From Lentisphaerota bacterium (lineage in GTDB: Bacteria; Verrucomicrobiota; Kiritimatiellia; UBA8416; VGWI01): a DNA stretch of 60,471 nucleotides. The position numbers were made by a program, and so were the translations under genes. Numbering within the stretch: position 1 is the stretch's first letter; every line of letters begins with the position of its first letter. The notes under the pieces are model-generated. The model saw only the letters and a list, made by a program, of their open reading frames with translations. It ran no database searches and was not told the origin of the DNA. Below, in pieces: positions 1-60,471 of this stretch. The stretch is from positions 1-60,471 of the forward strand of contig VGWI01000006.1 in the NCBI GenBank assembly GCA_016873655.1. Reading direction: 5' to 3'.

Positions 1-446
1 ATCATGTGGAAGATGCCGCGGTGGCCGGCGGAGATCAGCGTGAACCCGTAGCCGGAAAACGTGAACGCCAGCGCCGGCAGGAACGCCGCCGTTCCGCGGT
101 ACCCCCGCCCGCGCAGGAAATACAACACCGCCAGGAAGAGCGCCAGTGTATCCACCATGAACATGGCCGGATTCCAGATGTTCGGAGGAAGGCCTATGGC
201 CAGCAGCGACTGGGGCAGGAACGGCGCGCCGCCGCCCCCGATCCCCGCCAGATCCCACGCCCACGCCCCCCAGAGGGAGAGCAGGTTCTGCGCCTGGAAA
301 TCGCGCGGGTATACCGCCGCGTTGTCGCCCGACGCCAGGGTCCCGCCTGAAAACAGCGGACCGCTGAAGACCCAGAGGAGAACGGCTGTGACGACCGCGG
401 CATGGAACCATGCCGTACCAGTAATACGCCGCAGGAGTGGTTTCAT
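1..446 (-). CDS. N-terminal part of a multi-spanning membrane protein (YfhO-like), runs off window start
   Basis: This gene is not in the ORF track in its own frame because it has no stop inside the window. Read on the minus strand from the ATG at 446 it is open to base 1, giving about 148 residues. It starts with MKPLLRRITG, has a first membrane helix at about residues 15-32, then a loop with GDNAAVYPRDF and a second hydrophobic block from about residue 95. The order of one helix, a loop carrying an acidic residue, then helices resembles YfhO-type and GT-C glycosyltransferases that use lipid-phosphate sugars. It sits 42 bp downstream of another membrane protein on the same strand, so the two are probably co-transcribed. 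The family assignment is tentative; that it is a membrane protein is clear. Confidence 0.6.
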   Translation of the reverse strand, partial: MKPLLRRITGTAWFHAAVVTAVLLWVFSGPLFSGGTLASGDNAAVYPRDFQAQNLLSLWGAWAWDLAGIGGGGAPFLPQSLLAIGLPPNIWNPAMFMVDTLALFLAVLYFLRGRGYRGTAAFLPALAFTFSGYGFTLISAGHRGIFHM

Positions 447-488
447 TGGCCTGACCTTATCCCTGTGGCCGCGGGAAATGCAAGAAGG

Positions 489-2270
489 TCAGCGGCCATC
501 AGGCGCTTCCCCGCCCGGCACAAGTATCTCGAAACCCTCGTTGCTCCACGCAACACGGTAGGCGTGGCGGAGCAGAAACGCGTCCATGTACTTGCGGCCC
601 TCAATGTGCCGCATCCGCTGCGACCTCTCCACCGCCGCGGACCCGGCCGGCCACATTGTGCTGCACGGATCGCCATTCGCGCGTACCACCACCGGCAGCG
701 GCAACCCGTCCAGTTCCGCCTGCTCAAGAGCCCGGCCAAGTACCTCTGGCCTTTTCACCAGCGGCCACGGCCCCCGCGCATAGGGGCGGGTGCGGGTGAT
801 GAAATGGAGCAGCGGCACATGCTCAAACGCGATCATGTACTCATTCGGCTGCACACGCGAATCCAGTTCCGCAAGCAACTCATTCAGGACCCGCGCTCTT
901 TCCGGTGTTGTGCGTATTCCCCGCAGCATCGGATGGTTCACCGCGGCAGTCAGCCGGAACCTGTTGGGGCAGTCCCTGTAGACACCGACAAACGCGTTGT
1001 AGACGGCGCAAACAACCAGAACGGAGATCCCCAGCGCGACGGCGAATGACGCACCACGCGGATCCATGCGCCGAAGCAGGCGCGGCGCAGGCGCCTGTCT
1101 AGCGGCAAGGAAGACAATCGGCGTGGCCAGCCAGACCGCAAACACGGCGTTGTTCATGCCGTTCCCGCTGCCCAGCGGCACCAGAAAGACCTGCAGGGCG
1201 GCAAGAAACGCGGCCAGCCGCAGCTCCGGCGGCGCCCCGCAACAACCTGCGGCCACCCCGCCCGCCGCGACGTAGCAGATTCCCGCCCACGTATAGGTAA
1301 TCACCGAAAACCCGTATATGAACGGGAAGGCGGCAAAAAACGCCAGGCACCCCGCCGACACGAATGCAAACATCACGCGCCGCGCATGAACCCCTGCCGC
1401 GGCAGCCGCACGCGAGAGCAGCGTCACCGCCACAACGACAACTCCCGCCAGGCCAAGAGCCATCGCATGGTCAGTGACAAGGCGCAGAGCCATGAAGCCG
1501 GGCACATAGAATTTGTCGTAGTGAGCAGTCGGGCTCGGCCCCATTTCGTTGACAATGCTGGCCCACACAACAGGGCCGTGTCCGCACAGGAGTATCGCGG
1601 CAACAACCGATCCCAGCCCGGCAACCCAACCTGCCGCAAAACGGACCGTTTGCGGCAGCGCGTCACGCAGCCTCCCGCCGCAGAGCAGCGCGTGGAAGGG
1701 TATTCCGAGCGCCAGCGCGGCCCCGACGGCGTTGGGTAGCCTGAGGAACACGCTCGCGCCAATGAGGAAGCCCGCCACATACATCAGGAGTCTGGAGCCC
1801 GCCGGAACGCCCCTGACCAACGCAAGCGCGCTGAGAAGGAAGAACAACGACGTAAGCGCGTTGTAGCTGAGGAAATGCGACCCGCCGCGCAGTATCAACA
1901 CCATGGTCAGCAGCAAGCCAGGCAGCAGAATACGCTGCGGCACATGCCGCCTGAGAGCAGCGTTGGCAGCCACGGCGCACAGACCGTAGCCGACAACAGA
2001 CCCGAGACGCGCTCCGACAAGCCCGAAACTTTCCGTCAGCGTGAGCCAGACCGCGTTGATGAGGTTTGCAAGCCACATGAGGGACCGGAACTCCACGCTC
2101 ACGGGATCGCTGAAGAACTGCTGATGCATGGAAAGCAGGACGCCCGTGTCAGTGAAATCTATCCCCTGCCATGCAAAGAGGGCGGGATACCCGAGTATCA
2201 GCACCCACATGGCGAACGCAAAGCGCCTGTCCATGGCCGCCGCGGATCCATCGCTCGTTCCCGCGCTCAC
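489..2270 (-). CDS. Polytopic membrane protein, probable GT-C-type glycosyltransferase
   Basis: 593 residues with about ten hydrophobic segments through residue 430, then a soluble C-terminal region of about 150 residues. An early periplasmic loop carries DFTDTG just after the first helix, the place where GT-C enzymes keep their acidic catalytic residue. The start is taken as GTG at 2270 because it overlaps the TGA of the upstream radical SAM gene by 4 nt (GTGA), which implies translational coupling; a downstream in-frame ATG gives MDRRFAF, 12 residues shorter. The likely role is transfer of a sugar from a polyprenyl-phosphate donor on the periplasmic side, inferred only from topology and the surrounding glycan genes. 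Confidence 0.65.
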   Translation of the reverse strand: MSAGTSDGSAAAMDRRFAFAMWVLILGYPALFAWQGIDFTDTGVLLSMHQQFFSDPVSVEFRSLMWLANLINAVWLTLTESFGLVGARLGSVVGYGLCAVAANAALRRHVPQRILLPGLLLTMVLILRGGSHFLSYNALTSLFFLLSALALVRGVPAGSRLLMYVAGFLIGASVFLRLPNAVGAALALGIPFHALLCGGRLRDALPQTVRFAAGWVAGLGSVVAAILLCGHGPVVWASIVNEMGPSPTAHYDKFYVPGFMALRLVTDHAMALGLAGVVVVAVTLLSRAAAAAGVHARRVMFAFVSAGCLAFFAAFPFIYGFSVITYTWAGICYVAAGGVAAGCCGAPPELRLAAFLAALQVFLVPLGSGNGMNNAVFAVWLATPIVFLAARQAPAPRLLRRMDPRGASFAVALGISVLVVCAVYNAFVGVYRDCPNRFRLTAAVNHPMLRGIRTTPERARVLNELLAELDSRVQPNEYMIAFEHVPLLHFITRTRPYARGPWPLVKRPEVLGRALEQAELDGLPLPVVVRANGDPCSTMWPAGSAAVERSQRMRHIEGRKYMDAFLLRHAYRVAWSNEGFEILVPGGEAPDGR

Positions 2271-3817
2271 CGGTCCGCCGCCCTTCGAGCGTCATGCGCA
2301 ACCCGTGGCCTTGATACCGGGACGTCCCTCAAGTTGTCGGACTTGAAATCATGGGAAGGCCACTCCTCACGGAATGCGTATTCAGATGAGGTCCGCGTGC
2401 GCGCCGAGGAAGAGACCATGGCTGCGAACCCGCGCATGTCTTCCGCGAATTCCCCCGTCCTTATCCCCCGCACCAGACGACGCCACAGGAAGGCGGGGTT
2501 CATATAGAAAGCCCTCTTGTAGAAGAGGTCGTAATGACGCTCTATCGCTTCCCACGAAAGAGTCGGATGATCACAAATGGGCCGCGTGTTGTACACGTCG
2601 TACAGATCCCAGTCATACGACTTTATGCGGCCGAGACGACGGAAGTCGGAAAACATCTTCGAGCCCGGAAGCGGCACCGTGACACCGCACCTCATCATGT
2701 CAAGCGGCAGACTCCGGGCATATTCGATCGTGTCCTTCATGGATGCCTCCGTGTCGCCGGAAAGACCAACCATGAACATCCCGAACGTGTCGAGCCCGGC
2801 CGCGCGCGCCATCCTCACCGCTTCCCTGCCCTGCTCAAGTGTTGCCTTACCGCCCTTGCCGAACCCTTTCAATACCTCGTCATTGCCCGATTCGAATCCG
2901 AAATGAACCCGGTAACAGCCGGCGCGGCGCATGCTCCTGAACAGTGACGGACGCGCGCTGTCAACCCTGATCCCGTTCGAGCATGTCCACGCCATGCGGA
3001 TGCCGCGGCTCGATATCGCATCGCACACCGATTCCGCCCAGTCGTTGTGCGAAGTGAAGATATCGTCCGCAAGAAGCGCTTCGCGGAAACCCAAACGGTA
3101 CAGGGCCTCCATCTCCTGCGCACAGCGTTCCGGCGATTTCCGCCGCAGGCCGAACCCCACGGTGTTCTTGCTTCCGCAGAAATCGCACTTGAAGACACAC
3201 CCGCGCGAGAACTCGATCATCGAAGCAGGCGGGTGCTTCACAAGCAACCGGCTGCACCTGGACTTGTATTCATCCGCGTTGTACAGGTCCCAGGCCGGCA
3301 TCGGCAAATCGTCAAGATGCCCCACAAGCGGCCGCGGGGGGTTCATCACCGTCGCGTCCCCGTCGCGACGGCACACGCCGGCGATGCCCTTGAGATCCGC
3401 CCCCGAGGCCACCTCGGCGAAGGTTTCGTCGCCCTCGCCGTAGACAACGCAGTCGAGCATGGACTCGCAGAGCGTTTCCTCGGGCAAGGCGGAAGGATGC
3501 GGCCCGCCGCCAACCAGCAGGATCCCGCGGGAGATGCCCTTGATGAGACACGACATGTCGCGCAACTGGTTCATGAGCGGCGTGGCCGCCGTGATCCCCA
3601 CCACATCCGGCTTCCATCCGACAACATGCCGGCGGACCTCGTCAGCCCGGTAGTCGCGGTAGGACAAGTCCAGGATCCGGACCTCGTTCCCGGCCCTGCG
3701 CGCCGTCGCGGCAACGGCGGCGAGCCCAAGGGTCGGGAACACCGGGACAACCGCACCCGCGCGGGTTGCGTGGTAGACGCGGGAATAGGACGGATTGACA
3801 AGCAGTACCCTGGCCAC
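2267..3817 (-). CDS. B12-binding-domain radical SAM protein
   Basis: 516 residues. The N-terminal Rossmann-like domain (about 1-140) is of the cobalamin-binding type, with ARVLLVNPS at its start and LVGGGPHPS in the middle. The radical SAM core follows with C207-x3-C211-x2-C214, which binds the [4Fe-4S] cluster. The DxHxxG cobalamin-ligand motif is absent. A start is possible at GTG 3847 (ten residues longer); GTG 3817 is preferred because AGGGG lies 5 nt upstream and the cysteines then fall at the same residues as in the divergent paralogue. Family members do SAM-dependent radical chemistry such as methylation of unactivated carbons; the substrate here is unknown. Its stop overlaps the start of the membrane protein at 2270. 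Confidence 0.9.
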   Translation of the reverse strand: MARVLLVNPSYSRVYHATRAGAVVPVFPTLGLAAVAATARRAGNEVRILDLSYRDYRADEVRRHVVGWKPDVVGITAATPLMNQLRDMSCLIKGISRGILLVGGGPHPSALPEETLCESMLDCVVYGEGDETFAEVASGADLKGIAGVCRRDGDATVMNPPRPLVGHLDDLPMPAWDLYNADEYKSRCSRLLVKHPPASMIEFSRGCVFKCDFCGSKNTVGFGLRRKSPERCAQEMEALYRLGFREALLADDIFTSHNDWAESVCDAISSRGIRMAWTCSNGIRVDSARPSLFRSMRRAGCYRVHFGFESGNDEVLKGFGKGGKATLEQGREAVRMARAAGLDTFGMFMVGLSGDTEASMKDTIEYARSLPLDMMRCGVTVPLPGSKMFSDFRRLGRIKSYDWDLYDVYNTRPICDHPTLSWEAIERHYDLFYKRAFYMNPAFLWRRLVRGIRTGEFAEDMRGFAAMVSSSARTRTSSEYAFREEWPSHDFKSDNLRDVPVSRPRVAHDARRAADR

Positions 3818-3849
3818 GCAGACCCCTGTTCCATGGAACGGTTGCACAC

Positions 3850-3869
3850 GCGTCCTGCCGTCAGGACGC
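3850..3869. promoter_or_regulatory. Perfect 8-bp inverted repeat between divergent radical SAM genes
   Basis: GCGTCCTG, a 4-nt loop CCGT, then CAGGACGC: arms match at every position. It lies 33 nt upstream of the preferred GTG start of the leftward radical SAM gene, so it could be a leader hairpin or an operator shared by the two divergent genes. There is no T-run, so it is not an intrinsic terminator. The rest of the 3818-4019 interval shows a TTGACT on the plus strand near 3960 but no good -10 partner. Confidence 0.6.
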
Positions 3870-4019
3870 TGTGAGAGCGTAACCTCTATTGCCGAGACCG
3901 GTCAAGAATCAGGCCGCTTCAACCATAACTGCTCACCCGCGCCGCTCGTTGTTGCGATTTGACTGTCATCTGCGGATGTGCGACTTTGCGGCGTTTGTCG
4001 CTACCTTGTGCGAGGCGCC

Positions 4020-5432
4020 ATGAGCAGGAACATCCTCTTCGTCATTCCGGACGAGAGAGAAGTGTACAGACACGTAAGTGTCAAAGTCGGAGCCTTCCAT
4101 CTGCCGTCTCTCGCCTTTGCCATCCTCGGGGCAATAGCCAGAGATCATGGCTGGAGAGCTTCCATTCTCGATCTTTCGATCGAGAAGGACGGAGTCAAGG
4201 CAATGGAAGCCGCTCTCCGTGATTCTGAACCAGAATATGTTGGCATCACCTGCACCAGCGCGTCCTACCATCAGTGCCTCAGCATCGCAGCCCACGTCAG
4301 GCGCATGCTGCCTTCTGCCGTAGTTCTGGCCGGCGGAACCCACGTAAGCTCGCTGCCTGAAGACTCCCTGGCCTCCGGCTTGCTGGACTATGTCTTCGTC
4401 GGCGAAGCGGATGTTTCCTTTGCGAAGTTTCTCGACGGCGTCCCTCCCGAGACAATCGAGGGCATCGCCTTCCGTGACCCAGGCGGCAATGTAAGGATAC
4501 AGCCGCATTCAGCCTTCCTGACCGATTGGGCACAGTCACCGATTCCAGACTACAGTCTCTACGATTTGGGCCGTTACCACATCTCACGCATTCAGGCGCG
4601 AAGGAATCCTGTTGTGTGGATAGAGACAAGCCGCGGATGTCCTTACGATTGCCAGATCTGCAACAAGGTAGTTCACGGACGCACCTTCCGGCCCAAGGAT
4701 GTGGCCCGTGTTATTGAAGAAGTGTCCTGCCTGGCGAGTAGTGGCGTTCGCGAGTTCCACATCGCGGATGATGGGTTCACCACGGACATGAACCGTGCTG
4801 AAGCCATCTGCGACGAGATCATCTCCGCCGGGATGGATGTTTCATGGTCATGCCTGAACGGGATCAGGGTCGACAGAGTCTCGGAAAACCTTCTGACCAA
4901 GATGCGCAGGGCCGGGTGCTACCGTGTATCCATGGGAATCGAAAGCGGAAGTCAGAAAGTCCTCGACTCCTTGGGAAAAGGAACAACTCCAGACCAGATA
5001 AGGTCGGCAGTCAGGTGGGCGAAGAGAGCGGGCCTTGAGACTTTCGGGTTCTTTATGTTCGGGAATCCGGGCGAGACGGAAGACACCATGAAGGAGACCA
5101 TTGACTTTGCCTGTACACTTCCTCTGGATCTGGCAAAGGCGAGCATAGTCATGCCATTCCCGGGCTCTCCCTTGCATGACCGCTACTCCGCCATGGGGTT
5201 GATACTCCCTCAAAAGAACAACTACCGTGATTACAACGTCTACGGTTCTGCCGGCAGCGTATACCGACACCCCAGCCTGCCGTGGGAGCTGGTTGAGAAA
5301 TACCAGAAGGCTTTCTATCGTGCCGTCTATCTGCGGCCCGGCTACATGGCAAGGCGTCTCGCTCACTCGGTTCGAACTGGCTCTCTCTTCGCCGATATCA
5401 TCGCAGCCGCCGGAATGAAATGGTTCGGCTGA
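4020..5432 (+). CDS. B12-binding-domain radical SAM protein, divergent paralogue
   Basis: 470 residues. The start is the ATG at 4020 (MSRNILFVIP), with GAGG just upstream; the track start at 3978 adds 14 residues without similarity to the family. A cobalamin-type Rossmann domain (about 1-140) contains VVLAGGTHVSSLPE. The radical SAM cysteines are C207, C211 and C214, identical in position to the leftward neighbour. The two proteins share NGIRVD, MRRAGCYRV, IESG and the C-terminal layout to the end, so they are paralogues. No DxHxxG motif is present. Codon use looks less GC-rich than in the flanking genes. The 3' end overlaps the SPASM radical SAM gene by 13 nt, implying coupled expression. 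Confidence 0.9.
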   Translation: MSRNILFVIPDEREVYRHVSVKVGAFHLPSLAFAILGAIARDHGWRASILDLSIEKDGVKAMEAALRDSEPEYVGITCTSASYHQCLSIAAHVRRMLPSAVVLAGGTHVSSLPEDSLASGLLDYVFVGEADVSFAKFLDGVPPETIEGIAFRDPGGNVRIQPHSAFLTDWAQSPIPDYSLYDLGRYHISRIQARRNPVVWIETSRGCPYDCQICNKVVHGRTFRPKDVARVIEEVSCLASSGVREFHIADDGFTTDMNRAEAICDEIISAGMDVSWSCLNGIRVDRVSENLLTKMRRAGCYRVSMGIESGSQKVLDSLGKGTTPDQIRSAVRWAKRAGLETFGFFMFGNPGETEDTMKETIDFACTLPLDLAKASIVMPFPGSPLHDRYSAMGLILPQKNNYRDYNVYGSAGSVYRHPSLPWELVEKYQKAFYRAVYLRPGYMARRLAHSVRTGSLFADIIAAAGMKWFG

Positions 5433-6742
5433 GCTCTCGACAACTGAAAATGTTCACTGCGTCAACAAAACTATCTATCTTGAAAGCTGTGCTGACGAAA
5501 CGCAGCCCGTACTACATCCAGTTCTACATCACCGGCCGGTGCCCGTTCCGCTGCAGGATGTGCAACATCGTCGAGACAAACTCGGCATTGCGGGAGGCAT
5601 CACTCGACGATATGCGGGCGATCGCCTCGAACATCCGCCGGATCGGTGGCGGCATAGTGCTCCTCACCGGCGGCGAACCGTTTGTCCGCCAGAATTTGCC
5701 GGACATCGTCCGGGCGTTCCTTGCCGAAGGGCTCGATGTGAGGCTGCAGACAGCCGGCATCGCCACGGATGAACAGCTACAGGCCGTTTACGACGCCGGC
5801 GCGCGGGACATCAACGTGTCGCTGGACTCGCTGGACGAGGCAAGGCAGGACTACATAAACGCAGTTCCCGGCTCCTGGCACAGGGCAATTGACTGCCTTG
5901 AAAGGATTTCAGCCATATTCGGGAGGAAGTCAGCCATAACCAGCCTCGGCTGCGTCCTGTCCAGTTTCAACTTCCGCGAGATACCTTCGATCCTGGAATT
6001 CGCCACGGCGATCGGTTGGCACCTCTCGCTCGTTCCCGTCCACATAGCCCCGGCCGGCAAACGGCTCGGGTTCCGCAGTTTCGACGGGGATTTCCTGTTC
6101 AGTAAGGAGGAACTCCCGGAGCTGGAACAGGTGATGGGAAAGCTCGTAAGGATGAAGAAGGCCGGGGCGCTGTTGTTCGATTCAGAACGTTACCTGAAAA
6201 GCGCCTTCAGTTTCCTTGCCGGAAACCCGCCGACATGGCGCCACAAGGGAGTATGCGACGCGCCGGACCTCTACTTCGCTGTCAGGCCGAATGGCGACAT
6301 GTCGGTCTGTTGCGATCATATGCTCGATCCGGGCCCGCCATCATTGCTGTCGCCTGCATTTGCCGCGGACTTCCGTTCGGGCAGAATACGCGCGCGATGC
6401 AAACCCGTCACGACACGCTGCAAAGGCTGCCATTACGGGTCATACCCGGAAGTCACCCTGTCCGTCCGCGATCCGAGAGCCTTCGCAGAGAGAGTCAGGC
6501 TCGCTCTCTCGCCCGGACGGAGCCGGATTCGTATGCCCGCCGGACATGGCGACTTCTTCCGCATCGCGGGGGAAACCCGCGCCCGCTCGCCGGGTGTCTA
6601 CGGTCCGTCCGCGACAGACCGTCATTCGGAACGAGTCAGACAATGGTCCGACCCGGCGGCAAGACGCGCGATCCAGGAGGCGGACGCCGAACGAAGGCGA
6701 GTGGAAGGACGGCTCAGGGCTGCGCAGGATCGGTCCGCCTAA
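5420..6742 (+). CDS. Radical SAM protein with SPASM-like C-terminal cysteines
   Basis: 440 residues. The radical SAM motif C41-x3-C45-x2-C48 is near the N-terminus, followed by the SAM-contacting LLTGGEPF at about 81-88. A second cysteine set (C279, C297, C298, C327, C334, C337) fits a SPASM or twitch domain that holds extra Fe-S clusters, with GDMSVCC as its central strand. SPASM enzymes include peptide maturases and sugar or aminoglycoside dehydrogenases. No precursor peptide is visible nearby, so a small-molecule or sugar substrate is more likely here. The last 90 residues are polar and Arg-rich without a recognised fold. An internal ATG at 5450 is an alternative start. The stop converges on the next gene with a 4-nt overlap. 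Confidence 0.85.
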   Translation: MVRLSSRQLKMFTASTKLSILKAVLTKRSPYYIQFYITGRCPFRCRMCNIVETNSALREASLDDMRAIASNIRRIGGGIVLLTGGEPFVRQNLPDIVRAFLAEGLDVRLQTAGIATDEQLQAVYDAGARDINVSLDSLDEARQDYINAVPGSWHRAIDCLERISAIFGRKSAITSLGCVLSSFNFREIPSILEFATAIGWHLSLVPVHIAPAGKRLGFRSFDGDFLFSKEELPELEQVMGKLVRMKKAGALLFDSERYLKSAFSFLAGNPPTWRHKGVCDAPDLYFAVRPNGDMSVCCDHMLDPGPPSLLSPAFAADFRSGRIRARCKPVTTRCKGCHYGSYPEVTLSVRDPRAFAERVRLALSPGRSRIRMPAGHGDFFRIAGETRARSPGVYGPSATDRHSERVRQWSDPAARRAIQEADAERRRVEGRLRAAQDRSA

Positions 6743-8445
6743 CGCATGTTCCGCATCAGCTCGCGCCACAGCAAAGCGCGAGGTCTCCCCGGCAGAACAG
6801 CGGTGACGGCGATCAGCAATCGGGATCTCCAACCGATCACGATATCCATGCTCCCCTTGTCCCAGGCGTCCAGAGCCGCGCGCGCAACTGCGTCGGGCGA
6901 CATCAACCCCTTGCCGTCATTGAGAACCCGAACACCCGCCGCGCGCTGGAAACCTGTAAAGGTGCCGGAAGGGCTGACGCAAGTAACCGTCACTCCTGTT
7001 CCGCGCGTCTCCGCCCACAGCGAGCGCGAGAAACTGAGCACGCCGGCCTTGCTTGCTCCGTAAACCGACATGCCGGGCAGCGGCACGGAGGCAATGCTGG
7101 ACGCGATGTTGAGTATGCGGCCCGATCCGTGGCGCAGCATGTCGGGAAGAAACAACCTGGTCAGCGCAACAGTTGCGAGGAGATTGACGCGGAGTATCTC
7201 CTCTGCCCTGTCCGGCGGATGTTTCACCAACCCTCCGCGAAATCCCAGGCCGGCGTTGTTGACGAGCCCGAACACGGGCTCGCCTTGATCCCTGACCCAT
7301 TCGAATACCCGGCGCGAAGCGCCTGGGTCAGAAAGGTCGGCGTGGAACGCTTTCCCGCCCGTTTCGGCAGCCAGGCGCGCAAGCCCGGCTGCATCGCGGT
7401 CCACGAGATAGAGCTTTCCGCCTCGCAAGGCGAGTTGGAGCGCCATCGCCCTGCCTATCCCCCCCGCCGCGCCGGTAATCAGAACGCGGCCGTCGCGGAA
7501 CCCCTGGAACCAGGCCACGGTCTCCCGCAGCCCGTCTTCGAAACGAACGCGCGGCTCGTAGCCAAGCGCACGCAGTTCGTCGCCGGTGCATACAAGCACA
7601 TCGCCGGCAAGGCATCTTGCCGTGAACGGGATCACGCCGCGCACGGCGTGGAGCAGCCGGAACATGGGCCGGGCAGGGAAGACCATGCCTCGATTCCCCT
7701 TCCCCAGCGCCGCGCGAATCAGTCCGAACATCTCGCCGAATGAACGCGGCTCCCCGTCGCTTGCGAACACAGTGACACGCCGCTCGCCCCGCCGGACCAG
7801 GTGCGCCAGAAAGCCCGCCATGTCCTCAACATGGATAACCGAAACCCGCCCTGCGAAACCGATTCGCGTGATGACGCCGCCGTTCAGCGCATCAAGTATG
7901 AAAGCCGCCATGTGCGAACCCGGCCTCATTCCCGGGCCGTAAACCCACGACGGACGGACTATGACCCACGGCAGCCCGGACGCGGCCACGAGCCGTTCAC
8001 ATTCCAGTTTGGAGCGGCCATAGGCCGATTGTGGATGACATGGGGACGCGCCGGTCAATGGGTTTCTGCACGGGTCCCACGGCGCCCTGTCAACCGCGCC
8101 GATCGTGCTGGTGAACACAAACAGCTTGAGGATCTTCGACTCACTCGCGACACGCATCAACCCGCGCGTTGCCTCAACATTGTTGCGCCCGTAATCGAGT
8201 CGCTTGCCGAAAACCGCCAACGCCCCCAGATGGAAAACCGTTTCCGCGGCCAGCAGTTCCTCGCGGTAGGCATCGGTGTCCAACAGGTCGCCCTGCACCA
8301 CGTTGAAACCACGCGCTCTCAGCTCCGCAGCAGCGGACGGGTCTCTCACGAGACACGTCACGGACCCGGCGCCGTACTCGCCGGCGAGTTTCCGGCACAG
8401 CGCAGATCCGATGAACCCGCCGGCGCCGGTAACGAACACTCTCAT
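6739..8445 (-). CDS. Fused NAD-dependent epimerase and short-chain dehydrogenase
   Basis: 568 residues holding two complete nucleotide-binding oxidoreductases. Residues 1-315 are an extended SDR of the epimerase/dehydratase type: GAGGFIG at 7-13 and catalytic Y142-x3-K146. Residues 319-568 are a classical SDR: GAAGGIG at 325-331, NNAG at 396-399, Y462-x3-K466. The start is ATG 8445, with GGAGG 9 nt upstream; the track start at 8505 runs through the end of the preceding methyltransferase and is not credible. The fusion suggests two successive steps on one substrate, for example dehydration or epimerisation and then ketoreduction of a nucleotide sugar or lipid. Such a two-domain fusion is uncommon, and the substrate is not deducible. 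Confidence 0.88.
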   Translation of the reverse strand: MRVFVTGAGGFIGSALCRKLAGEYGAGSVTCLVRDPSAAAELRARGFNVVQGDLLDTDAYREELLAAETVFHLGALAVFGKRLDYGRNNVEATRGLMRVASESKILKLFVFTSTIGAVDRAPWDPCRNPLTGASPCHPQSAYGRSKLECERLVAASGLPWVIVRPSWVYGPGMRPGSHMAAFILDALNGGVITRIGFAGRVSVIHVEDMAGFLAHLVRRGERRVTVFASDGEPRSFGEMFGLIRAALGKGNRGMVFPARPMFRLLHAVRGVIPFTARCLAGDVLVCTGDELRALGYEPRVRFEDGLRETVAWFQGFRDGRVLITGAAGGIGRAMALQLALRGGKLYLVDRDAAGLARLAAETGGKAFHADLSDPGASRRVFEWVRDQGEPVFGLVNNAGLGFRGGLVKHPPDRAEEILRVNLLATVALTRLFLPDMLRHGSGRILNIASSIASVPLPGMSVYGASKAGVLSFSRSLWAETRGTGVTVTCVSPSGTFTGFQRAAGVRVLNDGKGLMSPDAVARAALDAWDKGSMDIVIGWRSRLLIAVTAVLPGRPRALLWRELMRNMR

Positions 8446-8449
8446 GAGC

Positions 8450-9298
8450 TCAGACCTCCTGCCGCACCCCCCGCCCCGCGCGCAACGGCCGCCTGGCAAC
8501 AACAACGGTGTTCCAGCACATGAAACGCAGGGGCGGGATCAAACCAAGGAAGATGCGGTCAAGAAACCCCGCCACGGCAACACCGCACCTGTGCCTGTGA
8601 CCGTCCTTCAGAACCTTCTTCCAGTAACGCTCCTTTGAAGGATGCGCGCGTTCGACGAGGTAGAACCAGAGAAAGAGGTACAGCGCGAAAAACCACACTT
8701 CGCGATGGCGGATATACCCGAAATGCCGCCTGAACAGTTTCAGGTCACGCAGCCGGACCGGCCGCTCGTCAGGGCTGCGCATCGTTCCGGCAAGACGCCT
8801 GTAAACCTCGATCACCGGGTTGTAGGCGAGGGGCTCTATGAAGAACGCCATCCCGTCGTCGGCCATCACACGCGCCACCTCGGGAAGGGCAAGCGCCTTG
8901 TCGGCGTGATGGAGTATGCCGTTCCCGTAGACCAGGTCGAACGATGCGTCGGGGAAAGGCAGCTTCTCCGCCGGAGCGCGCAGGAATTCAACGCTCACGC
9001 CGCGAGCCTCGGCAAGACGCCGCCCGAGCGCCAGCATCCCTTCGCTTATGTCGGTTCCGCACACGCGCGCTCCGCGCGTCGCGAAATAGACGGCCGCCTC
9101 GCCGGCTCCGCAGCCGAGGTCGAGAATCCGTTTCCCGTCAAGGTTTCCGGCCTCCTTGAGACATATGCTGTTCTCGAAGGCGGTGTTGGCGGTGAAAGGT
9201 TCTTCCACGAGGAGGTCCGACAGCTCAAGCCGGCCTGCGGCGTTATCGTGGTAACGCTCCTCTCGCTCAAGCGCCGACGACCCGTTGGCAGATGTCAT
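8450..9298 (-). CDS. Class I SAM-dependent methyltransferase
   Basis: 282 residues. Motif I is LDLGCGAGEAA at about 59-69, followed by an acidic end of strand 2 (GTDIS) and a post-motif segment YGNGILHH, which defines a UbiE/COQ5-like Methyltransf_11 fold. The C-terminal third has a hydrophobic stretch (WFFALYLFLWFY) and basic residues, suggesting association with the membrane or a lipid substrate. It ends 4 nt before the start of the epimerase-SDR fusion, so the two form one transcription unit. The likely role is methylation of a lipid or glycan intermediate. Confidence 0.85.
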   Translation of the reverse strand: MTSANGSSALEREERYHDNAAGRLELSDLLVEEPFTANTAFENSICLKEAGNLDGKRILDLGCGAGEAAVYFATRGARVCGTDISEGMLALGRRLAEARGVSVEFLRAPAEKLPFPDASFDLVYGNGILHHADKALALPEVARVMADDGMAFFIEPLAYNPVIEVYRRLAGTMRSPDERPVRLRDLKLFRRHFGYIRHREVWFFALYLFLWFYLVERAHPSKERYWKKVLKDGHRHRCGVAVAGFLDRIFLGLIPPLRFMCWNTVVVARRPLRAGRGVRQEV

Positions 9299-9375
9299 AT
9301 CCGGATTCCCCGCCCGACCGATTGAGGCCGAAGCGTCCCATATTTCATGGACTGCGTCAAACCGCGGCGGCTACG

Positions 9376-10347
9376 ATGGCAGAGCTCACGCCGGTGCTGG
9401 GAAGCTGGGTGCACATGCAGGCCGACAACTCCATTTCATGCTGTATCTGCGGCTGCGGCGAACTGACCGCGGTTGGCAGGCACTACGTGCGCTGCAGCTC
9501 GTGCGGACATGAAACCAACGCCGGCGCCCCTGAAAGCGTGTCCATCACGAACGAACGGCTGGACCGGGCGGGTCTCTCGAGAACCACCGCACTGGACCGG
9601 TTCAAGCGCCGGGTGCTGAAACGCTGCGTCGCGGATAGTTCCTTTCTCCTTGATGTCGGCTCCGGTTCCGGGCGGTTCCTGTCCCGGAACAGGGACATGT
9701 TCAAAGGGGCGGCGGGTATTGAGATAGATCCCGCCAGCGTCGCCTTTTCTCGCGAAGTCCTCAGCCTGCTCGTGGCCGGCGATATTTCGGAACTGCCGGC
9801 GGAAGTCAGGATATCGGTTGCCACGTTCTGGCACTCGCTCGAGCACATGGGCATCGGCACGGCCGACCGCGTGTTGCGCGAAATCACCGTCCGCGGCGCG
9901 CCGACCCTGCGTGTCGTCGTCTCCGTGCCCGCGGCTGACTCGCGCCTCTTCCGGCTGTTCGGGGAACATGCTGCCTACTACGACCCGGCCACCCACGCCC
10001 ACCAGTTCACCGCGGCATCGCTGGATCTGCTGATGAGCCGCCACAGGCTTGCGCGCTGCCGTTGCTTCCACTCTTTCGCGTACGGGTGGTTCGGATGGCT
10101 CCAAAGCATGCTGAACAGCATAACCGGTCGGCACAACAGGCTCTACATGCGCATCAAGCGAAACGCGAACCGGTCTGAGAGGATGGGTGCCGGCGACGTG
10201 GGCGATATCCTGCTGGCCTGCCTGCTCCTGCCGGCTGCGGCGCTCGTCGGACTTCTCGACAGGGGAATGCGCGGGTCCGGCGGAGTCCTCACCGCGTGCT
10301 ACGCCCCGGCGCACGGCGAATCGGCGTCGGAGGAGTCGACGACATAG
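9376..10347 (+). CDS. Class I methyltransferase with N-terminal zinc-finger-like segment
   Basis: 323 residues from the ATG at 9376. The track start at 9292 would overlap the divergent methyltransferase and is rejected; ATG 9418 is also possible. A short CxxC...CxxC segment (CCICGC, then CSSCGHE) precedes the Rossmann domain, as in Methyltransf_23-type proteins that act on nucleotide sugars. Motif I is LLDVGSGSGRFL, then the acidic GIEID and the WHSLEHM segment typical of this subfamily. The C-terminus has a hydrophobic helix (LLACLLLPAAALVGLL). Sugar O- or C-methylation is inferred from context. Its 3' end overlaps the convergent glycosyltransferase by 49 nt. Confidence 0.82.
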   Translation: MAELTPVLGSWVHMQADNSISCCICGCGELTAVGRHYVRCSSCGHETNAGAPESVSITNERLDRAGLSRTTALDRFKRRVLKRCVADSSFLLDVGSGSGRFLSRNRDMFKGAAGIEIDPASVAFSREVLSLLVAGDISELPAEVRISVATFWHSLEHMGIGTADRVLREITVRGAPTLRVVVSVPAADSRLFRLFGEHAAYYDPATHAHQFTAASLDLLMSRHRLARCRCFHSFAYGWFGWLQSMLNSITGRHNRLYMRIKRNANRSERMGAGDVGDILLACLLLPAAALVGLLDRGMRGSGGVLTACYAPAHGESASEESTT

Positions 10348-11255
10348 AGCGGACGCCGCTTCGACTGCTCGAAGAGACGTCCTATGTACTCGCCGACAAC
10401 GCCGGTCATGACAATCTGAATTCCGCCCAGAAGCAAAACAAGAAGAAGCACGGCCGTGATGCCCGGCACGGTCATGTCAGTGAATAGCCGCAGGTAGAGC
10501 AACACCAGTCCACACAGCGTGGCAACGGCGAGAATACCGAATCCGAGGAAGACCGCTATCCGCAGCGGCGCGAACGAAAAAGACAATACCGCATCGAGAG
10601 CAAAGGCCGTCATCCTGCCCAGGGAAAACTTTGTCTCCCCGGCATAACGGAAATCGCGGTCGTAGAGGACGGGGCAAGACCTGAAACCTGTCCACGGAAC
10701 AAGCCCCCTTATGAACCGGTGCTGTTCGCGCATCTCCCGAAGCGTCTTGACGACGCGCCTGCTCAGAAGCCTGAAATCGCCGGTCCCGGGCGGGATGCGC
10801 ACGCCACACAGCTTGCCGAGCGCCCAGTAGAAGAAACGCGCCGAGGCCAATTTGAACCACGTCTCGCCGGCCCTTGTCCTGCGCGTGGCATAGACCACGT
10901 CGTAACCTTCCCGCGCCTTCGAGTAAAGCTCGGCGATAACTTCCGGCGGATCCTGCAGGTCGCCGTCAATCAGCGCAACGTAGTCGGCATCGGCATGGTC
11001 CAGCCCCGCTGTCAGGGCGGCCTGGTGCCCGAAATTGCGGGTAAGGCCTATGTGCCTGATGAAAGAATGCTCCGCGGAAGCGGCCGCAACGGCCTCGGCC
11101 GTACTGTCGGTGGAGCCGTCGTTGATGAACAGGACGCGCACGTCCGCATCCGCCTTCACCCGGTCTCTGAGAACGGCGGCCCTGCGAACGAACTCCGGCA
11201 CGCACTCCTGCTCGTTGAAGACCGGCACGATGATCTGGAGTATGTCCTGCTTCAT
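10299..11255 (-). CDS. Family 2 glycosyltransferase, DPM1/ArnC-like with C-terminal membrane helices
   Basis: 318 residues starting at ATG 11255 (MKQDILQIIVPVFNE); the track start ten codons upstream adds a non-family tail. The GT-A fold begins with IIVPVFNEQE and carries FINDGSTDST and the DxD-region LIDGDLQDPPE, which is typical of undecaprenyl-phosphate sugar transferases. Two membrane helices follow at about residues 225-295. Such enzymes move a sugar from a nucleotide donor to polyprenyl phosphate on the cytoplasmic face, supplying the GT-C-like membrane proteins in this cluster. Confidence 0.9.
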   Translation of the reverse strand: MKQDILQIIVPVFNEQECVPEFVRRAAVLRDRVKADADVRVLFINDGSTDSTAEAVAAASAEHSFIRHIGLTRNFGHQAALTAGLDHADADYVALIDGDLQDPPEVIAELYSKAREGYDVVYATRRTRAGETWFKLASARFFYWALGKLCGVRIPPGTGDFRLLSRRVVKTLREMREQHRFIRGLVPWTGFRSCPVLYDRDFRYAGETKFSLGRMTAFALDAVLSFSFAPLRIAVFLGFGILAVATLCGLVLLYLRLFTDMTVPGITAVLLLVLLLGGIQIVMTGVVGEYIGRLFEQSKRRPLYVVDSSDADSPCAGA

Positions 11256-11367
11256 CAGGCTTGTTCCCCGGCCGGCAACCGGCATCCGGACCGGCGTTGA
11301 CGCTCCCGAAACCCGCGGTTAGTATCCGGCAGCCTCGTAGTCAACGCAAACGCAAAACTGGAACCAC

Positions 11368-13050
11368 ATGCACGCTTCAGTCCCCGGCCAGTTGCCCTGC
11401 GAGGTCCGGCTTCACTCGCGCGGATGGCAAAGCGCCGGCGACGAATCGCTTCGCGTCAGTGTTGTCGGCCACGCATGGCTGGACGGCGTGTTTCTTCAGG
11501 GCAGGACCCTCGCGCGCCGCCTGACGGAACGCTTTCGACAAAATGGTTTCCCGCGCGATCTCACGTCAGTCGCCGCGGCGATGAACGGGTGTTTTGCCTT
11601 TGTCATCGAAACACCGGATGTGGTGCATGCCGCCACGGACCGCCTTCGTTCAGTTCCGCTGTTCTACGGCCGGGCAGCCGGACGTTCCCTGCTGAGCGAC
11701 TCCGCCGTGGCCGTACGCGCATTCACGGGCGACGCCGCGCCGGACCCGGTCGCCTTGGGGGAATTCCTTCTCACCGCGTACGTCACTGGAAACGAAACAT
11801 TCTTCCCCGCTGTCAAGCAGGTCAGGGCCGGGGAAGCCGTGATCTTCCGCGCTGAATCAGCCCCTGAAACCACACGCTATTACAGGTTCATCCCGGCAAA
11901 CCGGTCCGACACACCGCGCGGGGACTTCGTCGCGGCGCTTGAAGCCCTTCATGCGGATGTTTTCCGGCGGCTGCTTGCGTCAGCCGGAGACCGCCGGATA
12001 GTCCTCTCCCTCAGCGGAGGACGCGATTCGAGACTCATAGCCGCGATGCTGAAGAAGCTTGGCGCTAAGAATGTCCTCTGTTTTTCGTTCGGCAGACGGA
12101 ACAACTGGGAATCGCGCATCAGCCGGGAAGTCGCGCAACGGCTCGGATACCCCTGGCACTTCGTTCATTACACGTGGCGCAAGTGGCGACGCTGGCGCGA
12201 CTGCGGAGAACTGCGCAGATTCATGGAGTTCAGCGGCAACCTCTGCAGCCGGCCGCACTATCTCGACCTTGGCGCCCTGTTCGAAATGAAGGAAGAAGGC
12301 GTGCTGCACGAAGACGATCTCCTTGTGTCCGGGCATTCAGGCGATTTCCTCGCCGGAAGCCACATTCCTCCCGTGCTTGCCGCCGGCGGCGGGACATGCC
12401 CGGACAGGATCGCCGCAACCGTTCTCCGTAAGCACTACATCCAGTGGGCCTGGGGACGGGAAACATCCCCGGACTACGCCGTCATGGCAGGGCGGGCAGC
12501 GTCGCATTTCGAGGGAATGGATCTGCGCGACCGCGAGAGTGCGGTCGCGGCATATGAGTGCTGGGACTGCGAGGAACGGCAGGCCAAGTACATAGTCAAC
12601 AGCGTCCGCACCTTCGACTTCTGCGGTTTCGAGTGGCGGCTGCCGTTCTGGGACCACGGCCTGATGGACTTCTGGGCCGGCGTTCCGCTCGAGCTGCGCG
12701 TCAACAAGAAGCTCTACGATGGGATCCTAGATAACGGGCTCTTCCGTGAACTTGGGGTCGCCGGCTTCAGCAGGAACGCAATCCAGGAGATGCGGTCCCG
12801 TCCGCCTAACCGCCTTGCCGCAGCCGTTGTGGCGCTGGAGGAATTCCTCTCGGTACGGACGTTTCAGCTCACACGGGGCGAACTCGGCTGCTATACGCTT
12901 GCCGACCGCGTCGAGGCGTGGAAGATGTACAACTCCCGTTTCGGCAAGGGCGGCCGCTCACTGCCCTACATCACGCACGACATGCCGCTGGGGACGGCCG
13001 CTTACCTTGCCCTGGCGCTTCAGAGCGACGGCGACGCAAAGAAGGTATAG
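11368..13050 (+). CDS. Asparagine-synthetase-like protein with degenerate glutaminase domain
   Basis: 560 residues. The N-terminal domain (about 1-180) has the class II glutamine amidotransferase layout (MNGCFAF, DRLRSVPLFY), but residue 2 is His rather than the catalytic Cys, so glutamine hydrolysis is not expected. The C-terminal domain has the PP-loop SGGRDS at 216-221 (SGGLDS in standard AsnB), so ATP-dependent adenylation may persist. Homologues lacking Cys2 act as amide synthetases, for example in lasso peptides, beta-lactams and some exopolysaccharide loci. With glycan genes around it, amidation of a sugar acid or attachment of an amine is plausible. The start has GGA 5 nt upstream. 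Confidence 0.85.
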   Translation: MHASVPGQLPCEVRLHSRGWQSAGDESLRVSVVGHAWLDGVFLQGRTLARRLTERFRQNGFPRDLTSVAAAMNGCFAFVIETPDVVHAATDRLRSVPLFYGRAAGRSLLSDSAVAVRAFTGDAAPDPVALGEFLLTAYVTGNETFFPAVKQVRAGEAVIFRAESAPETTRYYRFIPANRSDTPRGDFVAALEALHADVFRRLLASAGDRRIVLSLSGGRDSRLIAAMLKKLGAKNVLCFSFGRRNNWESRISREVAQRLGYPWHFVHYTWRKWRRWRDCGELRRFMEFSGNLCSRPHYLDLGALFEMKEEGVLHEDDLLVSGHSGDFLAGSHIPPVLAAGGGTCPDRIAATVLRKHYIQWAWGRETSPDYAVMAGRAASHFEGMDLRDRESAVAAYECWDCEERQAKYIVNSVRTFDFCGFEWRLPFWDHGLMDFWAGVPLELRVNKKLYDGILDNGLFRELGVAGFSRNAIQEMRSRPPNRLAAAVVALEEFLSVRTFQLTRGELGCYTLADRVEAWKMYNSRFGKGGRSLPYITHDMPLGTAAYLALALQSDGDAKKV

Positions 13051-13080
13051 AGCTTCAGAACCGTTGAGGGAGTACCTGTC

Positions 13081-13103
13081 TTGCGTCCGGTGGGAGGACG
13101 TAA
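13081..13103. other. Imperfect hairpin between convergent genes
   Basis: TTGCGTCC and GGACGTAA are separated by 7 nt and pair with one mismatch (a G-U pair in RNA). It lies 30 nt past the stop of the asparagine-synthetase-like gene and just before the HAD remnant. No clear U-run follows on either strand, so a role as a bidirectional terminator is only possible. Confidence 0.3.
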
Positions 13104-13111
13104 AACGACCG

Positions 13112-13440
13112 TCATCCCGCACTCCCAGGGACCACCGGCGTGTGGGCCGGGACCGAGCCCGGCAATGGCGAACAGCCCAGCTTCCGAACAAGTTCGACGG
13201 TCAGCGCGTTGAGGTCGGCGATGACCGCAGTGGCTTTGGAAAAGTCGTTGCTCCGAGTGTGTTCGTTCGGTATCGCGACGCTTCTCATTCCGGCAGCATG
13301 CGCGGCGAGGATCCCCTTCTCAGCATCCTCCACCACCAGGCACTCTGAGGGCGGCACACCCAGCGCCGACGCAGCCGCGAGGAAGATGTCGGGGAACGGC
13401 TTCACCCTCAACACGTCGTTTCTCGTGACGATGCAGTGCC
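13112..13440 (-). pseudogene. C-terminal remnant of a HAD-family phosphatase (beta-phosphoglucomutase-like)
   Basis: The frame read leftward from about 13440 gives IVTRND, KPFPDIF and VVEDAEKGILAAHAAGM, the C-terminal HAD motifs III and IV: the Lys before PDIF and the ED that binds Mg2+. The frame is closed upstream by TGA at about 13445, and no N-terminal DxDx(T/V) motif I or cap domain exists, because the ATP-grasp gene ends at 13465. About 110 residues of a normally 210-230 residue enzyme remain. It cannot be a functional phosphatase by itself. It could be a decayed gene or a recombination scar at the edge of an inserted operon. Confidence 0.75.
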
Positions 13441-13464
13441 ATGATCACGCCGCACACCCCGCCG

Positions 13465-14613
13465 CTACCTTCTGGAGCGAAGACTCTTCCTGTGCCGGAA
13501 GGCATACACCGCCTGGACAATGGCCGGCGCCGGATCGCTTAAAGAAAGACTCCTGTGCACAGCCGGATTGACAAACATGCCAGCCCACTGAGCCATCTCC
13601 TTCAGCGGATGCGGACCATTCACGGCTCTCAGCAGATCGAAGTCCGGCCACCAGAATCTTGTTCCTTGCGCAGCCTCGCAAGGCGTGGGGGGACGACCAA
13701 GAGCCTGCATGACATGGTAGTATGGGATCTCGCATCCAGCCGCTATCCCAAGCTCAAGCGATCCCCAGTACTTCGGGTTCACCTCCATCAGGTAGAGTTT
13801 TCCGTTCCGTTCGTGTTCCTTGAACTCCACCATCGCGACACCGTGCCACTGCAGCGCATCCAGCAGTCTCTTCCCATGCTCGCGGAGATCTTCCCGCCTG
13901 CATACGGCCGCATAGGTGCTGGCGCCGCCGGAACGCGGATACATCCTGAGCCGCCGGTGCATGTAGGACACCACAAGTCTGCCTTCCCAATACAATGCGA
14001 AGAAGCCATATCCGTTGGAGCCGGGCACATATTCCTGGACTATGGGCGGACCTTCGCCTTTCCTTACACGTTTCGATATGCGCACAACGGCTGCATCCAA
14101 CTCGTCTCTGTCCAATGCGTAGGCGACGGAATCAAATGCTTCGCGAGCCTTTACCACGACGGGATAGTCGTTCACCGAGTCCAGAGCTTCTTTTGTCGTG
14201 GCTTCAAGCGTCCATGGCACATGGAGCCCGATTTCCCTTGCAAGCTCCGCGGTCCTTCCCTTGTCCGCGGCAAGCGAGAACTTGTCGAAGTCAACCACCG
14301 GCACCTTCGCATAACGCGACAGGCGTTCGCGGAACCTTGATGCCAGCCTGTGAGCAGTGAGGCCGACCGGAAGGAAAACATCAAACGACTCTTTCTCCAG
14401 CACGCCGGCGATATCTTCGACGAACGCCTCGGCATCGTCAATCGGCGCCGTACTGAACGTGCCTCGGCACCATCGTGATGAACCGGCAAGAGTCCGGCCA
14501 GGGTCGGGAGAAGCGACAAACACATCCATCCCGCGCCGCCCAAGACAACGCACTATGCCCAGGGCGTGCTTGTAGCTGGGGTCCGTTACCAGCACCCTGA
14601 TGCGCCCGTTCAC
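13465..14613 (-). CDS. ATP-grasp ligase-like protein
   Basis: 382 residues from GTG 14613, which overlaps the TGA of the PHP gene by 4 nt (GTGA); the track's 61-residue extension lies inside that gene. The N-terminal Rossmann-like pre-ATP-grasp domain starts IRVLVTDPS. The ATP-grasp domain has PVVVKAREA, the hinge QEYVPGSNGYG and the Mg-binding MEVNPKYWGSLELG near residue 290. The fold is that of carboxylate-amine ligases and of carbamoyl-phosphate-synthase-like enzymes. In this operon it may form an amide or ester on a sugar acid or lipid. Base composition is visibly less GC-rich than in the flanking genes. Substrate unknown. Confidence 0.85.
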   Translation of the reverse strand: MNGRIRVLVTDPSYKHALGIVRCLGRRGMDVFVASPDPGRTLAGSSRWCRGTFSTAPIDDAEAFVEDIAGVLEKESFDVFLPVGLTAHRLASRFRERLSRYAKVPVVDFDKFSLAADKGRTAELAREIGLHVPWTLEATTKEALDSVNDYPVVVKAREAFDSVAYALDRDELDAAVVRISKRVRKGEGPPIVQEYVPGSNGYGFFALYWEGRLVVSYMHRRLRMYPRSGGASTYAAVCRREDLREHGKRLLDALQWHGVAMVEFKEHERNGKLYLMEVNPKYWGSLELGIAAGCEIPYYHVMQALGRPPTPCEAAQGTRFWWPDFDLLRAVNGPHPLKEMAQWAGMFVNPAVHRSLSLSDPAPAIVQAVYAFRHRKSLRSRR

Positions 14614-15281
14614 TTTGCAGTCCCCTTCGCCGCCGCTTCTGGAACATGCCGCATGCCGGCAAACGCACGCACCGCCTTCCAGAGCTGGCTGGCGATGATG
14701 TTTCCCCTCCCGGTCTTGCCGCAGTTCCACGTCAACTCCCCGCGCCTGAATGCGTCCAGCGACTCGAACTCCAGCACCGCGTTCCCGAGCTCCCATGGCA
14801 GATGGGCGTCCGCGCCGGCAATCGGCTTGAGGCCCAGTTCCCCGGCAAGGAGCGCGGCCATCCTGTCCTGACCGGCGCTCGTCCTGCCGTTAGCCACTTC
14901 AATGAAATCGCACGCGGCAATCCACGACCTGTCAGCCAGGTCGTGCGCGGAGAACGGGTGCGGAAGCACCGCGAGCCCCCCGCGCGCGTGTATCTTCTCT
15001 ATAAGCAGTCCCGGCTCTTCGTTGAAATCTTCCTCCATCTCTTCCACAAAAACGGCAACCAGGTCTCCGCGCGGGGTCTTGTATTCGACCCCCGGCACCA
15101 CCGTAACCGGAAGCCGCTCCGCACGCGCCGCATCGCGCGCCGCCAGTGCGCCGCGTATGGCGTCGTGATCGGTTATGAAGACGCAGTCCACCCCGTTCCG
15201 GGCACACCAGCGCACAGCGCCCGCCGGCGATATCGCGCCGTCAGGAGAACTCGTGGTGTGTACGTGGAATACGGCCTTCAT
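14610..15281 (-). CDS. PHP-domain metal-dependent phosphoesterase
   Basis: 223 residues starting at ATG 15281, which shares ATGA with the stop of the deacetylase-like gene; the track start is 11 codons too long. The PHP motifs are present in order: FHVHTTSSPDG at 5-15, TDHDA at 37-41, VVPGVEY, LPHPF and the closing DAHLPWE. These bind a tri-metal centre. Related proteins (TrpH/YciV type) hydrolyse phosphate esters such as pAp or oligonucleotide ends, and PHP phosphatases also occur in glycan clusters as tyrosine phosphatases. The C-terminal 45 residues are basic. It is coupled on both sides by 4-nt overlaps. Confidence 0.88.
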   Translation of the reverse strand: MKAVFHVHTTSSPDGAISPAGAVRWCARNGVDCVFITDHDAIRGALAARDAARAERLPVTVVPGVEYKTPRGDLVAVFVEEMEEDFNEEPGLLIEKIHARGGLAVLPHPFSAHDLADRSWIAACDFIEVANGRTSAGQDRMAALLAGELGLKPIAGADAHLPWELGNAVLEFESLDAFRRGELTWNCGKTGRGNIIASQLWKAVRAFAGMRHVPEAAAKGTAK

Positions 15282-16060
15282 CGGGTCAACCTTTTCGTTT
15301 CTTCGAGCACCCACAGGGCGTATTCACGATAGCGCGGCAGTGTTGGCGACAACGATCTCTGGTGCAGGTCTACAGTCACACCCAGCCCCTGTCGCGCGGC
15401 TTCAGCGAATATCCGTGCGGTTTCAAGCCTGGCCGATTCCATCATCCGCGCGGCCGGAGCCCTGTTCTTCACCGCGTCAACAAACTCGCCGTCCATGATG
15501 TTCACCGGCCGCTCGAAGTCGCCGTCGCCGAAGAAACGGTCGGATGCCAGGATGCTGGAATCAAAGAGGAAAAGCCCACTGCACGCGACAGGGTCAAACC
15601 CGGCTCCGGCAAGGTAGTGCATCCTGAGCGGAACAGGGCCTTCTATCCCGTAGACTTCCCTGAACTCCGCGAGTTCGACCGCAAGCCCGGCCGGGTCATC
15701 GCGGCACTGGGAATGCAGGCCGATTGCACAACCCGCTTTCTTCAGCATGTCCACAACCTGCCGCGCCCGGGCAGGTGTATACGCAATGCCGCGGCCGCGG
15801 CGGCACGCGACGAACCAGGTGGAGCGGATACCCAGCGCCTTCTCGCGTTCCAGCCATTCAGGCACGCAGAACCAGGCATCCCTGCCGCCCAGAGCACTTC
15901 GCGACATCAGGAACATCGCCCTCAACCATTCGCGCGGCGACAGCGATCTCCGGGCAAGGCCGATGCAACAAAGTCCCGCAAAGCGGACGAGGCCTCCGTC
16001 GGCGATGTGATCCCGGAAGCCGAGGTGGTCCACGTCGTGAGTTATCTCTATCCTGAACAT
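15278..16060 (-). CDS. Polysaccharide-deacetylase-like protein (NodB fold)
   Basis: 260 residues from ATG 16060 (MFRIEITHDVDHLG). The metal-binding Asp pair of NodB-type deacetylases appears here as THDVDH at 7-12. RSTWFVA and AIGLHSQ match the later strand and metal-histidine motifs. The C-terminal VTVDLHQRS could carry another catalytic His. There is no signal peptide, so it would act on a cytoplasmic glycan or lipid-linked intermediate. The gene lies 5 bp after the flippase stop and overlaps the PHP gene. The NodB fold is likely; the exact reaction is unproven because some motif residues differ from classical members. Confidence 0.7.
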   Translation of the reverse strand: MFRIEITHDVDHLGFRDHIADGGLVRFAGLCCIGLARRSLSPREWLRAMFLMSRSALGGRDAWFCVPEWLEREKALGIRSTWFVACRRGRGIAYTPARARQVVDMLKKAGCAIGLHSQCRDDPAGLAVELAEFREVYGIEGPVPLRMHYLAGAGFDPVACSGLFLFDSSILASDRFFGDGDFERPVNIMDGEFVDAVKNRAPAARMMESARLETARIFAEAARQGLGVTVDLHQRSLSPTLPRYREYALWVLEETKRLTR

Positions 16061-16065
16061 TCCAG

Positions 16066-17433
16066 TCAACCCCCGGCCGCCGCGCAAGCCCGTGCGCCCG
16101 CACGCAGACGCAGGCTTTCCACCGCTATGCCGGCCGCGATTGCTCCGCGCGCAAGAAGTATCAGCGCCACGACGAACGACAGGTCAGGTCTGACAGCCGC
16201 ATCAACCGCCCGCCACGCGGCGCCGGGCAGCCACGGCTTGAAGAACCCCCACCCCATAAGGCAGTAGAGCAGCGCCACCTCACCCACCATAACCGGCACG
16301 TAGTACTTCAGGAACCCGAACCTCCGGCAGGCCGCCTCGTGAAACCCGTGCAGTATCGCGAGCGATCTCAGCGCGCTCGAGAGTCCCAGCAGCCACACGT
16401 AGGGGGCGTAGCCGGCATATGCGCGCCAGGGGCCGTAGAGATCCAGCAACGGCCGGGCGGCCAGGCCAAGAACAAGGGCCGCGCCGATCGACACGACCGC
16501 CGTTCCAGCGAGCGCCTGGCCGTGCAGGCCGGAAGTTGATTCGCCGCGCTCATGACGGTCGGACACCATGGGAAACAGAAACGGCATCAGCGCAGAACAG
16601 ACAAAGGCCGGCATGTTGCCGAACATCGAGACTATGTAGAACGCAGCCGAGTCCGCTTCCGGCAGGCGTTGCCTGACTATCCAAGGCTCGATCACGCCCT
16701 GCGCACTGGTTAGGAGCATCATCACGCCGACTGGGACCAGGTACTTCCACATTGCCCGCAGGTCGGCGGTATAGCTCTCGAAGGGCACGGCAGCGCTCTT
16801 CCGCCCCAGCCCCCAGACCAGGGCCAGAACCATCACCGCCATGCCGCCGGCCTGCGCCGCGAAGTAACCGGTCACCTGCAAACCGCGCAGAAGCAGCAGG
16901 CAGAGGACGAGCCTCGCCACCGGGCCGGCAAGAGTGCCGAACGTGAGGCGGTAGTATTTTCCGGTGCCCTGGACCGCCGTCAGCGCCACACCCGACCAGC
17001 AGCTTGCTACGGCAACCGCGCCGACCATCCACATCACCGCCGGATCGGTCAGCTTCAGACGGTGCATGATGAAACCGCGGCCCGTCAGCAGGACGAGCGC
17101 CGTCAGAACCGACAGCCCGACGGAAAACAGGAACATGTCCCGCATGACCCGCCTTATCTTGCCGGTCTCGCCCCGCGCCCTGAAGATGGTCAGGTATTTC
17201 AGCAACGCCTGCAGCACGACGGAAAGAGGAATGACCAGCAGGGCAGGGATGTTCGAAAGCGGCAGAACGGCGCCCAGTTTCGATCCGTCTATCGCCGCAG
17301 GCACAAGGATCATGCCTATGTAGAAGTTGATCCCGTCACCAAGCCGCGAGACAAGAAACTGCAGCCCGCCGTGCCACCACAGCGGGCCTATCCGCATTCG
17401 AAGATCGCGCAACCGGTTCAGAACGGAGCCCAC
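16066..17433 (-). CDS. Polysaccharide flippase-like membrane protein (MOP superfamily, Wzx-type)
   Basis: 455 residues with about 12-14 predicted membrane helices, no large soluble domain and a conserved N-terminal GDGINFYIGM-like opening helix. The start is GTG 17433, because GGAGG lies 7 nt upstream; the track start at 17451 lacks such a site. Members flip polyprenyl-linked oligosaccharides across the inner membrane. It is the first gene of a four-gene leftward operon with the deacetylase-like, PHP and ATP-grasp genes, and this supports a glycan-export role. Confidence 0.85.
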   Translation of the reverse strand: MGSVLNRLRDLRMRIGPLWWHGGLQFLVSRLGDGINFYIGMILVPAAIDGSKLGAVLPLSNIPALLVIPLSVVLQALLKYLTIFRARGETGKIRRVMRDMFLFSVGLSVLTALVLLTGRGFIMHRLKLTDPAVMWMVGAVAVASCWSGVALTAVQGTGKYYRLTFGTLAGPVARLVLCLLLLRGLQVTGYFAAQAGGMAVMVLALVWGLGRKSAAVPFESYTADLRAMWKYLVPVGVMMLLTSAQGVIEPWIVRQRLPEADSAAFYIVSMFGNMPAFVCSALMPFLFPMVSDRHERGESTSGLHGQALAGTAVVSIGAALVLGLAARPLLDLYGPWRAYAGYAPYVWLLGLSSALRSLAILHGFHEAACRRFGFLKYYVPVMVGEVALLYCLMGWGFFKPWLPGAAWRAVDAAVRPDLSFVVALILLARGAIAAGIAVESLRLRAGARACAAAGG

Positions 17434-17462
17434 GCCCTCACCTCCGCGCACGGGAGTCGTCC

Positions 17463-17491
17463 TTGTCCCCGAACGTGTGCGGCATTATGCT
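17463..17491 (+). promoter_or_regulatory. Sigma-70-like promoter of the third radical SAM gene
   Basis: TTGTCC and TATGCT are separated by 17 bp, each matching four of six consensus bases. Transcription would start near 17498, giving a leader of about 20 nt. It lies between divergent genes. Confidence 0.45.
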
Positions 17492-17518
17492 TCATCGCGG
17501 CCGTAACGGCCAGTACCG

Positions 17519-18976
17519 ATGAATATCAGCCGCGTACTCCTCCTGATGCCCCCGAACGTCACGGTGATTGAACCGTTCAGCTCGTCGGGCGTTGAACAGC
17601 CCATCCTCTCCGGCTTTCCAATGGGACTGGGCTACATAGCATCGTACCTTCGCGCAAACGACGACGTGGAAGTGAGCATTCTGGACGGCACGCTGGATAA
17701 CCCGGGACTCGACGAGATGTGCCGCCGAATCGGCGAATTCAAACCGGACGCTGTCGGCATGACCCTCTATACGCGCACGGTCAAGGTCGCCATCGCGCTG
17801 GCTGAACTTATCCGGGAACGTCTTCCCGGGACGGTGCTGATAGCCGGGGGCCCGCACGCTTCGGACGACTATGAAAGCCTGCTCCGCCACCATCCGGTCT
17901 TTGACTTCGTGGTTGTGGGGGAAGGCGAGGTGACGATGCTGGAACTCCTTCGGTTTCTCCGTCTCCACGGAGTAGACGGATCTCCCCCGTCGTTTCCAGG
18001 GCTGGCGTACAAACATCCATCTTCCGGCGAAGTCATCTTTACCGGCAGGCGACCGTACGTTGACGACATAGACTCCCTTCCGGAACCGGCCCGCGACCTT
18101 GTGGACTTCGGACGCTACATCCACGCACACAACCTCCTCCCCCACGCCGTCGAAATCATGGGGTCGCGCGGATGCACCCACCGCTGCGCGTTCTGCAGCT
18201 TCCAACGACGTTGGCGCGGAAGAAGGCCTGAGGCAGTCGTAGCGGAACTGAAGGAACTGGTCCGGCGTCACCCAAAAATCCGGTCGTTCCTCTTCTTCGA
18301 TGACAACTTCTCCGCCGACCAGGCACGCGTGGAGTCGCTCTGTAACCTGCTCATTGAGGAAGGCCTGAACCGGTGCGAATGGAGCGCGCTCTGCCGCGCC
18401 GACCAGGTGACCGGGCCGATGCTGGGGCTCATGCGGCGAGCTGGATGCCGGAAGATAATGTTCGGCGTCGAGTCCGCGGACCCGGGCATTCTGAAGACAC
18501 TCGACAAGCACCTTGAACTGGACGATGTCCGCCGGGCATGCTCCGCGGCCACACGTGCAGGAATGGATGCACTCGCGTTCTTCGTGATCGGCAGCCCCGG
18601 CGAAACGCTCGAGACCATCGAGCGCAGCCGCAAGTTCGCCGTTTCGCTCGCTTGCAGGTCAACACAATGGGGAATCATGCAGGTCTATCCCGGCACCAAG
18701 CTCGCCAGGATGCAGCCCTGCGAGGACTTCGCCGGATACCTGTACGAACCCGAGGTCCATTCTCCGGCGCCCGGCGGGCTCCATGCCTGTGTCCCGACGT
18801 TCGAAAATCCGGGGTTGGGCAGGGAAGACCTGAAACGCGAATTCGAGCGGGTTTACAGAAGAATCACACTGCGCAAAGCCATCCAACACCCGCTGTTCAC
18901 CCTCCGGAAACTGGCGCACAACCCCTCAGTCGCCGGAACGTTTGTCACAAGGTTCCTCGTTCCGCGGAAGAAGTAA
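17519..18976 (+). CDS. B12-binding-domain radical SAM protein
   Basis: 485 residues. The N-terminal cobalamin-type domain has RVLLLMPPN, then LIAGGPHASDDYE and VVVGEGE. The radical SAM cysteines are C219-x3-C223-x2-C226 in a GSRGCTHRCAFC context. There is no DxHxxG, with ILDGTLDN at that position. The C-terminus (about 420-485) is basic. It is of the same superfamily as the 2267-5432 pair but of a different subgroup (SFQRRWRGR after the cluster). It stands alone on the plus strand between the flippase operon and a leftward glycosyltransferase. SAM-dependent methylation or rearrangement of a lipid or glycan component is possible; the substrate is unknown. Confidence 0.9.
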   Translation: MNISRVLLLMPPNVTVIEPFSSSGVEQPILSGFPMGLGYIASYLRANDDVEVSILDGTLDNPGLDEMCRRIGEFKPDAVGMTLYTRTVKVAIALAELIRERLPGTVLIAGGPHASDDYESLLRHHPVFDFVVVGEGEVTMLELLRFLRLHGVDGSPPSFPGLAYKHPSSGEVIFTGRRPYVDDIDSLPEPARDLVDFGRYIHAHNLLPHAVEIMGSRGCTHRCAFCSFQRRWRGRRPEAVVAELKELVRRHPKIRSFLFFDDNFSADQARVESLCNLLIEEGLNRCEWSALCRADQVTGPMLGLMRRAGCRKIMFGVESADPGILKTLDKHLELDDVRRACSAATRAGMDALAFFVIGSPGETLETIERSRKFAVSLACRSTQWGIMQVYPGTKLARMQPCEDFAGYLYEPEVHSPAPGGLHACVPTFENPGLGREDLKREFERVYRRITLRKAIQHPLFTLRKLAHNPSVAGTFVTRFLVPRKK

Positions 18977-19073
18977 ACAGATTCCGGCGGACGAGCGCCC
19001 CTTCGTGGCGCTGCTACAGACCGGACGGCAGGCCGGCGCATCTCCGCAGGCGGCCAACGGTCACCCGGCCCGG

Positions 19074-20033
19074 TCACCAGGCCTTCTCACGGAGCAGCTT
19101 GATGCGGAGCCAGTTCAGCGCGTAACCCCATACGCTGACAAATGCGACCGGGCCGTGCAGCAGCCAGAACGGCTGCCTTTCGGACACCGCCTTCACAAAC
19201 GAGAGCGCAACCGGATAGATGAAGGTCATGTTCAGCAGCGCGAAAGGGATTATGCGATTGCCGGTGTGCTTGACCCATGTATCGCGCTCGGATGAGCGCG
19301 TCGTGTGCTTCAGAGCTATCTTTCTGCACCTGCGCAGGTATTGCCTTAGCGACTTGACCGGCCTGTGGTAATTGCCGTACCCGTCCACCATCGCCATCCG
19401 GTTGCGCCCCTCCGCGGCAAGCCGCATCATCACCTGCCCCTCTTCAAACGTCTCTTCTCCGATGAACGGCTCGACGGCGTCCCTCTTCAGGAACAGTTTC
19501 GCGGGATACCCGGAAGTGAAGGTGAACTCGCGGAATACCCGTCCGCCGACTTCCCGGACCGCTACCTGCCGGGGTTTTGCCGCGATGTCACGGGCAAGCG
19601 GATCGTTTATGTGTATCGCGGCAAGGTAGTTGTTCACCAGCAGCCCGCCCGGTTCCGGCAGCCAGTGCTGCTCAACGCCGACTATCCCGGGGAACACCGT
19701 GAAGGCCTCGACGAAGCGCTCGATCCAGTCGGCCTGCGCCATCTCTTCGTCGCAACCCATGAGGTATAAGAAATCGCCGCGCGCCACACGAAGCGCAGCG
19801 GCGTTGCCGAACTCGGCAATCACGCGCGGGTTATCCACGATCGTAACCCGTACGTCGTGCGCTGTGTTCCACGCGGCGATCAAATCCCTCGTGCGGTCCT
19901 TGGAGAACCCGTCGGCCACAAGCACTTCGATCCTGTCGTGCGGATACGTCTGCCTGCCTATGCTGTCGAGGCACCGGACAATGTTCCGCTCCTCGTTCAG
20001 ACACGGGATGACTATGGTAACCAGCGGAGCCAT
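19074..20033 (-). CDS. Family 2 glycosyltransferase
   Basis: 319 residues from ATG 20033, with GAGGGGAAG just upstream; the 466-residue track ORF extends through the divergent promoter region. The GT-A domain opens VTIVIPCLNEERNI, then VLVADGFSKDRT and a YLMGCDEEMAQADW segment in place of a typical DxD. The C-terminal 80 residues include a hydrophobic stretch (FALLNMTFIYPVALSFV), so the enzyme is probably membrane associated, as in ExoA-like succinoglycan transferases. It is transcribed divergently from the next glycosyltransferase. Confidence 0.88.
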   Translation of the reverse strand: MAPLVTIVIPCLNEERNIVRCLDSIGRQTYPHDRIEVLVADGFSKDRTRDLIAAWNTAHDVRVTIVDNPRVIAEFGNAAALRVARGDFLYLMGCDEEMAQADWIERFVEAFTVFPGIVGVEQHWLPEPGGLLVNNYLAAIHINDPLARDIAAKPRQVAVREVGGRVFREFTFTSGYPAKLFLKRDAVEPFIGEETFEEGQVMMRLAAEGRNRMAMVDGYGNYHRPVKSLRQYLRRCRKIALKHTTRSSERDTWVKHTGNRIIPFALLNMTFIYPVALSFVKAVSERQPFWLLHGPVAFVSVWGYALNWLRIKLLREKAW

Positions 20034-20132
20034 TCTTCCCCTCACGCAGCCGGTCATGGGACGGCCGCCGACCGCGGATAGATACCACGTTTCGCCTTGA
20101 TCCCACAACGGGAATGGGTTGCACTGGCGCGC

Positions 20133-21419
20133 ATGAGCAGACACCCGCCACCCGCCCGGTTTGACGGCGTATCCGTGCTCGTTCTCTGCCACGCAAACAG
20201 GATGGACGGACGGCGCGTCTCGGGGTCGGGACCGATTGACCCGCTTCTTTCGTATTTTTTGACCCGCGGCGCGCGCGCCGTGGCGATAGTCGAGCAGCCA
20301 CACCCGCATGCGCATACCCAGATCGAATGCACTCTTGAGATTCACAGGCCGGGCAAGAACACCGAGACAGTCGTCCACAACGGGCACCGGCGGTTCTGGT
20401 TCATCCCTCCTGAAGAGAGAAAGGACAGGACATACCTGCGGCTCAAACTTCGTGACATTCTCGCGGCATTCCACTTCTTCGCGTTCCTGCGCAAGACCGC
20501 CCCGGACGTTCTTCCCATTGACTACGTCTTCGCAGTCGAGTCCCTGAACGTTCTCATTGCGGCAACGGCCAAACGCCGGCTCGGGGCCAGGAGCATCATC
20601 TACTACATCTTCGACTGGGCTCCGCGGCGGTACGCGAGCAACCTGGTGAACCGGCTGTATCTGTGGCTTGACCGCATGGCATGCCGTTCCGCCAACTGGA
20701 TATGGAACATAAGCCCGCGCATCGCCCGTGCAAGGGCCGGCATGGCCGGCTACGCGGCGAATCTCATAGCACCGCAGGTCTCCGTGCCGTTCGGCGCTGA
20801 CTTCCGCCCGGCTGCCGACCGGCCCGATTCCGGGTCGGCTTCTCCGAGGGTTCTGTACAGCGGCGGCCTGATCCGCGAAACCGGCGCTCGATTCCTGCCC
20901 GATATCGCAAGACTACTGTGGAGATCAAACCCGGCGGTCACACTGGTCGTTGCCGGCGAGGGCGACCTGTTTACCGAAGAGACCGTCCGTTCTCTTGCGG
21001 AAGAGGGAGTGAAGAACATCGACTTCCGGGGCTACATACCCGACAGGCCTTCGATGGACGCGCTCGCATGTTCCTGCGACATAGGGCTTGCTCCGTACCC
21101 GGATGTCCAGTTCTCGACAAAACCGTATGTGGATGTGAGCAAAGTCAGAACTTACTTCGCATGCGGCCTGCCGGTGGTCTGCACCGACGTTGTTGCTGTG
21201 TCCGACGAGATATCCGCGAACGAACTCGGACTCGTCTGCCGGCCGGACCCACGCGCCATATCGGACACCGTGATCCGCCTCTGTACGGACACGGCGCTCC
21301 GCGCCCGCTGCCGCTCCAACGTTCTCGCAATCGCCAGACACGGCTCCTGGCAACACGTCTTCGACCGCGCTTTTGAGGCGATGCACGCTCAGCGCGCAGG
21401 AGCCAGCGTTTCGCGGTAG
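20133..21419 (+). CDS. Family 4-like glycosyltransferase (GT-B)
   Basis: 428 residues from ATG 20133; the track start uses a TTG 12 codons earlier. The GT-B fold shows an N-terminal domain with GPIDPLLSYFL and a C-terminal domain with RVLYSGGLI, LVVAGEGDL, FRGYIPD and DIGLAPYPD, the usual nucleotide-sugar pocket. KVRTYFACGLPVVCTD is the donor-binding helix. It is expected to add one sugar to a glycan chain in the cytoplasm. The 3' end overlaps the convergent glycosyltransferase by 31 nt. Confidence 0.85.
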   Translation: MSRHPPPARFDGVSVLVLCHANRMDGRRVSGSGPIDPLLSYFLTRGARAVAIVEQPHPHAHTQIECTLEIHRPGKNTETVVHNGHRRFWFIPPEERKDRTYLRLKLRDILAAFHFFAFLRKTAPDVLPIDYVFAVESLNVLIAATAKRRLGARSIIYYIFDWAPRRYASNLVNRLYLWLDRMACRSANWIWNISPRIARARAGMAGYAANLIAPQVSVPFGADFRPAADRPDSGSASPRVLYSGGLIRETGARFLPDIARLLWRSNPAVTLVVAGEGDLFTEETVRSLAEEGVKNIDFRGYIPDRPSMDALACSCDIGLAPYPDVQFSTKPYVDVSKVRTYFACGLPVVCTDVVAVSDEISANELGLVCRPDPRAISDTVIRLCTDTALRARCRSNVLAIARHGSWQHVFDRAFEAMHAQRAGASVSR

Positions 21420-22588
21420 AACTCCGCAAGCGGCGCGCCAAGCTGTTCCCACGAAAGCGCAGACCTTGCCCTCAACGCGGCGGCTTCGAGACGCTCGCGT
21501 TCCGACGTGTCAGCCAGCACTTCAACCGCGCAACGGGCAAGGTCAGGCAGGGAGTCGGCCGTAACAACGCACCCCAGCTCGAGCAGTGTCCGCATGGCCT
21601 CGCTTCCGTTCCGGTTCATGATGATGAACCTGCCGCCGTTCAGGAATGTGCCCACCCTTGTCGGGAAACAGGCGACATCCGGCTTGCTGTCGGACATCAT
21701 GAATATCACGGCATCGCAAGCCCCAAGCTGTAATGACAGGGCCCGGCCCGAGAGATACCCGACATGCCTGATCCGTTCCATCGTGCCGGGACGCAGACGC
21801 TCGCCGCCGCCGTACTTGCCCCACAGTTCATCAGGCGCGATGTTCAGGTGAAGCCGGGCCTCCGGCGCATGCTCGAGAATCATGTCGAACAGCTTGAAGA
21901 GCCAGACCGTCCGCTCCTTGTGGAATGAGTTGCCGAAACTCAGGAATACCGTTTCTTCCTCCGCAATCCCCAGCTCGCGCCGTGCGGCGGACCTGTCCAT
22001 CGCCTCGCACTGCGCGGTATCAACGCCGTTGATTATCTTCACGGTGTGCGTAACGCCCAACCCGGCAAACTCGTCCTTCAAGTACTCGCTCGTGACCGTG
22101 CCGTGCCGCGCCAGACGCTGCACGCGATACTCGCAGAACCGCATGTACCACCGCACCGCCGGATGCTCGAACAGGTTCGGGCTCGGATGCTGCGTGTGCA
22201 CCTCGGTCCAGTAATCGTCCCAGTCCAGCACGACCTTCTTCCACGGCATGAACAGGCGCAGGAACAGGAACGGTACCAGCGTCTCGAACTGGACCACCGT
22301 GAAAACATGTACGATGTCGTAGCGGCCGAACACGGCCATGAACAGACCGATGAACGCGCGCAACAGCCGGCCGTTGATCCACGGGTTCAACTGCAGACGC
22401 GGCAGCTTCACGATTCGCAGGTTCGCGCTCACTGCCGTCTTCTCGCAGCGCGTAACCCACCCGCCACGCGCGGAAATCAGCAACGTTACGTCGAAGCCCC
22501 TGAGCGCAAGCCCGCGCGCCATGCCGAACGCGCGGTAGTAGCCGCCGTAGTTCTCGAAGCAGGGCTCGATCAGGAGCACCCTTGTCAT
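21389..22588 (-). CDS. Glycosyltransferase, GT-B fold
   Basis: 399 residues. The start is ATG 22588, which shares ATGA with the upstream SGNH gene stop and has GGAGG 10 nt before it; the long track ORF is an artefact of that overlap. It opens MTRVLLIEPCFENYGGYYRA, the acceptor-domain start of family 4 enzymes, with DVTLLIS, DIVHVFT and IINGVD. The C-terminal domain has FGNSFHKE, HVGYLSGR and CDAVIFMMSD, followed by FPTRVGTFLNGGRF, which replaces the usual E-x7-E region. It likely adds a sugar in the cytoplasm. Confidence 0.83.
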   Translation of the reverse strand: MTRVLLIEPCFENYGGYYRAFGMARGLALRGFDVTLLISARGGWVTRCEKTAVSANLRIVKLPRLQLNPWINGRLLRAFIGLFMAVFGRYDIVHVFTVVQFETLVPFLFLRLFMPWKKVVLDWDDYWTEVHTQHPSPNLFEHPAVRWYMRFCEYRVQRLARHGTVTSEYLKDEFAGLGVTHTVKIINGVDTAQCEAMDRSAARRELGIAEEETVFLSFGNSFHKERTVWLFKLFDMILEHAPEARLHLNIAPDELWGKYGGGERLRPGTMERIRHVGYLSGRALSLQLGACDAVIFMMSDSKPDVACFPTRVGTFLNGGRFIIMNRNGSEAMRTLLELGCVVTADSLPDLARCAVEVLADTSERERLEAAALRARSALSWEQLGAPLAEFYRETLAPAR

Positions 22589-23730
22589 CGGATCACGTCC
22601 TCCTTCGTTTCCACGCCCGCCGCGCCAGGCAGCACATCGCCGAAGGACTGCGCCAGGAACGCGGCGACGGCGCGCGCCATCGCCAGCGCGCCGTCGGGGT
22701 TGGGGTGATAGTCCAGCGGCGCCAGATACAGCGGCCTGCCCGGCAGCGTGCCGGCGCGCAGCGCGGGCGTCAGATCGAGAAACGGCATCCCTTCCTCTTC
22801 GCACAGGCGCCGCAAACGTTCCTGAATCAGCACCGGAGCGCCCGGCGCGTACAGTTGGAAGTAGGAGGGATGATAGACGAACGCAAGCCGCGCGCCGCGC
22901 GCACGGCAGAAGGCGGCCATCGCGCGCAGACCCGCCTCGTACTTCGTGAGGTTGTCCTCTTCGCGGCGGTCCTCGCGTGTGCCGTAGAAGCCGGCGCACA
23001 CGCCGGAAAAGCGGTCCCTGTAGCGAAGCGCGTTGGCGACGTGGTTCGTGGCGCCGGCGACTTCATAGCGTTCCGGACCGAGCCCGGTGCGCGCCCCGGC
23101 GCGGTAGCTGAGGGATATCCTGGGCATGTAGAGATCGAGCATCGCCTCGCCAAGAGCGGAGCGCGTAACGAACCACTTCACCAGCGCACGCCTTAAACCC
23201 AGAGGGCGCAGCACCGGATCCCGGACCTGCTCGACGGTCAGCGAATCGAGTTCGGCCAGGTCGTTCGCGCAGAACATCAGCACCACTATGTCGGGCTGGA
23301 GCGGCGCGACGACGTCCCGCAACACGGTGAACTCGCCGTCAACCGACATCCCGTGCCTGCCGGCGTTTATCACCTCGACGCCCGGCAGCAGTTCCTGGAG
23401 GCGCGCCGGATAGGTGTCGGGGTTGTCCAGCAGACTCCCGGCCGAGACGGAATCGCCGAGCGCGGCGACCCTGACGCGGCCAGCCGGTTTCGGCGCCTCG
23501 TAGTCCGGCCCGCGCAGCCCGAGCGAGTTGGCGCGGATCAGGTAAGGCACGCTCGACCATGCCATCAGCGTGTCGGCCGATTCCGGGTACAGCCCGTGGC
23601 GGCCGTGGAAGAGACCGGCGAACGTTCCGCGCGGCCTGCCGGCAAAGAGGCGCAACCCGACCTCCATAAGCCCACCGAGGACAACGGCGGAAAGGAGCGC
23701 GACCGTCAGAGAAAGTGTCAAGCGACGCAC
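22585..23730 (-). CDS. SGNH/GDSL-family hydrolase with N-terminal membrane anchor
   Basis: 381 residues from GTG 23730 with GGAG 9 nt upstream. Residues 5-30 form a signal anchor, so the catalytic domain is periplasmic. The SGNH blocks are present: Ser94 in ALGDSVSAG, Asn156 in FCANDLAE, and Asp340/His342 in LDYHPNPDG. Envelope members remove or add acyl groups on polysaccharides (AlgX/AlgJ-like). It is coupled to the glycosyltransferase by a 4-nt overlap, consistent with acyl decoration of the same glycan. Confidence 0.88.
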   Translation of the reverse strand: MRRLTLSLTVALLSAVVLGGLMEVGLRLFAGRPRGTFAGLFHGRHGLYPESADTLMAWSSVPYLIRANSLGLRGPDYEAPKPAGRVRVAALGDSVSAGSLLDNPDTYPARLQELLPGVEVINAGRHGMSVDGEFTVLRDVVAPLQPDIVVLMFCANDLAELDSLTVEQVRDPVLRPLGLRRALVKWFVTRSALGEAMLDLYMPRISLSYRAGARTGLGPERYEVAGATNHVANALRYRDRFSGVCAGFYGTREDRREEDNLTKYEAGLRAMAAFCRARGARLAFVYHPSYFQLYAPGAPVLIQERLRRLCEEEGMPFLDLTPALRAGTLPGRPLYLAPLDYHPNPDGALAMARAVAAFLAQSFGDVLPGAAGVETKEDVIR

Positions 23731-23782
23731 GCGGGAAGACTCCTTCGCAACAGATACCCGAAGATAGGCTGCCCGGCCGCCA

Positions 23783-25852
23783 TCAGCCGCCGCGCGCCAC
23801 CGCGCGATGCCCTACCAGCAGCATCGGCCCGGCCTGCGAAGCCCGGATCGTCACGCGCCTCCAACCGGGCTTGTCAGCCTGGAAAGGTATCTCAATCCTG
23901 CCCAGCTTCAAGTCGAGAACGAACCCGAGGCTGTCGGCAAGGAGGTATTCCGGCGGCGGCACGCCCGGCTTCCAGACGGGGTTCGGGACGCCCACCTGGA
24001 AGCTGAGCCCCGACCCGGACGGAAGATCCAGCACCATCGTCGGCGCCGGCGGCACGGAGACGAGAATACGTTTGCTCCCGTAAGCGAAGATGTCCACCGA
24101 CAGGATGTGGCTTCCGGCTGCGGGCGCGAACACGTCGAACACGAAAGTCTCGCCAACCAGCAACGGACTTGCGGCGGCATTCGCGTCCCGTTGCAGCGCC
24201 AGGGCGAAGGGCGGAACCGGCAGCGACACCGGCGCGCCGGTCGATGCGGCACGGATCTCGAGGTCCCGGCGCGTCGCGTAGGCGATGAAGGATTCCTCCC
24301 CGGGCACGAAGCGGGACGTGTACCCGAGGAACGCGAACCCGATCCGCTGGCACACCGGATACTCGAAGGATCGTACCGTGGGCGCGTAGACGCCGGCCTT
24401 GTCGAATTCATTCCACAAAGTCCTGTGCGAGATGAACGCCACTGCGTCGGGCACCAGGCCCCATATCCGCCTCATGCCCCCGATCCGCTCCTCCTCGCCT
24501 TCCTCCCAGTAGCACGGATAGGTCACGATTCCGCCGCGCGGCACGCTGTAGTAAGTCCCGAGGAACCGCGTCACATACTGGTTGGGGCTGACGACCACCC
24601 GGTTCTCGCCCAGGTCGGCGACGGCCGCGCCTATTGCCTTGTAGGGATGCGACCTGCCCGGCGCCCTGGCAACCACGTACAGCGAGAAGGCGTTCGAGCT
24701 GACAAGACAGGCAAGCGCCACCGCGCCGGCCACGCGGACCCACCCGCGCCGACGCGGCGAAAACAACCAGGCCGCCGCGGCGGACTGGGCGACTATCACC
24801 GGCGCCCACGCATAGAGGTGGTAGGAGATGACCGGCGGCCCGGTCCCGCGCAGCCGGGTGTACATGCGGAAGAGCGCGACGGCCAGCAGCGCAGCCGTCA
24901 ACCACGCCAGCCTGCCGCGTCGCGCGCGGCCCGTCCCTGCCCATGCGTAAATTCCGAACCCCGCCAGCAGGAGCGCAAGCCCGACCCGCGCCGGGTCGCC
25001 GCCGGCAAGGACATGCAGGTTGTCGGACAGGTACCACAGCGCATCGCGCATCGCCGCAGGAAGCAGCGCCCAGTCAATCTCGCGCGAGCCAAGGTGCGAC
25101 TGCACCGCCTGCGCCTTCGCATAGACCGGCGCCGCAAGCGCCATCGGCGGCGCCATCACCAGCGCCCACCGCGCCCATCCGCGCCACATGCCCGGGAAGG
25201 CAGGCGGCGCCAGCGCAACCGCCCAGGCCGCGGCGAGCGCCATCCACACGAACACGCCGGAGAAATGGAAAGAGACCATGCCGAACACGCAGAGCGCCGC
25301 GCCCAGGTTGAAAAGGAAGCCGCGCCGCCTGCCCGGGTCTTCCATCGCTTCGGAGACGAACGCGAAGGCGCCGCCGCTCGCCGCCGCCCAGATTATGTAG
25401 AGGGCCAGTTCGGACGAGTAGTAGAGCAGCAGCGGCTGCGTGCCACCCAGCAGCAGAGCGAGCCATCCGGCGGTGGGCCCGAGCCGCCTGCGCGCGACGC
25501 AGGCGGCGACAGCCAGCAGCGCCGCGCCAAACGCCGCCGAGGCGGCAATCCCGCCCGCCTCCCGCCCGAAGGCGCTAACGAACGGGCGCTGGACAAAGTA
25601 GGCCATGGGCGACTGCGTGCAGAACTGGCGGATATGCTCGCAACGCAGCAGGTCGCGCAGGGACATCTGCTGCGCCCAGACGCGGAGTATCTCGTCGCAC
25701 CACAGCGCCCTTCCGTTAAGGTGCCCGGCGTAGAGCGCGAGGCAGAAATGCGCGGCGACTGCGGCGGCAACGGCCAACGTGAACGGACCGGGAAGCCGCG
25801 GCAAGCGGCGCGCCCGCTGCGTTTCGCGGTGTTTGCGGACGCTTTGTGGCAT
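23783..25852 (-). CDS. GT-C-type glycosyltransferase-like membrane protein
   Basis: 689 residues. A basic N-terminus is followed by a first helix (about 24-43) and a periplasmic loop containing RALWCDEIL, matching the acidic catalytic motif of PMT/ArnT enzymes. About ten further helices run to residue 400. The C-terminal 280 residues are soluble, probably periplasmic, and end in a beta-rich domain with many Val and Pro. The donor is likely a polyprenyl-phosphate sugar. It lies 3 bp upstream of nothing coding on its 3' side and directly follows the acyltransferase gene, giving an almost continuous leftward run from 28679. Confidence 0.8.
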   Translation of the reverse strand: MPQSVRKHRETQRARRLPRLPGPFTLAVAAAVAAHFCLALYAGHLNGRALWCDEILRVWAQQMSLRDLLRCEHIRQFCTQSPMAYFVQRPFVSAFGREAGGIAASAAFGAALLAVAACVARRRLGPTAGWLALLLGGTQPLLLYYSSELALYIIWAAASGGAFAFVSEAMEDPGRRRGFLFNLGAALCVFGMVSFHFSGVFVWMALAAAWAVALAPPAFPGMWRGWARWALVMAPPMALAAPVYAKAQAVQSHLGSREIDWALLPAAMRDALWYLSDNLHVLAGGDPARVGLALLLAGFGIYAWAGTGRARRGRLAWLTAALLAVALFRMYTRLRGTGPPVISYHLYAWAPVIVAQSAAAAWLFSPRRRGWVRVAGAVALACLVSSNAFSLYVVARAPGRSHPYKAIGAAVADLGENRVVVSPNQYVTRFLGTYYSVPRGGIVTYPCYWEEGEEERIGGMRRIWGLVPDAVAFISHRTLWNEFDKAGVYAPTVRSFEYPVCQRIGFAFLGYTSRFVPGEESFIAYATRRDLEIRAASTGAPVSLPVPPFALALQRDANAAASPLLVGETFVFDVFAPAAGSHILSVDIFAYGSKRILVSVPPAPTMVLDLPSGSGLSFQVGVPNPVWKPGVPPPEYLLADSLGFVLDLKLGRIEIPFQADKPGWRRVTIRASQAGPMLLVGHRAVARGG

Positions 25853-25855
25853 GGT

Positions 25856-26512
25856 TCAGCCGGTCTTCCGGAACGATCCGTATGGCTTCACTCCTGTCCG
25901 GTGCGATTCAGGCAAATCAGCGTCCTCGTCAATGTCAACGCACCTGAGAACTCCCGGCGATGTTTCCCTGTAACGGTAGCCGCTTTCAGGACACACCATG
26001 AAACCGTCGTTGTCGGGTTCTCCCAGCCGCTGACCGTGACGGCTCATCCATCCGTCCTGCCTGCCCGGCACGCCCACGACGAGCGCGTAGTCGGCTACGT
26101 TCCGCGTAACCACCGCCCCGGCCGCGATGAAGGCGTACCGGCCGATCTCTATCCCGCATACGATCGTTGCATTCGCCCCGAGCGTCGCGCCACGACGAAT
26201 AAGAGTGCGCTCGTAGAGGGAGCGGCGGCTGATCTGCGCACGCGGATTGGAGACGTTCGTCAGGACGCATGACGGCCCGAGGAAGACGTCGTCCTCGACG
26301 ATCGTCCCTCCGTAGACGGAAACGTTGTTCTGTATTTTGACGCGGCTGCCGATCACCGCTTCGTCCGCGACAAAGACGTTCTGACCCAGCACGCAGTCGT
26401 CGCCTATCACGGCCCCGCGGGAGACATGGCAGAAATGCCATATCCTGGTGTTCCGCCCGACCTTCGCCCCTTCGTCCACGCACGCAGTCGGGTGAGCGAT
26501 GTAGTCCTCCAT
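25856..26512 (-). CDS. Left-handed beta-helix acetyltransferase (WbpD/WlbB-like)
   Basis: 218 residues from ATG 26512, with GGAGG 7 nt upstream; the 375-residue track ORF includes 157 spurious residues. Hexapeptide repeats ([LIV]-G-x4) run from GAKVGRNTRIWHF through VIGDDCVLGQNVFV to LGANATIVCG, the trimeric acyl-CoA transferase fold. HPTACVDEGA at the start and the GVPGRQDGW end match UDP-2-acetamido-3-amino-uronate N-acetyltransferases. The last 50 residues (CPESGYRY) add a small Cys-containing tail typical of this group. It would acetylate an amino sugar before polymer assembly. Confidence 0.87.
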   Translation of the reverse strand: MEDYIAHPTACVDEGAKVGRNTRIWHFCHVSRGAVIGDDCVLGQNVFVADEAVIGSRVKIQNNVSVYGGTIVEDDVFLGPSCVLTNVSNPRAQISRRSLYERTLIRRGATLGANATIVCGIEIGRYAFIAAGAVVTRNVADYALVVGVPGRQDGWMSRHGQRLGEPDNDGFMVCPESGYRYRETSPGVLRCVDIDEDADLPESHRTGVKPYGSFRKTG

Positions 26513-26559
26513 ACCGCTTCCTCCCATTCCAGCGGCGAAGCCGCCGTTCGATTCCCCGG

Positions 26560-27612
26560 CTACGACACGGCGGCGTAGATCTCGCCCAGGATTGCCCTGA
26601 CGTCCCGCGTGAGCCTCCAGCCGGGATAGTGCGACTTGAATTTCTCGACGCTGCTGATCCACCAGATATGGTCGCCTATCCTGTTCTGCTCCACGTAGGC
26701 CAACTTCATTTTCCGCTCGGCCAGCTCTTCGCAGATCGAGATGGCCTCCTTCATCGAACAGTTGCTGAAACGGCTGCCGCCCATGTTGTAGACCTCGCCG
26801 GGCCTGGGATCGCGCCGGAACTCGTCGAAAGCGGCCACAAGGTCCGCGCTGTGTATGTTGTCGCGCACCTGCTTGCCGCCGTACCCGAAGACACGGTATT
26901 CGCGCCCGCCCACCGCGCATTTCATGAGGTAGGAAAGAAACCCGTGCAGCTCGGTCCCGGCATGCGCCGGCCCGGTGAGACACCCGCCGCGGAACACGCC
27001 GGTCTTCATGCCGAAGTACCGGCCGTACTCCTGGACCAGCACGTCGGCGGCCACCTTTGAAGCGCCGAAGAGACTGTGCTTTGTCCCGTCAATGGACATT
27101 GTCTCGTCGATGCCGTGCTCATGGTATGGATGCGATTCGTCCAGCTCCCATCTGGTCTCCAGCTCTACAAGCGGCAGACGGTTCGGCGTGTCGCCGTAAA
27201 CCTTGTTGGTCGACGTGAAAATGAACACGGCCCCTGGGGCGAACTTGCGGGTTGCCTCGAGCATGACGGATGTTCCGTTCGCGTTCACGGTGAAATCCGT
27301 CACGGGGTCCGATGCAGCCCAGTCATGCGACGGCTGCGCCGCGGTGTGGACAACCAGTTCGATGGCCTTCCCGTACTCGGCAAACAGTCCGTCGATGGCC
27401 GCCGAGTCACGGATATCGGCGCCGGCGTGAATGTACGAGGCGTAGTCCGATTCCAGCCTCGCGCGCTGGGCGGCCGTGGAGGCCTCGGCGCCGAAGAACG
27501 CCGCGCGCATGTCGTTGTCTATACCGACGACTGTCCAGCCCTTATCGAGATAGAAACGCGCCGATTCCGAGCCGACCAAACCGCACGAGCCCGTTACAAA
27601 CACAACGCTCAC
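26560..27612 (-). CDS. NAD-dependent nucleotide-sugar epimerase (CDP-paratose 2-epimerase-like)
   Basis: 350 residues. The extended SDR fold starts [14 protein letters not shown], a Gly-rich NAD site. AFFGAEAST in the dinucleotide-proximal loop and [13 protein letters not shown] resemble tyvelose/paratose epimerases. The catalytic YxxxK position is occupied by SLFGASK, with Phe where Tyr is usual, which deserves checking. The start is GTG 27612 in a GTGA overlap with the upstream epimerase gene. It probably acts on a nucleotide-linked sugar that feeds the glycan. Confidence 0.83.
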
Positions 27613-28679
27613 CGATTGACCTCCCCCGCGAGTATCGGCCGGAGTCTATCGCCGTTGTCCTTCAGCCAACAAGCGATATCATCCATGATCCGACCGACCG
27701 AACGCTCGGGACGCCACGCCCATTCGGCCATGGCCCTGCGTGCGTCGGTAATGTAAACCGGGATGTCGCCCTCGCGTACCGCGGGGTCTTCGCCCACAGA
27801 CAGTTCCCTGCCCGTGGCCGCCCTGGCCTGAACAGTCAGCTCCCGCAGCGATGCGCTGACAGCCCGGCCGCCGCCAACGTTCCAGACGCCTCCGTCCCAC
27901 CGGTCCAGGCAGCGCAGTTGCGCGAGAACCAGATCGCCCAGGTCATCAACGTGCAGCATGTCCCTCACCTGGAACCCGCCGTAGCCGATGTAGTTCAGCG
28001 GCAGTCCGTAGTGGTGGGCGGCGACCCACAGCGTCGTGACGCCCTGATCCGCGCGCGCCATCTGCCACGGGCCGGCAATCACGCCGCACCGGTCAATCAG
28101 CGTCTTCAGACCGAAATGGGCGGCGTATTCGCTCACCATGACTTCCGAGGCGAACTTCGTCGCACCGTACAGGGTACGCGCCCCGTCGAGCGGGAACTCT
28201 TCCGAAATGCCTTCCGGCCCCGCGCCGGGCATTTCCTGCTCCCCGGCGATCTCGAACCTGTTCTTCGCACGGTCCAGCTTTATCCGGCGCAGAAGCTCCA
28301 CCGGATAAACCCGGCTGGTCGAAATGAACAGAACCGCCGCGCCCCATTCCCGCGCCGCTTCCAGCACGTTGAGCGTGCCCCCCAGATTCGTGTCCACCAC
28401 ATACCGGGCATCGCCCGCCCGGCCGGCAGTGACCGAGGGCTCGGCAGCCGCGTCAATCACCAGATCGCACGGCGCCATACCGAAGGCCGACCTGTCACGC
28501 ACGTCGCCCATGACAAAAGTGACCCCGCGCCCGACAATACGGTCGCGGTTCAACTCCGACCCGCGCCTGTACAGGTTGTCGAGCGCAAGAATTTCGGCGT
28601 CCGGATGCCCGGCGCGGATCCGCAATGCAAGCGAAGACCCGACGAAACCCGCCCCGCCGGTAATGAGCACCCTTTTCAC
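27609..28679 (-). CDS. NAD-dependent epimerase/dehydratase
   Basis: 356 residues from GTG 28679 ([16 protein letters not shown]); the track start is 37 codons upstream without family similarity. GGAGFVG binds [13 protein letters not shown] contributes the catalytic Ser and Thr, and [10 protein letters not shown] is Y-x3-[16 protein letters not shown] is the usual substrate-lid region of UDP- or CDP-sugar epimerases. It is similar in layout to the next gene and coupled to it by GTGA. It is the promoter-proximal gene of the leftward run that continues through the acyltransferase. Confidence 0.87.
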
Positions 28680-28815
28680 GCGGCCCAGTATTCCCGGACA
28701 TGCCCCATGCCACAAGCCTGAAGGACTCAAGCCCTGCGGCAGGCCTGAACATCGACCCGCTATTCGCGGCTTGAAAACTGCCCCACACACCCGGAGGCGC
28801 CCGGAAAACCGAGGC

Positions 28816-28845
28816 TTGACTGAACGGTCGGCCGTTGGCTAAAAG
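28816..28845 (+). promoter_or_regulatory. Predicted guaB promoter with operator-like inverted repeat
   Basis: TTGACT (five of six consensus bases) and TAAAAG (four of six) are separated by 18 bp. The spacer itself holds AACGG-TCGG-CCGTT at 28823-28836, a perfect 5-bp inverted repeat that a repressor could occupy. GCCCTTGGGC follows at 28845-28854, at the predicted transcription start. Confidence 0.5.
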
Positions 28846-28898
28846 CCCTTGGGCAACAGACGTTGCCGCGGGAAGGCGGCAGAAAGGATTGCGAGACC

Positions 28899-30389
28899 AT
28901 GAATCCGCATGTGGATGCTTTCATGCATCAATTCCCGTGGGAGGGGCTGACCTTCGATGACGTGACACTCCTCACACAGTATGCCGACTTTCTTCCGGCC
29001 GACGCCGTCATCTCCAGCCGCCTCACAAGCAGGATCACCGTCAACATGCCGTTCGTCAGCGCCGCCATGGACACCGTGACTGAAGCGCCCATGGCGATCG
29101 CCATGGCAATGCAGGGCGGCATCGGCGTGATCCACAAGAACCTTTCCCCCGAGAAACAGGCAAAGCAGGTGGGCATGGTCAAGCACCACCTTCACGGCCT
29201 TATCCGCGACCCGATCGTCTTCAAGCGCGGCGATACGCTCGAACGCGTTCGGCTGCGCAAGGCCGAAAAGGGCTTCTCCTTCAGCGGGTTCCCGATCGTG
29301 GACGACTCCGGCCGGCTCGTCGGCATTCTGTCGGCCACCGACCTGCGCTACTCGCGCAAGCCGCCCACGGCGTCGGTGTCCGAAGTGATGACCTCCCGCG
29401 TCATCACAGCGCCCCCGGACACGTCTCTGGAGCAGTCGTACGAAATCATGATGCAGAACAAGATCGGAAAGCTCCCCCTTGTGGATAAGGAGGGCAAGCT
29501 GGTCGGACTTTACAGTTTCTCCGACGTGAAGAGCCTGGTCGAAAACGAGCAGCCGCAGTGCAACCGCGATTCCAAATACCGCCTGCGCGTTGCCGCCGCG
29601 GTCAGCGCCGGCGATCACCAGCGCTCCGAAGCGCTTGCGGCGGAAGGCGTCGACGTCATCTGCGTTGACAGCGCGCACGGCGACTCGAAGGGCATCATCG
29701 AAATGGTGCGCTGGCTGAAGAAGCGTTTCGCCGAGATCGATGTCGTCGCCGGCAACGTCGCCACGGCGGAGGGCGCGCTGCACCTGCGCGACGCCGGCGC
29801 TGACGCCGTCAAGGTGGGCATAGGCCCGGGCTCGATCTGCACGACGCGCATCGTCTGCGGCGTGGGAATCCCGCAGGTCTCGGCCGTCTACCAGTGCGCG
29901 AAGGTGCTGGAGGGAACTGTCCCGGTAATCGCCGACGGCGGCATACGCCACTCCGGCGATGTGCCGAAAGCGATCGTCGCCGGTGCCGACACGGTAATGC
30001 TCGGTTCCGTGCTCGCGCGCACCGACGAGAGCCCGGGCGAAAAGATCATCCACGAAGGGCGCCAGTACGTGATCTACCGCGGCATGGGCAGCGTCGCGGC
30101 GATGAAGGAAGCGGCGGGCAGCCGCGAGCGCTACATGCAGGGCGACGTTTCGGAAGACAAGCTCGTGCCCCAGGGCATCGAGGGGATAGTCCCGCATTCC
30201 GGCAGCGTCGAGAAGGTTATGACCCAGTTCTGCGGTGGCCTGCGTTCGGCAATGGGCTACTGCGGCTGCAGGACCATACAGGAACTGCGGGAACGCGGAA
30301 AGCTGTTCAGGGTGTCCATGGCAGGCCTGCACGAGTCGCACCCGCACGACGTGAAAATCACGCGCGAGGCTCCCAACTACAGGTCCTGA
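28899..30389 (+). CDS. guaB: IMP dehydrogenase
   Basis: 496 residues from ATG 28899 with AGGA upstream. It oxidises IMP to XMP with NAD, the committed step of GMP synthesis. The TIM barrel opens [15 protein letters not shown], and two CBS domains are inserted at about 100-220 ([26 protein letters not shown]). The catalytic Cys is residue 314 in [18 protein letters not shown] is the mobile flap with its Arg. Length and motif order are standard. It is monocistronic, and its end overlaps the convergent small exported protein by 13 nt. Confidence 0.97.
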
Positions 30390-31003
30390 GCGTTCTCTTC
30401 CGCCGCGCCGGATTCTTCGTCCGGCGACACTGCGCCGTTTCCGCCGCGTTTCTTCAGATAACGCACTATGCGGGGCGCAAGCTCCGCGCCGGGCATCCAC
30501 AGCCATCGGCCGCCGACATGCATGTAAGGCCCGGATTCGGCGACTATCACGCCGGCCTTCCTGTGCGTGACGACGCGGTAAGCCGGGATATCCGCCGGGA
30601 TCATCGCCGCCAGCGCGGCGCAGCGCGGGTCCAGCCGCAGGTCGACAAGCTCGACAACGGTGAGGATGTTGTCGAGATAACCCCTGCGCCTGGAAAGCCC
30701 TTCCATTCGCGGGGCTTCTCCGAGAACCTCCTCCAGGCGCGGCCCGAGGCGAGGCCAGACGAGTTCCGAATCCTCCCCGAAAACAGCTTTCAGGTCGTCG
30801 CGGCCGGCCATCACGCGCAGAAAAGCCGAGCGGCGCACTTCAATGTCCTCCGACGCCGCGTCGCGGTACAGGTCCCGCACGCAGGTTTCGAGAGAACGTT
30901 CGAAGTCGTTTGTCGCCGGCCGCGCCGCCAGCGACACCTCTTCCGGCGCCGCCGCGGCCGCAAGGGCGATCAGCGCCGACGCGGCAATGCCGAGTCTATT
31001 CAT
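30377..31003 (-). CDS. Small exported protein of unknown function
   Basis: 208 residues from ATG 31003 (MNRLGIAASALIALAAAAA), with a clear signal peptide cleaved near residue 20. The mature part is charged and mostly helical, with a patch GPYMHVGGRWLWMPG near the C-terminus and an acidic tail. I do not recognise the family. It overlaps the permease stop by 8 nt at the end of the lipid-transport operon, so a periplasmic accessory role with the ABC permease is plausible. Confidence 0.7.
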   Translation of the reverse strand: MNRLGIAASALIALAAAAAPEEVSLAARPATNDFERSLETCVRDLYRDAASEDIEVRRSAFLRVMAGRDDLKAVFGEDSELVWPRLGPRLEEVLGEAPRMEGLSRRRGYLDNILTVVELVDLRLDPRCAALAAMIPADIPAYRVVTHRKAGVIVAESGPYMHVGGRWLWMPGAELAPRIVRYLKKRGGNGAVSPDEESGAAEENAQDL

Positions 31004-32117
31004 GCTTGAGCGCATCGGTTGGCTTCAGGCTCACGGCGCGCAGCGCCGGATAGAGGCTGCCGATGCCGCCGAGCAACAGCAGGGCCGCGCCCGTCTCCGC
31101 GACGTTGCGCCACGTGATGACCACCTCGCACAGCCCGCGCAGTTTAGGGAACGCGGCTATCCACCTCGCGCCGCTGGTGCCAACGGCGGCTCCGACCACG
31201 CCGCCGACGATCGAAAGAATAAGCCCCTCGGTTACGATCATGAACAGAACCCGCTCCGAACTCCAGCCGAGCGCGGTGAGAACCCCTATCTCCCTCGTCC
31301 GCTCGGTTACGGACATGAGTAGCGTGTTCAGAACCACCACCAGGGCCGATACCAGGGCCACCGCGGAAATGCTCCAGGCCGTGGCGCGAAATACGCGCAG
31401 CACATCGTTGTTGTCGGCAATGTCGCGGGTGACGATGAACGACAGGTTCGGATGCGCCTCCTGCAGGCGCCGCTTTGCCGCTTCCACCGTTTCAGCGGAC
31501 TGCGTTCCCTTCAGACGAAGCGCGAATTCCGTCACCCTGTTCCCGCGGTCGAACACTTTCTGCAGAGTGTCGAGCTTCATTATCAGCGCGCTGTCGTTCA
31601 TCACCCCGGCGGAGGCCGCGATCCCGACGACTTTGAAGGTCGTCTCCGCAAACTCCACCGGGTCTCCCACCCTAAGCCCCATCACCGTGCTCAGGGCGCT
31701 GCCGACAACAACGCCCGTCACATCACCCTCGCCGGGAATCCGCCCTTCCTCCATCCGGAGCGACTCCCAAAGGAACGAACCCTCGGCCCAGCCGCGCATT
31801 ATCACGTGCACGTCGTCTTCGAGCCTCACGACGTTCACGAGCTCTCCCGCGGCATCCGCAACGGCCGGGTCGGTCCTGATCGCGTCGCCCAAGTTCTCAT
31901 CAATCGTGGCGGTCAGGACCTCCACCGCGTCGCGCGAAACGGCAAGCATGTGTATGCCGCGCTCGTCAAGGCTGCGCACCCAGGCGTTCTCCACGCCGCG
32001 CGACAGACTCACCAGCGCGATGAAGCTGGAGATGGCGATGCCTATCCCAAGCGCGGTGAGCGCCGAGCGCAGCGGCCGTCTCGCCAGGTTCCTGGCAGGC
32101 ATGTTGATGAAACGCAT
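30996..32117 (-). CDS. ABC transporter permease, MacB/LolC-like (FtsX fold)
   Basis: 373 residues from ATG 32117 with AAGGGAAGAAGG immediately upstream; the longer track start lies in the ATPase gene. One N-terminal helix (about 18-40) is followed by a periplasmic MacB-PCD-type domain (about 45-240), then three C-terminal helices with ERTREIGVLTALGWSSERV, the coupling-helix signature. MacB-like permeases act as mechanotransmitters for lipoprotein or substrate extrusion. It pairs with the ATPase at 32128, and it follows an Mla operon. Confidence 0.9.
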   Translation of the reverse strand: MRFINMPARNLARRPLRSALTALGIGIAISSFIALVSLSRGVENAWVRSLDERGIHMLAVSRDAVEVLTATIDENLGDAIRTDPAVADAAGELVNVVRLEDDVHVIMRGWAEGSFLWESLRMEEGRIPGEGDVTGVVVGSALSTVMGLRVGDPVEFAETTFKVVGIAASAGVMNDSALIMKLDTLQKVFDRGNRVTEFALRLKGTQSAETVEAAKRRLQEAHPNLSFIVTRDIADNNDVLRVFRATAWSISAVALVSALVVVLNTLLMSVTERTREIGVLTALGWSSERVLFMIVTEGLILSIVGGVVGAAVGTSGARWIAAFPKLRGLCEVVITWRNVAETGAALLLLGGIGSLYPALRAVSLKPTDALKHE

Positions 32118-32127
32118 CCTTCTTCCC

Positions 32128-32808
32128 TTACTGCCGGCCCTGCCCGCGCACGACTGCGCCGTCCAGGATGTGGACAACACGCCCGGCCCTCGACGAGACC
32201 GCCGGGTCATGGGTCACAATGACCAGCGCCGCGCGCGCCTCGGCCCGTATCTCATCGAGCAGGTCAAGGATCTCTCCCGACGTCCTGGAATCCAGGTTGC
32301 CCGTGGGCTCATCCGCCAGGATCAGCGCGGGAGAGTTGGCCAGGCTGCGGGCTATCGCGACACGCTGCCGCTCGCCGCCTGAAAGCTCCGACGGCTTGTG
32401 GGTCATCCGGCCTCCAAGCCCCACGCGCCGCAGAAGGTCCTCGGCCCGCCGCTTTCTCTCCGCCGCCGACCGCACCACTCCGAACATCGGGATCTGCACA
32501 TTCTCGGCGGCGCTGAAAACCGGCAGGAGACTGAAGTCCTGGAAGACAAACCCTATCTGCCGCGCGCGGATCGCCGCCCATTCACGGCCCGAAGCCGGTT
32601 CCCGGCCTTTGAAGAGAACCCTGCCGGACGTGGGACGGTCTATGCCGCTGAGCATGTTGAGCAGCGTGGATTTCCCGCTTCCGCTGGGACCGACGATCGC
32701 GGCCCGTTCGCCCGGCACTATGTCCAGCGTCACGCCGCGCAGCGCGGAGATATGGCCGCCGTCATAGCTGCGATGCACGTCGCGGAGGCTGACAAGCGGC
32801 TGTTCCAT
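32128..32808 (-). CDS. ABC transporter ATP-binding protein, LolD/MacB-like
   Basis: 226 residues. Walker A is GPSGSGKST, the Q-loop FVFQDFSLLP, the signature LSGGERQRV, Walker B ALILADEP followed by TGNLDS, and the H-loop VTHDP. These are diagnostic of the LolD/MacB/FtsE group that partners with FtsX-fold permeases. It begins 1 nt after the MCE gene stop and precedes the permease by 10 nt, so all are in one unit. Confidence 0.93.
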   Translation of the reverse strand: MEQPLVSLRDVHRSYDGGHISALRGVTLDIVPGERAAIVGPSGSGKSTLLNMLSGIDRPTSGRVLFKGREPASGREWAAIRARQIGFVFQDFSLLPVFSAAENVQIPMFGVVRSAAERKRRAEDLLRRVGLGGRMTHKPSELSGGERQRVAIARSLANSPALILADEPTGNLDSRTSGEILDLLDEIRAEARAALVIVTHDPAVSSRAGRVVHILDGAVVRGQGRQ

Positions 32809-32809
32809 G

Positions 32810-33706
32810 TCAGAATGCGCCGAAGAAGATCGTTGAGAAGTTGACCACCGGCGACGTCTCGCGGGAGTCGTCTATCCAGCCGCGCAACTCGGTTATTGCC
32901 TTCATCAATTCCACGTAGAGACTCTCGTCGCCGAAAAGCCTGCCCATCGTGCCCTTGCCCGCCCGCATGTCGTCAGCCATGGTCCGCAGCGAAGCCGTCA
33001 GCGCCGAGAGGTCCTGGTAGACCCGGTCGTCCGTCGAAAGCAGCTTGCCCAGCGTGCCTTCGCCGCTCTCCAGCCGGCCGGTTATCTCGCGCAGCGAGGC
33101 CACGGCGGCGGAAAGGTCGCGGTACAACTGGTCGTCGGAAGAAAGGAGTTTGCCGAGCGTGCCCTCGCCGGCATTCAGCCGCGCGGCGATCTCGCGCATC
33201 TCCCGGGCGGCGCCCTGGAGATTCGTTATCACGCCGCCTTCGACAAGCCCCTGCTTCATGGCGTAGACGGCCTCCGCGGCGTCGGACATGAGGTCTCGCG
33301 GAACCTGGCCGCTGAACATGGTGTCAGGCGGGAGAATGGCGGCGGCCGACGGGCCCTGCTCCACCGCCATGTGCCGTCCGCCGAGCATGGACGTGTTCAC
33401 GACCTGTATGCTGTACCCGTCCCGCATCTCGACCGGCTCATCAAGCGAGGCGGTCACATAGACACCGTCGGCGCGCAATTCGAGCGTCTTGATCTTGCCG
33501 ACCGGCATGCCGCGCACGACGACGTTGTCGCCGTCCTGCAGTCCCATCACCTGGTCGAAACGCACCTGCATGGCGTACTTCTTCGAAAACCACACGTCCC
33601 TCGACAGGACAACCGTGAAGAAGAACATCCCGACCATCGCGGCAACCATGAACGCCCCGACGGCGAGTTCCATCGCAAGCTCGCGCTCTATGTGTTTCTG
33701 TTTCAT
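32810..33706 (-). CDS. mlaD: MlaD-like MCE-domain protein with C-terminal tandem repeats
   Basis: 298 residues. A single N-terminal membrane helix (about 14-36) is followed by an MCE domain (about 42-120: VRFDQVMGLQDGDNVVVRGMPVG). After that come three copies of a 35-residue unit starting at residues 180, 215 and 250 (GEGTLGKLL, GEGTLGKLL, GKGTMGRLF), probably forming a helical barrel or needle below the MCE ring. MlaD proteins carry phospholipids between the MlaFE transporter and periplasmic carriers. It overlaps mlaF by 4 nt (ATGA). Confidence 0.9.
   Translation of the reverse strand: MKQKHIERELAMELAVGAFMVAAMVGMFFFTVVLSRDVWFSKKYAMQVRFDQVMGLQDGDNVVVRGMPVGKIKTLELRADGVYVTASLDEPVEMRDGYSIQVVNTSMLGGRHMAVEQGPSAAAILPPDTMFSGQVPRDLMSDAAEAVYAMKQGLVEGGVITNLQGAAREMREIAARLNAGEGTLGKLLSSDDQLYRDLSAAVASLREITGRLESGEGTLGKLLSTDDRVYQDLSALTASLRTMADDMRAGKGTMGRLFGDESLYVELMKAITELRGWIDDSRETSPVVNFSTIFFGAF
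32864..33178 (-). repeat. Three tandem 35-residue (105-bp) repeats in the MCE protein
   Basis: The coded units begin LNAGEGTLGKLL, LESGEGTLGKLL and MRAGKGTMGRLF, each followed by a DLSA- or ELMKA-type helix. Spacing is exactly 35 residues. The DNA copies have diverged, so these are old protein repeats rather than recent duplication. They probably lengthen the periplasmic part. Confidence 0.85.
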
Positions 33707-34464
33707 TCCCGTCCCTTCTCCCAGTCCCCTTTCCTGGTTATGAACTGGGCCTCAAGAAACCGCTGGACCTCTTCCTTGCCGGAATTGACGAACTCTTCGG
33801 GCGAGGCCACCTCGATGAACTGTCCCCCGTGCAGCATGGCTATCCGCGTGCCGATCGACAGGGCGCTGTGCATGTCGTGGGTAACGACCACGCCGGTGAC
33901 GTTCATCTTGGCGCGCATGTCGCGGATCAACCCGTCTATGTTGCGGGACGAGACCGGATCGAGCCCGGACGTGGGTTCGTCGTAGAGAACGATCTCCGGG
34001 CTGCGCACGATCGCCCGCGCGAGCCCGGCGCGCTTCCGCATGCCGCCGGATATCTCCGACGGCCTCTTTTCCCCGTCCTTCTGCAGCTCGACAAGCGCAA
34101 GCATGCGATTCACCCGCTCCTCGATCTCATCTTCGCCCATCCGCGTCTTCTCGCGCAGCGGCAGCGCCACGTTCTCCCACACGGTCAGCCACTCGAGCAG
34201 GGCGCCGCCCTGGAACAGGTAGCCGAACCGCTCGCGGATCTTCTCCATCTCCGCCCCGCCCGCCTCGGCGGTGTCGCGTCCGTCCACAACCACCCGCCCT
34301 TCGTCCGGAGTCATCAGCCGCACCATGTGCTTCAGCGTTACGCTCTTGCCGACACCCGACGGGCCGACTATCACGAACGTCTCGCCGCGCCCGATCTCGA
34401 CACTCAGGCCGTCGAGCACCTTGCGCCCGCCAAGTGTCTTGGTCACGTTTTCAAACGCTATCAT
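33703..34464 (-). CDS. mlaF: Phospholipid ABC transporter ATP-binding protein MlaF
   Basis: 253 residues from ATG 34464, whose A is also the last base of the mlaE stop (TGATG); the 97 extra residues in the track ORF belong to mlaE's frame shadow. Walker A is VGPSGVGKS, the signature EISGGMRKRAGLARAI, Walker B IVLYDEP with TSGLDPVSS, and the H-loop VTHDM. EISGGM and the early MIAFENVTK are typical of MlaF. It energises lipid movement by MlaE at the inner membrane. Confidence 0.94.
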   Translation of the reverse strand: MIAFENVTKTLGGRKVLDGLSVEIGRGETFVIVGPSGVGKSVTLKHMVRLMTPDEGRVVVDGRDTAEAGGAEMEKIRERFGYLFQGGALLEWLTVWENVALPLREKTRMGEDEIEERVNRMLALVELQKDGEKRPSEISGGMRKRAGLARAIVRSPEIVLYDEPTSGLDPVSSRNIDGLIRDMRAKMNVTGVVVTHDMHSALSIGTRIAMLHGGQFIEVASPEEFVNSGKEEVQRFLEAQFITRKGDWEKGRE

Positions 34465-35276
34465 CAGACGTAGAAAAGCCTCGTCACGAAGTACCCGACT
34501 ATCAGCACCAGCAGGAACGAAACTATCACGGACTGGCGCGTGGACATGCCGACGCCAACCGCCCCCTGCGTCGTCGTGAAGCCCTGGTAGCAGGAGACGG
34601 TCGCGATGATCACGCCGAAAAGGAAGGCCTTCAGCAAGCCGACGTACAGGTCTTTCACCTCGGCATAGCGGGTGGCATTGTCTATGTATGCGCCCCACGC
34701 CACCCCGAGCTGGGTGCTTCCCACGATTCCCCCGCCGAGTACGCCCATCACGCACGTGTAGAAAGCCAGCAGCGGCGTCATCACCGCCATCGACGCCAGC
34801 CGCGGCATGAAAAGAAACCGGACCGGGTCGATCGACATGATCTCCAGGGCCGCAACCTCCTCCGACACCGCCATCGTCCCTATCTGCGCCGCCATCGCCG
34901 AGCCCACGCAGGCCGCGAGAATCAGCCCTGTCATGAAAGGCCCCATCTCCCGCAGCATCGAGACCATGACCGCCGTGCCGATGTTGACCTCCTGGTTGAA
35001 CCGCCGCAGCTCAATGCCGGTCTGCAGCGCGAGAATCATGCCGGTGAAAACGGCGACCACGGTGATGACTCCCAGGCTGCGGATGCCGGCAACGTACATC
35101 TGGCGCACGATCTCGCGCCGCGATCTGGGATGAAGCATGTGCCGCGCGGCAATCACGCCGCGGGCGAGAAGTACAGACGCCATCCCGACCTGCCGGCACA
35201 GCAGCATCAGCTTGCGGCCAAGCGCGCCGACCGCGTTGCGCGGGGAAGGATATGCTACTGGTTCACGGGTTATCAT
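34464..35276 (-). CDS. mlaE: Phospholipid ABC transporter permease MlaE
   Basis: 270 residues from ATG 35276, with AGGGATTGCAAG upstream. An amphipathic N-terminal helix is followed by five or six membrane helices. FTGMILALQTG, REMGPFMTGLILAACVGSAMAAQIGTM and YQGFTTTQGAVGVG-type segments are the MlaE/YrbE signatures. It is the membrane part of the Mla phospholipid transporter. It overlaps the lipoprotein gene by 14 nt and shares a base with mlaF, so translation of the three is coupled. Confidence 0.95.
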   Translation of the reverse strand: MITREPVAYPSPRNAVGALGRKLMLLCRQVGMASVLLARGVIAARHMLHPRSRREIVRQMYVAGIRSLGVITVVAVFTGMILALQTGIELRRFNQEVNIGTAVMVSMLREMGPFMTGLILAACVGSAMAAQIGTMAVSEEVAALEIMSIDPVRFLFMPRLASMAVMTPLLAFYTCVMGVLGGGIVGSTQLGVAWGAYIDNATRYAEVKDLYVGLLKAFLFGVIIATVSCYQGFTTTQGAVGVGMSTRQSVIVSFLLVLIVGYFVTRLFYV

Positions 35277-36741
35277 CTTGCAATCCCTGATCATCCGCCG
35301 GCGGCAGCGGTACCGGCAAGAATAACAGACGCATCCGGCGTTGCAAACCCTCACGCCGGCCGCCGAACATGCCGCACAGGACCGTCCACTCGACACGGTC
35401 CGCGGCCCGGTCACGGAAATACCGGAACAGGGGAAAGACCGTCGTGTCCGTGACATTCCCGCCGCGACGGAACCGGAACAGCCCCCAGAACGCCTCGTCC
35501 TCGCGCGCTTCTCCCCGCCGCTCGTGCGTGTAGACTGTCCAGAACGGGGCCCAGTTCCGCTCCGAAGGGCCGACCTGCGCCCCCGGCCACGCGTCGAGCA
35601 CCCGCACGGTCGCCGCGTCACGCTGCCGCGAGTACGAAACGAGCGGCCAGATCCGCACGTATCTGCCGACCGGCGGTTCGGCGACAATTCCCGCCTTCTC
35701 ATCGGCCCATGCGCGCTGCGTCTTGATGCTGAGGACCGGCGCTATCCTGAACTGGTCAGACCGGTAGTCGCTGCGCGTGGTCTGCCGCTTCTCAACCACG
35801 GGCCAGAGCACAAACCAGCTCCTGTCCCTGCCCGCTTCCTTCTTCCCCCACAGCGGGAAGAAATACGTCTTCTTCACCGGCCCGCGCACTTTCTGAACGA
35901 TCGGCCAGGCCGCGGTGAACTTGGAGTATTTTCCACCATCCCCGCTGCCCCACTGAAAGAAAGGCGGAACGGCCATCCACATGTTCTGCCGCTCGGTCTT
36001 GATGTGGGCAAGGAACGGAAAGAATATGAATCCGCCGCCCTTGTCGCCGGGATAGTCGTACCGGACACTGCTCCAGAACGGCCACATGACGAAACGCTTC
36101 TCCCAACGCCCACTGTTCACGGACCTTCCGTAGAACGGGAACACGCGAAACCGGTCCTGCCCTTCGCCGCGCGTCCTGGAGAATACGGGCCAGAGCCAGC
36201 TGCTCGACTTCAGGTCCCCCTTGCGGGTGGAAACATAGAGCGGGAACATGCAGAAGGTGATCCGGTCAAGCCCGGCGAAATCGCGCATCTCTCCGCCGAA
36301 CGGCACAAAGGCGAAGTAACGCCTGCCGCCGCCGTCCCGCCCGCCCACGACAAGCGGAAACAGCACGTACTGGTAGCGCGATGATGCGTCGTGGATGTCC
36401 TTGTCCAGCCCGTAGGCGACCCCGAACCGCCAGTAACGCTCACCCAGGAAATCTTTCACACTCCCAACCGGCCACGCGTACTCGCGCAGCCGCCTGTCGC
36501 GCCCCGGCTCGCGCAGTTCGCTGTACAAGGGACGCACGGCAAAGAACGAGTCCCCGCCCGGCGCAATGGTCTTCTCATAGACCGGGCCCAGCGCGCGCAC
36601 GCGCGTCGCCCCGTCGAGCGTGGTCAGGCGGCTGACGATCGGGCCGCCGTCGAGAGTGGCCGGGACCGTGACGCAACCTGCCGAGAGAAGCAGCATCAGG
36701 CAGACCGCGCCGCCGACGCCCTGCGCCGCGGAAATCTTCAT
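35263..36741 (-). CDS. Lipoprotein with aromatic beta-strand repeats, function unknown
   Basis: 492 residues from ATG 36741, sharing ATGA with the pyrB stop. The signal peptide ends in the lipobox LLLSAGC, so it is lipid-anchored. The rest is rich in Trp, Phe, Tyr and Arg, with short recurring units such as FPLYV, WPVFSR, FPFYGR, WPFWSS, FFPFLAH, FFPLWGK and LWPVVEK about every 20-30 residues. This suggests a repeated beta structure, possibly a propeller or an outer-membrane beta sheet. I do not recognise a named family. Position between pyrB and mlaE suggests a link with outer-membrane lipid transport. Confidence 0.8.
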   Translation of the reverse strand: MKISAAQGVGGAVCLMLLLSAGCVTVPATLDGGPIVSRLTTLDGATRVRALGPVYEKTIAPGGDSFFAVRPLYSELREPGRDRRLREYAWPVGSVKDFLGERYWRFGVAYGLDKDIHDASSRYQYVLFPLVVGGRDGGGRRYFAFVPFGGEMRDFAGLDRITFCMFPLYVSTRKGDLKSSSWLWPVFSRTRGEGQDRFRVFPFYGRSVNSGRWEKRFVMWPFWSSVRYDYPGDKGGGFIFFPFLAHIKTERQNMWMAVPPFFQWGSGDGGKYSKFTAAWPIVQKVRGPVKKTYFFPLWGKKEAGRDRSWFVLWPVVEKRQTTRSDYRSDQFRIAPVLSIKTQRAWADEKAGIVAEPPVGRYVRIWPLVSYSRQRDAATVRVLDAWPGAQVGPSERNWAPFWTVYTHERRGEAREDEAFWGLFRFRRGGNVTDTTVFPLFRYFRDRAADRVEWTVLCGMFGGRREGLQRRMRLLFLPVPLPPADDQGLQDDNP

Positions 36742-37823
36742 GGAACCTTGACCCCGGTTTCCGAGGCCCGGTTCCGGATGACTTCGGCAATGCCGAACTG
36801 CACCGCGATCAGGGCGCTGCGGATCCACATGCCGTTGCGCATCTGCCGCCAGTAGACCGCGCGGGGATCCCTGTCAACGCCGGCCGCCATCTCGTTCCGC
36901 CGCGGCATCGGGTGCATGAGTACCGCTTCCTTCCCGAGACGGGCGAGGTCAGCTTCGGTGAAACAGTAGCTGGACGTGTCTATCCTGGCACTCTCACCCT
37001 GCTCCTTGTCCCACTCGTCCTGGATGCGCGTCATGTAGATCGCGTCTGCGTCCGGGATTGCGGCGGCAAAATCCGCGGACAGCTCGTAGGAGACTCCCCG
37101 CGCCTCGAGTTGCTCCAGTATGTCGCGCCCGATCTGAAGCTGGTCCGGCGCAACAAACACCATCCGGACTCCGCGGTAGTTGGCCAGAAGGCACGAAAGC
37201 GAACGCACCGTGCGCCCGCGGGCCAGGTCGCCCACGAACACGATCCGCTTGCCGTCAATCCCGCCGCGCCGTTCGAAGCTGCGCTGCAGCGTGTAGATGT
37301 CCAGTAGAGCCTGGGTCGGATGCTGGTCGCGGCCGGACCCGGCATTGATGATCGGCACCGGTCTCTCGGAGTTCGAAAGCGTCCACGCCATCCGTTCCGC
37401 CAGCCCGCCTATCTTCGAACGCATCACGATGAGATCGAAGTACGAGCTGAACGTACGGACGGAATCCTCCTGCGATTCGCCCTTGAATTCGCTCGACGTG
37501 GAAGTGTCGCGCACCTCGCCGAGCGACATTCCAAGCACCTCGCACGCCGCGCAGAAGGAAAGGAAAGTCCGGGTGCTCGGCTGCGTGAAGTAGAGCATCG
37601 CCCGGCGGTGCGGCAACAGGCCCAGCAGGAAACGGGCGCCGTCATCGGACTTGGCCAGGAACCTTATCTGCGTCGCCAGCGCGCCAAGGTCGTCCAGCTC
37701 CTTCCTTCCGAACTGCTGGGCGTAAAGAACGTGGAAGAGCCGCCCCTTCGAATTCAGCGCCCGCGCCTTCCCGTCGAGCGACAGGCCGGAGAACTCCTCC
37801 CACGAAACATCTCTTAACGGCAT
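36738..37823 (-). CDS. pyrB: Aspartate carbamoyltransferase catalytic chain
   Basis: 361 residues with GGGGAGG upstream of ATG 37823. It condenses carbamoyl phosphate and aspartate in pyrimidine synthesis. PSTRT in the N-terminal domain binds carbamoyl phosphate, HPTQALLDIYT is the second signature, and VGDLARGRTVRSL and HPMPRRNE complete the aspartate domain. It is some 50 residues longer than E. coli PyrB, with an N-terminal extension of about 40. No pyrI regulatory chain is adjacent. It lies 21 bp downstream of argF, a paralogous enzyme sharing the carbamoyl phosphate pool. Confidence 0.95.
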   Translation of the reverse strand: MPLRDVSWEEFSGLSLDGKARALNSKGRLFHVLYAQQFGRKELDDLGALATQIRFLAKSDDGARFLLGLLPHRRAMLYFTQPSTRTFLSFCAACEVLGMSLGEVRDTSTSSEFKGESQEDSVRTFSSYFDLIVMRSKIGGLAERMAWTLSNSERPVPIINAGSGRDQHPTQALLDIYTLQRSFERRGGIDGKRIVFVGDLARGRTVRSLSCLLANYRGVRMVFVAPDQLQIGRDILEQLEARGVSYELSADFAAAIPDADAIYMTRIQDEWDKEQGESARIDTSSYCFTEADLARLGKEAVLMHPMPRRNEMAAGVDRDPRAVYWRQMRNGMWIRSALIAVQFGIAEVIRNRASETGVKVP

Positions 37824-37844
37824 GGCACCCCTCCCCGCCCCAGG

Positions 37845-38858
37845 TCAGAGCGTGGCGACAAACAACGCCTTTATCGTGTGCATCCTGTTCTCCGCTTCGT
37901 CGAACACCAGCGAGAACGGCGCCTCGAACACGTCGTCGGTCACCTCCAGCGGGCCCAGCTCGCGCGTCAGATCCGTCTCGTTGTCGTGGAACGCGGGCAG
38001 GCAGTGCAGGAATATCACCTTGCCGGACTTTACGTTGCCCGTGGCGCGCATGAGGTTCATGTTCACCTGGTAAGGGCGCAGCAGGCGGAGACGTTCGTCA
38101 AACTGCGCCTCCTCGCCCATGGAAACCCATACGTCCGTGTAGACGACGTTTGCGCCCTTGACCGCGGTAAGCGGGTCGTGCTCCACGCGAACGCTCCCGC
38201 CGGTGCGTTTCGCTTCGCCGGCGGCGGCAGAAGTCGCCTTCTTCGACGGTTCAAGCTCGGGCGGGGCGCAGTTGACGAAGTCCATTCCGGCCTTCGCGCA
38301 GCCGAGCATCAGCGACGTCGCAACGTTGTTGCGCCCGTCCCCCATGTAAACAACCTTCAGCCCGGCAAGCTTCCCGAAATGCTCCTGGATCGTCATCAGG
38401 TCCGCGAGAACCTGTGTCGGGTGCGAGTCGTCGGTCAGCCCGTTCCACACCGGGATTCCCGAGTGCTTCGCAAGCTCCTCAACCACCGACTGCGCAAAGC
38501 CGCGGAACAGGATCCCGTCGAACATCCGCCCCAGCACGCGCGCGGTGTCGCGCACGGATTCCTTCTTCCCGAAGTGTATTTCCTTGGACGAAAGGTAATC
38601 GGCTGTCGCGCCCTCGTCCGCCGCCGCCACGCTCGCCGCGCAGCGGGTGCGGGTGGACATCTTCTCGAAGATGAGCGCCACGTGCCTGCCTTCGAGCAGC
38701 CCGCCTCGCACACCGGAGGCGCGCCGCTTCTTCAACTCGCGCGCAAGCTCGATAAGCCCGAGCATTTCATCGTCACTCAGGTCGTTCAACGTGAGAAGAC
38801 TGCGCCCCTTGAGATCCGCAATCAGGTTCTTTTTCCCAGCCGCCGCTTTCTTTTTCAT
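37845..38858 (-). CDS. argF: Ornithine carbamoyltransferase
   Basis: 337 residues from ATG 38858 with GAGG 6 nt upstream; the track start adds 27 codons. It makes citrulline from ornithine and carbamoyl phosphate. EKMSTRTR binds carbamoyl phosphate, and DDSHPTQVLADLMT, MGDGRNNVA and HCLPAFHD follow in order, the last carrying the catalytic Cys. A KKKAAAGKK basic head precedes the domain. It is the first gene of the leftward run from argF through the Mla operon. Confidence 0.95.
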   Translation of the reverse strand: MKKKAAAGKKNLIADLKGRSLLTLNDLSDDEMLGLIELARELKKRRASGVRGGLLEGRHVALIFEKMSTRTRCAASVAAADEGATADYLSSKEIHFGKKESVRDTARVLGRMFDGILFRGFAQSVVEELAKHSGIPVWNGLTDDSHPTQVLADLMTIQEHFGKLAGLKVVYMGDGRNNVATSLMLGCAKAGMDFVNCAPPELEPSKKATSAAAGEAKRTGGSVRVEHDPLTAVKGANVVYTDVWVSMGEEAQFDERLRLLRPYQVNMNLMRATGNVKSGKVIFLHCLPAFHDNETDLTRELGPLEVTDDVFEAPFSLVFDEAENRMHTIKALFVATL

Positions 38859-38889
38859 TGGCACCTCAACCGTCCCTCCGTGGAGTCCG

Positions 38890-38919
38890 ACTATAGACGC
38901 CCGATTCCGGCAAAGACAA
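38890..38919 (-). promoter_or_regulatory. Predicted argF-operon promoter
   Basis: Read leftward: TTGTCT, 18 bp, TATAGT. The -10 matches five of six consensus bases, the -35 four of six. It ends 31 nt before the argF start codon. The remaining sequence up to 39039 shows nothing else recognisable. Confidence 0.55.
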
Positions 38920-39039
38920 GCCCTTCCGCTTCGGCGCAACCATCCGCGCCCGCCGCCCGCCGCGCAGGCGCGTCAATCAAGTTTCACCATGACCCTGTCG
39001 AGCGCGGCGCCGCGTCCTGCATGCCCCGCCCGCTCACGG

Positions 39040-42000
39040 TCAGGCGGTGGTCTTGTCCAACAGCGCGCGCAGGGCGGCAAGGAGTTCGGCCCTGCCGAAC
39101 GGCTTCTCGAGAAACAGCGTGACGTCGTCTTCGTTGAGCGCGAATCCTTCGGTCAGTCCGCTCATCGCCACCACCGGAATCCGGGGCATCATCTTCCGTA
39201 TCACGCGCAAAGCGGCTTCGCCCCCCATTTCAGGCATCATTGCGTCAAGAACGATGACTTTGACAGCATCGCGCTTCTCAGCACAAACGGCGACGGCGTC
39301 AACCCCGCTCGCGCCCGTAACCACGCGGTAGCCGCCGGCCTCAAGAAACATCTGGATGGTCCGGCGCACGCTCGGCTCGTCGTCAACAACCAGCACAAGT
39401 TCGCCCCTGCCTGCCGATGGCTCGGCGGATTTGCCGTCGCCAACATCCTCCGGACCTTCCTGCGCCGGCAGCAGCACTTCGAAAGTCGTGCCTGTCCCGA
39501 CCGCGCTCTCAACCCGGATTGCACCCTCGTGCGCCTTGACTATCCCGTGCACGGTGGACAACCCCAGGCCGGTTCCTTTCCCCGGCTCCTTCGTGGTGAA
39601 GAACGGATCGAATATCCTCGGCATGACCTCGGGACTGATCCCCAGCCCGGTATCCTTCACGATCCACACCACGTATGGCCCTGCACGCTCGAGCCCCGCG
39701 GATATCGCGCCATCCTCGTCCAACCGGCGGTTCACGGCCCTGACGTCGAGCGTCCCGCCGTCGGGCATGGCATCGCGAGCGTTAATGAGAAGGTTGAGGA
39801 GCACCTGGTGAAGCTGCGTCGAATTGCCGATCACCGGCCAGAGCATCTGGTCAAGGTCCTGCCTGACTGCTATCGAGCGGGGAAACGTCTCCTTGACCAT
39901 GGCGAGCACCTCGTTGATCAGGTGTCGCGACTGAAGCGCGCCTCGCGTGCCTTCGCTTCCCCTGGCAAACGTGAGTATCTGCCCTATCACGCCGGCCCCG
40001 CGCTTCGCGGACGCATCCATCATCGAGACGACCTCGCGCTGCTCGTCCGTGAGCTGCGCATCACGCAGAACCTGGGCCCCCATCAGTATCGGCGTGAGAA
40101 TGTTGTTCAGGTCGTGAGCGATGCCGCCGGCAAGCGTTCCAAGGCTCTGCAGCCGCTGAGTCTGTTGTCTCTGCTGCTCGGCCAGCTTCTCTCCGGTGAC
40201 ATCTCTGACCGTGGCCTGCAGGAGAATCCTGCCGCCAATGCTCATTCTGACAAGAGAGACAAGGGCCGGGAAGGTCGCGCCATCCCGTCTCATGCAGAGC
40301 CACTCAACACTGCGCGAGCCCTCATCGAGCGCCATTCGTATCACTTCATCGAACTCGCCTTCGGACAACCGGCCGTCCGGCTGCATCCGGGAAACAAACC
40401 GTTTGGGCGATTTCCCGACAAGCTCCGACGCCTCTGCGACGCCGAAGACCTTCAACGTCGCCGGATTGACGCTGGAGAAATTCCAGTCCGGCGGAACAAG
40501 CGTCATGATAGCGTCACCGGAACTCTCGAAGAGCGCTCTGTAACGCTCCTCGCTGTCGCGAAGGGAAGCTTCCGCGGCCATTTCCTCGGTGACATCGCGT
40601 TTCACGCCAACGAAGCTTACGATCGCCCCTGAAGCGTCCCTGATGGGCGAAATGACGGCCTCCTCGTCGTAAAGCGAGCCATCTTTCCGCCTATTGACGA
40701 ATCGGCCGCTCCACACGTCTCCGCCCGCTATCGCAGCCCACATCTTCTCGTAGAAGGCGGCATCCTGCCTGCCGCTCTTGAGAATCCTCGGATTCTTCCC
40801 CTGCGCTTCCTTCCTTGAGTACCCGGTGACGCGCTCGAACGCCGGGTTGACATACAGAATCGTGCCGTGCGGATCCGTTATCACAACGCTCTCGGCAGCC
40901 TGCTCAACCGCGGCAGTAAGCATGGTCTGCCGTTCTTCGATGGATCTGCGGACCGTCATATCCTCCATGGTGTGGACTATGCTCAGTATCTCCCCGGAAT
41001 CTCCCGTGACCGGATCCGCGGTGACCTTAAACCACCTGTCCCCCAAGGGCATCACCGCCGTCTCACGGTGCTTCGACGCAAGCGCCCGGACCATCGGACA
41101 GTCGGCCGGCGGAGCCTCGCCGTGCAACAGTCGGTGGCAGTTCCTGCCGATCAGAGCTTCCCACGACACGCCAACGAGCTTCCTGAAGGCCTTGTTTGCT
41201 CTCTGGATCGTTCCGTCCGGCGCAAGCAGGCAGATGGCTTCACCCATTGCGTCGAAGGTAACCCTCCATTCCCGCGCCACTGTCTTCAACTCTTCCGCCA
41301 CCCTCTTGCGATCGGTGATATCCGCCACTGACGCCACCACGCCCGCGACCGAACCGCCCTCGCCAATAAGCGGCCCCGCGTTGATGGACAGCAGCACCCG
41401 CCTGCCATCCGGATGCTCGATGGCGTGCTCGACGCCGGTCACGCTCCGGCCAGTGGCCATGACACGGGCGAACGGCAGTTCGTCCGGAGAAAACGGGCCG
41501 CCGTCAATCGCCGCTATCTTCCATGCGGGATCGTTGTAAATCCTGGCCGTTATGCCGTCGCGGCTCAGTCCGAGCACCTTCTCCGCGGTTCTGTTGGCGA
41601 AAGTGATGCGGCCTTCGCCATCCAGCATCACAATTCCGTCCGGGGCCGTCTCAACCACCCGGACAAGCCGCTCAGCCACGTCCGCCCTGTCCTTCTCCGC
41701 CTTCAACGCCCGCCTGAGAAGCTTCGCGTTGCGGCCGCGCCATCCGGCCGCGACGGCCATCCATGCCGCCAGCGCCAGCGCAGCGGCCGCCAGGCCGGTC
41801 ATCCGCGCCCGCTCCCTCATCGGCGCGTAGGCCTCCTTCTCGTCCATCTTCGAGACAATGAACCACGGGGACCTCGGCACCTTCCGAACGGCGGAGAGAA
41901 CGGGCACTCCCCGGTAGTCAAGCCCGCGAGAAAGCCCAAACTCGCCCCTCGCGCCTCTGGCGGCAGCGCAGATCTCGCCACTGACCGGCAACCTGAGGCT

Positions 42001-42789
42001 CAAAGCCGCGCCGCGCCGGTGCCGCAACTCGTTCAGAAACAGCACCTCGTCGCCCTCGCGCCGCGCAAGAAGCGTCTCGGCCGTTCTGCTTGGCGTAGGC
42101 CAGGCCTGGATGAGCGGATACAGATAGCTCCCCGGATCGAGCTCCAGCAGGATAATCGCGATCAGAGCCCCCTGCCCTCCGCCGGGTCCGGATTCCCCGC
42201 CGCCCGGCTCAATGATGGGGAAGGCGATGTTCATGTGAATATCCCCCTCATCGCCGCGATGAATGTCGGTGAAGTGGATTGCCTTGTCGCGCAGAACTTC
42301 GGCAACGTGCCCGCTCTTCACCGGGCCAGTTGGGTCGCCGTCCTGAGGCAGCATCAACAGCAGGTTGCCGCCTGCATCGAACACCGATGCTCTCTCATAC
42401 CTGTCGCCGCCCTTGAGGAGCGTCAGCCAGTGGATGAGCTCAACCTTCGCGCTATCGGACGAGGGGTCGTCAAGAAATGCCCGGATGTCCTTGGCCACGA
42501 ACCTGGCGTTCGAAAAGAAACGAGCATCGTTGATTCTTTCGCTGCGCCACTCCGATATCTGTCTTGCCTTGAGATCGGCAACCGCGCTGAGCTGGGTTTC
42601 GACATTTAGCCTGACCGCGCTGATCTCGTCGCGCACATAGAAGAACACGGCAATCGCAATTCCCGCGCCAAGCACGGCGCACATCATGGCCATCCGCCAC
42701 GACAGAACCGCGAATTGCTTTCGGATGGCCTTCAGCAGAGACCTGTCATCCGGAATGCGCTCATCTGCGCTCCCATGGACGGCATTCAC
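39040..42789 (-). CDS. Hybrid sensor histidine kinase with four PAS domains and a receiver domain
   Basis: 1249 residues from GTG 42789 (GGGGATTCAA upstream). A membrane helix at about 30-52 and another near 331-350 enclose a periplasmic sensor domain of dCache type. Four PAS segments follow (about 375-490, 505-615, 625-735, 745-870), each ending in a DITDRK- or DVT-like motif. The H-box LAGGIAHDLNN has phosphoacceptor His892; the ATPase has NARDAMPDGG, KDTGLGI and GTGLGLS. The C-terminal receiver has VVDDEPS and phosphoacceptor Asp1182. No output regulator is adjacent, so the partner is unknown. It is read divergently from the SLOG-Mut7-C gene. Confidence 0.93.
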   Translation of the reverse strand: MNAVHGSADERIPDDRSLLKAIRKQFAVLSWRMAMMCAVLGAGIAIAVFFYVRDEISAVRLNVETQLSAVADLKARQISEWRSERINDARFFSNARFVAKDIRAFLDDPSSDSAKVELIHWLTLLKGGDRYERASVFDAGGNLLLMLPQDGDPTGPVKSGHVAEVLRDKAIHFTDIHRGDEGDIHMNIAFPIIEPGGGESGPGGGQGALIAIILLELDPGSYLYPLIQAWPTPSRTAETLLARREGDEVLFLNELRHRRGAALSLRLPVSGEICAAARGARGEFGLSRGLDYRGVPVLSAVRKVPRSPWFIVSKMDEKEAYAPMRERARMTGLAAAALALAAWMAVAAGWRGRNAKLLRRALKAEKDRADVAERLVRVVETAPDGIVMLDGEGRITFANRTAEKVLGLSRDGITARIYNDPAWKIAAIDGGPFSPDELPFARVMATGRSVTGVEHAIEHPDGRRVLLSINAGPLIGEGGSVAGVVASVADITDRKRVAEELKTVAREWRVTFDAMGEAICLLAPDGTIQRANKAFRKLVGVSWEALIGRNCHRLLHGEAPPADCPMVRALASKHRETAVMPLGDRWFKVTADPVTGDSGEILSIVHTMEDMTVRRSIEERQTMLTAAVEQAAESVVITDPHGTILYVNPAFERVTGYSRKEAQGKNPRILKSGRQDAAFYEKMWAAIAGGDVWSGRFVNRRKDGSLYDEEAVISPIRDASGAIVSFVGVKRDVTEEMAAEASLRDSEERYRALFESSGDAIMTLVPPDWNFSSVNPATLKVFGVAEASELVGKSPKRFVSRMQPDGRLSEGEFDEVIRMALDEGSRSVEWLCMRRDGATFPALVSLVRMSIGGRILLQATVRDVTGEKLAEQQRQQTQRLQSLGTLAGGIAHDLNNILTPILMGAQVLRDAQLTDEQREVVSMMDASAKRGAGVIGQILTFARGSEGTRGALQSRHLINEVLAMVKETFPRSIAVRQDLDQMLWPVIGNSTQLHQVLLNLLINARDAMPDGGTLDVRAVNRRLDEDGAISAGLERAGPYVVWIVKDTGLGISPEVMPRIFDPFFTTKEPGKGTGLGLSTVHGIVKAHEGAIRVESAVGTGTTFEVLLPAQEGPEDVGDGKSAEPSAGRGELVLVVDDEPSVRRTIQMFLEAGGYRVVTGASGVDAVAVCAEKRDAVKVIVLDAMMPEMGGEAALRVIRKMMPRIPVVAMSGLTEGFALNEDDVTLFLEKPFGRAELLAALRALLDKTTA

Positions 42790-42976
42790 TTGAATCCCCC
42801 GGGGAAGACCAAAAACTGCACCGGCCCCGCACCCACGCATCCTTCCACGCTGGTATCGAACAGCAACACACCGGAACGAGCAAGCTTATTGCGGCGCCTG
42901 GATTCCCGGCAAACGGCGTGTGCGCGAAGACCCGCTTTGCAGTACGATCGGACAGCACGGGAAGGGATCCGGGGCA

Positions 42977-43942
42977 ATGATCAGAATCGTCAGCGGCGGA
43001 CAGACCGGGGTTGACCGCGCGGCGCTTGACGCAGCGGTCTCGCGCGGTGCGCCCGTGGGAGGCTGGTGCCCGCTCGGCCGCCTCGCCGAAGACGGCGTCA
43101 TCCCACCCTCCTACCCGCTGCGGGAAACCCCCACGGCCGCGTACCCGGAACGCACAAGATGGAACGTACGCGACAGCGACGCGACTCTCGTGCTCGCATG
43201 CGGAGAACCCGCCGGCGGCACCGCCCTTACCGTCGAGACCGCGGACCGCCTCGGCAGACCGTTCCTTGTCTTGGACCTGCTGGACCGGCGGAACACGGCG
43301 GTTACGCTGGCGCTGCTGTGGGCGCGCGAGCTGAACATCGGCATCCTCAACGTGGCCGGCCCGCGCGAAAGCGCCAGCCCCGGCGCGTACGGGCTCGCAC
43401 GGGCATTCATGGAATCCTTCCTCGACGGGTTGAAGAAGGGGGCTGAACCGGCGCCCCCCGGCCGCGCCGGGCCTGCGCCGCGCTTCATGGTTGACCGCAT
43501 GCTTGTGCGCCTTGGAAAATACCTGCGGGTGATGGGATACGATGCCGAGTGGGATGCCGGGGCGGCGACCGGTGAGCTCGTTGACCGCGCAAACAGGGAA
43601 AACCGCATATTCCTGACACGCAACAGACGGCTCGCGGACCAGCACGGCATTCCTGACTCGGCCGTGCTGTTCGAGACGGGGAACCCGGTTGAACAAGTTG
43701 CGCAGCTTCTTCAGAAAATGCGCCTCGATCCCGGTGCGCGCCTGTTCTCGCGCTGCATACGATGCAACGTCGCCCTGCGCAACATCGCGGACAAGACGCT
43801 CATCCGCGACCGCGTTCACCCGGCGGTGTACCTGCGGCACAGCACGTTCTACACGTGCCCGTCCTGCGGCACGGTGTTCTGGAAGGGATCACACGTTGCC
43901 AATACGCTGCGGAAACTCTCCCCCGCGCTGGACCGCGCGTGA
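42977..43942 (+). CDS. Fusion of a cpYpsA/SLOG domain with a Mut7-C RNase domain
   Basis: 321 residues from ATG 42977. Residues 1-150 match the circularly permuted YpsA SLOG family (older name: molybdenum-carrier-like): VSGGQTGVDRAALDAA, GGWCPLGRLAEDG, RETPTAAYPERTRWNVRDSD. A Pro-rich linker (157-168) leads to a Mut7-C domain of the PIN-like RNase superfamily: RFMVDRMLVRLGKYLRVMGYD, IFLTRNRRLAD, then a zinc ribbon C260-x2-C263 and C294-x2-C297 in the RCIRCN and FWKGSH context. SLOG domains bind or process nucleotide-derived ligands, while Mut7-C is a predicted RNase with a zinc ribbon. Both halves look intact. The joined function is unknown. Confidence 0.9.
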   Translation: MIRIVSGGQTGVDRAALDAAVSRGAPVGGWCPLGRLAEDGVIPPSYPLRETPTAAYPERTRWNVRDSDATLVLACGEPAGGTALTVETADRLGRPFLVLDLLDRRNTAVTLALLWARELNIGILNVAGPRESASPGAYGLARAFMESFLDGLKKGAEPAPPGRAGPAPRFMVDRMLVRLGKYLRVMGYDAEWDAGAATGELVDRANRENRIFLTRNRRLADQHGIPDSAVLFETGNPVEQVAQLLQKMRLDPGARLFSRCIRCNVALRNIADKTLIRDRVHPAVYLRHSTFYTCPSCGTVFWKGSHVANTLRKLSPALDRA

Positions 43943-44002
43943 CGCGCCAGCCGGCCGGCTTCGAAGCTTCCCAACCGCCGCGTTTTGCTTAGAATGCGGC
44001 GC

Positions 44003-44848
44003 ATGAACCCGGATGCAGAGGAAAACCTCGGTCTCATCGCCGGCAAGGGGGTATACCCACTCCTGCTCGCGGAGTCGGCAAAACGGCGCGGGCTCAAACG
44101 CCTCGTCGCGATCGCGTTCCGCGGCGAAACCGAACGCCGCCTGGAAAGACTCGCCGACGAAACGACCTGGCTCTATATCGGGCAGTTCGGACGCATGATG
44201 GAGGCCCTGCGCGCGAGCGGCGTGAAGCGCTGCGTGATGGCCGGCCAGATAACCCCGACACACCTCTTTCGCGTCCGCCCGGACGCCGCGATGATCGCAC
44301 TGCTCAAGCGCCTGAAGATCCGCAACGCGGAAACCATCTTTGGCGCGGTCGGCGAGAAACTGCGTGAAATCGGAATAGAACTGCTCCCGGCGTCGGCATT
44401 CATGGAGGACCACATGCCCGGCGCCGGGCTCCTCACGGCGCGCGCGCCGACACCGGTCGAGGAGAACGACATCGCCCTCGGCCTGCGGGTGGCGAACGCG
44501 ACCAGCGGCCTGGACATCGGCCAGACGGTCGTTATCAAGGAGGGCACAGTCCTTGCCGTGGAAGCGTTCGAGGGAACCGACGCCGCAATCCGCCGCGCGG
44601 GAAAGCTCGGCGGGCCGGGCGCGGTCGTGGTGAAGATAGCGAAGCGCGGCCACGACATGCGGTTCGATATCCCCGTCGTCGGCATGCACACCCTTCGGCA
44701 GCTCCGCAGGGCGCGCGCGGCAACGCTCGCGGTCGAGGCAGACAGGTGCATACTGCTGGAAAGGGACAGACTGGTGGCCGAGGCAAACCGCCGCGGCATA
44801 GCCATCGTGGCCGTCGCGAACGCGGCCGGTGAAGGGAACGCGGAATGA
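44003..44848 (+). CDS. lpxI: UDP-2,3-diacylglucosamine pyrophosphatase LpxI
   Basis: 281 residues. It opens LGLIAGKGVYPLLLAESAKRRG, and the C-terminal domain has EENDIALGLRVANATSGLDIGQTVVIKEG, AVEAFEGTDAAI and DMRFDIPVVGMHT, the LpxI (formerly DUF1009) signature. It hydrolyses UDP-diacylglucosamine to lipid X in lipid A synthesis, in place of LpxH. ATG 44003 is the start; no clear Shine-Dalgarno site precedes it. Its TGA overlaps the next start by 4 nt (ATGA). Confidence 0.95.
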   Translation: MNPDAEENLGLIAGKGVYPLLLAESAKRRGLKRLVAIAFRGETERRLERLADETTWLYIGQFGRMMEALRASGVKRCVMAGQITPTHLFRVRPDAAMIALLKRLKIRNAETIFGAVGEKLREIGIELLPASAFMEDHMPGAGLLTARAPTPVEENDIALGLRVANATSGLDIGQTVVIKEGTVLAVEAFEGTDAAIRRAGKLGGPGAVVVKIAKRGHDMRFDIPVVGMHTLRQLRRARAATLAVEADRCILLERDRLVAEANRRGIAIVAVANAAGEGNAE

Positions 44849-45801
44849 GCGAAACACTGCGAGTCGGAGTCTACGGTGTCGGAAGCCTCGGGCAGCATCA
44901 CGCCCGCATTTACTCCGCGCTGCCGGATGTTGAACTTGTCGGCTTGTTCGATACCGACGCCGAACGCGCGGCCAGGGTGGCGGAATCGTGCGGCACGCGC
45001 GCCTTTCCTGACGCGGCTTCACTCGCGGCCGAAATACAGGCGGCCAGCGTCGTTGTCCCGACCCATCTGCACTGCGACCTGTCGCTCGACCTCATCGGCC
45101 GCGGCATACACCTGTTGGTGGAAAAACCGATATCATCCAGCGCGGAAGAGGCGGAGAAGATGGTGGCAGCGGCGGCGGAACGGGAGCTCATCCTTCAGGT
45201 CGGCCACGTGGAAAGGTTCAACCCGGTAATGGCCTTTCTCGAGGAGCGCCTCGCGCGGCCAAGGTTCATAGAGGCGATCCGGCTGGCAAGCTATCCCCCT
45301 CCGCGCGACAACGGCCTGCCGCGCGGCACGGAGGTGAGCGTTGTGCTGGACCTGATGATCCACGACCTGGACATCATCCTCCACCTCGTCAACTCGCCGG
45401 TCGTCAGCCTGCACGCAATCGGGGTCTCGGTCCTGAGCCCGACGGAGGACATAGCGAACGCCCGCCTGATCTTCGAAAACGGGTGCGTCGCGAACGTCAC
45501 CGCAAGCCGCATCAGCCAGGAGAAGATGCGGAAGATCCGCGTCTTCCAGAGCGACACGTACGTATCTCTCGACTACATGAACCAGACCGGCCAGCTTTGC
45601 CGGCGCTCGGGAATGAAGATCGAGGCGCTGCCCGTGCCTATCCAGAAAGGCGAGCCGCTGGCCGCGGAACTTGCCTCGTTCGTCGCCTGCGTGCGCGATC
45701 GGCGCGACCCGGTGGTGACCGGCCGACACGGCAAGCAGGCGCTCCAACTCGCGGTGGAAATCTGCCGCCAGATCCGGGAGAACGCGCAGCGTGACGCCTG
45801 A
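44845..45801 (+). CDS. Gfo/Idh/MocA-family oxidoreductase
   Basis: 318 residues. The N-terminal Rossmann domain starts RVGVYGVGSLGQHHARIYS, with VEKPISSS as the conserved EKP motif; the C-terminal alpha/beta domain has DLMIHDLDIIL, the usual catalytic His region. It oxidises or reduces a sugar with NAD(P). Between lpxI and lpxB with overlaps on both sides, it may act on the lipid A precursor, like GnnA, which oxidises UDP-GlcNAc so that an amino group can be added. No GnnB-like aminotransferase is adjacent. Confidence 0.9.
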   Translation: MSETLRVGVYGVGSLGQHHARIYSALPDVELVGLFDTDAERAARVAESCGTRAFPDAASLAAEIQAASVVVPTHLHCDLSLDLIGRGIHLLVEKPISSSAEEAEKMVAAAAERELILQVGHVERFNPVMAFLEERLARPRFIEAIRLASYPPPRDNGLPRGTEVSVVLDLMIHDLDIILHLVNSPVVSLHAIGVSVLSPTEDIANARLIFENGCVANVTASRISQEKMRKIRVFQSDTYVSLDYMNQTGQLCRRSGMKIEALPVPIQKGEPLAAELASFVACVRDRRDPVVTGRHGKQALQLAVEICRQIRENAQRDA

Positions 45802-46972
45802 AGCCGACCTTGGCCCCAGGACAGGCCCGGAGCTTCTCGTCGTGGCGGGCGAGGTCTCGGGCGATATGCATGCCGCGGGGCTCGTCCGCGAATTGCTGGC
45901 GCGCCGGCCGGATCTCCGCGTCTACGGCATCGGCGGGGATCACCTGCGCGCGGCCGGCGCGCATATCCTTCAGGACTCGCGCGACATGGCGGTCACCGGT
46001 TTCGCCGAGGTGACAAAACGCTTCGCGTTCTTCCGGCGCGTGTTCCTGGACCTCGCCGCGCTCGCGGAACGCCGCAGGCCCGACATCGTACTCCTCGTCG
46101 ATTACCCCGGCTTCAACCTCCGCTTCGCCGCGCGCGCCCACGCTATGGGTCTGCGCACCGTGTACTACGTCTGCCCCCAGGTCTGGGCATGGAACCGGTC
46201 GCGGATCGGCCGCATGGCGCAGTGCGTTGACCGGCTGATCACCATATTTCCATTCGAGCCCGCGCATTTCGAAGGCACGGGCCTGCGCGCCGATTTCGCC
46301 GGCCACCCGCTTGTCGCCGAAGCCGGGGCGGCGCTCGCCGAACCGCTGAAGACGCTGCCCTGGCCCGGAGAGCCGCGCGTGGCGCTGCTGCCCGGCAGCC
46401 GCGCGAACGAGATCGAGAGAATCCTGCCCGCCATGTGGCGCGCGGCGGCGCGGCTCGAATGCAGGAGGCCCGGCGCCGGGTTCGTGGTCGCCTGCCCGAA
46501 TCAGGATATCGAGGAAAGAGTGCGCGCCGCGATCGCGGCCGTGCGCGGCGCCGGTCCGACGAGGATCGAGATCGTGACCGGCCACACGCGCCAGGTCCTG
46601 CGCCAGGCAACGGCCGCGATGGTTGCTTCCGGCACCGCCACAATCGAGGCGGCGCTCCTGGGCTGCCCCATGATCGTCGTCTACCGCACCGCCGCGGCAA
46701 CATACCTGCTCGGCCGCATGCTGGTCCGGGTCGCCCACCTGGGCATGGTGAACATCGTCGCCGGCAGGGAACTGTGCAGGGAATTCATCCAGGGCGCGGC
46801 ACGGCCGGAGGCCATGGCTGCGGCGATGGAGCCGCTCTGCGCGGACACGCCGGAGCGGGCACGCATGGTGGAAGGGCTCCGTTCCGTTTCCGAAGCGCTG
46901 GCGGGCGGCGGAACAATGTCCGCGGCGGCAATGGTGGCCGAAGAGCTGGGATGCGCGGCTACAGCGCGGTGA
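45791..46972 (+). CDS. lpxB: Lipid-A-disaccharide synthase
   Basis: 393 residues from GTG 45791, overlapping the oxidoreductase by 11 nt. LLVVAGEVSGDMHAAGLV at the start, FAEVTKRF, VDYPGFNLR, YYVCPQVWAWN and LLPGSRANEIERILP are LpxB signatures, and ATAAMVASGTATIEAALLGCPMIVVYR is the donor-site segment. It joins lipid X and UDP-diacylglucosamine into the lipid A disaccharide at the inner membrane. It converges on the metallo-hydrolase with a 14-nt overlap. Confidence 0.97.
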   Translation: MTPEADLGPRTGPELLVVAGEVSGDMHAAGLVRELLARRPDLRVYGIGGDHLRAAGAHILQDSRDMAVTGFAEVTKRFAFFRRVFLDLAALAERRRPDIVLLVDYPGFNLRFAARAHAMGLRTVYYVCPQVWAWNRSRIGRMAQCVDRLITIFPFEPAHFEGTGLRADFAGHPLVAEAGAALAEPLKTLPWPGEPRVALLPGSRANEIERILPAMWRAAARLECRRPGAGFVVACPNQDIEERVRAAIAAVRGAGPTRIEIVTGHTRQVLRQATAAMVASGTATIEAALLGCPMIVVYRTAAATYLLGRMLVRVAHLGMVNIVAGRELCREFIQGAARPEAMAAAMEPLCADTPERARMVEGLRSVSEALAGGGTMSAAAMVAEELGCAATAR

Positions 46973-47744
46973 AGATCTCGCTCGGCCGGTCGGGATATGT
47001 GAGCAGCACGCGCACTCCCGCATGCCCGGCGGCGGCAACCTTGCCCGACACTTCCCTCAACGCCGCGGCTGGATCGTTGCACTCGGCGCTGAGGTGGGCA
47101 AGATAGACGCATGCGAGGTCGGGCCCGGCGATCTCCGCTATGAGTTCGGCGGCCTGTGTGTTCGACATATGGCCCTGCCGGCCGCTGATCCGCTGCTTCA
47201 ACATCCAGGGGCGCCTGGAATCGCGCAGGAGCCCGACGTCATGGTTCGCCTCGATTACTATCGCGCGGCAGTGCCGCAGCCGCTGGCGTATCAGCTCCGT
47301 GGCCATCCCCATGTCCGTCACCACCGCAACCCGCGCGCCGCCGCCGGAAACGACGAACCCGACAGGATCATAGGAGTCGTGCGGAACGGAGAACGGCTCG
47401 ATGGAAAGATCGCCGACCGTGAACGCGGTGCCGGTCTCGAAAACGTTCCAGCTCAGGCCCCGCATCTTCTCCTTGCGCTCGAGGGCGTCTATCGTGCCGG
47501 TGTTCGCGTAGAGCGCCATTCCGGTGCGGCGAAACAGCACGGGGATGCCGCTTATGTGGTCGTCATGCTCGTGCGTGAGGCAGACAGCGCGGACCGAGGC
47601 GAGATCCGCGCCGACCGCGGCGAGGCGGCCGGCGGTCTCGCGCCCGCTCAATCCGGCGTCAACCAGAACGGCGGAGCTGTCGGACGCCACGTACGTGCAG
47701 TTGCCCGTACTTCCGCTGCCAAGAACGCATACCTTGAGTGACAC
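46959..47744 (-). CDS. Metallo-beta-lactamase-fold hydrolase (YycJ/WalJ-like)
   Basis: 261 residues from GTG 47744 with GGAGG 8 nt upstream. LGSGSTGNCTYVAS at the start is the SGSSGN-like opening of the YycJ family. LTHEHDDHISG is the HxHxDH metal motif, and VVTDMGMAT, EANHD and YLAHLSAECND follow. YycJ proteins are suspected 5'-3' exonucleases or cell-division-linked hydrolases. It is read divergently from rpoN. Confidence 0.9.
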   Translation of the reverse strand: MSLKVCVLGSGSTGNCTYVASDSSAVLVDAGLSGRETAGRLAAVGADLASVRAVCLTHEHDDHISGIPVLFRRTGMALYANTGTIDALERKEKMRGLSWNVFETGTAFTVGDLSIEPFSVPHDSYDPVGFVVSGGGARVAVVTDMGMATELIRQRLRHCRAIVIEANHDVGLLRDSRRPWMLKQRISGRQGHMSNTQAAELIAEIAGPDLACVYLAHLSAECNDPAAALREVSGKVAAAGHAGVRVLLTYPDRPSEIFTAL

Positions 47745-47804
47745 TCCACCCCTCCGCCAACTTTTCCTTGTCGCGCAAACACCCGATCTTGCAGTATGGC
47801 CCCT

Positions 47805-47819
47805 GCCTTGAGGCAAGGC
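47805..47819 (+). promoter_or_regulatory. Hairpin just upstream of the rpoN start
   Basis: GCCTTG, a 3-nt loop AGG, and CAAGGC form a perfect 6-bp stem ending 9 nt before ATG 47829. It contains the AAGG that would serve as the ribosome-binding site, so folding could limit translation. A weak promoter (TTGTCG at 47768, CAGTAT at 47792) would start transcripts at this hairpin. Confidence 0.4.
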
Positions 47820-47828
47820 CAAAACACC

Positions 47829-49259
47829 ATGCCGGGACAAACACTATCACTTTCTCAGTCGCAGCAGCTTCAGATGATTCTGGCGCCGCAGCTCCGCCAG
47901 TCGCTGGAAATGCTGCACCTGCCGATCCTTGAACTGCGGGCCATGATCCAGAAGGAGATGGAGCAGAACCCCACCATCGAGGAGAAACTGCCCGGCACGG
48001 AGACGATCGAAATCGAGCCCGGCACGGGCAAGACCGAAGAGTCCGAAGAAATGTCCTTCAAGGAGGAGTTCGAGGTACTCTCCAAGCTCGACGAGGAATG
48101 GCGCGACTACTTCTTCCAGGACTTCGAGAGCCGCCCGCACTCCCAGGAAAGCGAGGAAAGACGCCAGTATCTCCTCGATTCCCTGCCGCAGCGGGAGTCG
48201 CTCCAGGAACACCTTCTCAACCAGCTGCACCTGGCCGGGCTCTCCGACCGCGACAGGCAGGCGGCCGAACTCCTGATCGGCAGCATCAACAACGACGGGT
48301 ACCTGACCACGGGCACGGAGGAACTGGCGGCTTCGGCAAACTGCGACGCCACACACCTGAACGACCTGCTGACCATCATCCAGGATTTCCACCCGAGCGG
48401 CGTCGGCGCCAGGGACCTGCGCGAATGCCTGCTGATCCAGCTCGAACGCCTCGGCCAGAGCGATTCGCTTGCCGCCGCCATCGCCCGCGAACACCTGGAG
48501 CTGCTCGCCGCCCGCAAGATACCCGACATCGCCAGGGCGCTGAGGGTTACGAACGAGGATATCGAAGCCGCGATGCGAATGATATCCTCGCTCGACCCGA
48601 AACCCGGCAGGCTCTACTCGGACGACACGTCCAACTACGTCCTCTCCGAGGTCGTTGTGAAGAAGGTGGACGGGAAGTATGTCGTCATCCTCAACGACGA
48701 CCAGCTCCCCCACATCCGCATAAGCAAGCAGTACCGCGCGATGCTCGAGGATGAGAACATCAAGCCGGAAGTGAAGAGCTACATACGCGAACGCATCCGC
48801 TCCGGGGCGTTCATGATCAAGAGCATCCACCAGCGGCAGAAAACGATCTACCGAATAGCGTCGGAAATCGTCACCCGCCAGACCGAGTTTCTCGACAACG
48901 GCGTTTCCCACCTGAGGCCGATGACGATGGCGGAGATAGCGCGCGCGGTGTCGGTGCACGAAACAACCGTGAGCCGCGCGGTGTCGAACAAGTACATGAA
49001 GACGCCCATCGGCGTGTACGAACTGAAGTACTTCTTCACACCCGGCATAAAGACCAGCGACGGCAGCGAGGTGTCCAACAAGTCGGTCAAGGACATGATT
49101 GCCGCGATGGTGGCGCGGGAGGATCCCACGAACCCGCTTTCAGACCAGCACATAATGGAAACCCTGAACCAGCAGGGCCTGCAAATCGCCCGCCGTACGA
49201 TCGCGAAGTACAGGCTTGTTCTCCACATTCCTCCTTCGCACATGAGAAAGAGTTACTGA
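47829..49259 (+). CDS. rpoN: RNA polymerase sigma-54 factor
   Basis: 476 residues from ATG 47829 (MPGQTLSLSQSQQLQM). Region I is Gln- and Leu-rich (QLQMILAPQLRQSLEMLHLPILELR) and contacts activators. Region II is acidic (ETIEIEPGTGKTEESEEM). The core-binding domain runs about 115-300, the helix-turn-helix is MTMAEIARAVSVHETTVSRAVSNKYM, and the RpoN box reads ARRTIAKYR near the C-terminus. ATG 47796 is an alternative start but has no Shine-Dalgarno site. The NtrC-family regulator at the window end is a likely user of this sigma factor. Confidence 0.97.
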   Translation: MPGQTLSLSQSQQLQMILAPQLRQSLEMLHLPILELRAMIQKEMEQNPTIEEKLPGTETIEIEPGTGKTEESEEMSFKEEFEVLSKLDEEWRDYFFQDFESRPHSQESEERRQYLLDSLPQRESLQEHLLNQLHLAGLSDRDRQAAELLIGSINNDGYLTTGTEELAASANCDATHLNDLLTIIQDFHPSGVGARDLRECLLIQLERLGQSDSLAAAIAREHLELLAARKIPDIARALRVTNEDIEAAMRMISSLDPKPGRLYSDDTSNYVLSEVVVKKVDGKYVVILNDDQLPHIRISKQYRAMLEDENIKPEVKSYIRERIRSGAFMIKSIHQRQKTIYRIASEIVTRQTEFLDNGVSHLRPMTMAEIARAVSVHETTVSRAVSNKYMKTPIGVYELKYFFTPGIKTSDGSEVSNKSVKDMIAAMVAREDPTNPLSDQHIMETLNQQGLQIARRTIAKYRLVLHIPPSHMRKSY

Positions 49260-49314
49260 GCCGCTTCACGCCCCGAGCCCGGGTGGGCGGCCGCCCGCCA
49301 TGGAGGCCAGCCGC

Positions 49315-52300
49315 ATGCTCGAAAGCCTGTCCGGCCCGGCCGCCGCGCTGCTCCGCGCGCCGCGGCCCGTTGCCGTTCCGCGCCTGCCGCTGGCGGCGGA
49401 AGCCCTTCTCCTGCGCGCCATGCACCGCGAATCCGCCGCGCCGCTGGTGTGGATCGCGGACTGCCAGGCTTCGCTCGATGCGATGCACCGGAACTTCCGC
49501 GCGCTCGCGCAAGGCCCGGATCAGGACCCGGCAATTTACTTCCCGCCGCGGGATGCCGCGCCGGGAAGCCGCGGCGACACGGACATCGAAGGACACAGGC
49601 TTCACGCCCTGCGCGCCGTCTCGCTCGCCTGCACGCCCGCCTCGCGGTCGCAGCCGCTGATTCTCACGACCGTCCAGGCCCTGATGCAGCAGGCGCCCGA
49701 CCCCGCTTCGCTCGACCGCGTGGCGGTGAGCCTGCGCGAGCACGAAGAAGCCGACCTCGGCGCCGTCGCGGAACGGCTCGACGCCATGGGCTACCGGAGA
49801 ACGGTCGAAGTGCGCGAGAAATCGGAATTCACAGTTAAAGGAGGGCTTCTCGACGCATGGTCGCCGGATTCGGAAATGCCGGTCCGGATCGAGTGGTTTG
49901 GACAGAAGATCGAGTCGCTGCGCACATTCGACCCGCTCACTCAGGTTTCCGTACGGAAGACCGGAGCCGCCTCGCTCCTGCCGGCAACGGAGCCGGGAAC
50001 ACCGGCGGCCGGCCTGCTTGACTTCCTTCCGGGCAACACGGTCTTCTGGTGGAGCGACATGCCGGGCGCAGCCGAACACGCCGGCGTCTTCGCCGAAAGC
50101 CTCACGGAATCCGGCGCCGCCGCGCGTTTCGCAACATGGGAGGAGCTCGCTGCCGCGGTATCCGGACGCGCGCAGGGCGTCGAAGTGCAAGGCGCGTCTC
50201 TCGAGGCCGCCCCGGTCGAAGGCTTCCCGGCCTTCGAGCCGGTGTTGCCGCCGGCCCCCGCGGCCGCCGGCATGTTCGAGCCAGACCGAGCCGGGGCCGA
50301 ACGGCGCAGACTTATCGGCCGCCTGTGCGAACTCGCCGGCGCCGGATGGGATGTGGCCGTCTTTCTCGACACCTCCGGCGAACTCGAACACTTCAGGGAG
50401 AACCTGCCGGAAGGCTGCGGCGTGCAGGCGCGCGTCGGCGCCGTTTCCGAGGGGTTCATGTGCCCGGCAATCCGGCTGGCGCTGGTCTGCGAGGGCGATA
50501 TCTACGGACGCAAGAAACTGCAGGTCGGGCGCTACGATCCGCGACCGCGCAAACCCGGCGCGGCCGAGGCCGGCGACCGGATAGGAGACCTGTCGCAGGT
50601 GGAACCAGGCGAACTTGTCGTGCACGCCGACCACGGCATCGGCCGCTACCTCGGCCTCTTCGAGATAGCGTTCGAAGGCAGAACCCAGGAGGTCATCTCG
50701 GTCGAGTACGCCGACAACGCCCGCCTGCATGTTCCCGTCTCGCAAAGCCATCTGCTCAGCCGCTACACCGGCGTTTCGCGCCACCACATCACCCTCCACC
50801 GCCTCGGGGGTAAACGCTGGGCGCGCGAGAAGTCCGAGGCGGACAGGGCCGTGGCGGATCTTGCGGCGTCGCTCATAGAAACGCAGGCGCTGCGCGAGAC
50901 GCTCAAAGGCCGGCCGTTCGCGGCGGATAACGTCTGGCAGCGCGAGTTCGAGGCGGCGTTCCCCTACCGGGAAACGCCCGACCAGCAGGATGCCATCGCC
51001 GACGTGAAACGCTGCATGGAGGCGGCGCGGCCGATGGACCTGCTTGTCTGCGGAGACGCCGGCTACGGCAAAACCGAGGTCGCGATGCGCGCCGCGTTCA
51101 AAGCCGTGATGGACGGCGCGCAGGTGGCCGTGCTCGTGCCGACCACCGTCCTGGCCCAGCAGCATTTCAGCACTTTCACCGACCGCATGGCCCCGTTCCC
51201 CGTGCGCATCGGAATGCTGAGCCGCTTCTGCTCGCCGGCGGAACGCCGCGACGTGCTGGCGGGAACGGCGGACGGTTCAATGGATATCGTCATCGGAACA
51301 CACGCGCTCATCGGGTCGAACGTGAAGTTCCGGGACCTGGGATTGGTGATCATAGACGAGGAGCAGCGGTTCGGCGTGCGCCACAAGGAATGGCTCAAGA
51401 AGACCCGGGCAATGGTGGACGTTCTTACGATGACCGCCACACCGATCCCGCGCACGCTGTACCTGAGCATGACCGGCGCGCGGGACATGAGCCTTATCCA
51501 GACCGCCCCGCGCGAAAGGATAAGCGTGGAAACCGTCGTGTCCCGCAACGACGACAACGTTGTGCGCGGCGCCGTTCTGCGCGAACTGAACAGGGGCGGG
51601 CAGGCGTTCTACCTGCACAACCGCGTCATGACGATCGAGCGCGCCGCCGCCCGCCTGCGCGAACTGGTCCCCGAAGCGCGCATCGCTGTTGCTCACGGCC
51701 AGATGCCGGCGGCGGCGCTCTCCCGCATCGTGCGCGGCTTCATTTCCGGCGACTCCGACGTGCTGCTGTGCACCACGATCATCGAGAGCGGCACCGACAT
51801 CCCGAGGGCAAACACAATCCTGATCGACCGCGCCGACCGCTTCGGGCTGTCCGAGCTGTACCAGCTCCGCGGCCGGGTCGGCCGCGGCAAGCAGAAGGGC
51901 TACGCATATCTCCTCCTCCCGCACGGCCGGGTGGAAGCCCTCGCGAGGAAGAGGATCGAGGCCCTCATGCGCCACTCCGAGCTCGGAGCGGGATTCCACC
52001 TGGCCCTGCGCGACCTGGAAATAAGGGGCGCAGGAAACCTTCTCGGCCCCCAGCAGAGCGGGCATATCAATGCCGTCGGGTTCGGGCTCTACTGCCAGCT
52101 CCTGCGCAGGTCGGTGGCGAAAATGAAGGGCGACAAGGTCCCGGAGATCGTGGAGACGGAGGTTGTTCTGGATTTCATCACACTCTCGACGTCGCACCCG
52201 GAGGATCCGTCGGCGGCCGCAATCCCGTATTCATACATAGAGGATGAACCCGTGCGCGTGGGCGTCTACCGCCGCATGGCGGAAGCGGCCGACCCGGCGG

Positions 52301-52572
52301 ACGTCAAAGCCCTGCGGGCGGAACTCGGCGACAGGTTCGGCCGCATTCCTCCGGCGCTGGACAGGTTCCTGAAGATATGCGAACTGCGCACGGTCTGCGC
52401 CGCACAACGGATCAGGCGCGTCGAAGCGCGCGAGGGCAAGGCGATGTTTGAAGGGCCGTCAGGTCTGCTGATGAAACAGCGCAAGTTCCCGCGGCTGTCC
52501 CAGGGCTCACCTGACGCATGCCTGAACGAACTTCTCCGCCTCGCCCGCACCATCCCGCGCTGGTCCACCTGA
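49315..52572 (+). CDS. mfd: Transcription-repair coupling factor Mfd
   Basis: 1085 residues. The start is set at ATG 49315 because GGAGG lies 8 nt upstream; the track start five codons earlier uses that same GGAGG as coding sequence. The N-terminal UvrB-like region (about 1-340) is followed by the RNA-polymerase-interacting domain (GELVVHADHGIGRYLGL), then the SF2 translocase: DAGYGKTEVAMRAAFKAV (Walker A), IIDEEQRFG (motif II), TMTATPIPRTL, and ESGTDIPRANT and QLRGRVGRGKQKGYAYLL in the second RecA domain. The TRCF C-terminal domain closes it. It removes stalled RNA polymerase at DNA lesions and recruits UvrA. Confidence 0.97.
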   Translation: MLESLSGPAAALLRAPRPVAVPRLPLAAEALLLRAMHRESAAPLVWIADCQASLDAMHRNFRALAQGPDQDPAIYFPPRDAAPGSRGDTDIEGHRLHALRAVSLACTPASRSQPLILTTVQALMQQAPDPASLDRVAVSLREHEEADLGAVAERLDAMGYRRTVEVREKSEFTVKGGLLDAWSPDSEMPVRIEWFGQKIESLRTFDPLTQVSVRKTGAASLLPATEPGTPAAGLLDFLPGNTVFWWSDMPGAAEHAGVFAESLTESGAAARFATWEELAAAVSGRAQGVEVQGASLEAAPVEGFPAFEPVLPPAPAAAGMFEPDRAGAERRRLIGRLCELAGAGWDVAVFLDTSGELEHFRENLPEGCGVQARVGAVSEGFMCPAIRLALVCEGDIYGRKKLQVGRYDPRPRKPGAAEAGDRIGDLSQVEPGELVVHADHGIGRYLGLFEIAFEGRTQEVISVEYADNARLHVPVSQSHLLSRYTGVSRHHITLHRLGGKRWAREKSEADRAVADLAASLIETQALRETLKGRPFAADNVWQREFEAAFPYRETPDQQDAIADVKRCMEAARPMDLLVCGDAGYGKTEVAMRAAFKAVMDGAQVAVLVPTTVLAQQHFSTFTDRMAPFPVRIGMLSRFCSPAERRDVLAGTADGSMDIVIGTHALIGSNVKFRDLGLVIIDEEQRFGVRHKEWLKKTRAMVDVLTMTATPIPRTLYLSMTGARDMSLIQTAPRERISVETVVSRNDDNVVRGAVLRELNRGGQAFYLHNRVMTIERAAARLRELVPEARIAVAHGQMPAAALSRIVRGFISGDSDVLLCTTIIESGTDIPRANTILIDRADRFGLSELYQLRGRVGRGKQKGYAYLLLPHGRVEALARKRIEALMRHSELGAGFHLALRDLEIRGAGNLLGPQQSGHINAVGFGLYCQLLRRSVAKMKGDKVPEIVETEVVLDFITLSTSHPEDPSAAAIPYSYIEDEPVRVGVYRRMAEAADPADVKALRAELGDRFGRIPPALDRFLKICELRTVCAAQRIRRVEAREGKAMFEGPSGLLMKQRKFPRLSQGSPDACLNELLRLARTIPRWST

Positions 52573-52611
52573 AACGCTGACGCCGATCTCCCGGACAACC
52601 TGCGCTTCTCG

Positions 52612-52974
52612 TCACAGGCCCGCGAGTCTTCGCGCTGCTGCTTCCTGCGCCATGCGTGACGCCCGGCGCTGTGCGGCCACCGTGTCAACGAGACCGGCGG
52701 CATATAGGATCAGTGCGACAAACAGCGAAATAACCGCCGCCGCGGCAGCCGGCAGCATGTTGCCGGTTCCATCCACCCGCTCAGGGGCGAAGCCGAGGCA
52801 GTAATACACCCACAACACGCGCCCGGTGAACGCAAGGCAGGCTGTGAAGGAAGCAAGAAACCCGCCGCCGAAGAATGCCGCGGCAACCGGCCTGCCCTGC
52901 AGGAGCTGGCCTGCCCCAGGCATCACGAACGCGGAAAGAAGAACCGCGTTGCGGGCTGTGCCGCTGCTTTTCAC
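52612..52974 (-). CDS. Small membrane protein of unknown function
   Basis: About 120 residues from GTG 52974; the 368-residue track ORF is mostly a shadow of upstream sequence. Three hydrophobic segments are visible: LLSAFVMPGAGQLLQG, AAAFFGGGFLASFTACLAF and AAAAAVISLFVALILYAAG, with a basic C-terminal tail. PGAGQLLQGR is the loop seen in TM2-like and other small envelope proteins. GTG overlaps the stop of a ribokinase fragment by 4 nt. The start is uncertain and no function is assignable. Confidence 0.55.
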   Translation of the reverse strand: MKSSGTARNAVLLSAFVMPGAGQLLQGRPVAAAFFGGGFLASFTACLAFTGRVLWVYYCLGFAPERVDGTGNMLPAAAAAVISLFVALILYAAGLVDTVAAQRRASRMAQEAAARRLAGL

Positions 52975-53123
52975 CGCGCATCCATTTCCGCACGCAACGG
53001 CATGCCCGGTTGCGGCGACATCCTGTACCCGACCACGAAATCCGTGTTCGAACTGCCCACAACGACGACGATCCCCGGCACCCCTTCGCAAGCGGCCATG
53101 CGCCCCCCAGTCAGGCAGAGTTT
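52971..53123 (-). pseudogene. N-terminal remnant of a ribokinase/PfkB-family sugar kinase
   Basis: The leftward frame reads GIVVVVGSSNTDFVVGYRM then PQPGMP before a TGA at 52971. This is the N-terminal beta strand and substrate loop of ribokinases (IVVVGSxNxD, followed by P-x-P-G-E-T). The following GGKGANQA substrate and C-terminal DTxGAGD motifs are missing, so only about 40 of about 300 residues survive. The rest of the 52975-53413 interval holds no other gene besides the porin promoter. Confidence 0.6.
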
Positions 53124-53314
53124 CATTCCCAGACACCGGCAAGGCAGCAGAATACCCGCACGCCTGTCTTGCAGCAAGAGACACCATGCCGCCTGCTGTC
53201 GTGATCTCCCCGCAAGCCCGACACCTGTCTGCATGACCTGCCCGACCTCGGCTAGACACTGTCAGGCTCCATGCGACGTCAATGCGGCGGCCCCGCACTG
53301 TCGCACAAACCATG

Positions 53315-53343
53315 TTGCGTTGGGCATGGGGCGGGACTACTAT
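53315..53343 (+). promoter_or_regulatory. Predicted promoter of the OmpP1/FadL-like gene
   Basis: TTGCGT and TACTAT, 17 bp apart. The -10 matches four of six consensus bases, the -35 three. A leader of about 65 nt would precede the start codon, which has a strong GGGAGG site. Confidence 0.4.
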
Positions 53344-53413
53344 CGCCGCAGCCCGCCGGTGCGCGCCGCTCGGTCGCGGCCGCGGAACGGCGGAACGAAG
53401 GGGAGGAACGTCC

Positions 53414-54637
53414 ATGAAGAAGTCCGGGAGTCTGGTCTGCATGGCGGGCGCGGCGGCATTGCTCCTTCTCGCGGCAAACGCGTCGGCAAACGGGTTCCGC
53501 AATCCTCCCGCCGGCGCGGCGGCATTGAGCCTCGACGGCGCCAAGAGCACGCTTGTGGAGGATCCTTCCTCGATTTCGCACAACCCGGCGAACCTCGCCG
53601 AGGCCACGAAACCCTCCGTCATGGTTACGGCCAACCTCGTGGCCGGACGCGTGAAGCGCACCAACCCGCTCGGCGCCTCGGCCACCACGGAGAACGGTGG
53701 CGCGCTTCTGCCCGACATCTACATGGTATGGCCGCTGCAGGAAGGCAAGTTCGTGTTCGGGCTCGGGATGAACACGCCGTACGGCCAGAACATCGAATGG
53801 AACGAGATAGTTTCCTTCCCGTACTACTCGTCGCTGGCGGTGGTCAACGTGAATCCCACGATCGCGGCAAAGCTCGGCGACAGCATCCTCGTCGGTGTCG
53901 GCGCCGACCTCTATCTCTCCACGCTGGAAAACCGCGTTTCCGCTTTCCCGCTGGGCCGGCTCTCGATGACCGGCAGCGGCGCGGCCGTCGGCGCGAACGC
54001 CGGCGTCACCTGGAAGATGACCGACCGGCAGCGCCTGGCCCTCACCTGCCGTTCCGCGTTCGACATTGACTACGAAGGCGATACTGAAATCGCCTCGTAC
54101 GGCATGCCGCTGCCACCGCCCCTGCAGGAGAAGAGCGACTTCGAAACAACCATCAAGTATCCGAACGTCGTGACGCTCGGGTACGGCATCCGCGTTTCGC
54201 AGAACGTGCGCGTCGGCGCCGACGTGGAATGGCTCGATTTCTCGCGCAACGACAGGATGACCCTCGATCTCGGCATAAACACGCTGTTGATCGGGCCCGG
54301 CGCCATTGTGCTGAACGACTGGGAAGACATCTGGACCGCGGGTGTCGCCGGCGCATGGAAGGTTGGCGAGAACGTCGAACTCCGCGCGAGCTACAGGTAT
54401 CTGCCCACGCCGATCCCTGACGACACCTATGCCCCCAGCTACCCGGACAACGACCGGCACATCGTGGCGGCGGGGATAGGGCTCAAACAGGGCCCGCACT
54501 CGCTTGACATGGCGGTCGCACACAATTTCATCGACAAACGCGAAATCGAAATCGGCCTCGGGAATCCCAACTCGCCGCCGGGCAGCTACGAATACGCTTC
54601 TCTAATCGGAAGCGCTGCCTACCGGTTCGAGTTCTGA
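53414..54637 (+). CDS. OmpP1/FadL/TodX-family outer membrane porin
   Basis: 407 residues from ATG 53414 with GGGAGG 7 nt upstream. The signal peptide (MKKSGSLVCMAGAAALLLLAANASA) is cut before NGFRNPPAGAAALSLDGA, the FadL-type N-terminal hatch with SISHNPANLA. Alternating beta strands run to the C-terminal Phe of YRFEF, as in 14-strand barrels. FadL proteins admit hydrophobic compounds such as fatty acids or aromatics. It is followed 24 bp later by the radical SAM gene, suggesting a shared transcript. Confidence 0.93.
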   Translation: MKKSGSLVCMAGAAALLLLAANASANGFRNPPAGAAALSLDGAKSTLVEDPSSISHNPANLAEATKPSVMVTANLVAGRVKRTNPLGASATTENGGALLPDIYMVWPLQEGKFVFGLGMNTPYGQNIEWNEIVSFPYYSSLAVVNVNPTIAAKLGDSILVGVGADLYLSTLENRVSAFPLGRLSMTGSGAAVGANAGVTWKMTDRQRLALTCRSAFDIDYEGDTEIASYGMPLPPPLQEKSDFETTIKYPNVVTLGYGIRVSQNVRVGADVEWLDFSRNDRMTLDLGINTLLIGPGAIVLNDWEDIWTAGVAGAWKVGENVELRASYRYLPTPIPDDTYAPSYPDNDRHIVAAGIGLKQGPHSLDMAVAHNFIDKREIEIGLGNPNSPPGSYEYASLIGSAAYRFEF

Positions 54638-54660
54638 GAGTCCCGCGGACAGAGGGAGAG

Positions 54661-56241
54661 ATGGGGAGCAACAACGGGTTCGGCAGGCCGCTGTTCTACA
54701 GCTTCTCAGGGGAACTGGACGAAATCGCCCACCTGTTCCCCAGTGAGCGCCTGGCGACTCTCGCAGCCATCTCTCTCGCTCGCGGCGCGGATGCCCTCGT
54801 ACTCGACCGGTCGAACTTCACGGATCTGACCCGTTTCGGGGCCGGGTTCATGCGCCGGCTCGGAGACATGTCCTTCGACGAGAAGGATGACGGGTACATG
54901 CAGGTCGTGCGCGGCGAGGCCGACGCCATCCTGTCCGGGAAACCGGACATTCTGTTCGTCAACCTGTGGCAGGGAACCGGGTTCAAGTTCTCAGCCGACC
55001 TCGCCCGCCTCCTGCGCGGACTTGCGCCGGACCTGCCGGTTTACGGGATCGGCCAGAAGGTGGACTGGTTCACCGGCCATATCCTCGAGCTCGCCGGCGA
55101 CGCGTTCGACGGGCTTGTCGCCGGGCTGGGCTACGGCGCGGTCCGCCGCCTGCTCGCCGGCGACGCGCCGGAGTCCGTCCCCGGCCTGATCCGCCGCAAC
55201 AAGGGCGTGGTGGTCAGCGACCAACCGCCGCTGACGAACGTGGACGACTTCCCCGCCCCCGCGTACTCCGAAGATGTCTACCGCCACATAGACCGCAAAG
55301 TGCCGATCTACGAGCTCTCCCTGTCGAACCAGGCGTGTCCGAACCGCTGCGTCTACTGCGTGCGCCCGGAGAATTACGGACGCCGCCTCCTGAAGCGCGA
55401 TGTGGCGGGCGTGGTTCGCGAAGCCGTCCACATGTTCGAGCGCGGCATAACGCACTTCAGGGTGATTGATTCCACCCCGCCGCGACGCGCCCTTACGGAA
55501 CTTGCCCGGGGACTGATCGATGCCGGACTTGAGGGAAAGATCGCGCTCTGCGGCTTCTCGCGCGCCGATGTCGCCGGTTGTGAGGATTTCACGCTGCTCA
55601 GGAAGGCCGGTTTCGTGTCGCTCTTCTTCGGCATAGAAGCGCTGGACGATGAACGCCTGCTCGCCCTGCGCAAGGGAATCACCTTCGACCAGGTCCGTTC
55701 CACGCTCGAGAGAGTGCACTCGGCCGGAATACGAACGGTCGGAAGCCTGATATTCCCCACGCCGGGCGAGACGCAGGAGACAATGGACAACACACTCGAA
55801 CGCCTCGCGATGCTGCGGCCGGTGCTCGACTCGGCGCTCGTGCTGGCTTCGGGAGTCTATCCGCCCACCGAGTGGGGCCGGCACCCGGAGAAATTCGGGA
55901 TACGGCTGGCCCCCGACTACGTCCGCCAGGGCATCATATACCCGGTCAAGTATCTCGTGCCCATGCGGCACTGGCACCCGCTCCCCTACAGCTATGAACT
56001 GATGGGCAAACCCGCCCGGGATGTGAAGTTCACGGACATTGTCGGGACCCTCGAACGCTTCGTGGAGAAGATACGGAAGGACATGGGCTATCCCGGAGTT
56101 CCCGACTACTACTACCTGATAGCCCACCTCCTCGGCCGGGACCCTGCGGAAACAACCGGCGCGATCGTGAAATGCATAGTGGAACGCAATTACGCCGGGC
56201 TGGACGCGATGTTCGGCAAAGCCCCGGCCGGGAAAGGATGA
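54661..56241 (+). CDS. Radical SAM protein with B12-type N-terminal domain
   Basis: 526 residues; GGGAGAG precedes the ATG. The N-terminal 190 residues have a Rossmann-like pattern (ALVLDRSNF, DILFVNLWQG, VYGIGQKVDW, GLVAGLGYG) like cobalamin-binding domains, but without DxHxxG. The cluster cysteines are C226-x3-C230-x2-C233 (NQACPNRCVYC). IPTPGETQE-type and FFGIEALDDERL segments belong to the core barrel. The C-terminal 90 residues are a specific extension. It lies between a FadL-like porin and an SDR, suggesting chemistry on an imported or lipid-like substrate; this is inference. Confidence 0.88.
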   Translation: MGSNNGFGRPLFYSFSGELDEIAHLFPSERLATLAAISLARGADALVLDRSNFTDLTRFGAGFMRRLGDMSFDEKDDGYMQVVRGEADAILSGKPDILFVNLWQGTGFKFSADLARLLRGLAPDLPVYGIGQKVDWFTGHILELAGDAFDGLVAGLGYGAVRRLLAGDAPESVPGLIRRNKGVVVSDQPPLTNVDDFPAPAYSEDVYRHIDRKVPIYELSLSNQACPNRCVYCVRPENYGRRLLKRDVAGVVREAVHMFERGITHFRVIDSTPPRRALTELARGLIDAGLEGKIALCGFSRADVAGCEDFTLLRKAGFVSLFFGIEALDDERLLALRKGITFDQVRSTLERVHSAGIRTVGSLIFPTPGETQETMDNTLERLAMLRPVLDSALVLASGVYPPTEWGRHPEKFGIRLAPDYVRQGIIYPVKYLVPMRHWHPLPYSYELMGKPARDVKFTDIVGTLERFVEKIRKDMGYPGVPDYYYLIAHLLGRDPAETTGAIVKCIVERNYAGLDAMFGKAPAGKG

Positions 56242-56248
56242 GAACGCC

Positions 56249-57124
56249 ATGAGCCGTTTCGCGGTCGTTACCGGCGCATCCTCCGGCATAGGCGAAGCCA
56301 TCGCACTGGAACTTGCCGGCGCCGGATGGATCGTTATCGGAACCGTGCGCAAGCCGGAAGACGGGGCAAGGCTGGCCGCCGCGCTCGGGAAGTCATTTCA
56401 CCCGGTCAGGATGGACGTGACGGCAGCGGATACCATCGCCTCCGCCGCCGGGGAGACCGCCGCGATCTGCGGCGCTTCCGGCTTGTCCGCCCTCGTAAAC
56501 AACGCCGGCATCGCTGTTGCCGGCCCGCTGCTCCTGGTCCCGGAAGAGGCGCTTCGACAGCAGATGGAAGTCAACTTCTTCGGCGTCATGGCAGTCACGC
56601 GCGCCTTCTTTCCTCTGCTTCGAAAAGGACTGGCGGCCGGCGGAACGCCGAGAATAGTCAACATGAGCTCCGTCAGCGGCCGGATCGCCTCCCCGTTCCT
56701 CGGCGCGTACGCATCGTCGAAGTTCGCGCTGGAGGCAATGTCGGACTCCCTGCGCCGGGAGGTGGCGCCGTACGGGGTGGAAGTCACCTTGATAGAACCC
56801 GGCAGGATCGCCACGCCGATCTGGGGCAAGTCCACCGACATCACACCTTACGCCGGCTCCGACTACGCCGACGCACTCGGGCGCATGAAGGACTACGCGC
56901 TCCGGGACCCCGGCATGCCGGCGCAGCGCGTTTCGAGGGCCGTCCGCCGGGCGCTGGAGGCGCGGCGGGCGCCGACGCGCATCGCGGTGGTGGACCGGCC
57001 TTTCCTGCACTGGCGCATCCCGCGCCTTCTGTCGGACCGGCAGTTGGACAGGATATACGCAAGGAAACTGGCGCTTGACCGGCCCTTTCCGCCCCCGCAG
57101 GAACGGGGGATTGATGACCGTTGA
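56249..57124 (+). CDS. Classical short-chain dehydrogenase/reductase
   Basis: 291 residues. NAD(P) site VVTGASSGIGEA, structural NNAG (about 88-91), catalytic Ser in NMSSVSG, Tyr-x3-Lys in YASSKFA (about 151-155) and the EPGRIATP loop are all intact. It resembles 17-beta-hydroxysteroid dehydrogenase-like or retinol-type members that act on lipophilic alcohols. The tail from residue 240 (DRPFLHWRIPRLLSDRQLDRI) is basic and helical. It starts 7 bp after the radical SAM stop. Confidence 0.93.
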   Translation: MSRFAVVTGASSGIGEAIALELAGAGWIVIGTVRKPEDGARLAAALGKSFHPVRMDVTAADTIASAAGETAAICGASGLSALVNNAGIAVAGPLLLVPEEALRQQMEVNFFGVMAVTRAFFPLLRKGLAAGGTPRIVNMSSVSGRIASPFLGAYASSKFALEAMSDSLRREVAPYGVEVTLIEPGRIATPIWGKSTDITPYAGSDYADALGRMKDYALRDPGMPAQRVSRAVRRALEARRAPTRIAVVDRPFLHWRIPRLLSDRQLDRIYARKLALDRPFPPPQERGIDDR

Positions 57125-57149
57125 TCGCCCGATGAGGATATGCGATAGT
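57121..57149 (+). promoter_or_regulatory. Predicted promoter of the sensor kinase-regulator pair
   Basis: TTGATC and GATAGT separated by 17 bp, each four of six consensus bases. The -35 overlaps the SDR stop codon. Confidence 0.35.
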
Positions 57150-57171
57150 CGCGGTCGGGGATTCGCTATCG
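57143..57171. promoter_or_regulatory. Inverted repeat upstream of the sensor kinase
   Basis: CGATAG and CTATCG flank a 17-nt centre between the SDR stop and the kinase start, overlapping the predicted -10. This spacing fits an operator half-site pair. It may be chance. Confidence 0.3.
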
Positions 57172-57190
57172 GGGGGACCGTCGCAAAAGC

Positions 57191-59224
57191 ATGAACCTGC
57201 TGCCCAACTGCGTTGCATACTCGCAGGACCCGGCGCTTGCGCAGAGGATCAAGGGCTACCTTCACGAAGACGCCCATGTCCAACTCGTCGAAGAGCCCTC
57301 GCGTCTGGAATCCGTCCTGCAACAGTACGAGCCCACGGTCCTCTTCCTGGACCTCCGCGCGGAGGAATGGCGGCCTCTCCTGCGCCGCATACGCGAGTCT
57401 CTGCCGACGGTGCTTGTCGTGGCGGCAGGCATGCCCGGCAGCGAACCAATGCGCGAAATAGACGCCTTCGACGTGTACGCGGTCGAAGACGTGGAGATGG
57501 ATCGCCTGCGCCTTCTCTCCGTCTTCCGTCGCGCGAACGACTTCCTCCGCCTTCTTCAGGAAAACGTCGTCTTGAGGAAGGACTCCCTGCGCAGGGGGGC
57601 CGACCGGCAGGATCAGGGAATTCCGTCACAGTCTCTGCCCCTGCCTCCGCACCAGTTCTCCCAGGCATTCCGCAACTTCAGCAGCGTGGACGCCATGCTC
57701 GAACGCCTTGTCGAGGGCATCGTGAGCTGGGCGCGGGTCGCTCGCGCCGGCATCTTTTCAATCGCGCGCGGACGCGATTCCTACAGACTCCGCGCCGGCA
57801 TACGCTGCCTGGATTCACTCCGCGACCTGGACGTGACAGCCCCCGATCCGCTTGTCAGATGGATGAAGATGAACGCGCACGTCATCTCCCGCACCACGCT
57901 GAACCACGTCGAGGATCCGTCCGACCGCATCATGCTCGAACGCTCCCTCGACACCCTCGGCGCGGAAGTGATCGTTCCGCTGCACGGGCGCAACCAGATA
58001 ATCGGCTGGCTGTTCGTCGGCCGGCATGTGACCGGCCGCCCGTTCATGCAGACGGACCTGGAAAACCTCCTGATGCTTTCCGAACACGTTTCCAACACGC
58101 TCGAGAACGCGCTGCTTTACGAGGAGGTCGCGCTCCAGAAGACGCTGGCGGAGACGCTCATCCATTCACTGCCGGCCGGAATCGTGGCGGCCAGCGCCGA
58201 CGGAACGATCCGGTGGTTCAACTCAACGGCCGAGGAGATACTGGGCGTGCAGGCGGACACGGTCCTGAACCGCCCGCTGAAGAACGGGCTGGACGGGCAG
58301 CTCGCCGGGCTCCTCGTCGCCTCGCTTCGCGGCGATGCGCAGGATGAACCGGCCGAATGGGTAACGCCGCGCACGCGCCGGTCCGTCTCGCTCGTCGTGC
58401 GAAGGCTGGAGGCCGATTCGCAGTGCCTCGGCGCGGTGCTGATCATACGCGACATGACCCGCGAAAAGCTTCTGCGCGAAAAGCAGGAGGAACTGGAGCG
58501 TTCGGCTTTCTGGACCGAGCTCTCCGCCGCGATGTCCCACGAGATACGCAATCCGCTCGTCGCGATCAGCACGTTTGCCCAGCTTCTTCCCGAACGCTAC
58601 TCCGACGAGGAATTCCGGGAGCAGTTCCGCGATCTTGTCACCCGCGAAATCGGCCGCCTCAACACGATGATGGACCAGATCAACGCTTTCGCGAACCCGC
58701 GCAAGCTCGACTTCAAGCCGGTGAACCCGCCTGCGGTTCTTCGCCAGGCCGCACGCATCGCCCGCCAGCGAGCCGGGAACGACTGCGAAGTTGTCGTCTC
58801 CGCTGACGAGAGCATCCCGCCTGTCCACGCCGACGAGGCGGACCTCACAGAGTGCTTCGGCCACATCGTCACAAACGCGATGGAGGCCGTGAAGAACGCG
58901 CCCTCCCCGTCCATCCACATAACCATCGTCTGCGAACGTGGACCTGACTCGGTCTCCCGCTGCTGCAAGGTGCATGTCCAGGACAACGGCACGGGCATAC
59001 CGGCCCACATACGCGACAACGTGTATTCCCCCTTCTGCACCACCAAGGCGCGCGGCATCGGCCTCGGCCTGCCGCTGGCGAAACGCTCCATCGCCGACCA
59101 CGGCGGCGAAATAAGCATCTCAACCGGGCCGAAAGGCACAACCGTTTCCACATCACTTCCCGCGGCAACCGCGGCGTCAGTTCAGACAAATGGCGAACAA
59201 GCAGCGCATATTGGTCGTAGATGA
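57191..59224 (+). CDS. Cytoplasmic sensor histidine kinase with pseudo-receiver, GAF and PAS domains
   Basis: 677 residues with no membrane helix. Residues 5-130 have a receiver-like fold (VLFLDLRAE), but the N-terminal acidic pair is missing, so phosphorylation is doubtful. A GAF domain follows (about 155-325: EVIVPLHGRNQIIGWLFVG), then a PAS (about 335-435: GIVAASADGTIRWFN). The H-box is AMSHEIRNPLVAI and the ATPase has NAMEAV, DNGTGI and GLGLPLAK, typical of NtrB-class kinases. No good Shine-Dalgarno site is seen near ATG 57191. It overlaps the regulator gene by 35 nt, so it surely partners with it. Confidence 0.92.
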   Translation: MNLLPNCVAYSQDPALAQRIKGYLHEDAHVQLVEEPSRLESVLQQYEPTVLFLDLRAEEWRPLLRRIRESLPTVLVVAAGMPGSEPMREIDAFDVYAVEDVEMDRLRLLSVFRRANDFLRLLQENVVLRKDSLRRGADRQDQGIPSQSLPLPPHQFSQAFRNFSSVDAMLERLVEGIVSWARVARAGIFSIARGRDSYRLRAGIRCLDSLRDLDVTAPDPLVRWMKMNAHVISRTTLNHVEDPSDRIMLERSLDTLGAEVIVPLHGRNQIIGWLFVGRHVTGRPFMQTDLENLLMLSEHVSNTLENALLYEEVALQKTLAETLIHSLPAGIVAASADGTIRWFNSTAEEILGVQADTVLNRPLKNGLDGQLAGLLVASLRGDAQDEPAEWVTPRTRRSVSLVVRRLEADSQCLGAVLIIRDMTREKLLREKQEELERSAFWTELSAAMSHEIRNPLVAISTFAQLLPERYSDEEFREQFRDLVTREIGRLNTMMDQINAFANPRKLDFKPVNPPAVLRQAARIARQRAGNDCEVVVSADESIPPVHADEADLTECFGHIVTNAMEAVKNAPSPSIHITIVCERGPDSVSRCCKVHVQDNGTGIPAHIRDNVYSPFCTTKARGIGLGLPLAKRSIADHGGEISISTGPKGTTVSTSLPAATAASVQTNGEQAAHIGRR

Positions 59225-60471
59225 CGAACTCGGTCCGCGCGAGTCTCTGAAGGCCATCTTCTCCGGCCGCTACGAAGTCGCAGCGGCAGCCGACGCGAAT
59301 GAGGCGCTGCGGATCCTCACTGCCAGCGCTTTCGACCTGGTCATGCTGGATGTGATCCTGCCTGGAAAAGACGGCGTCACGCTGCTGAAGGAGATCCGGG
59401 ATATGTACCCGCGCATGCCGGTGATCATGGTCAGCGCATCCACCTCGGTCCGCCCGGTCGTGGAGGCCATGCGCTTCGGGGCGTTCGACTACGTGTCGAA
59501 GCCTTTTGACGTCGCCGAGCTGCTCCATACCGCCGAACGCGCCATCCAGGGAGGCGTTCTCGGCCGGCGTCTCGAGGTCCTAGAGTCCGACGTGGAAAGG
59601 GAGTTTCCCGTCGGCAACATCGTCGGCTCCGCGCCTTCCTTCCAGGCTGCGCTGTCGGACCTGCGCAAGGCCGCTGTCTCTGACGCCACAGTCCTGATCC
59701 ACGGCGAGAGCGGAACCGGCAAGGAACTTGCCGCGCGCATGCTTCACTCCCTCAGCCCGCGCTCGTCGGAACCTTTCGTGCCTGTGCATTGCGCCGCGCT
59801 GCCGGAGACCCTGATGGAAAGCGAGCTCTTCGGCCATGAACGGGGAGCGTTCACGGGCGCGGATCGCCGGAAGCCGGGCCGGTTCGATCTCGCCGGATCC
59901 GGAACGCTGTTCTTCGACGAGGTGGGCGAAATGTCGCTCACAACGCAGGTCAAACTCCTGCGCGTGCTGCAGGAACGCGAGTTCATGCGCGTCGGCGGAA
60001 CGCAGGTCATCAAGACCAACGCCAGAATCGTCGCAGCCACGTCACGGAACCTGCGCGAGGAGGCGGAGGAAGGGAAATTCCGCCAGGACCTTTTCTACAG
60101 GTTGAGCGTCGTGCCCGTCCGGCTCCCGCCGCTGAGGGAAAGAAGACCGGACATCCCGCTGCTCACCGGCTACTTCGTCGGAATGTTCGGGCAGAACCTG
60201 GATGCGCCGGCAGCCGAGTTCAGCCCGGCCGCAATGTCGCTGATGGAGAACTACGCCTGGCCCGGAAACGTGCGCGAACTCCGCAATATCGTGGAGAGAA
60301 TGATCGTGCTTCATGGACGGGAGCAGGTGATCCTGCCGGACCATCTGCCCGCCGAGTTCCACGGCGGAGCGCTGCCCACGGCCGAACCGAAAGGCAAATT
60401 CGAAGAGCAGGTGAATGCGTACGAGCGCGCGCTGATCGAGGAGGCGCTGGCGAAGACCGACGGGGTGCAGA
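59190..60471 (+). CDS. NtrC-family sigma-54-dependent response regulator, 3' truncated by window end
   Basis: 427 residues visible from ATG 59190 (MANKQRILVVDDELGPR). It is absent from the ORF track because it has no stop here. The receiver domain has phosphoacceptor Asp54 in VMLDVILPG and the conserved Lys in VSKPFD. The AAA+ domain has Walker A GESGTGKE (172-179), the sigma-54 loop GAFTGA (219-224), Walker B LFFDEVGE and the arginine finger region FRQDLFYRLSVV. ENYAWPGNVRELRN closes the ATPase. The DNA-binding Fis-type domain lies beyond the window. It is expected to activate RpoN-dependent promoters after phosphorylation by the overlapping kinase. Confidence 0.95.
   Translation, partial: MANKQRILVVDDELGPRESLKAIFSGRYEVAAAADANEALRILTASAFDLVMLDVILPGKDGVTLLKEIRDMYPRMPVIMVSASTSVRPVVEAMRFGAFDYVSKPFDVAELLHTAERAIQGGVLGRRLEVLESDVEREFPVGNIVGSAPSFQAALSDLRKAAVSDATVLIHGESGTGKELAARMLHSLSPRSSEPFVPVHCAALPETLMESELFGHERGAFTGADRRKPGRFDLAGSGTLFFDEVGEMSLTTQVKLLRVLQEREFMRVGGTQVIKTNARIVAATSRNLREEAEEGKFRQDLFYRLSVVPVRLPPLRERRPDIPLLTGYFVGMFGQNLDAPAAEFSPAAMSLMENYAWPGNVRELRNIVERMIVLHGREQVILPDHLPAEFHGGALPTAEPKGKFEEQVNAYERALIEEALAKTDGVQ

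Follow-up and report, generated by a model that had tools for sequence, protein, structure and literature searches.

Radical SAM enzymes that act on sugars are known mainly from antibiotic pathways. Two of these enzymes, the cytosylglucuronate decarboxylase BlsE and the TDP-amino-sugar deaminase DesII, use sugar nucleosides or nucleotides as substrates, while PqqE, SkfB, and other SPASM enzymes use peptides. Members of the GtrB/Sll0501 family attach a sugar to polyprenyl phosphate (PMC4728340). In the three-component pathway, such a carrier-bound sugar is synthesised, modified by epimerases, flipped, and taken as donor by a GT-C enzyme (PMC11127046). Several radical SAM genes have also been described in a single glycan locus: the plasmid-borne LOS locus of Brachyspira hyodysenteriae contains at least six of them (PMC4267127).

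The DNA analysed here, a window of 60,471 nucleotides, is one contig (C6) from a genome of 3.08 Mb in 243 contigs. A sequence-only reading had singled out the first 28 kb as a glycan-type locus unusually rich in radical SAM genes. We find that this stretch is a mosaic surface-glycan locus and that its heart is a mobile cassette of five genes (5420–11285): a SPASM radical SAM enzyme (rSAM3), two fused SDR domains (SDR-SDR), two methyltransferases (MT1 and MT2), and GtrB.

Composition of the locus

Most of the genes listed in the sequence-only reading were confirmed by Pfam: three B12-binding radical SAM proteins, the SPASM radical SAM protein, two methyltransferases, an AsnB-like protein, an ATP-grasp protein, a PHP phosphoesterase, GT2 and GT4 enzymes, and epimerases. 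The genes that it called NodB, Wzx, and GT-C are present as well, but their labels found no support in Pfam or NCBIfam. These labels rest on size, position, and first-loop motifs (FTDTG, WCDE), with six to nine predicted transmembrane segments in the membrane proteins; we regard all of them, including both GT-C assignments, as probable.

Position 1 is a contig end (G000:C6:1), and the left part of the locus falls outside the assembly; no Wzy was identified in the window, from which the contig's left end is missing. At 489–2270 (minus strand) lies the gene for a putative GT-C-type membrane glycosyltransferase (GTC1) with nine predicted transmembrane segments, the loop-1 sequence WQGIDFTDTG, and no Pfam match. 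Its AF2 model (pLDDT 48) is too poor to confirm a GT-C fold, and its relatives were found in two genomes, at loci that do not carry the cassette. Beside it are two paralogous B12-binding radical SAM genes (36% identity): rSAM1 (2267–3847, minus; PF02310 and PF04055) and rSAM2 (3978–5432, plus; Pfam B12-binding and Radical_SAM), the latter having its best relatives at 39–40% identity. The third such gene, rSAM4 (17519–18976, plus), has the same two Pfam domains as rSAM2. Assignment of rSAM1, rSAM2, or rSAM4 to the HpnJ or BchE B12-radical SAM families was rejected, as the best scores were 157–190 bits against cutoffs of 481–578. Elsewhere, too, B12-radical SAM genes form arrays, with three to four members each (L083, G023:C254; L100/L101, G082:C25); these have a distant SPASM relative of rSAM3 (32–33%) within about 10 kb and carry no MT1, SDR-SDR, or GtrB.

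To the right of the cassette stands a series of genes, of which the AsnB-like, ATP-grasp, PHP, and NodB-like ones are passengers. The AsnB-like protein (11368–13050, plus; PF00733) is missing about 48 N-terminal residues, among them the Cys2 glutaminase nucleophile: it begins MHASV, its residue 69 aligns to model position 117, and only nine more residues are open upstream. An AsnB-type glutamine amidotransferase was therefore rejected as its identity. Next to it we read a C-terminal fragment of a beta-phosphoglucomutase-like HAD phosphatase (13112–13444, minus), which lies directly behind an in-frame stop and is a decayed gene. It is followed by an ATP-grasp protein of the PRK12767/PRK06849 type (13465–14613, minus; PF15632 and NCBIfam), a PHP-domain phosphoesterase (14610–15281, minus; PF02811 and PF13263), the probable NodB-like deacetylase (15278–16060, minus), so labelled by the look of its sequence with the start motif EITHDVDHLGF, and a Wzx/MATE-like polytopic membrane protein (16066–17451, minus) with eight predicted transmembrane segments. 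The remaining glycan genes (19074–28790) comprise a GT2, two GT4, a GDSL esterase, the second GT-C-like protein (23783–25852; no Pfam or NCBIfam match), a WbpD/WlbB-like hexapeptide acyltransferase, and two epimerase/dehydratases (26560–28790). Relatives of the epimerase Epi1, at 51–54% identity, adjoin the cassette in three other loci (L115, L123, L125). Farther along the window we observed an adjacent pair of aspartate/ornithine carbamoyltransferase-like genes that differ in strength of match (36738–38939, minus) and a circularly permuted YpsA SLOG domain fused to a Mut7-C RNase domain (42920–43942, plus).

A 16-kb span of the window contains four radical SAM genes, and the genome as a whole has 41 radical SAM matches. 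When 41 points are placed at random, the chance that the best cluster holds at least four in 16 kb is about 4%. The richness in radical SAM genes that had drawn attention to the locus is thus real but only mildly unusual, has its precedent in B. hyodysenteriae (PMC4267127), and is weak evidence by itself; the excess over chance resides in the conserved gene neighbourhood.

Members of the cassette

rSAM3 (5420–6742, plus; PF04055, E 5e-23) has the radical SAM cysteines C41, C45, and C48 (CxxxCxxC), which are invariant in 29 sequences, and five C-terminal cysteines (C279, C297, C298, C334, and C337) that are invariant in 29 relatives and mark it as a SPASM/Twitch-type enzyme. The solved folds nearest to its AF2 model (pLDDT 90) are those of BlsE, PqqE, SkfB, MoaA, and DesII. 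BlsE is the closest by both sequence and fold; identity to BlsE and DesII is 18% or less. Because PqqE and SkfB act on peptides, the fold alone leaves the substrate of rSAM3 unfixed; we count the proximity of BlsE and the high rank of DesII, both of which act on sugars, in favour of a sugar. Several narrower identities were rejected. Scores fell below the curated thresholds for BlsE (TIGR04466; 53.2 bits vs. a cutoff of 400) and the MoaA GTP cyclase (78.7 vs. 284). The match to prokaryotic viperin (pVip) covered residues 33–187 only (44.7 bits) and was not full-length; the PADLOC matches to viperin, mad2, and PDC-M51A reflect partial superfamily similarity, and a defence-gene reading was dropped.

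SDR-SDR (6739–8445, minus; PF01370 and PF00106), one of two cassette members unrecognised in the sequence-only reading, joins an extended SDR, epimerase/3beta-HSD-like, to a classical SDR. Its start was placed at MRVFVTGAGG, and the Rossmann glycines and YxxxK are intact in both domains of nearly all relatives. The other unrecognised member, GtrB (10299–11285, minus; PF00535), had been taken for a generic GT2; it belongs to the GtrB/Sll0501 family (PgfS, E 4e-74; PDB 5ekp GtrB, E 7e-82), to which it aligns over residues 16–317 with IDGDLQDPPE present. The DxD motif is kept in all of its relatives except one (L108).

MT1 (8450–9298, minus; PF08241) is a SAM-dependent methyltransferase with the signature YNPxINxYRR...VRTxDEHPL and a C-terminal hydrophobic region that is conserved in a 25-member alignment. 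Across 388 genomes of the phylum its occurrence is all-or-nothing: it is found at E<1e-109 or is absent. Seven of these genomes carry it, four of them together with rSAM3. Of the three that have MT1 without rSAM3, two (G153 and G244) also lack GtrB, and in the third (G357) MT1 is accompanied by GtrB, an aminotransferase, and a short radical SAM protein other than rSAM3. The operon of this last genome (L147, G357:C40, 3832–10784) is a variant that consists of an MT-GT2 fusion, a radical SAM protein of 218 aa, a class III aminotransferase, a 540-aa protein with no Pfam match, GtrB, and MT1. The fifth member, MT2 (9292–10347, plus; PF13489), is a zinc-ribbon methyltransferase and an accessory one; its WHSLEH motif and zinc-ribbon are mostly kept among relatives.

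Recurrence and linkage of the cassette

With an alignment of rSAM3 as query, 84,980 species genomes were scanned, and 27 loci at 41–63% identity emerged. Exact matches to two short rSAM3 peptide patterns were required; the family is thus under-sampled, and the linkage rates below could shift with a fuller survey. With one further locus (L098), 28 loci chosen by rSAM3 alone were counted. Near rSAM3 we found MT1 in 24 of the 28 (at least 50% coverage), GtrB in 23, SDR-SDR in 17, and MT2 in 12–13; the trio of rSAM3, MT1, and GtrB occurs in 21, and all five genes in at least nine, with some absences explained by short contigs (L111, L114, L117) and the number of independent loci somewhat lowered by close relatives (L105/L109 and L117/L121/L128). 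All five are additionally carried by G056, where a contig break splits them. By submitter labels, the hosts include Verrucomicrobia/Opitutaceae, Myxococcales, Bacteriovoracaceae, Gemmatimonadota, Acidobacteria, Spirochaetaceae, proteobacteria, the candidate-phyla bacteria Shapirobacteria and Parcubacteria, and the archaeon Candidatus Methanoperedens, at whose locus (L127) GtrB had no match. Nearly all of the loci are metagenome-assembled, and some contigs could be misbinned; the cassette itself was read from single contigs.

True orthologs of rSAM3 occur in three further genomes of the same class (62, 61, and 41% identity), accompanied by SDR-SDR, MT1, GtrB, and MT2; in G043 this group is ordered and oriented as in the window, and in G056 it is divided by the contig break. 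L096/L103 share with the window the order and orientation rSAM3> <SDR-SDR <MT1 ... <GtrB, the proteins being 61, 52, 57, and 42% identical. As controls, we took 23 loci picked via other genes of the window or other radical SAM clusters of the same genome: none has rSAM3, MT1, MT2, or SDR-SDR, and GtrB gave only two weak, partial matches. Plasmid searches with rSAM3, MT1, and rSAM2 returned generic relatives only. When the ORFs of the loci were clustered without guidance, the five cassette families ranked at the top, along with generic epimerases. In 26 of 29 loci, the cassette has a large polytopic membrane protein no more than 11 kb away. In L148 this protein adjoins the cassette and is a PMT_2-type GT-C, and several of these proteins have a first-loop F[TN]DE motif that resembles the window's FTDTG. 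On a Shapirobacteria contig (L112), a SAM synthetase gene (7871–8968) lies two genes upstream of rSAM3 and possibly supplies SAM to the SAM-dependent enzymes.

Could the whole 28 kb instead form one pathway? The sequence-only reading had proposed a joint system in which the radical SAM pair, the AsnB-like and ATP-grasp proteins, and the flippase recur together, and the corresponding pathway would use these and the PHP protein to make an amidated, C-methylated glycolipid. When the co-occurrence check was run, no locus combined them. Relatives of the B12-radical SAM, ATP-grasp, PHP, NodB, and Wzx proteins are absent from all 27 rSAM3 loci, and an AsnB-like relative is present in a single one (L113; the others are in G382 and G101). 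Loci anchored on AsnB, ATP-grasp, or B12-radical SAM relatives do not have the remaining flagged genes together, the AsnB, ATP-grasp, and rSAM2 relatives each having a different neighbourhood. Both amide-forming candidates are also rare: outside its own genome the ATP-grasp protein has weak counterparts in few of 95 relative genomes (29% identity or less), and close full-length relatives of the AsnB-like protein in two of the 388 phylum genomes besides its own. The HAD remnant beside the ATP-grasp gene suggests decay. Still, the genes are contiguous in the window, one ATP-grasp locus (L060) has a B12-radical SAM gene nearby, and a decayed ortholog of rSAM1 (72% over 39 aa) lies beside MT2-GtrB-MT1-SDR in G056 (L148, G056:C46, about 7459–7650), implying that a linkage with rSAM1 existed there and that rSAM1 can be dispensed with. 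As a conserved system the 28-kb pathway is largely refuted, and we consider it very improbable; the B12-radical SAM, AsnB-like, ATP-grasp, PHP, and NodB genes look like separate glycan functions that share the locus. The broader idea of a surface-glycan-type locus with radical SAM chemistry fared better, as its SPASM enzyme does recur with partners.

Two gene fusions and the protein trees bear on whether these partners cooperate. A Parcubacteria locus (L126) has rSAM3 and an extended SDR in one ORF, with the classical SDR as the next gene, and in Shapirobacteria GtrB and MT1 share one frame (L108, 13802–15556). The GtrB half of the latter lacks the DxD, GDFR, and RFxRG motifs that all other members keep; it may be a pseudoenzyme that acts as a membrane platform. 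A 1166-aa frame around rSAM3 in L123 was rejected as a fusion, its upstream part being low-complexity, high-GC sequence. Tree distances of rSAM3 correlate with those of MT1 (r = 0.79, n = 23), SDR (0.57), and GtrB (0.44), with none of 2000 permutations as high; the MT2 distances showed no significant correlation with those of rSAM3 or MT1. The five families could, in principle, merely travel together by transfer among glycan loci without sharing a pathway. Gene order does differ between loci, MT2 or SDR-SDR is missing from a third to half of them, and the three genomes that have MT1 without rSAM3 point the same way. Two independent fusions, the correlated trees, and the absence of the cassette from control glycan and radical SAM loci all argue against so loose an association, which strikes us as quite unlikely. 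Together, the fusions and the correlated trees support one functional unit, and the five-gene set is well supported as a conserved one.

A proposed function and its relation to known systems

The product of the cassette is probably an unusual, chemically remodelled sugar on cell-surface glycans. With moderate confidence, we lean towards a three-component (GtrB/GT-C) glycan side-chain system extended by a radical-SAM/SDR/methyl module for remodelling of the sugar donor. This model builds on the observed gene set, its recurrence, the fusions, the intact catalytic motifs, and the correlated evolution. From what is known of its family and from its DxD motif, GtrB would transfer a sugar from a nucleotide donor to polyprenyl phosphate. 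The 5'-deoxyadenosyl radical of rSAM3 would take a hydrogen from the sugar, on its nucleotide or lipid carrier, so as to oxidise, epimerise, deoxygenate, or decarboxylate a position beyond ordinary SDR chemistry. The keto-sugar so formed would then be reduced or epimerised by the two SDR domains and methylated by MT2 and by MT1, whose C-terminal region probably associates it with the membrane. After flipping, a GT-C enzyme would install the remodelled sugar on an extracytoplasmic glycan. We infer the sugar as substrate, the order of the steps, the lipid-linked stage, and the final product. A more specific version, in which the radical SAM enzyme, the SDR pair, and the methyltransferases remodel the sugar while it is bound to polyprenyl phosphate, ahead of its installation by the GT-C enzyme, would make the cassette a widespread, undescribed pathway; we offer it tentatively, as the less probable case.

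The conserved hydrophobic region of MT1 also suits a different substrate: the cassette might modify polyprenyl or another membrane lipid, which GtrB would then glycosylate. The N-terminal SDR domain resembles 3beta-HSD/male-sterility folds, and distant relatives include radical SAM enzymes from the synthesis of hopanoids and tetraether lipids. However, the best structural neighbour of rSAM3 is a sugar-nucleoside enzyme, the loci are surrounded by nucleotide-sugar and glycosyltransferase genes, and the unguided clustering did not highlight any prenyltransferase or acyl-chain gene. Modification of a lipid thus appears unlikely to us.

If remodelling of a sugar donor is correct, the cassette points to an uncharacterised class of surface sugars. 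It ties a radical SAM enzyme to a polyprenyl-phosphate sugar synthase in hosts whose labels range from Verrucomicrobia through candidate-phyla bacteria to an archaeon, and is a compact gene set that is testable in one host. Curated families and full-text literature searches, limited to open-licence papers and hence weak evidence of absence, returned no description of the five-gene set.

Among known systems, that of B. hyodysenteriae, compared here by the paper's gene description only, is alike in that several radical SAM genes share a surface-glycan locus with glycosyltransferase, epimerase, and HAD genes (PMC4267127). BlsE and DesII resemble rSAM3 in the ways given above; they are distant from it in sequence and come from antibiotic clusters, not from GtrB-bearing glycan loci. 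The GtrA/GtrB/Gtr(GT-C) and polyprenyl-phosphopentose systems (PMC11127046; PMC4728340) share with the cassette a GtrB-family synthase, associated epimerase or reductase genes for varying the sugar, and a neighbouring membrane protein that looks like a GT-C. The cassette goes beyond them with its radical SAM enzyme, its fused SDR domains, and its one or two methyltransferases. We identified no GtrA in the window, whose only candidate for a dedicated flippase (GtrA or MATE) is the Wzx-like protein. The three-component logic (PMC11127046) is the nearest described model with lipid-linked donors. The epimerisation of decaprenyl-phosphoribose by DprE1/DprE2 (cited in PMC11127046) is likewise an SDR-partnered redox remodelling of a sugar borne on polyprenyl phosphate, a parallel drawn as an analogy: DprE1 is a flavoenzyme, whereas in the cassette the chemistry may be initiated by a radical SAM enzyme.

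Follow-up and report, generated by a model that had tools for sequence, protein, structure and literature searches.

In the window, by which we mean the whole stretch of 60,471 nt that was analysed, a NodB-like protein, a PHP-family phosphoesterase and an ATP-grasp ligase are encoded by adjoining genes, and these form a module that recurs in bacteria and archaea: the genes remain linked, the enzymes belong to the same families and carry no signal peptides, and the phosphatase is interchangeable. The module is established by comparison, and its chemistry we infer. Our preferred reading, to which we give about even chances, is a mobile cytoplasmic cassette for glycan tailoring beside a Wzx flippase, combining deacetylation, ligation and phosphate removal with export. 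Acids or amino acids are joined by amide bonds to many surface glycans for which no attachment enzyme is known, and the module is a concrete, assayable candidate; it also suggests what many proteins of glycan loci labelled ‘PHP domain’ or ‘ATP-grasp’ may do. Its range extends from methanogens to Firmicutes, its phosphatases are interchangeable, and two of its carriers, Methanoculleus sediminis and Methanolobus vulcani, are isolates.

Gene organisation in the window

The minus-strand run (17433-13465) contains, in this order, the genes of the flippase, the NodB-like protein, the PHP protein and the ATP-grasp ligase (Table 1). The sequence-only reading had described 5-nt gaps and 4-nt ATGA/GTGA overlaps between them, and this is borne out by one 5-nt gap (flippase/NodB-like) and two 4-nt overlaps (ATGA for NodB-like/PHP, GTGA for PHP/ATP-grasp). 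The same four genes were recovered by our own codon-usage gene caller, which starts the flippase at 17397; this start is uncertain between GTG 17451, GTG 17433 and ATG 17397. Concerning base composition, the cassette does not stand out, the ATP-grasp gene being the lowest in GC3. Beginning 50 nt past the ATP-grasp stop, a HAD fragment matches PF13419, PF13242 and PF00702 at the profile C-termini only and has no N-terminal half. It is likely a gene remnant and may derive from an earlier phosphatase of the cassette, outside of which it may lie.

Table 1 Features of the minus-strand run and the adjacent HAD fragment
Feature	Position	Strand	Basis and start
Wzx-type flippase (MOP superfamily), first gene of the run	16066..17433	-	AF2 model and Foldseek; GTG 17433 to stop 16066
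NodB-like/CE4-like deacetylase, no signal peptide, atypical metal motif	15278..16060	-	Profile and Foldseek; ATG 16060
PHP-family phosphoesterase with PHP_C tail	14610..15281	-	Pfam and profile; ATG 15281
ATP-grasp ligase (PRK12767/ATPgrasp_Ter-like)	13465..14613	-	Pfam and profile; GTG 14613
HAD phosphatase C-terminal half, probable gene remnant	13112..13414	-	Pfam, profile C-termini only

The host genome is a 3.08-Mb draft. Genes for glycan or lipid biosynthesis fill the window from ~0.5 to 28.8 kb: they encode glycosyltransferases, methyltransferases and epimerases, together with an amidotransferase resembling asparagine synthase and a number of radical SAM or B12-binding proteins. Four radical SAM proteins of this region, three of them B12-binding, are found at 2267-6742 and 17519-18976. 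Within a single open frame at 6739-8505 (minus strand), a short-chain dehydrogenase domain comes after an epimerase domain, apparently as a fusion, and two neighbouring ornithine/aspartate carbamoyltransferase-like genes are present at 36738-38939 (minus strand).

Conserved domains and residues

The flippase has no match in Pfam or NCBIfam. Its AF2 model (pLDDT 88) has the MOP fold, with WzxE, MATE and MurJ as top Foldseek matches; the best is the lipid III flippase WzxE (E 5.4e-7, probability 1.00, TM 0.67/0.73).

The NodB-like protein is also without a match in Pfam or NCBIfam, and its similarity to the NodB fold of CE4 enzymes is seen against solved members: its profile (A6) matches the polysaccharide deacetylase 3rxz (4.4e-7), and the top Foldseek match of its model (pLDDT 68) is the peptidoglycan deacetylase 5jp6 (probability 1.00, E 2.8e-3). 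The invariant residues are H8, D9, D11, H116, R146, H148 and H233. While D9, D11 and H116 are in place, neither the window protein nor its nearest relatives have the second His of the CE4 motif 2 (H-x-x-x-H); H148 lies in an R-x-H that is invariant in this subfamily. The protein is therefore filed as NodB-like and not as a classical CE4 enzyme, and its deacetylase activity is not assured. It has no hydrophobic segment.

The PHP protein matches PF02811 (7e-7) and PF13263 (8e-8), both over the cut-off, and its profile matches 2anu (TM0559; 8.5e-24). The metal-binding His/Asp/Glu set of the family is conserved (H8, H39, E66, H108, D158 and H160). The ATP-grasp ligase matches PF15632 (9e-10, over the cut-off), its profile matches carbamoyl-phosphate synthase (1.6e-29) and the L-amino acid ligase BL00235, and the Mg-binding E277 and N279 are conserved.

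Recurrence of the module across lineages

An ATP-grasp-anchored scan of one genome per species (84,980 species), seeded with the ATP-grasp proteins of the window and of genome G286, returned 69 loci, of which 66 outside the window genome were usable (67 anchors with the window). Neighbours were counted within two genes in an uninterrupted same-strand run, with PHP, CE4-type and ATP-grasp proteins each identified by an iterated profile. The gene calls and motif-based classifications are our own; many loci come from draft metagenome assemblies and some are cut at contig ends. Outside the window genome, PHP genes were found near 20 of the 66 anchors, NodB/CE4-type genes near 27 and both near 14; with the window the counts are 21, 28 and 15 of 67, and 34 of 67 for either partner, all of which describe anchors picked by ATP-grasp sequence only from two PHP-linked seeds and so are not family-wide frequencies. 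None of the partners sought was found near 24 of the 67 anchors, some of them at contig ends. Genes at a distance of over four genes within these loci served as background; of these, 0/204 had PHP neighbours (Fisher 5e-14 against the anchors) and 17/204 had CE4 neighbours, both Fisher tests being uncorrected for relatedness. Based on these neighbourhood counts, the coupling of the genes is not due to chance.

The carriers are archaea (Methanoculleus, Methanolobus) and several bacterial phyla, with at least four gene orders and frequent 4-nt overlaps. The window's order, CE4-PHP-ATPgrasp, is found in Methanolobus vulcani (L110). CE4-ATPgrasp-PHP is present in Methanoculleus (L096, L097) and Patescibacteria (L119, L146), and PHP-CE4-ATPgrasp-PHP in Manganitrophaceae (L115, L132). 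ATPgrasp-PHP-CE4 is seen in Anaerolineales (L105), Promineifilum (L106), Cloacimonadota (L144), Acidobacteria (L128), Oscillospiraceae (L129) and Epulonipiscium (L151, L152). The genes around these loci are for the most part those of glycosyltransferases; FemAB, DegT and Wzx-type genes are also found. Two near-identical loci (L111 and L112) come from metagenome genomes named Chloroflexi and Rokubacteria, a probable case of misbinning or recent transfer.

Among 289 genomes of the phylum, relatives of the ATP-grasp are present in 31 besides the window's own. A further triad is found in genome G271 (CE4, ATP-grasp, PHP; gaps of 2 and 1 nt), and in G286 the ATP-grasp adjoins PHP. The search anchored on the NodB-like protein gave two remote relatives, one of them (G308) near an ATP-grasp without PHP; the PHP-anchored search (95 relatives) gave general PHP proteins only, and a search of genome contigs with the single window ATP-grasp sequence gave no matches. 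A PHP/ATP-grasp pair in genome G131 (L091, 10507-12183) was not counted as the same module: it is part of an operon for nucleotide sugars that also carries HisF/HisH-like and NeuB-like genes, its ATP-grasp is only a remote relative, and the pairing is possibly unrelated.

The neighbourhood search that the sequence-only reading had proposed thus finds the trio tightly packed and reordered, with its linkage kept across bacteria and archaea, and not the scattered genes that would have spoken against a unit. A trio present in both prokaryotic domains gives strong support to the coupling of the NodB-like, PHP and ATP-grasp genes, but the four-gene unit originally claimed does not extend to the flippase. 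Relatives of the flippase are found in 36 other genomes of the 289, all from the window's class, and the eight neighbourhoods inspected contain no triad; we therefore dropped it as a conserved partner. It is a general exporter, a class-wide Wzx relative with the cassette alongside, and Wzx-type genes also lie near several other cassettes.

Exchange of the phosphatase

Sixteen PHP-free loci combine this ATP-grasp with another phosphatase, either by fusion or as a nearby gene: LMW-PTP (fused in 11 loci, nearby in two), dual-specificity phosphatase (fused in one), HAD (adjacent in one) or histidine phosphatase (adjacent in one). The fused anchors of ~580 residues carry a C-terminal LMW-PTP with an intact C-x5-R-S, detected as PF01451 in L121, L122 and L126 and by profile in all 11. 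In L101 the ATP-grasp has a dual-specificity phosphatase domain; in L116 and L117 the LMW-PTP is two genes off or in the next gene, in L113 a HAD gene has a 4-nt overlap with the ATP-grasp, and in L141 a histidine phosphatase has a 20-nt overlap. PHP and another phosphatase occur together in 0 of the 16, against ~4.8 expected if they were independent (hypergeometric 0.0012, relatedness ignored). Phosphatase activity thus looks like the constant feature, of which PHP is one interchangeable version; read most simply, the pathway depends on a phosphatase, a role for which different lineages have recruited different folds. The role first suggested for the PHP enzyme, removal of a phosphate, gains support from the unrelated phosphatases in its slot and stands as a predicted activity.

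Linked deacetylases and the ATP-grasp tree

Pfam confirms PHP in five linked examples and PF01522 in the linked deacetylases of L110, L115, L128, L129 and L151 and in the G271 gene. Pfam-negative linked deacetylases (e.g. L097 and L105) contain the THD-x-D/E and G-x-H-G motifs, and their profile matches solved deacetylases (2e-11). The linked deacetylases fall in several subfamilies; the window family is homologous to the deacetylases of the Methanoculleus triad (hhalign E 4.4e-36). An N-terminal hydrophobic segment is found in none of the 41 ATP-grasp-linked CE4 proteins, and since ATP use requires the cytoplasm, all three enzymes probably work there, ahead of export.

In a quick ATP-grasp tree with several long branches, module-linked ATP-grasps from methanogens, Chloroflexota and Cloacimonadota share a 14-member group (SH-aLRT 97) with the window member, which suggests that the cassette has spread horizontally. 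PHP-linked, CE4-linked and unlinked members are mixed yet clustered (27 label changes against 40 when shuffled).

Comparison with known systems

NodB and ArnD are cytoplasmic deacetylases of the NodB/CE4 type. The window protein shares with this group the fold, the D-x-D and His motifs and the lack of a signal peptide; it differs in the R-x-H found in place of the second motif 2 His and in the linkage to a ligase and a phosphatase. In the deacetylase and FemAB pairs of XrtA/PEP-CTERM systems, an amine is deacetylated and then re-acylated. The idea would be the same in the window cassette, except that the acylation step would be carried out by an ATP-grasp with a phosphatase; FemAB genes are also near some of the loci. 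The window ATP-grasp belongs to the same sequence family as the carbamoyl-phosphate-synthase-like PRK12767/ATPgrasp_Ter proteins but scores under the NCBIfam cut-offs, and its setting is a surface glycan locus and not a Ter operon, no Ter family being present among the Pfam-scanned window genes.

By analogy, the nearest characterised logic is capsule glucuronamide synthesis in Campylobacter. According to the available text of the account for C. jejuni HS:2, an ATP-grasp amidoligase (Cj1438C) takes ethanolamine phosphate or serinol phosphate and a dedicated HAD phosphatase (Cj1435) later hydrolyses the phosphoryl group, likewise on a surface glycan, which explains the association of a ligase with a phosphatase (PMC11800379). 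In that text the ligase is TupA-like and the acceptor a uronic acid, and no deacetylase is named among the enzymes (PMC11800379); in the window there is no TupA match, and HAD is represented by the C-terminal fragment only. The sequence-only reading knew no named pathway with this gene order, and we likewise found no account of a deacetylase/ATP-grasp/PHP cassette in the open-licence literature, a search scope with most subscription papers outside it.

Proposed pathway and alternatives

In the proposed pathway, the NodB-like enzyme would strip an N-acyl group from a surface-glycan precursor sugar, probably lipid- or nucleotide-linked. The ATP-grasp ligase would then activate a carboxylate and form an amide with the freed amine, PHP would take a phosphate off the donor, the group ligated from it or the product, and the tailored lipid-linked glycan would be exported by the flippase. 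The first two steps, deacetylation followed by ATP-dependent ligation, were already proposed from the sequence; they fit the repeated CE4/ATP-grasp pairing, and the missing motif 2 His of the window protein counts against the deacetylation. A more specific version, which we offer only tentatively, is an undescribed re-acylation pathway of bacteria and archaea in which the freed amine is joined by the ATP-grasp to a phosphorylated acid (phosphoglycerate and phosphosulfolactate would be examples), any of five unrelated phosphatases then leaving a free hydroxyl on the amide.

It is highly improbable that three common surface-glycan genes merely stand side by side without shared chemistry: CE4-type genes do occur near 17 of the 204 background genes, but the PHP excess at the anchors (20/66 against 0/204, relatedness uncorrected), the 4-nt overlaps and a linkage kept despite reordering in archaea and bacteria all argue against crowding. 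We also regard as unlikely a regulatory role in which PHP, LMW-PTP and dual-specificity phosphatases act on a tyrosine kinase controlling polymer length, so that only the deacetylase and the ligase touch the sugar. The LMW-PTP, dual-specificity (DSP) and PHP (CpsB-type) families do include capsule-system protein-tyrosine phosphatases, and other contigs of the host genome contain three strong matches to BY-kinases. However, the PHP protein of the window is similar to TrpH/RNase-type and TM0559 proteins and has no CpsB-indicating NCBIfam match, the slot also holds HAD and histidine phosphatases, and direct fusion of phosphatase to ligase favours a common small-molecule pathway.

A Campylobacter-like reaction seems similarly doubtful. 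In it, the ATP-grasp would couple a uronic acid, through its carboxylate, to a phosphorylated amine, PHP would release the phosphate, and the deacetylase would act on another sugar. Exactly such a ligase and phosphatase pair is characterised in C. jejuni (PMC11800379), and the ligase-phosphatase pairing is recurrent in the surveyed loci; the C. jejuni ligase described there is TupA-like, however, a family with no match here, and the repeated deacetylase partner would be left unexplained. With the deacetylase as third partner, we favour the ligation of a carboxylate, possibly phosphorylated, to the freed amino sugar.

Further neighbours and fusions of the ATP-grasp

A ComA (phosphosulfolactate synthase) gene at 8152-8913 of L147 has a 4-nt overlap with an ATP-grasp of this family, a hint, not proof, that a phosphorylated acid (phosphosulfolactate) may be the ligase donor. 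At 729-2900 of L134 the ATP-grasp is fused to an aminoglycoside 3-N-acetyltransferase-type domain (AAC(3)-type; PF02522), which points to amine acylation as a possible activity. At 7001-8788 of L103 it is fused to a P-loop kinase-like domain, with no phosphatase, and a similar separate gene fragment lies upstream in L109.
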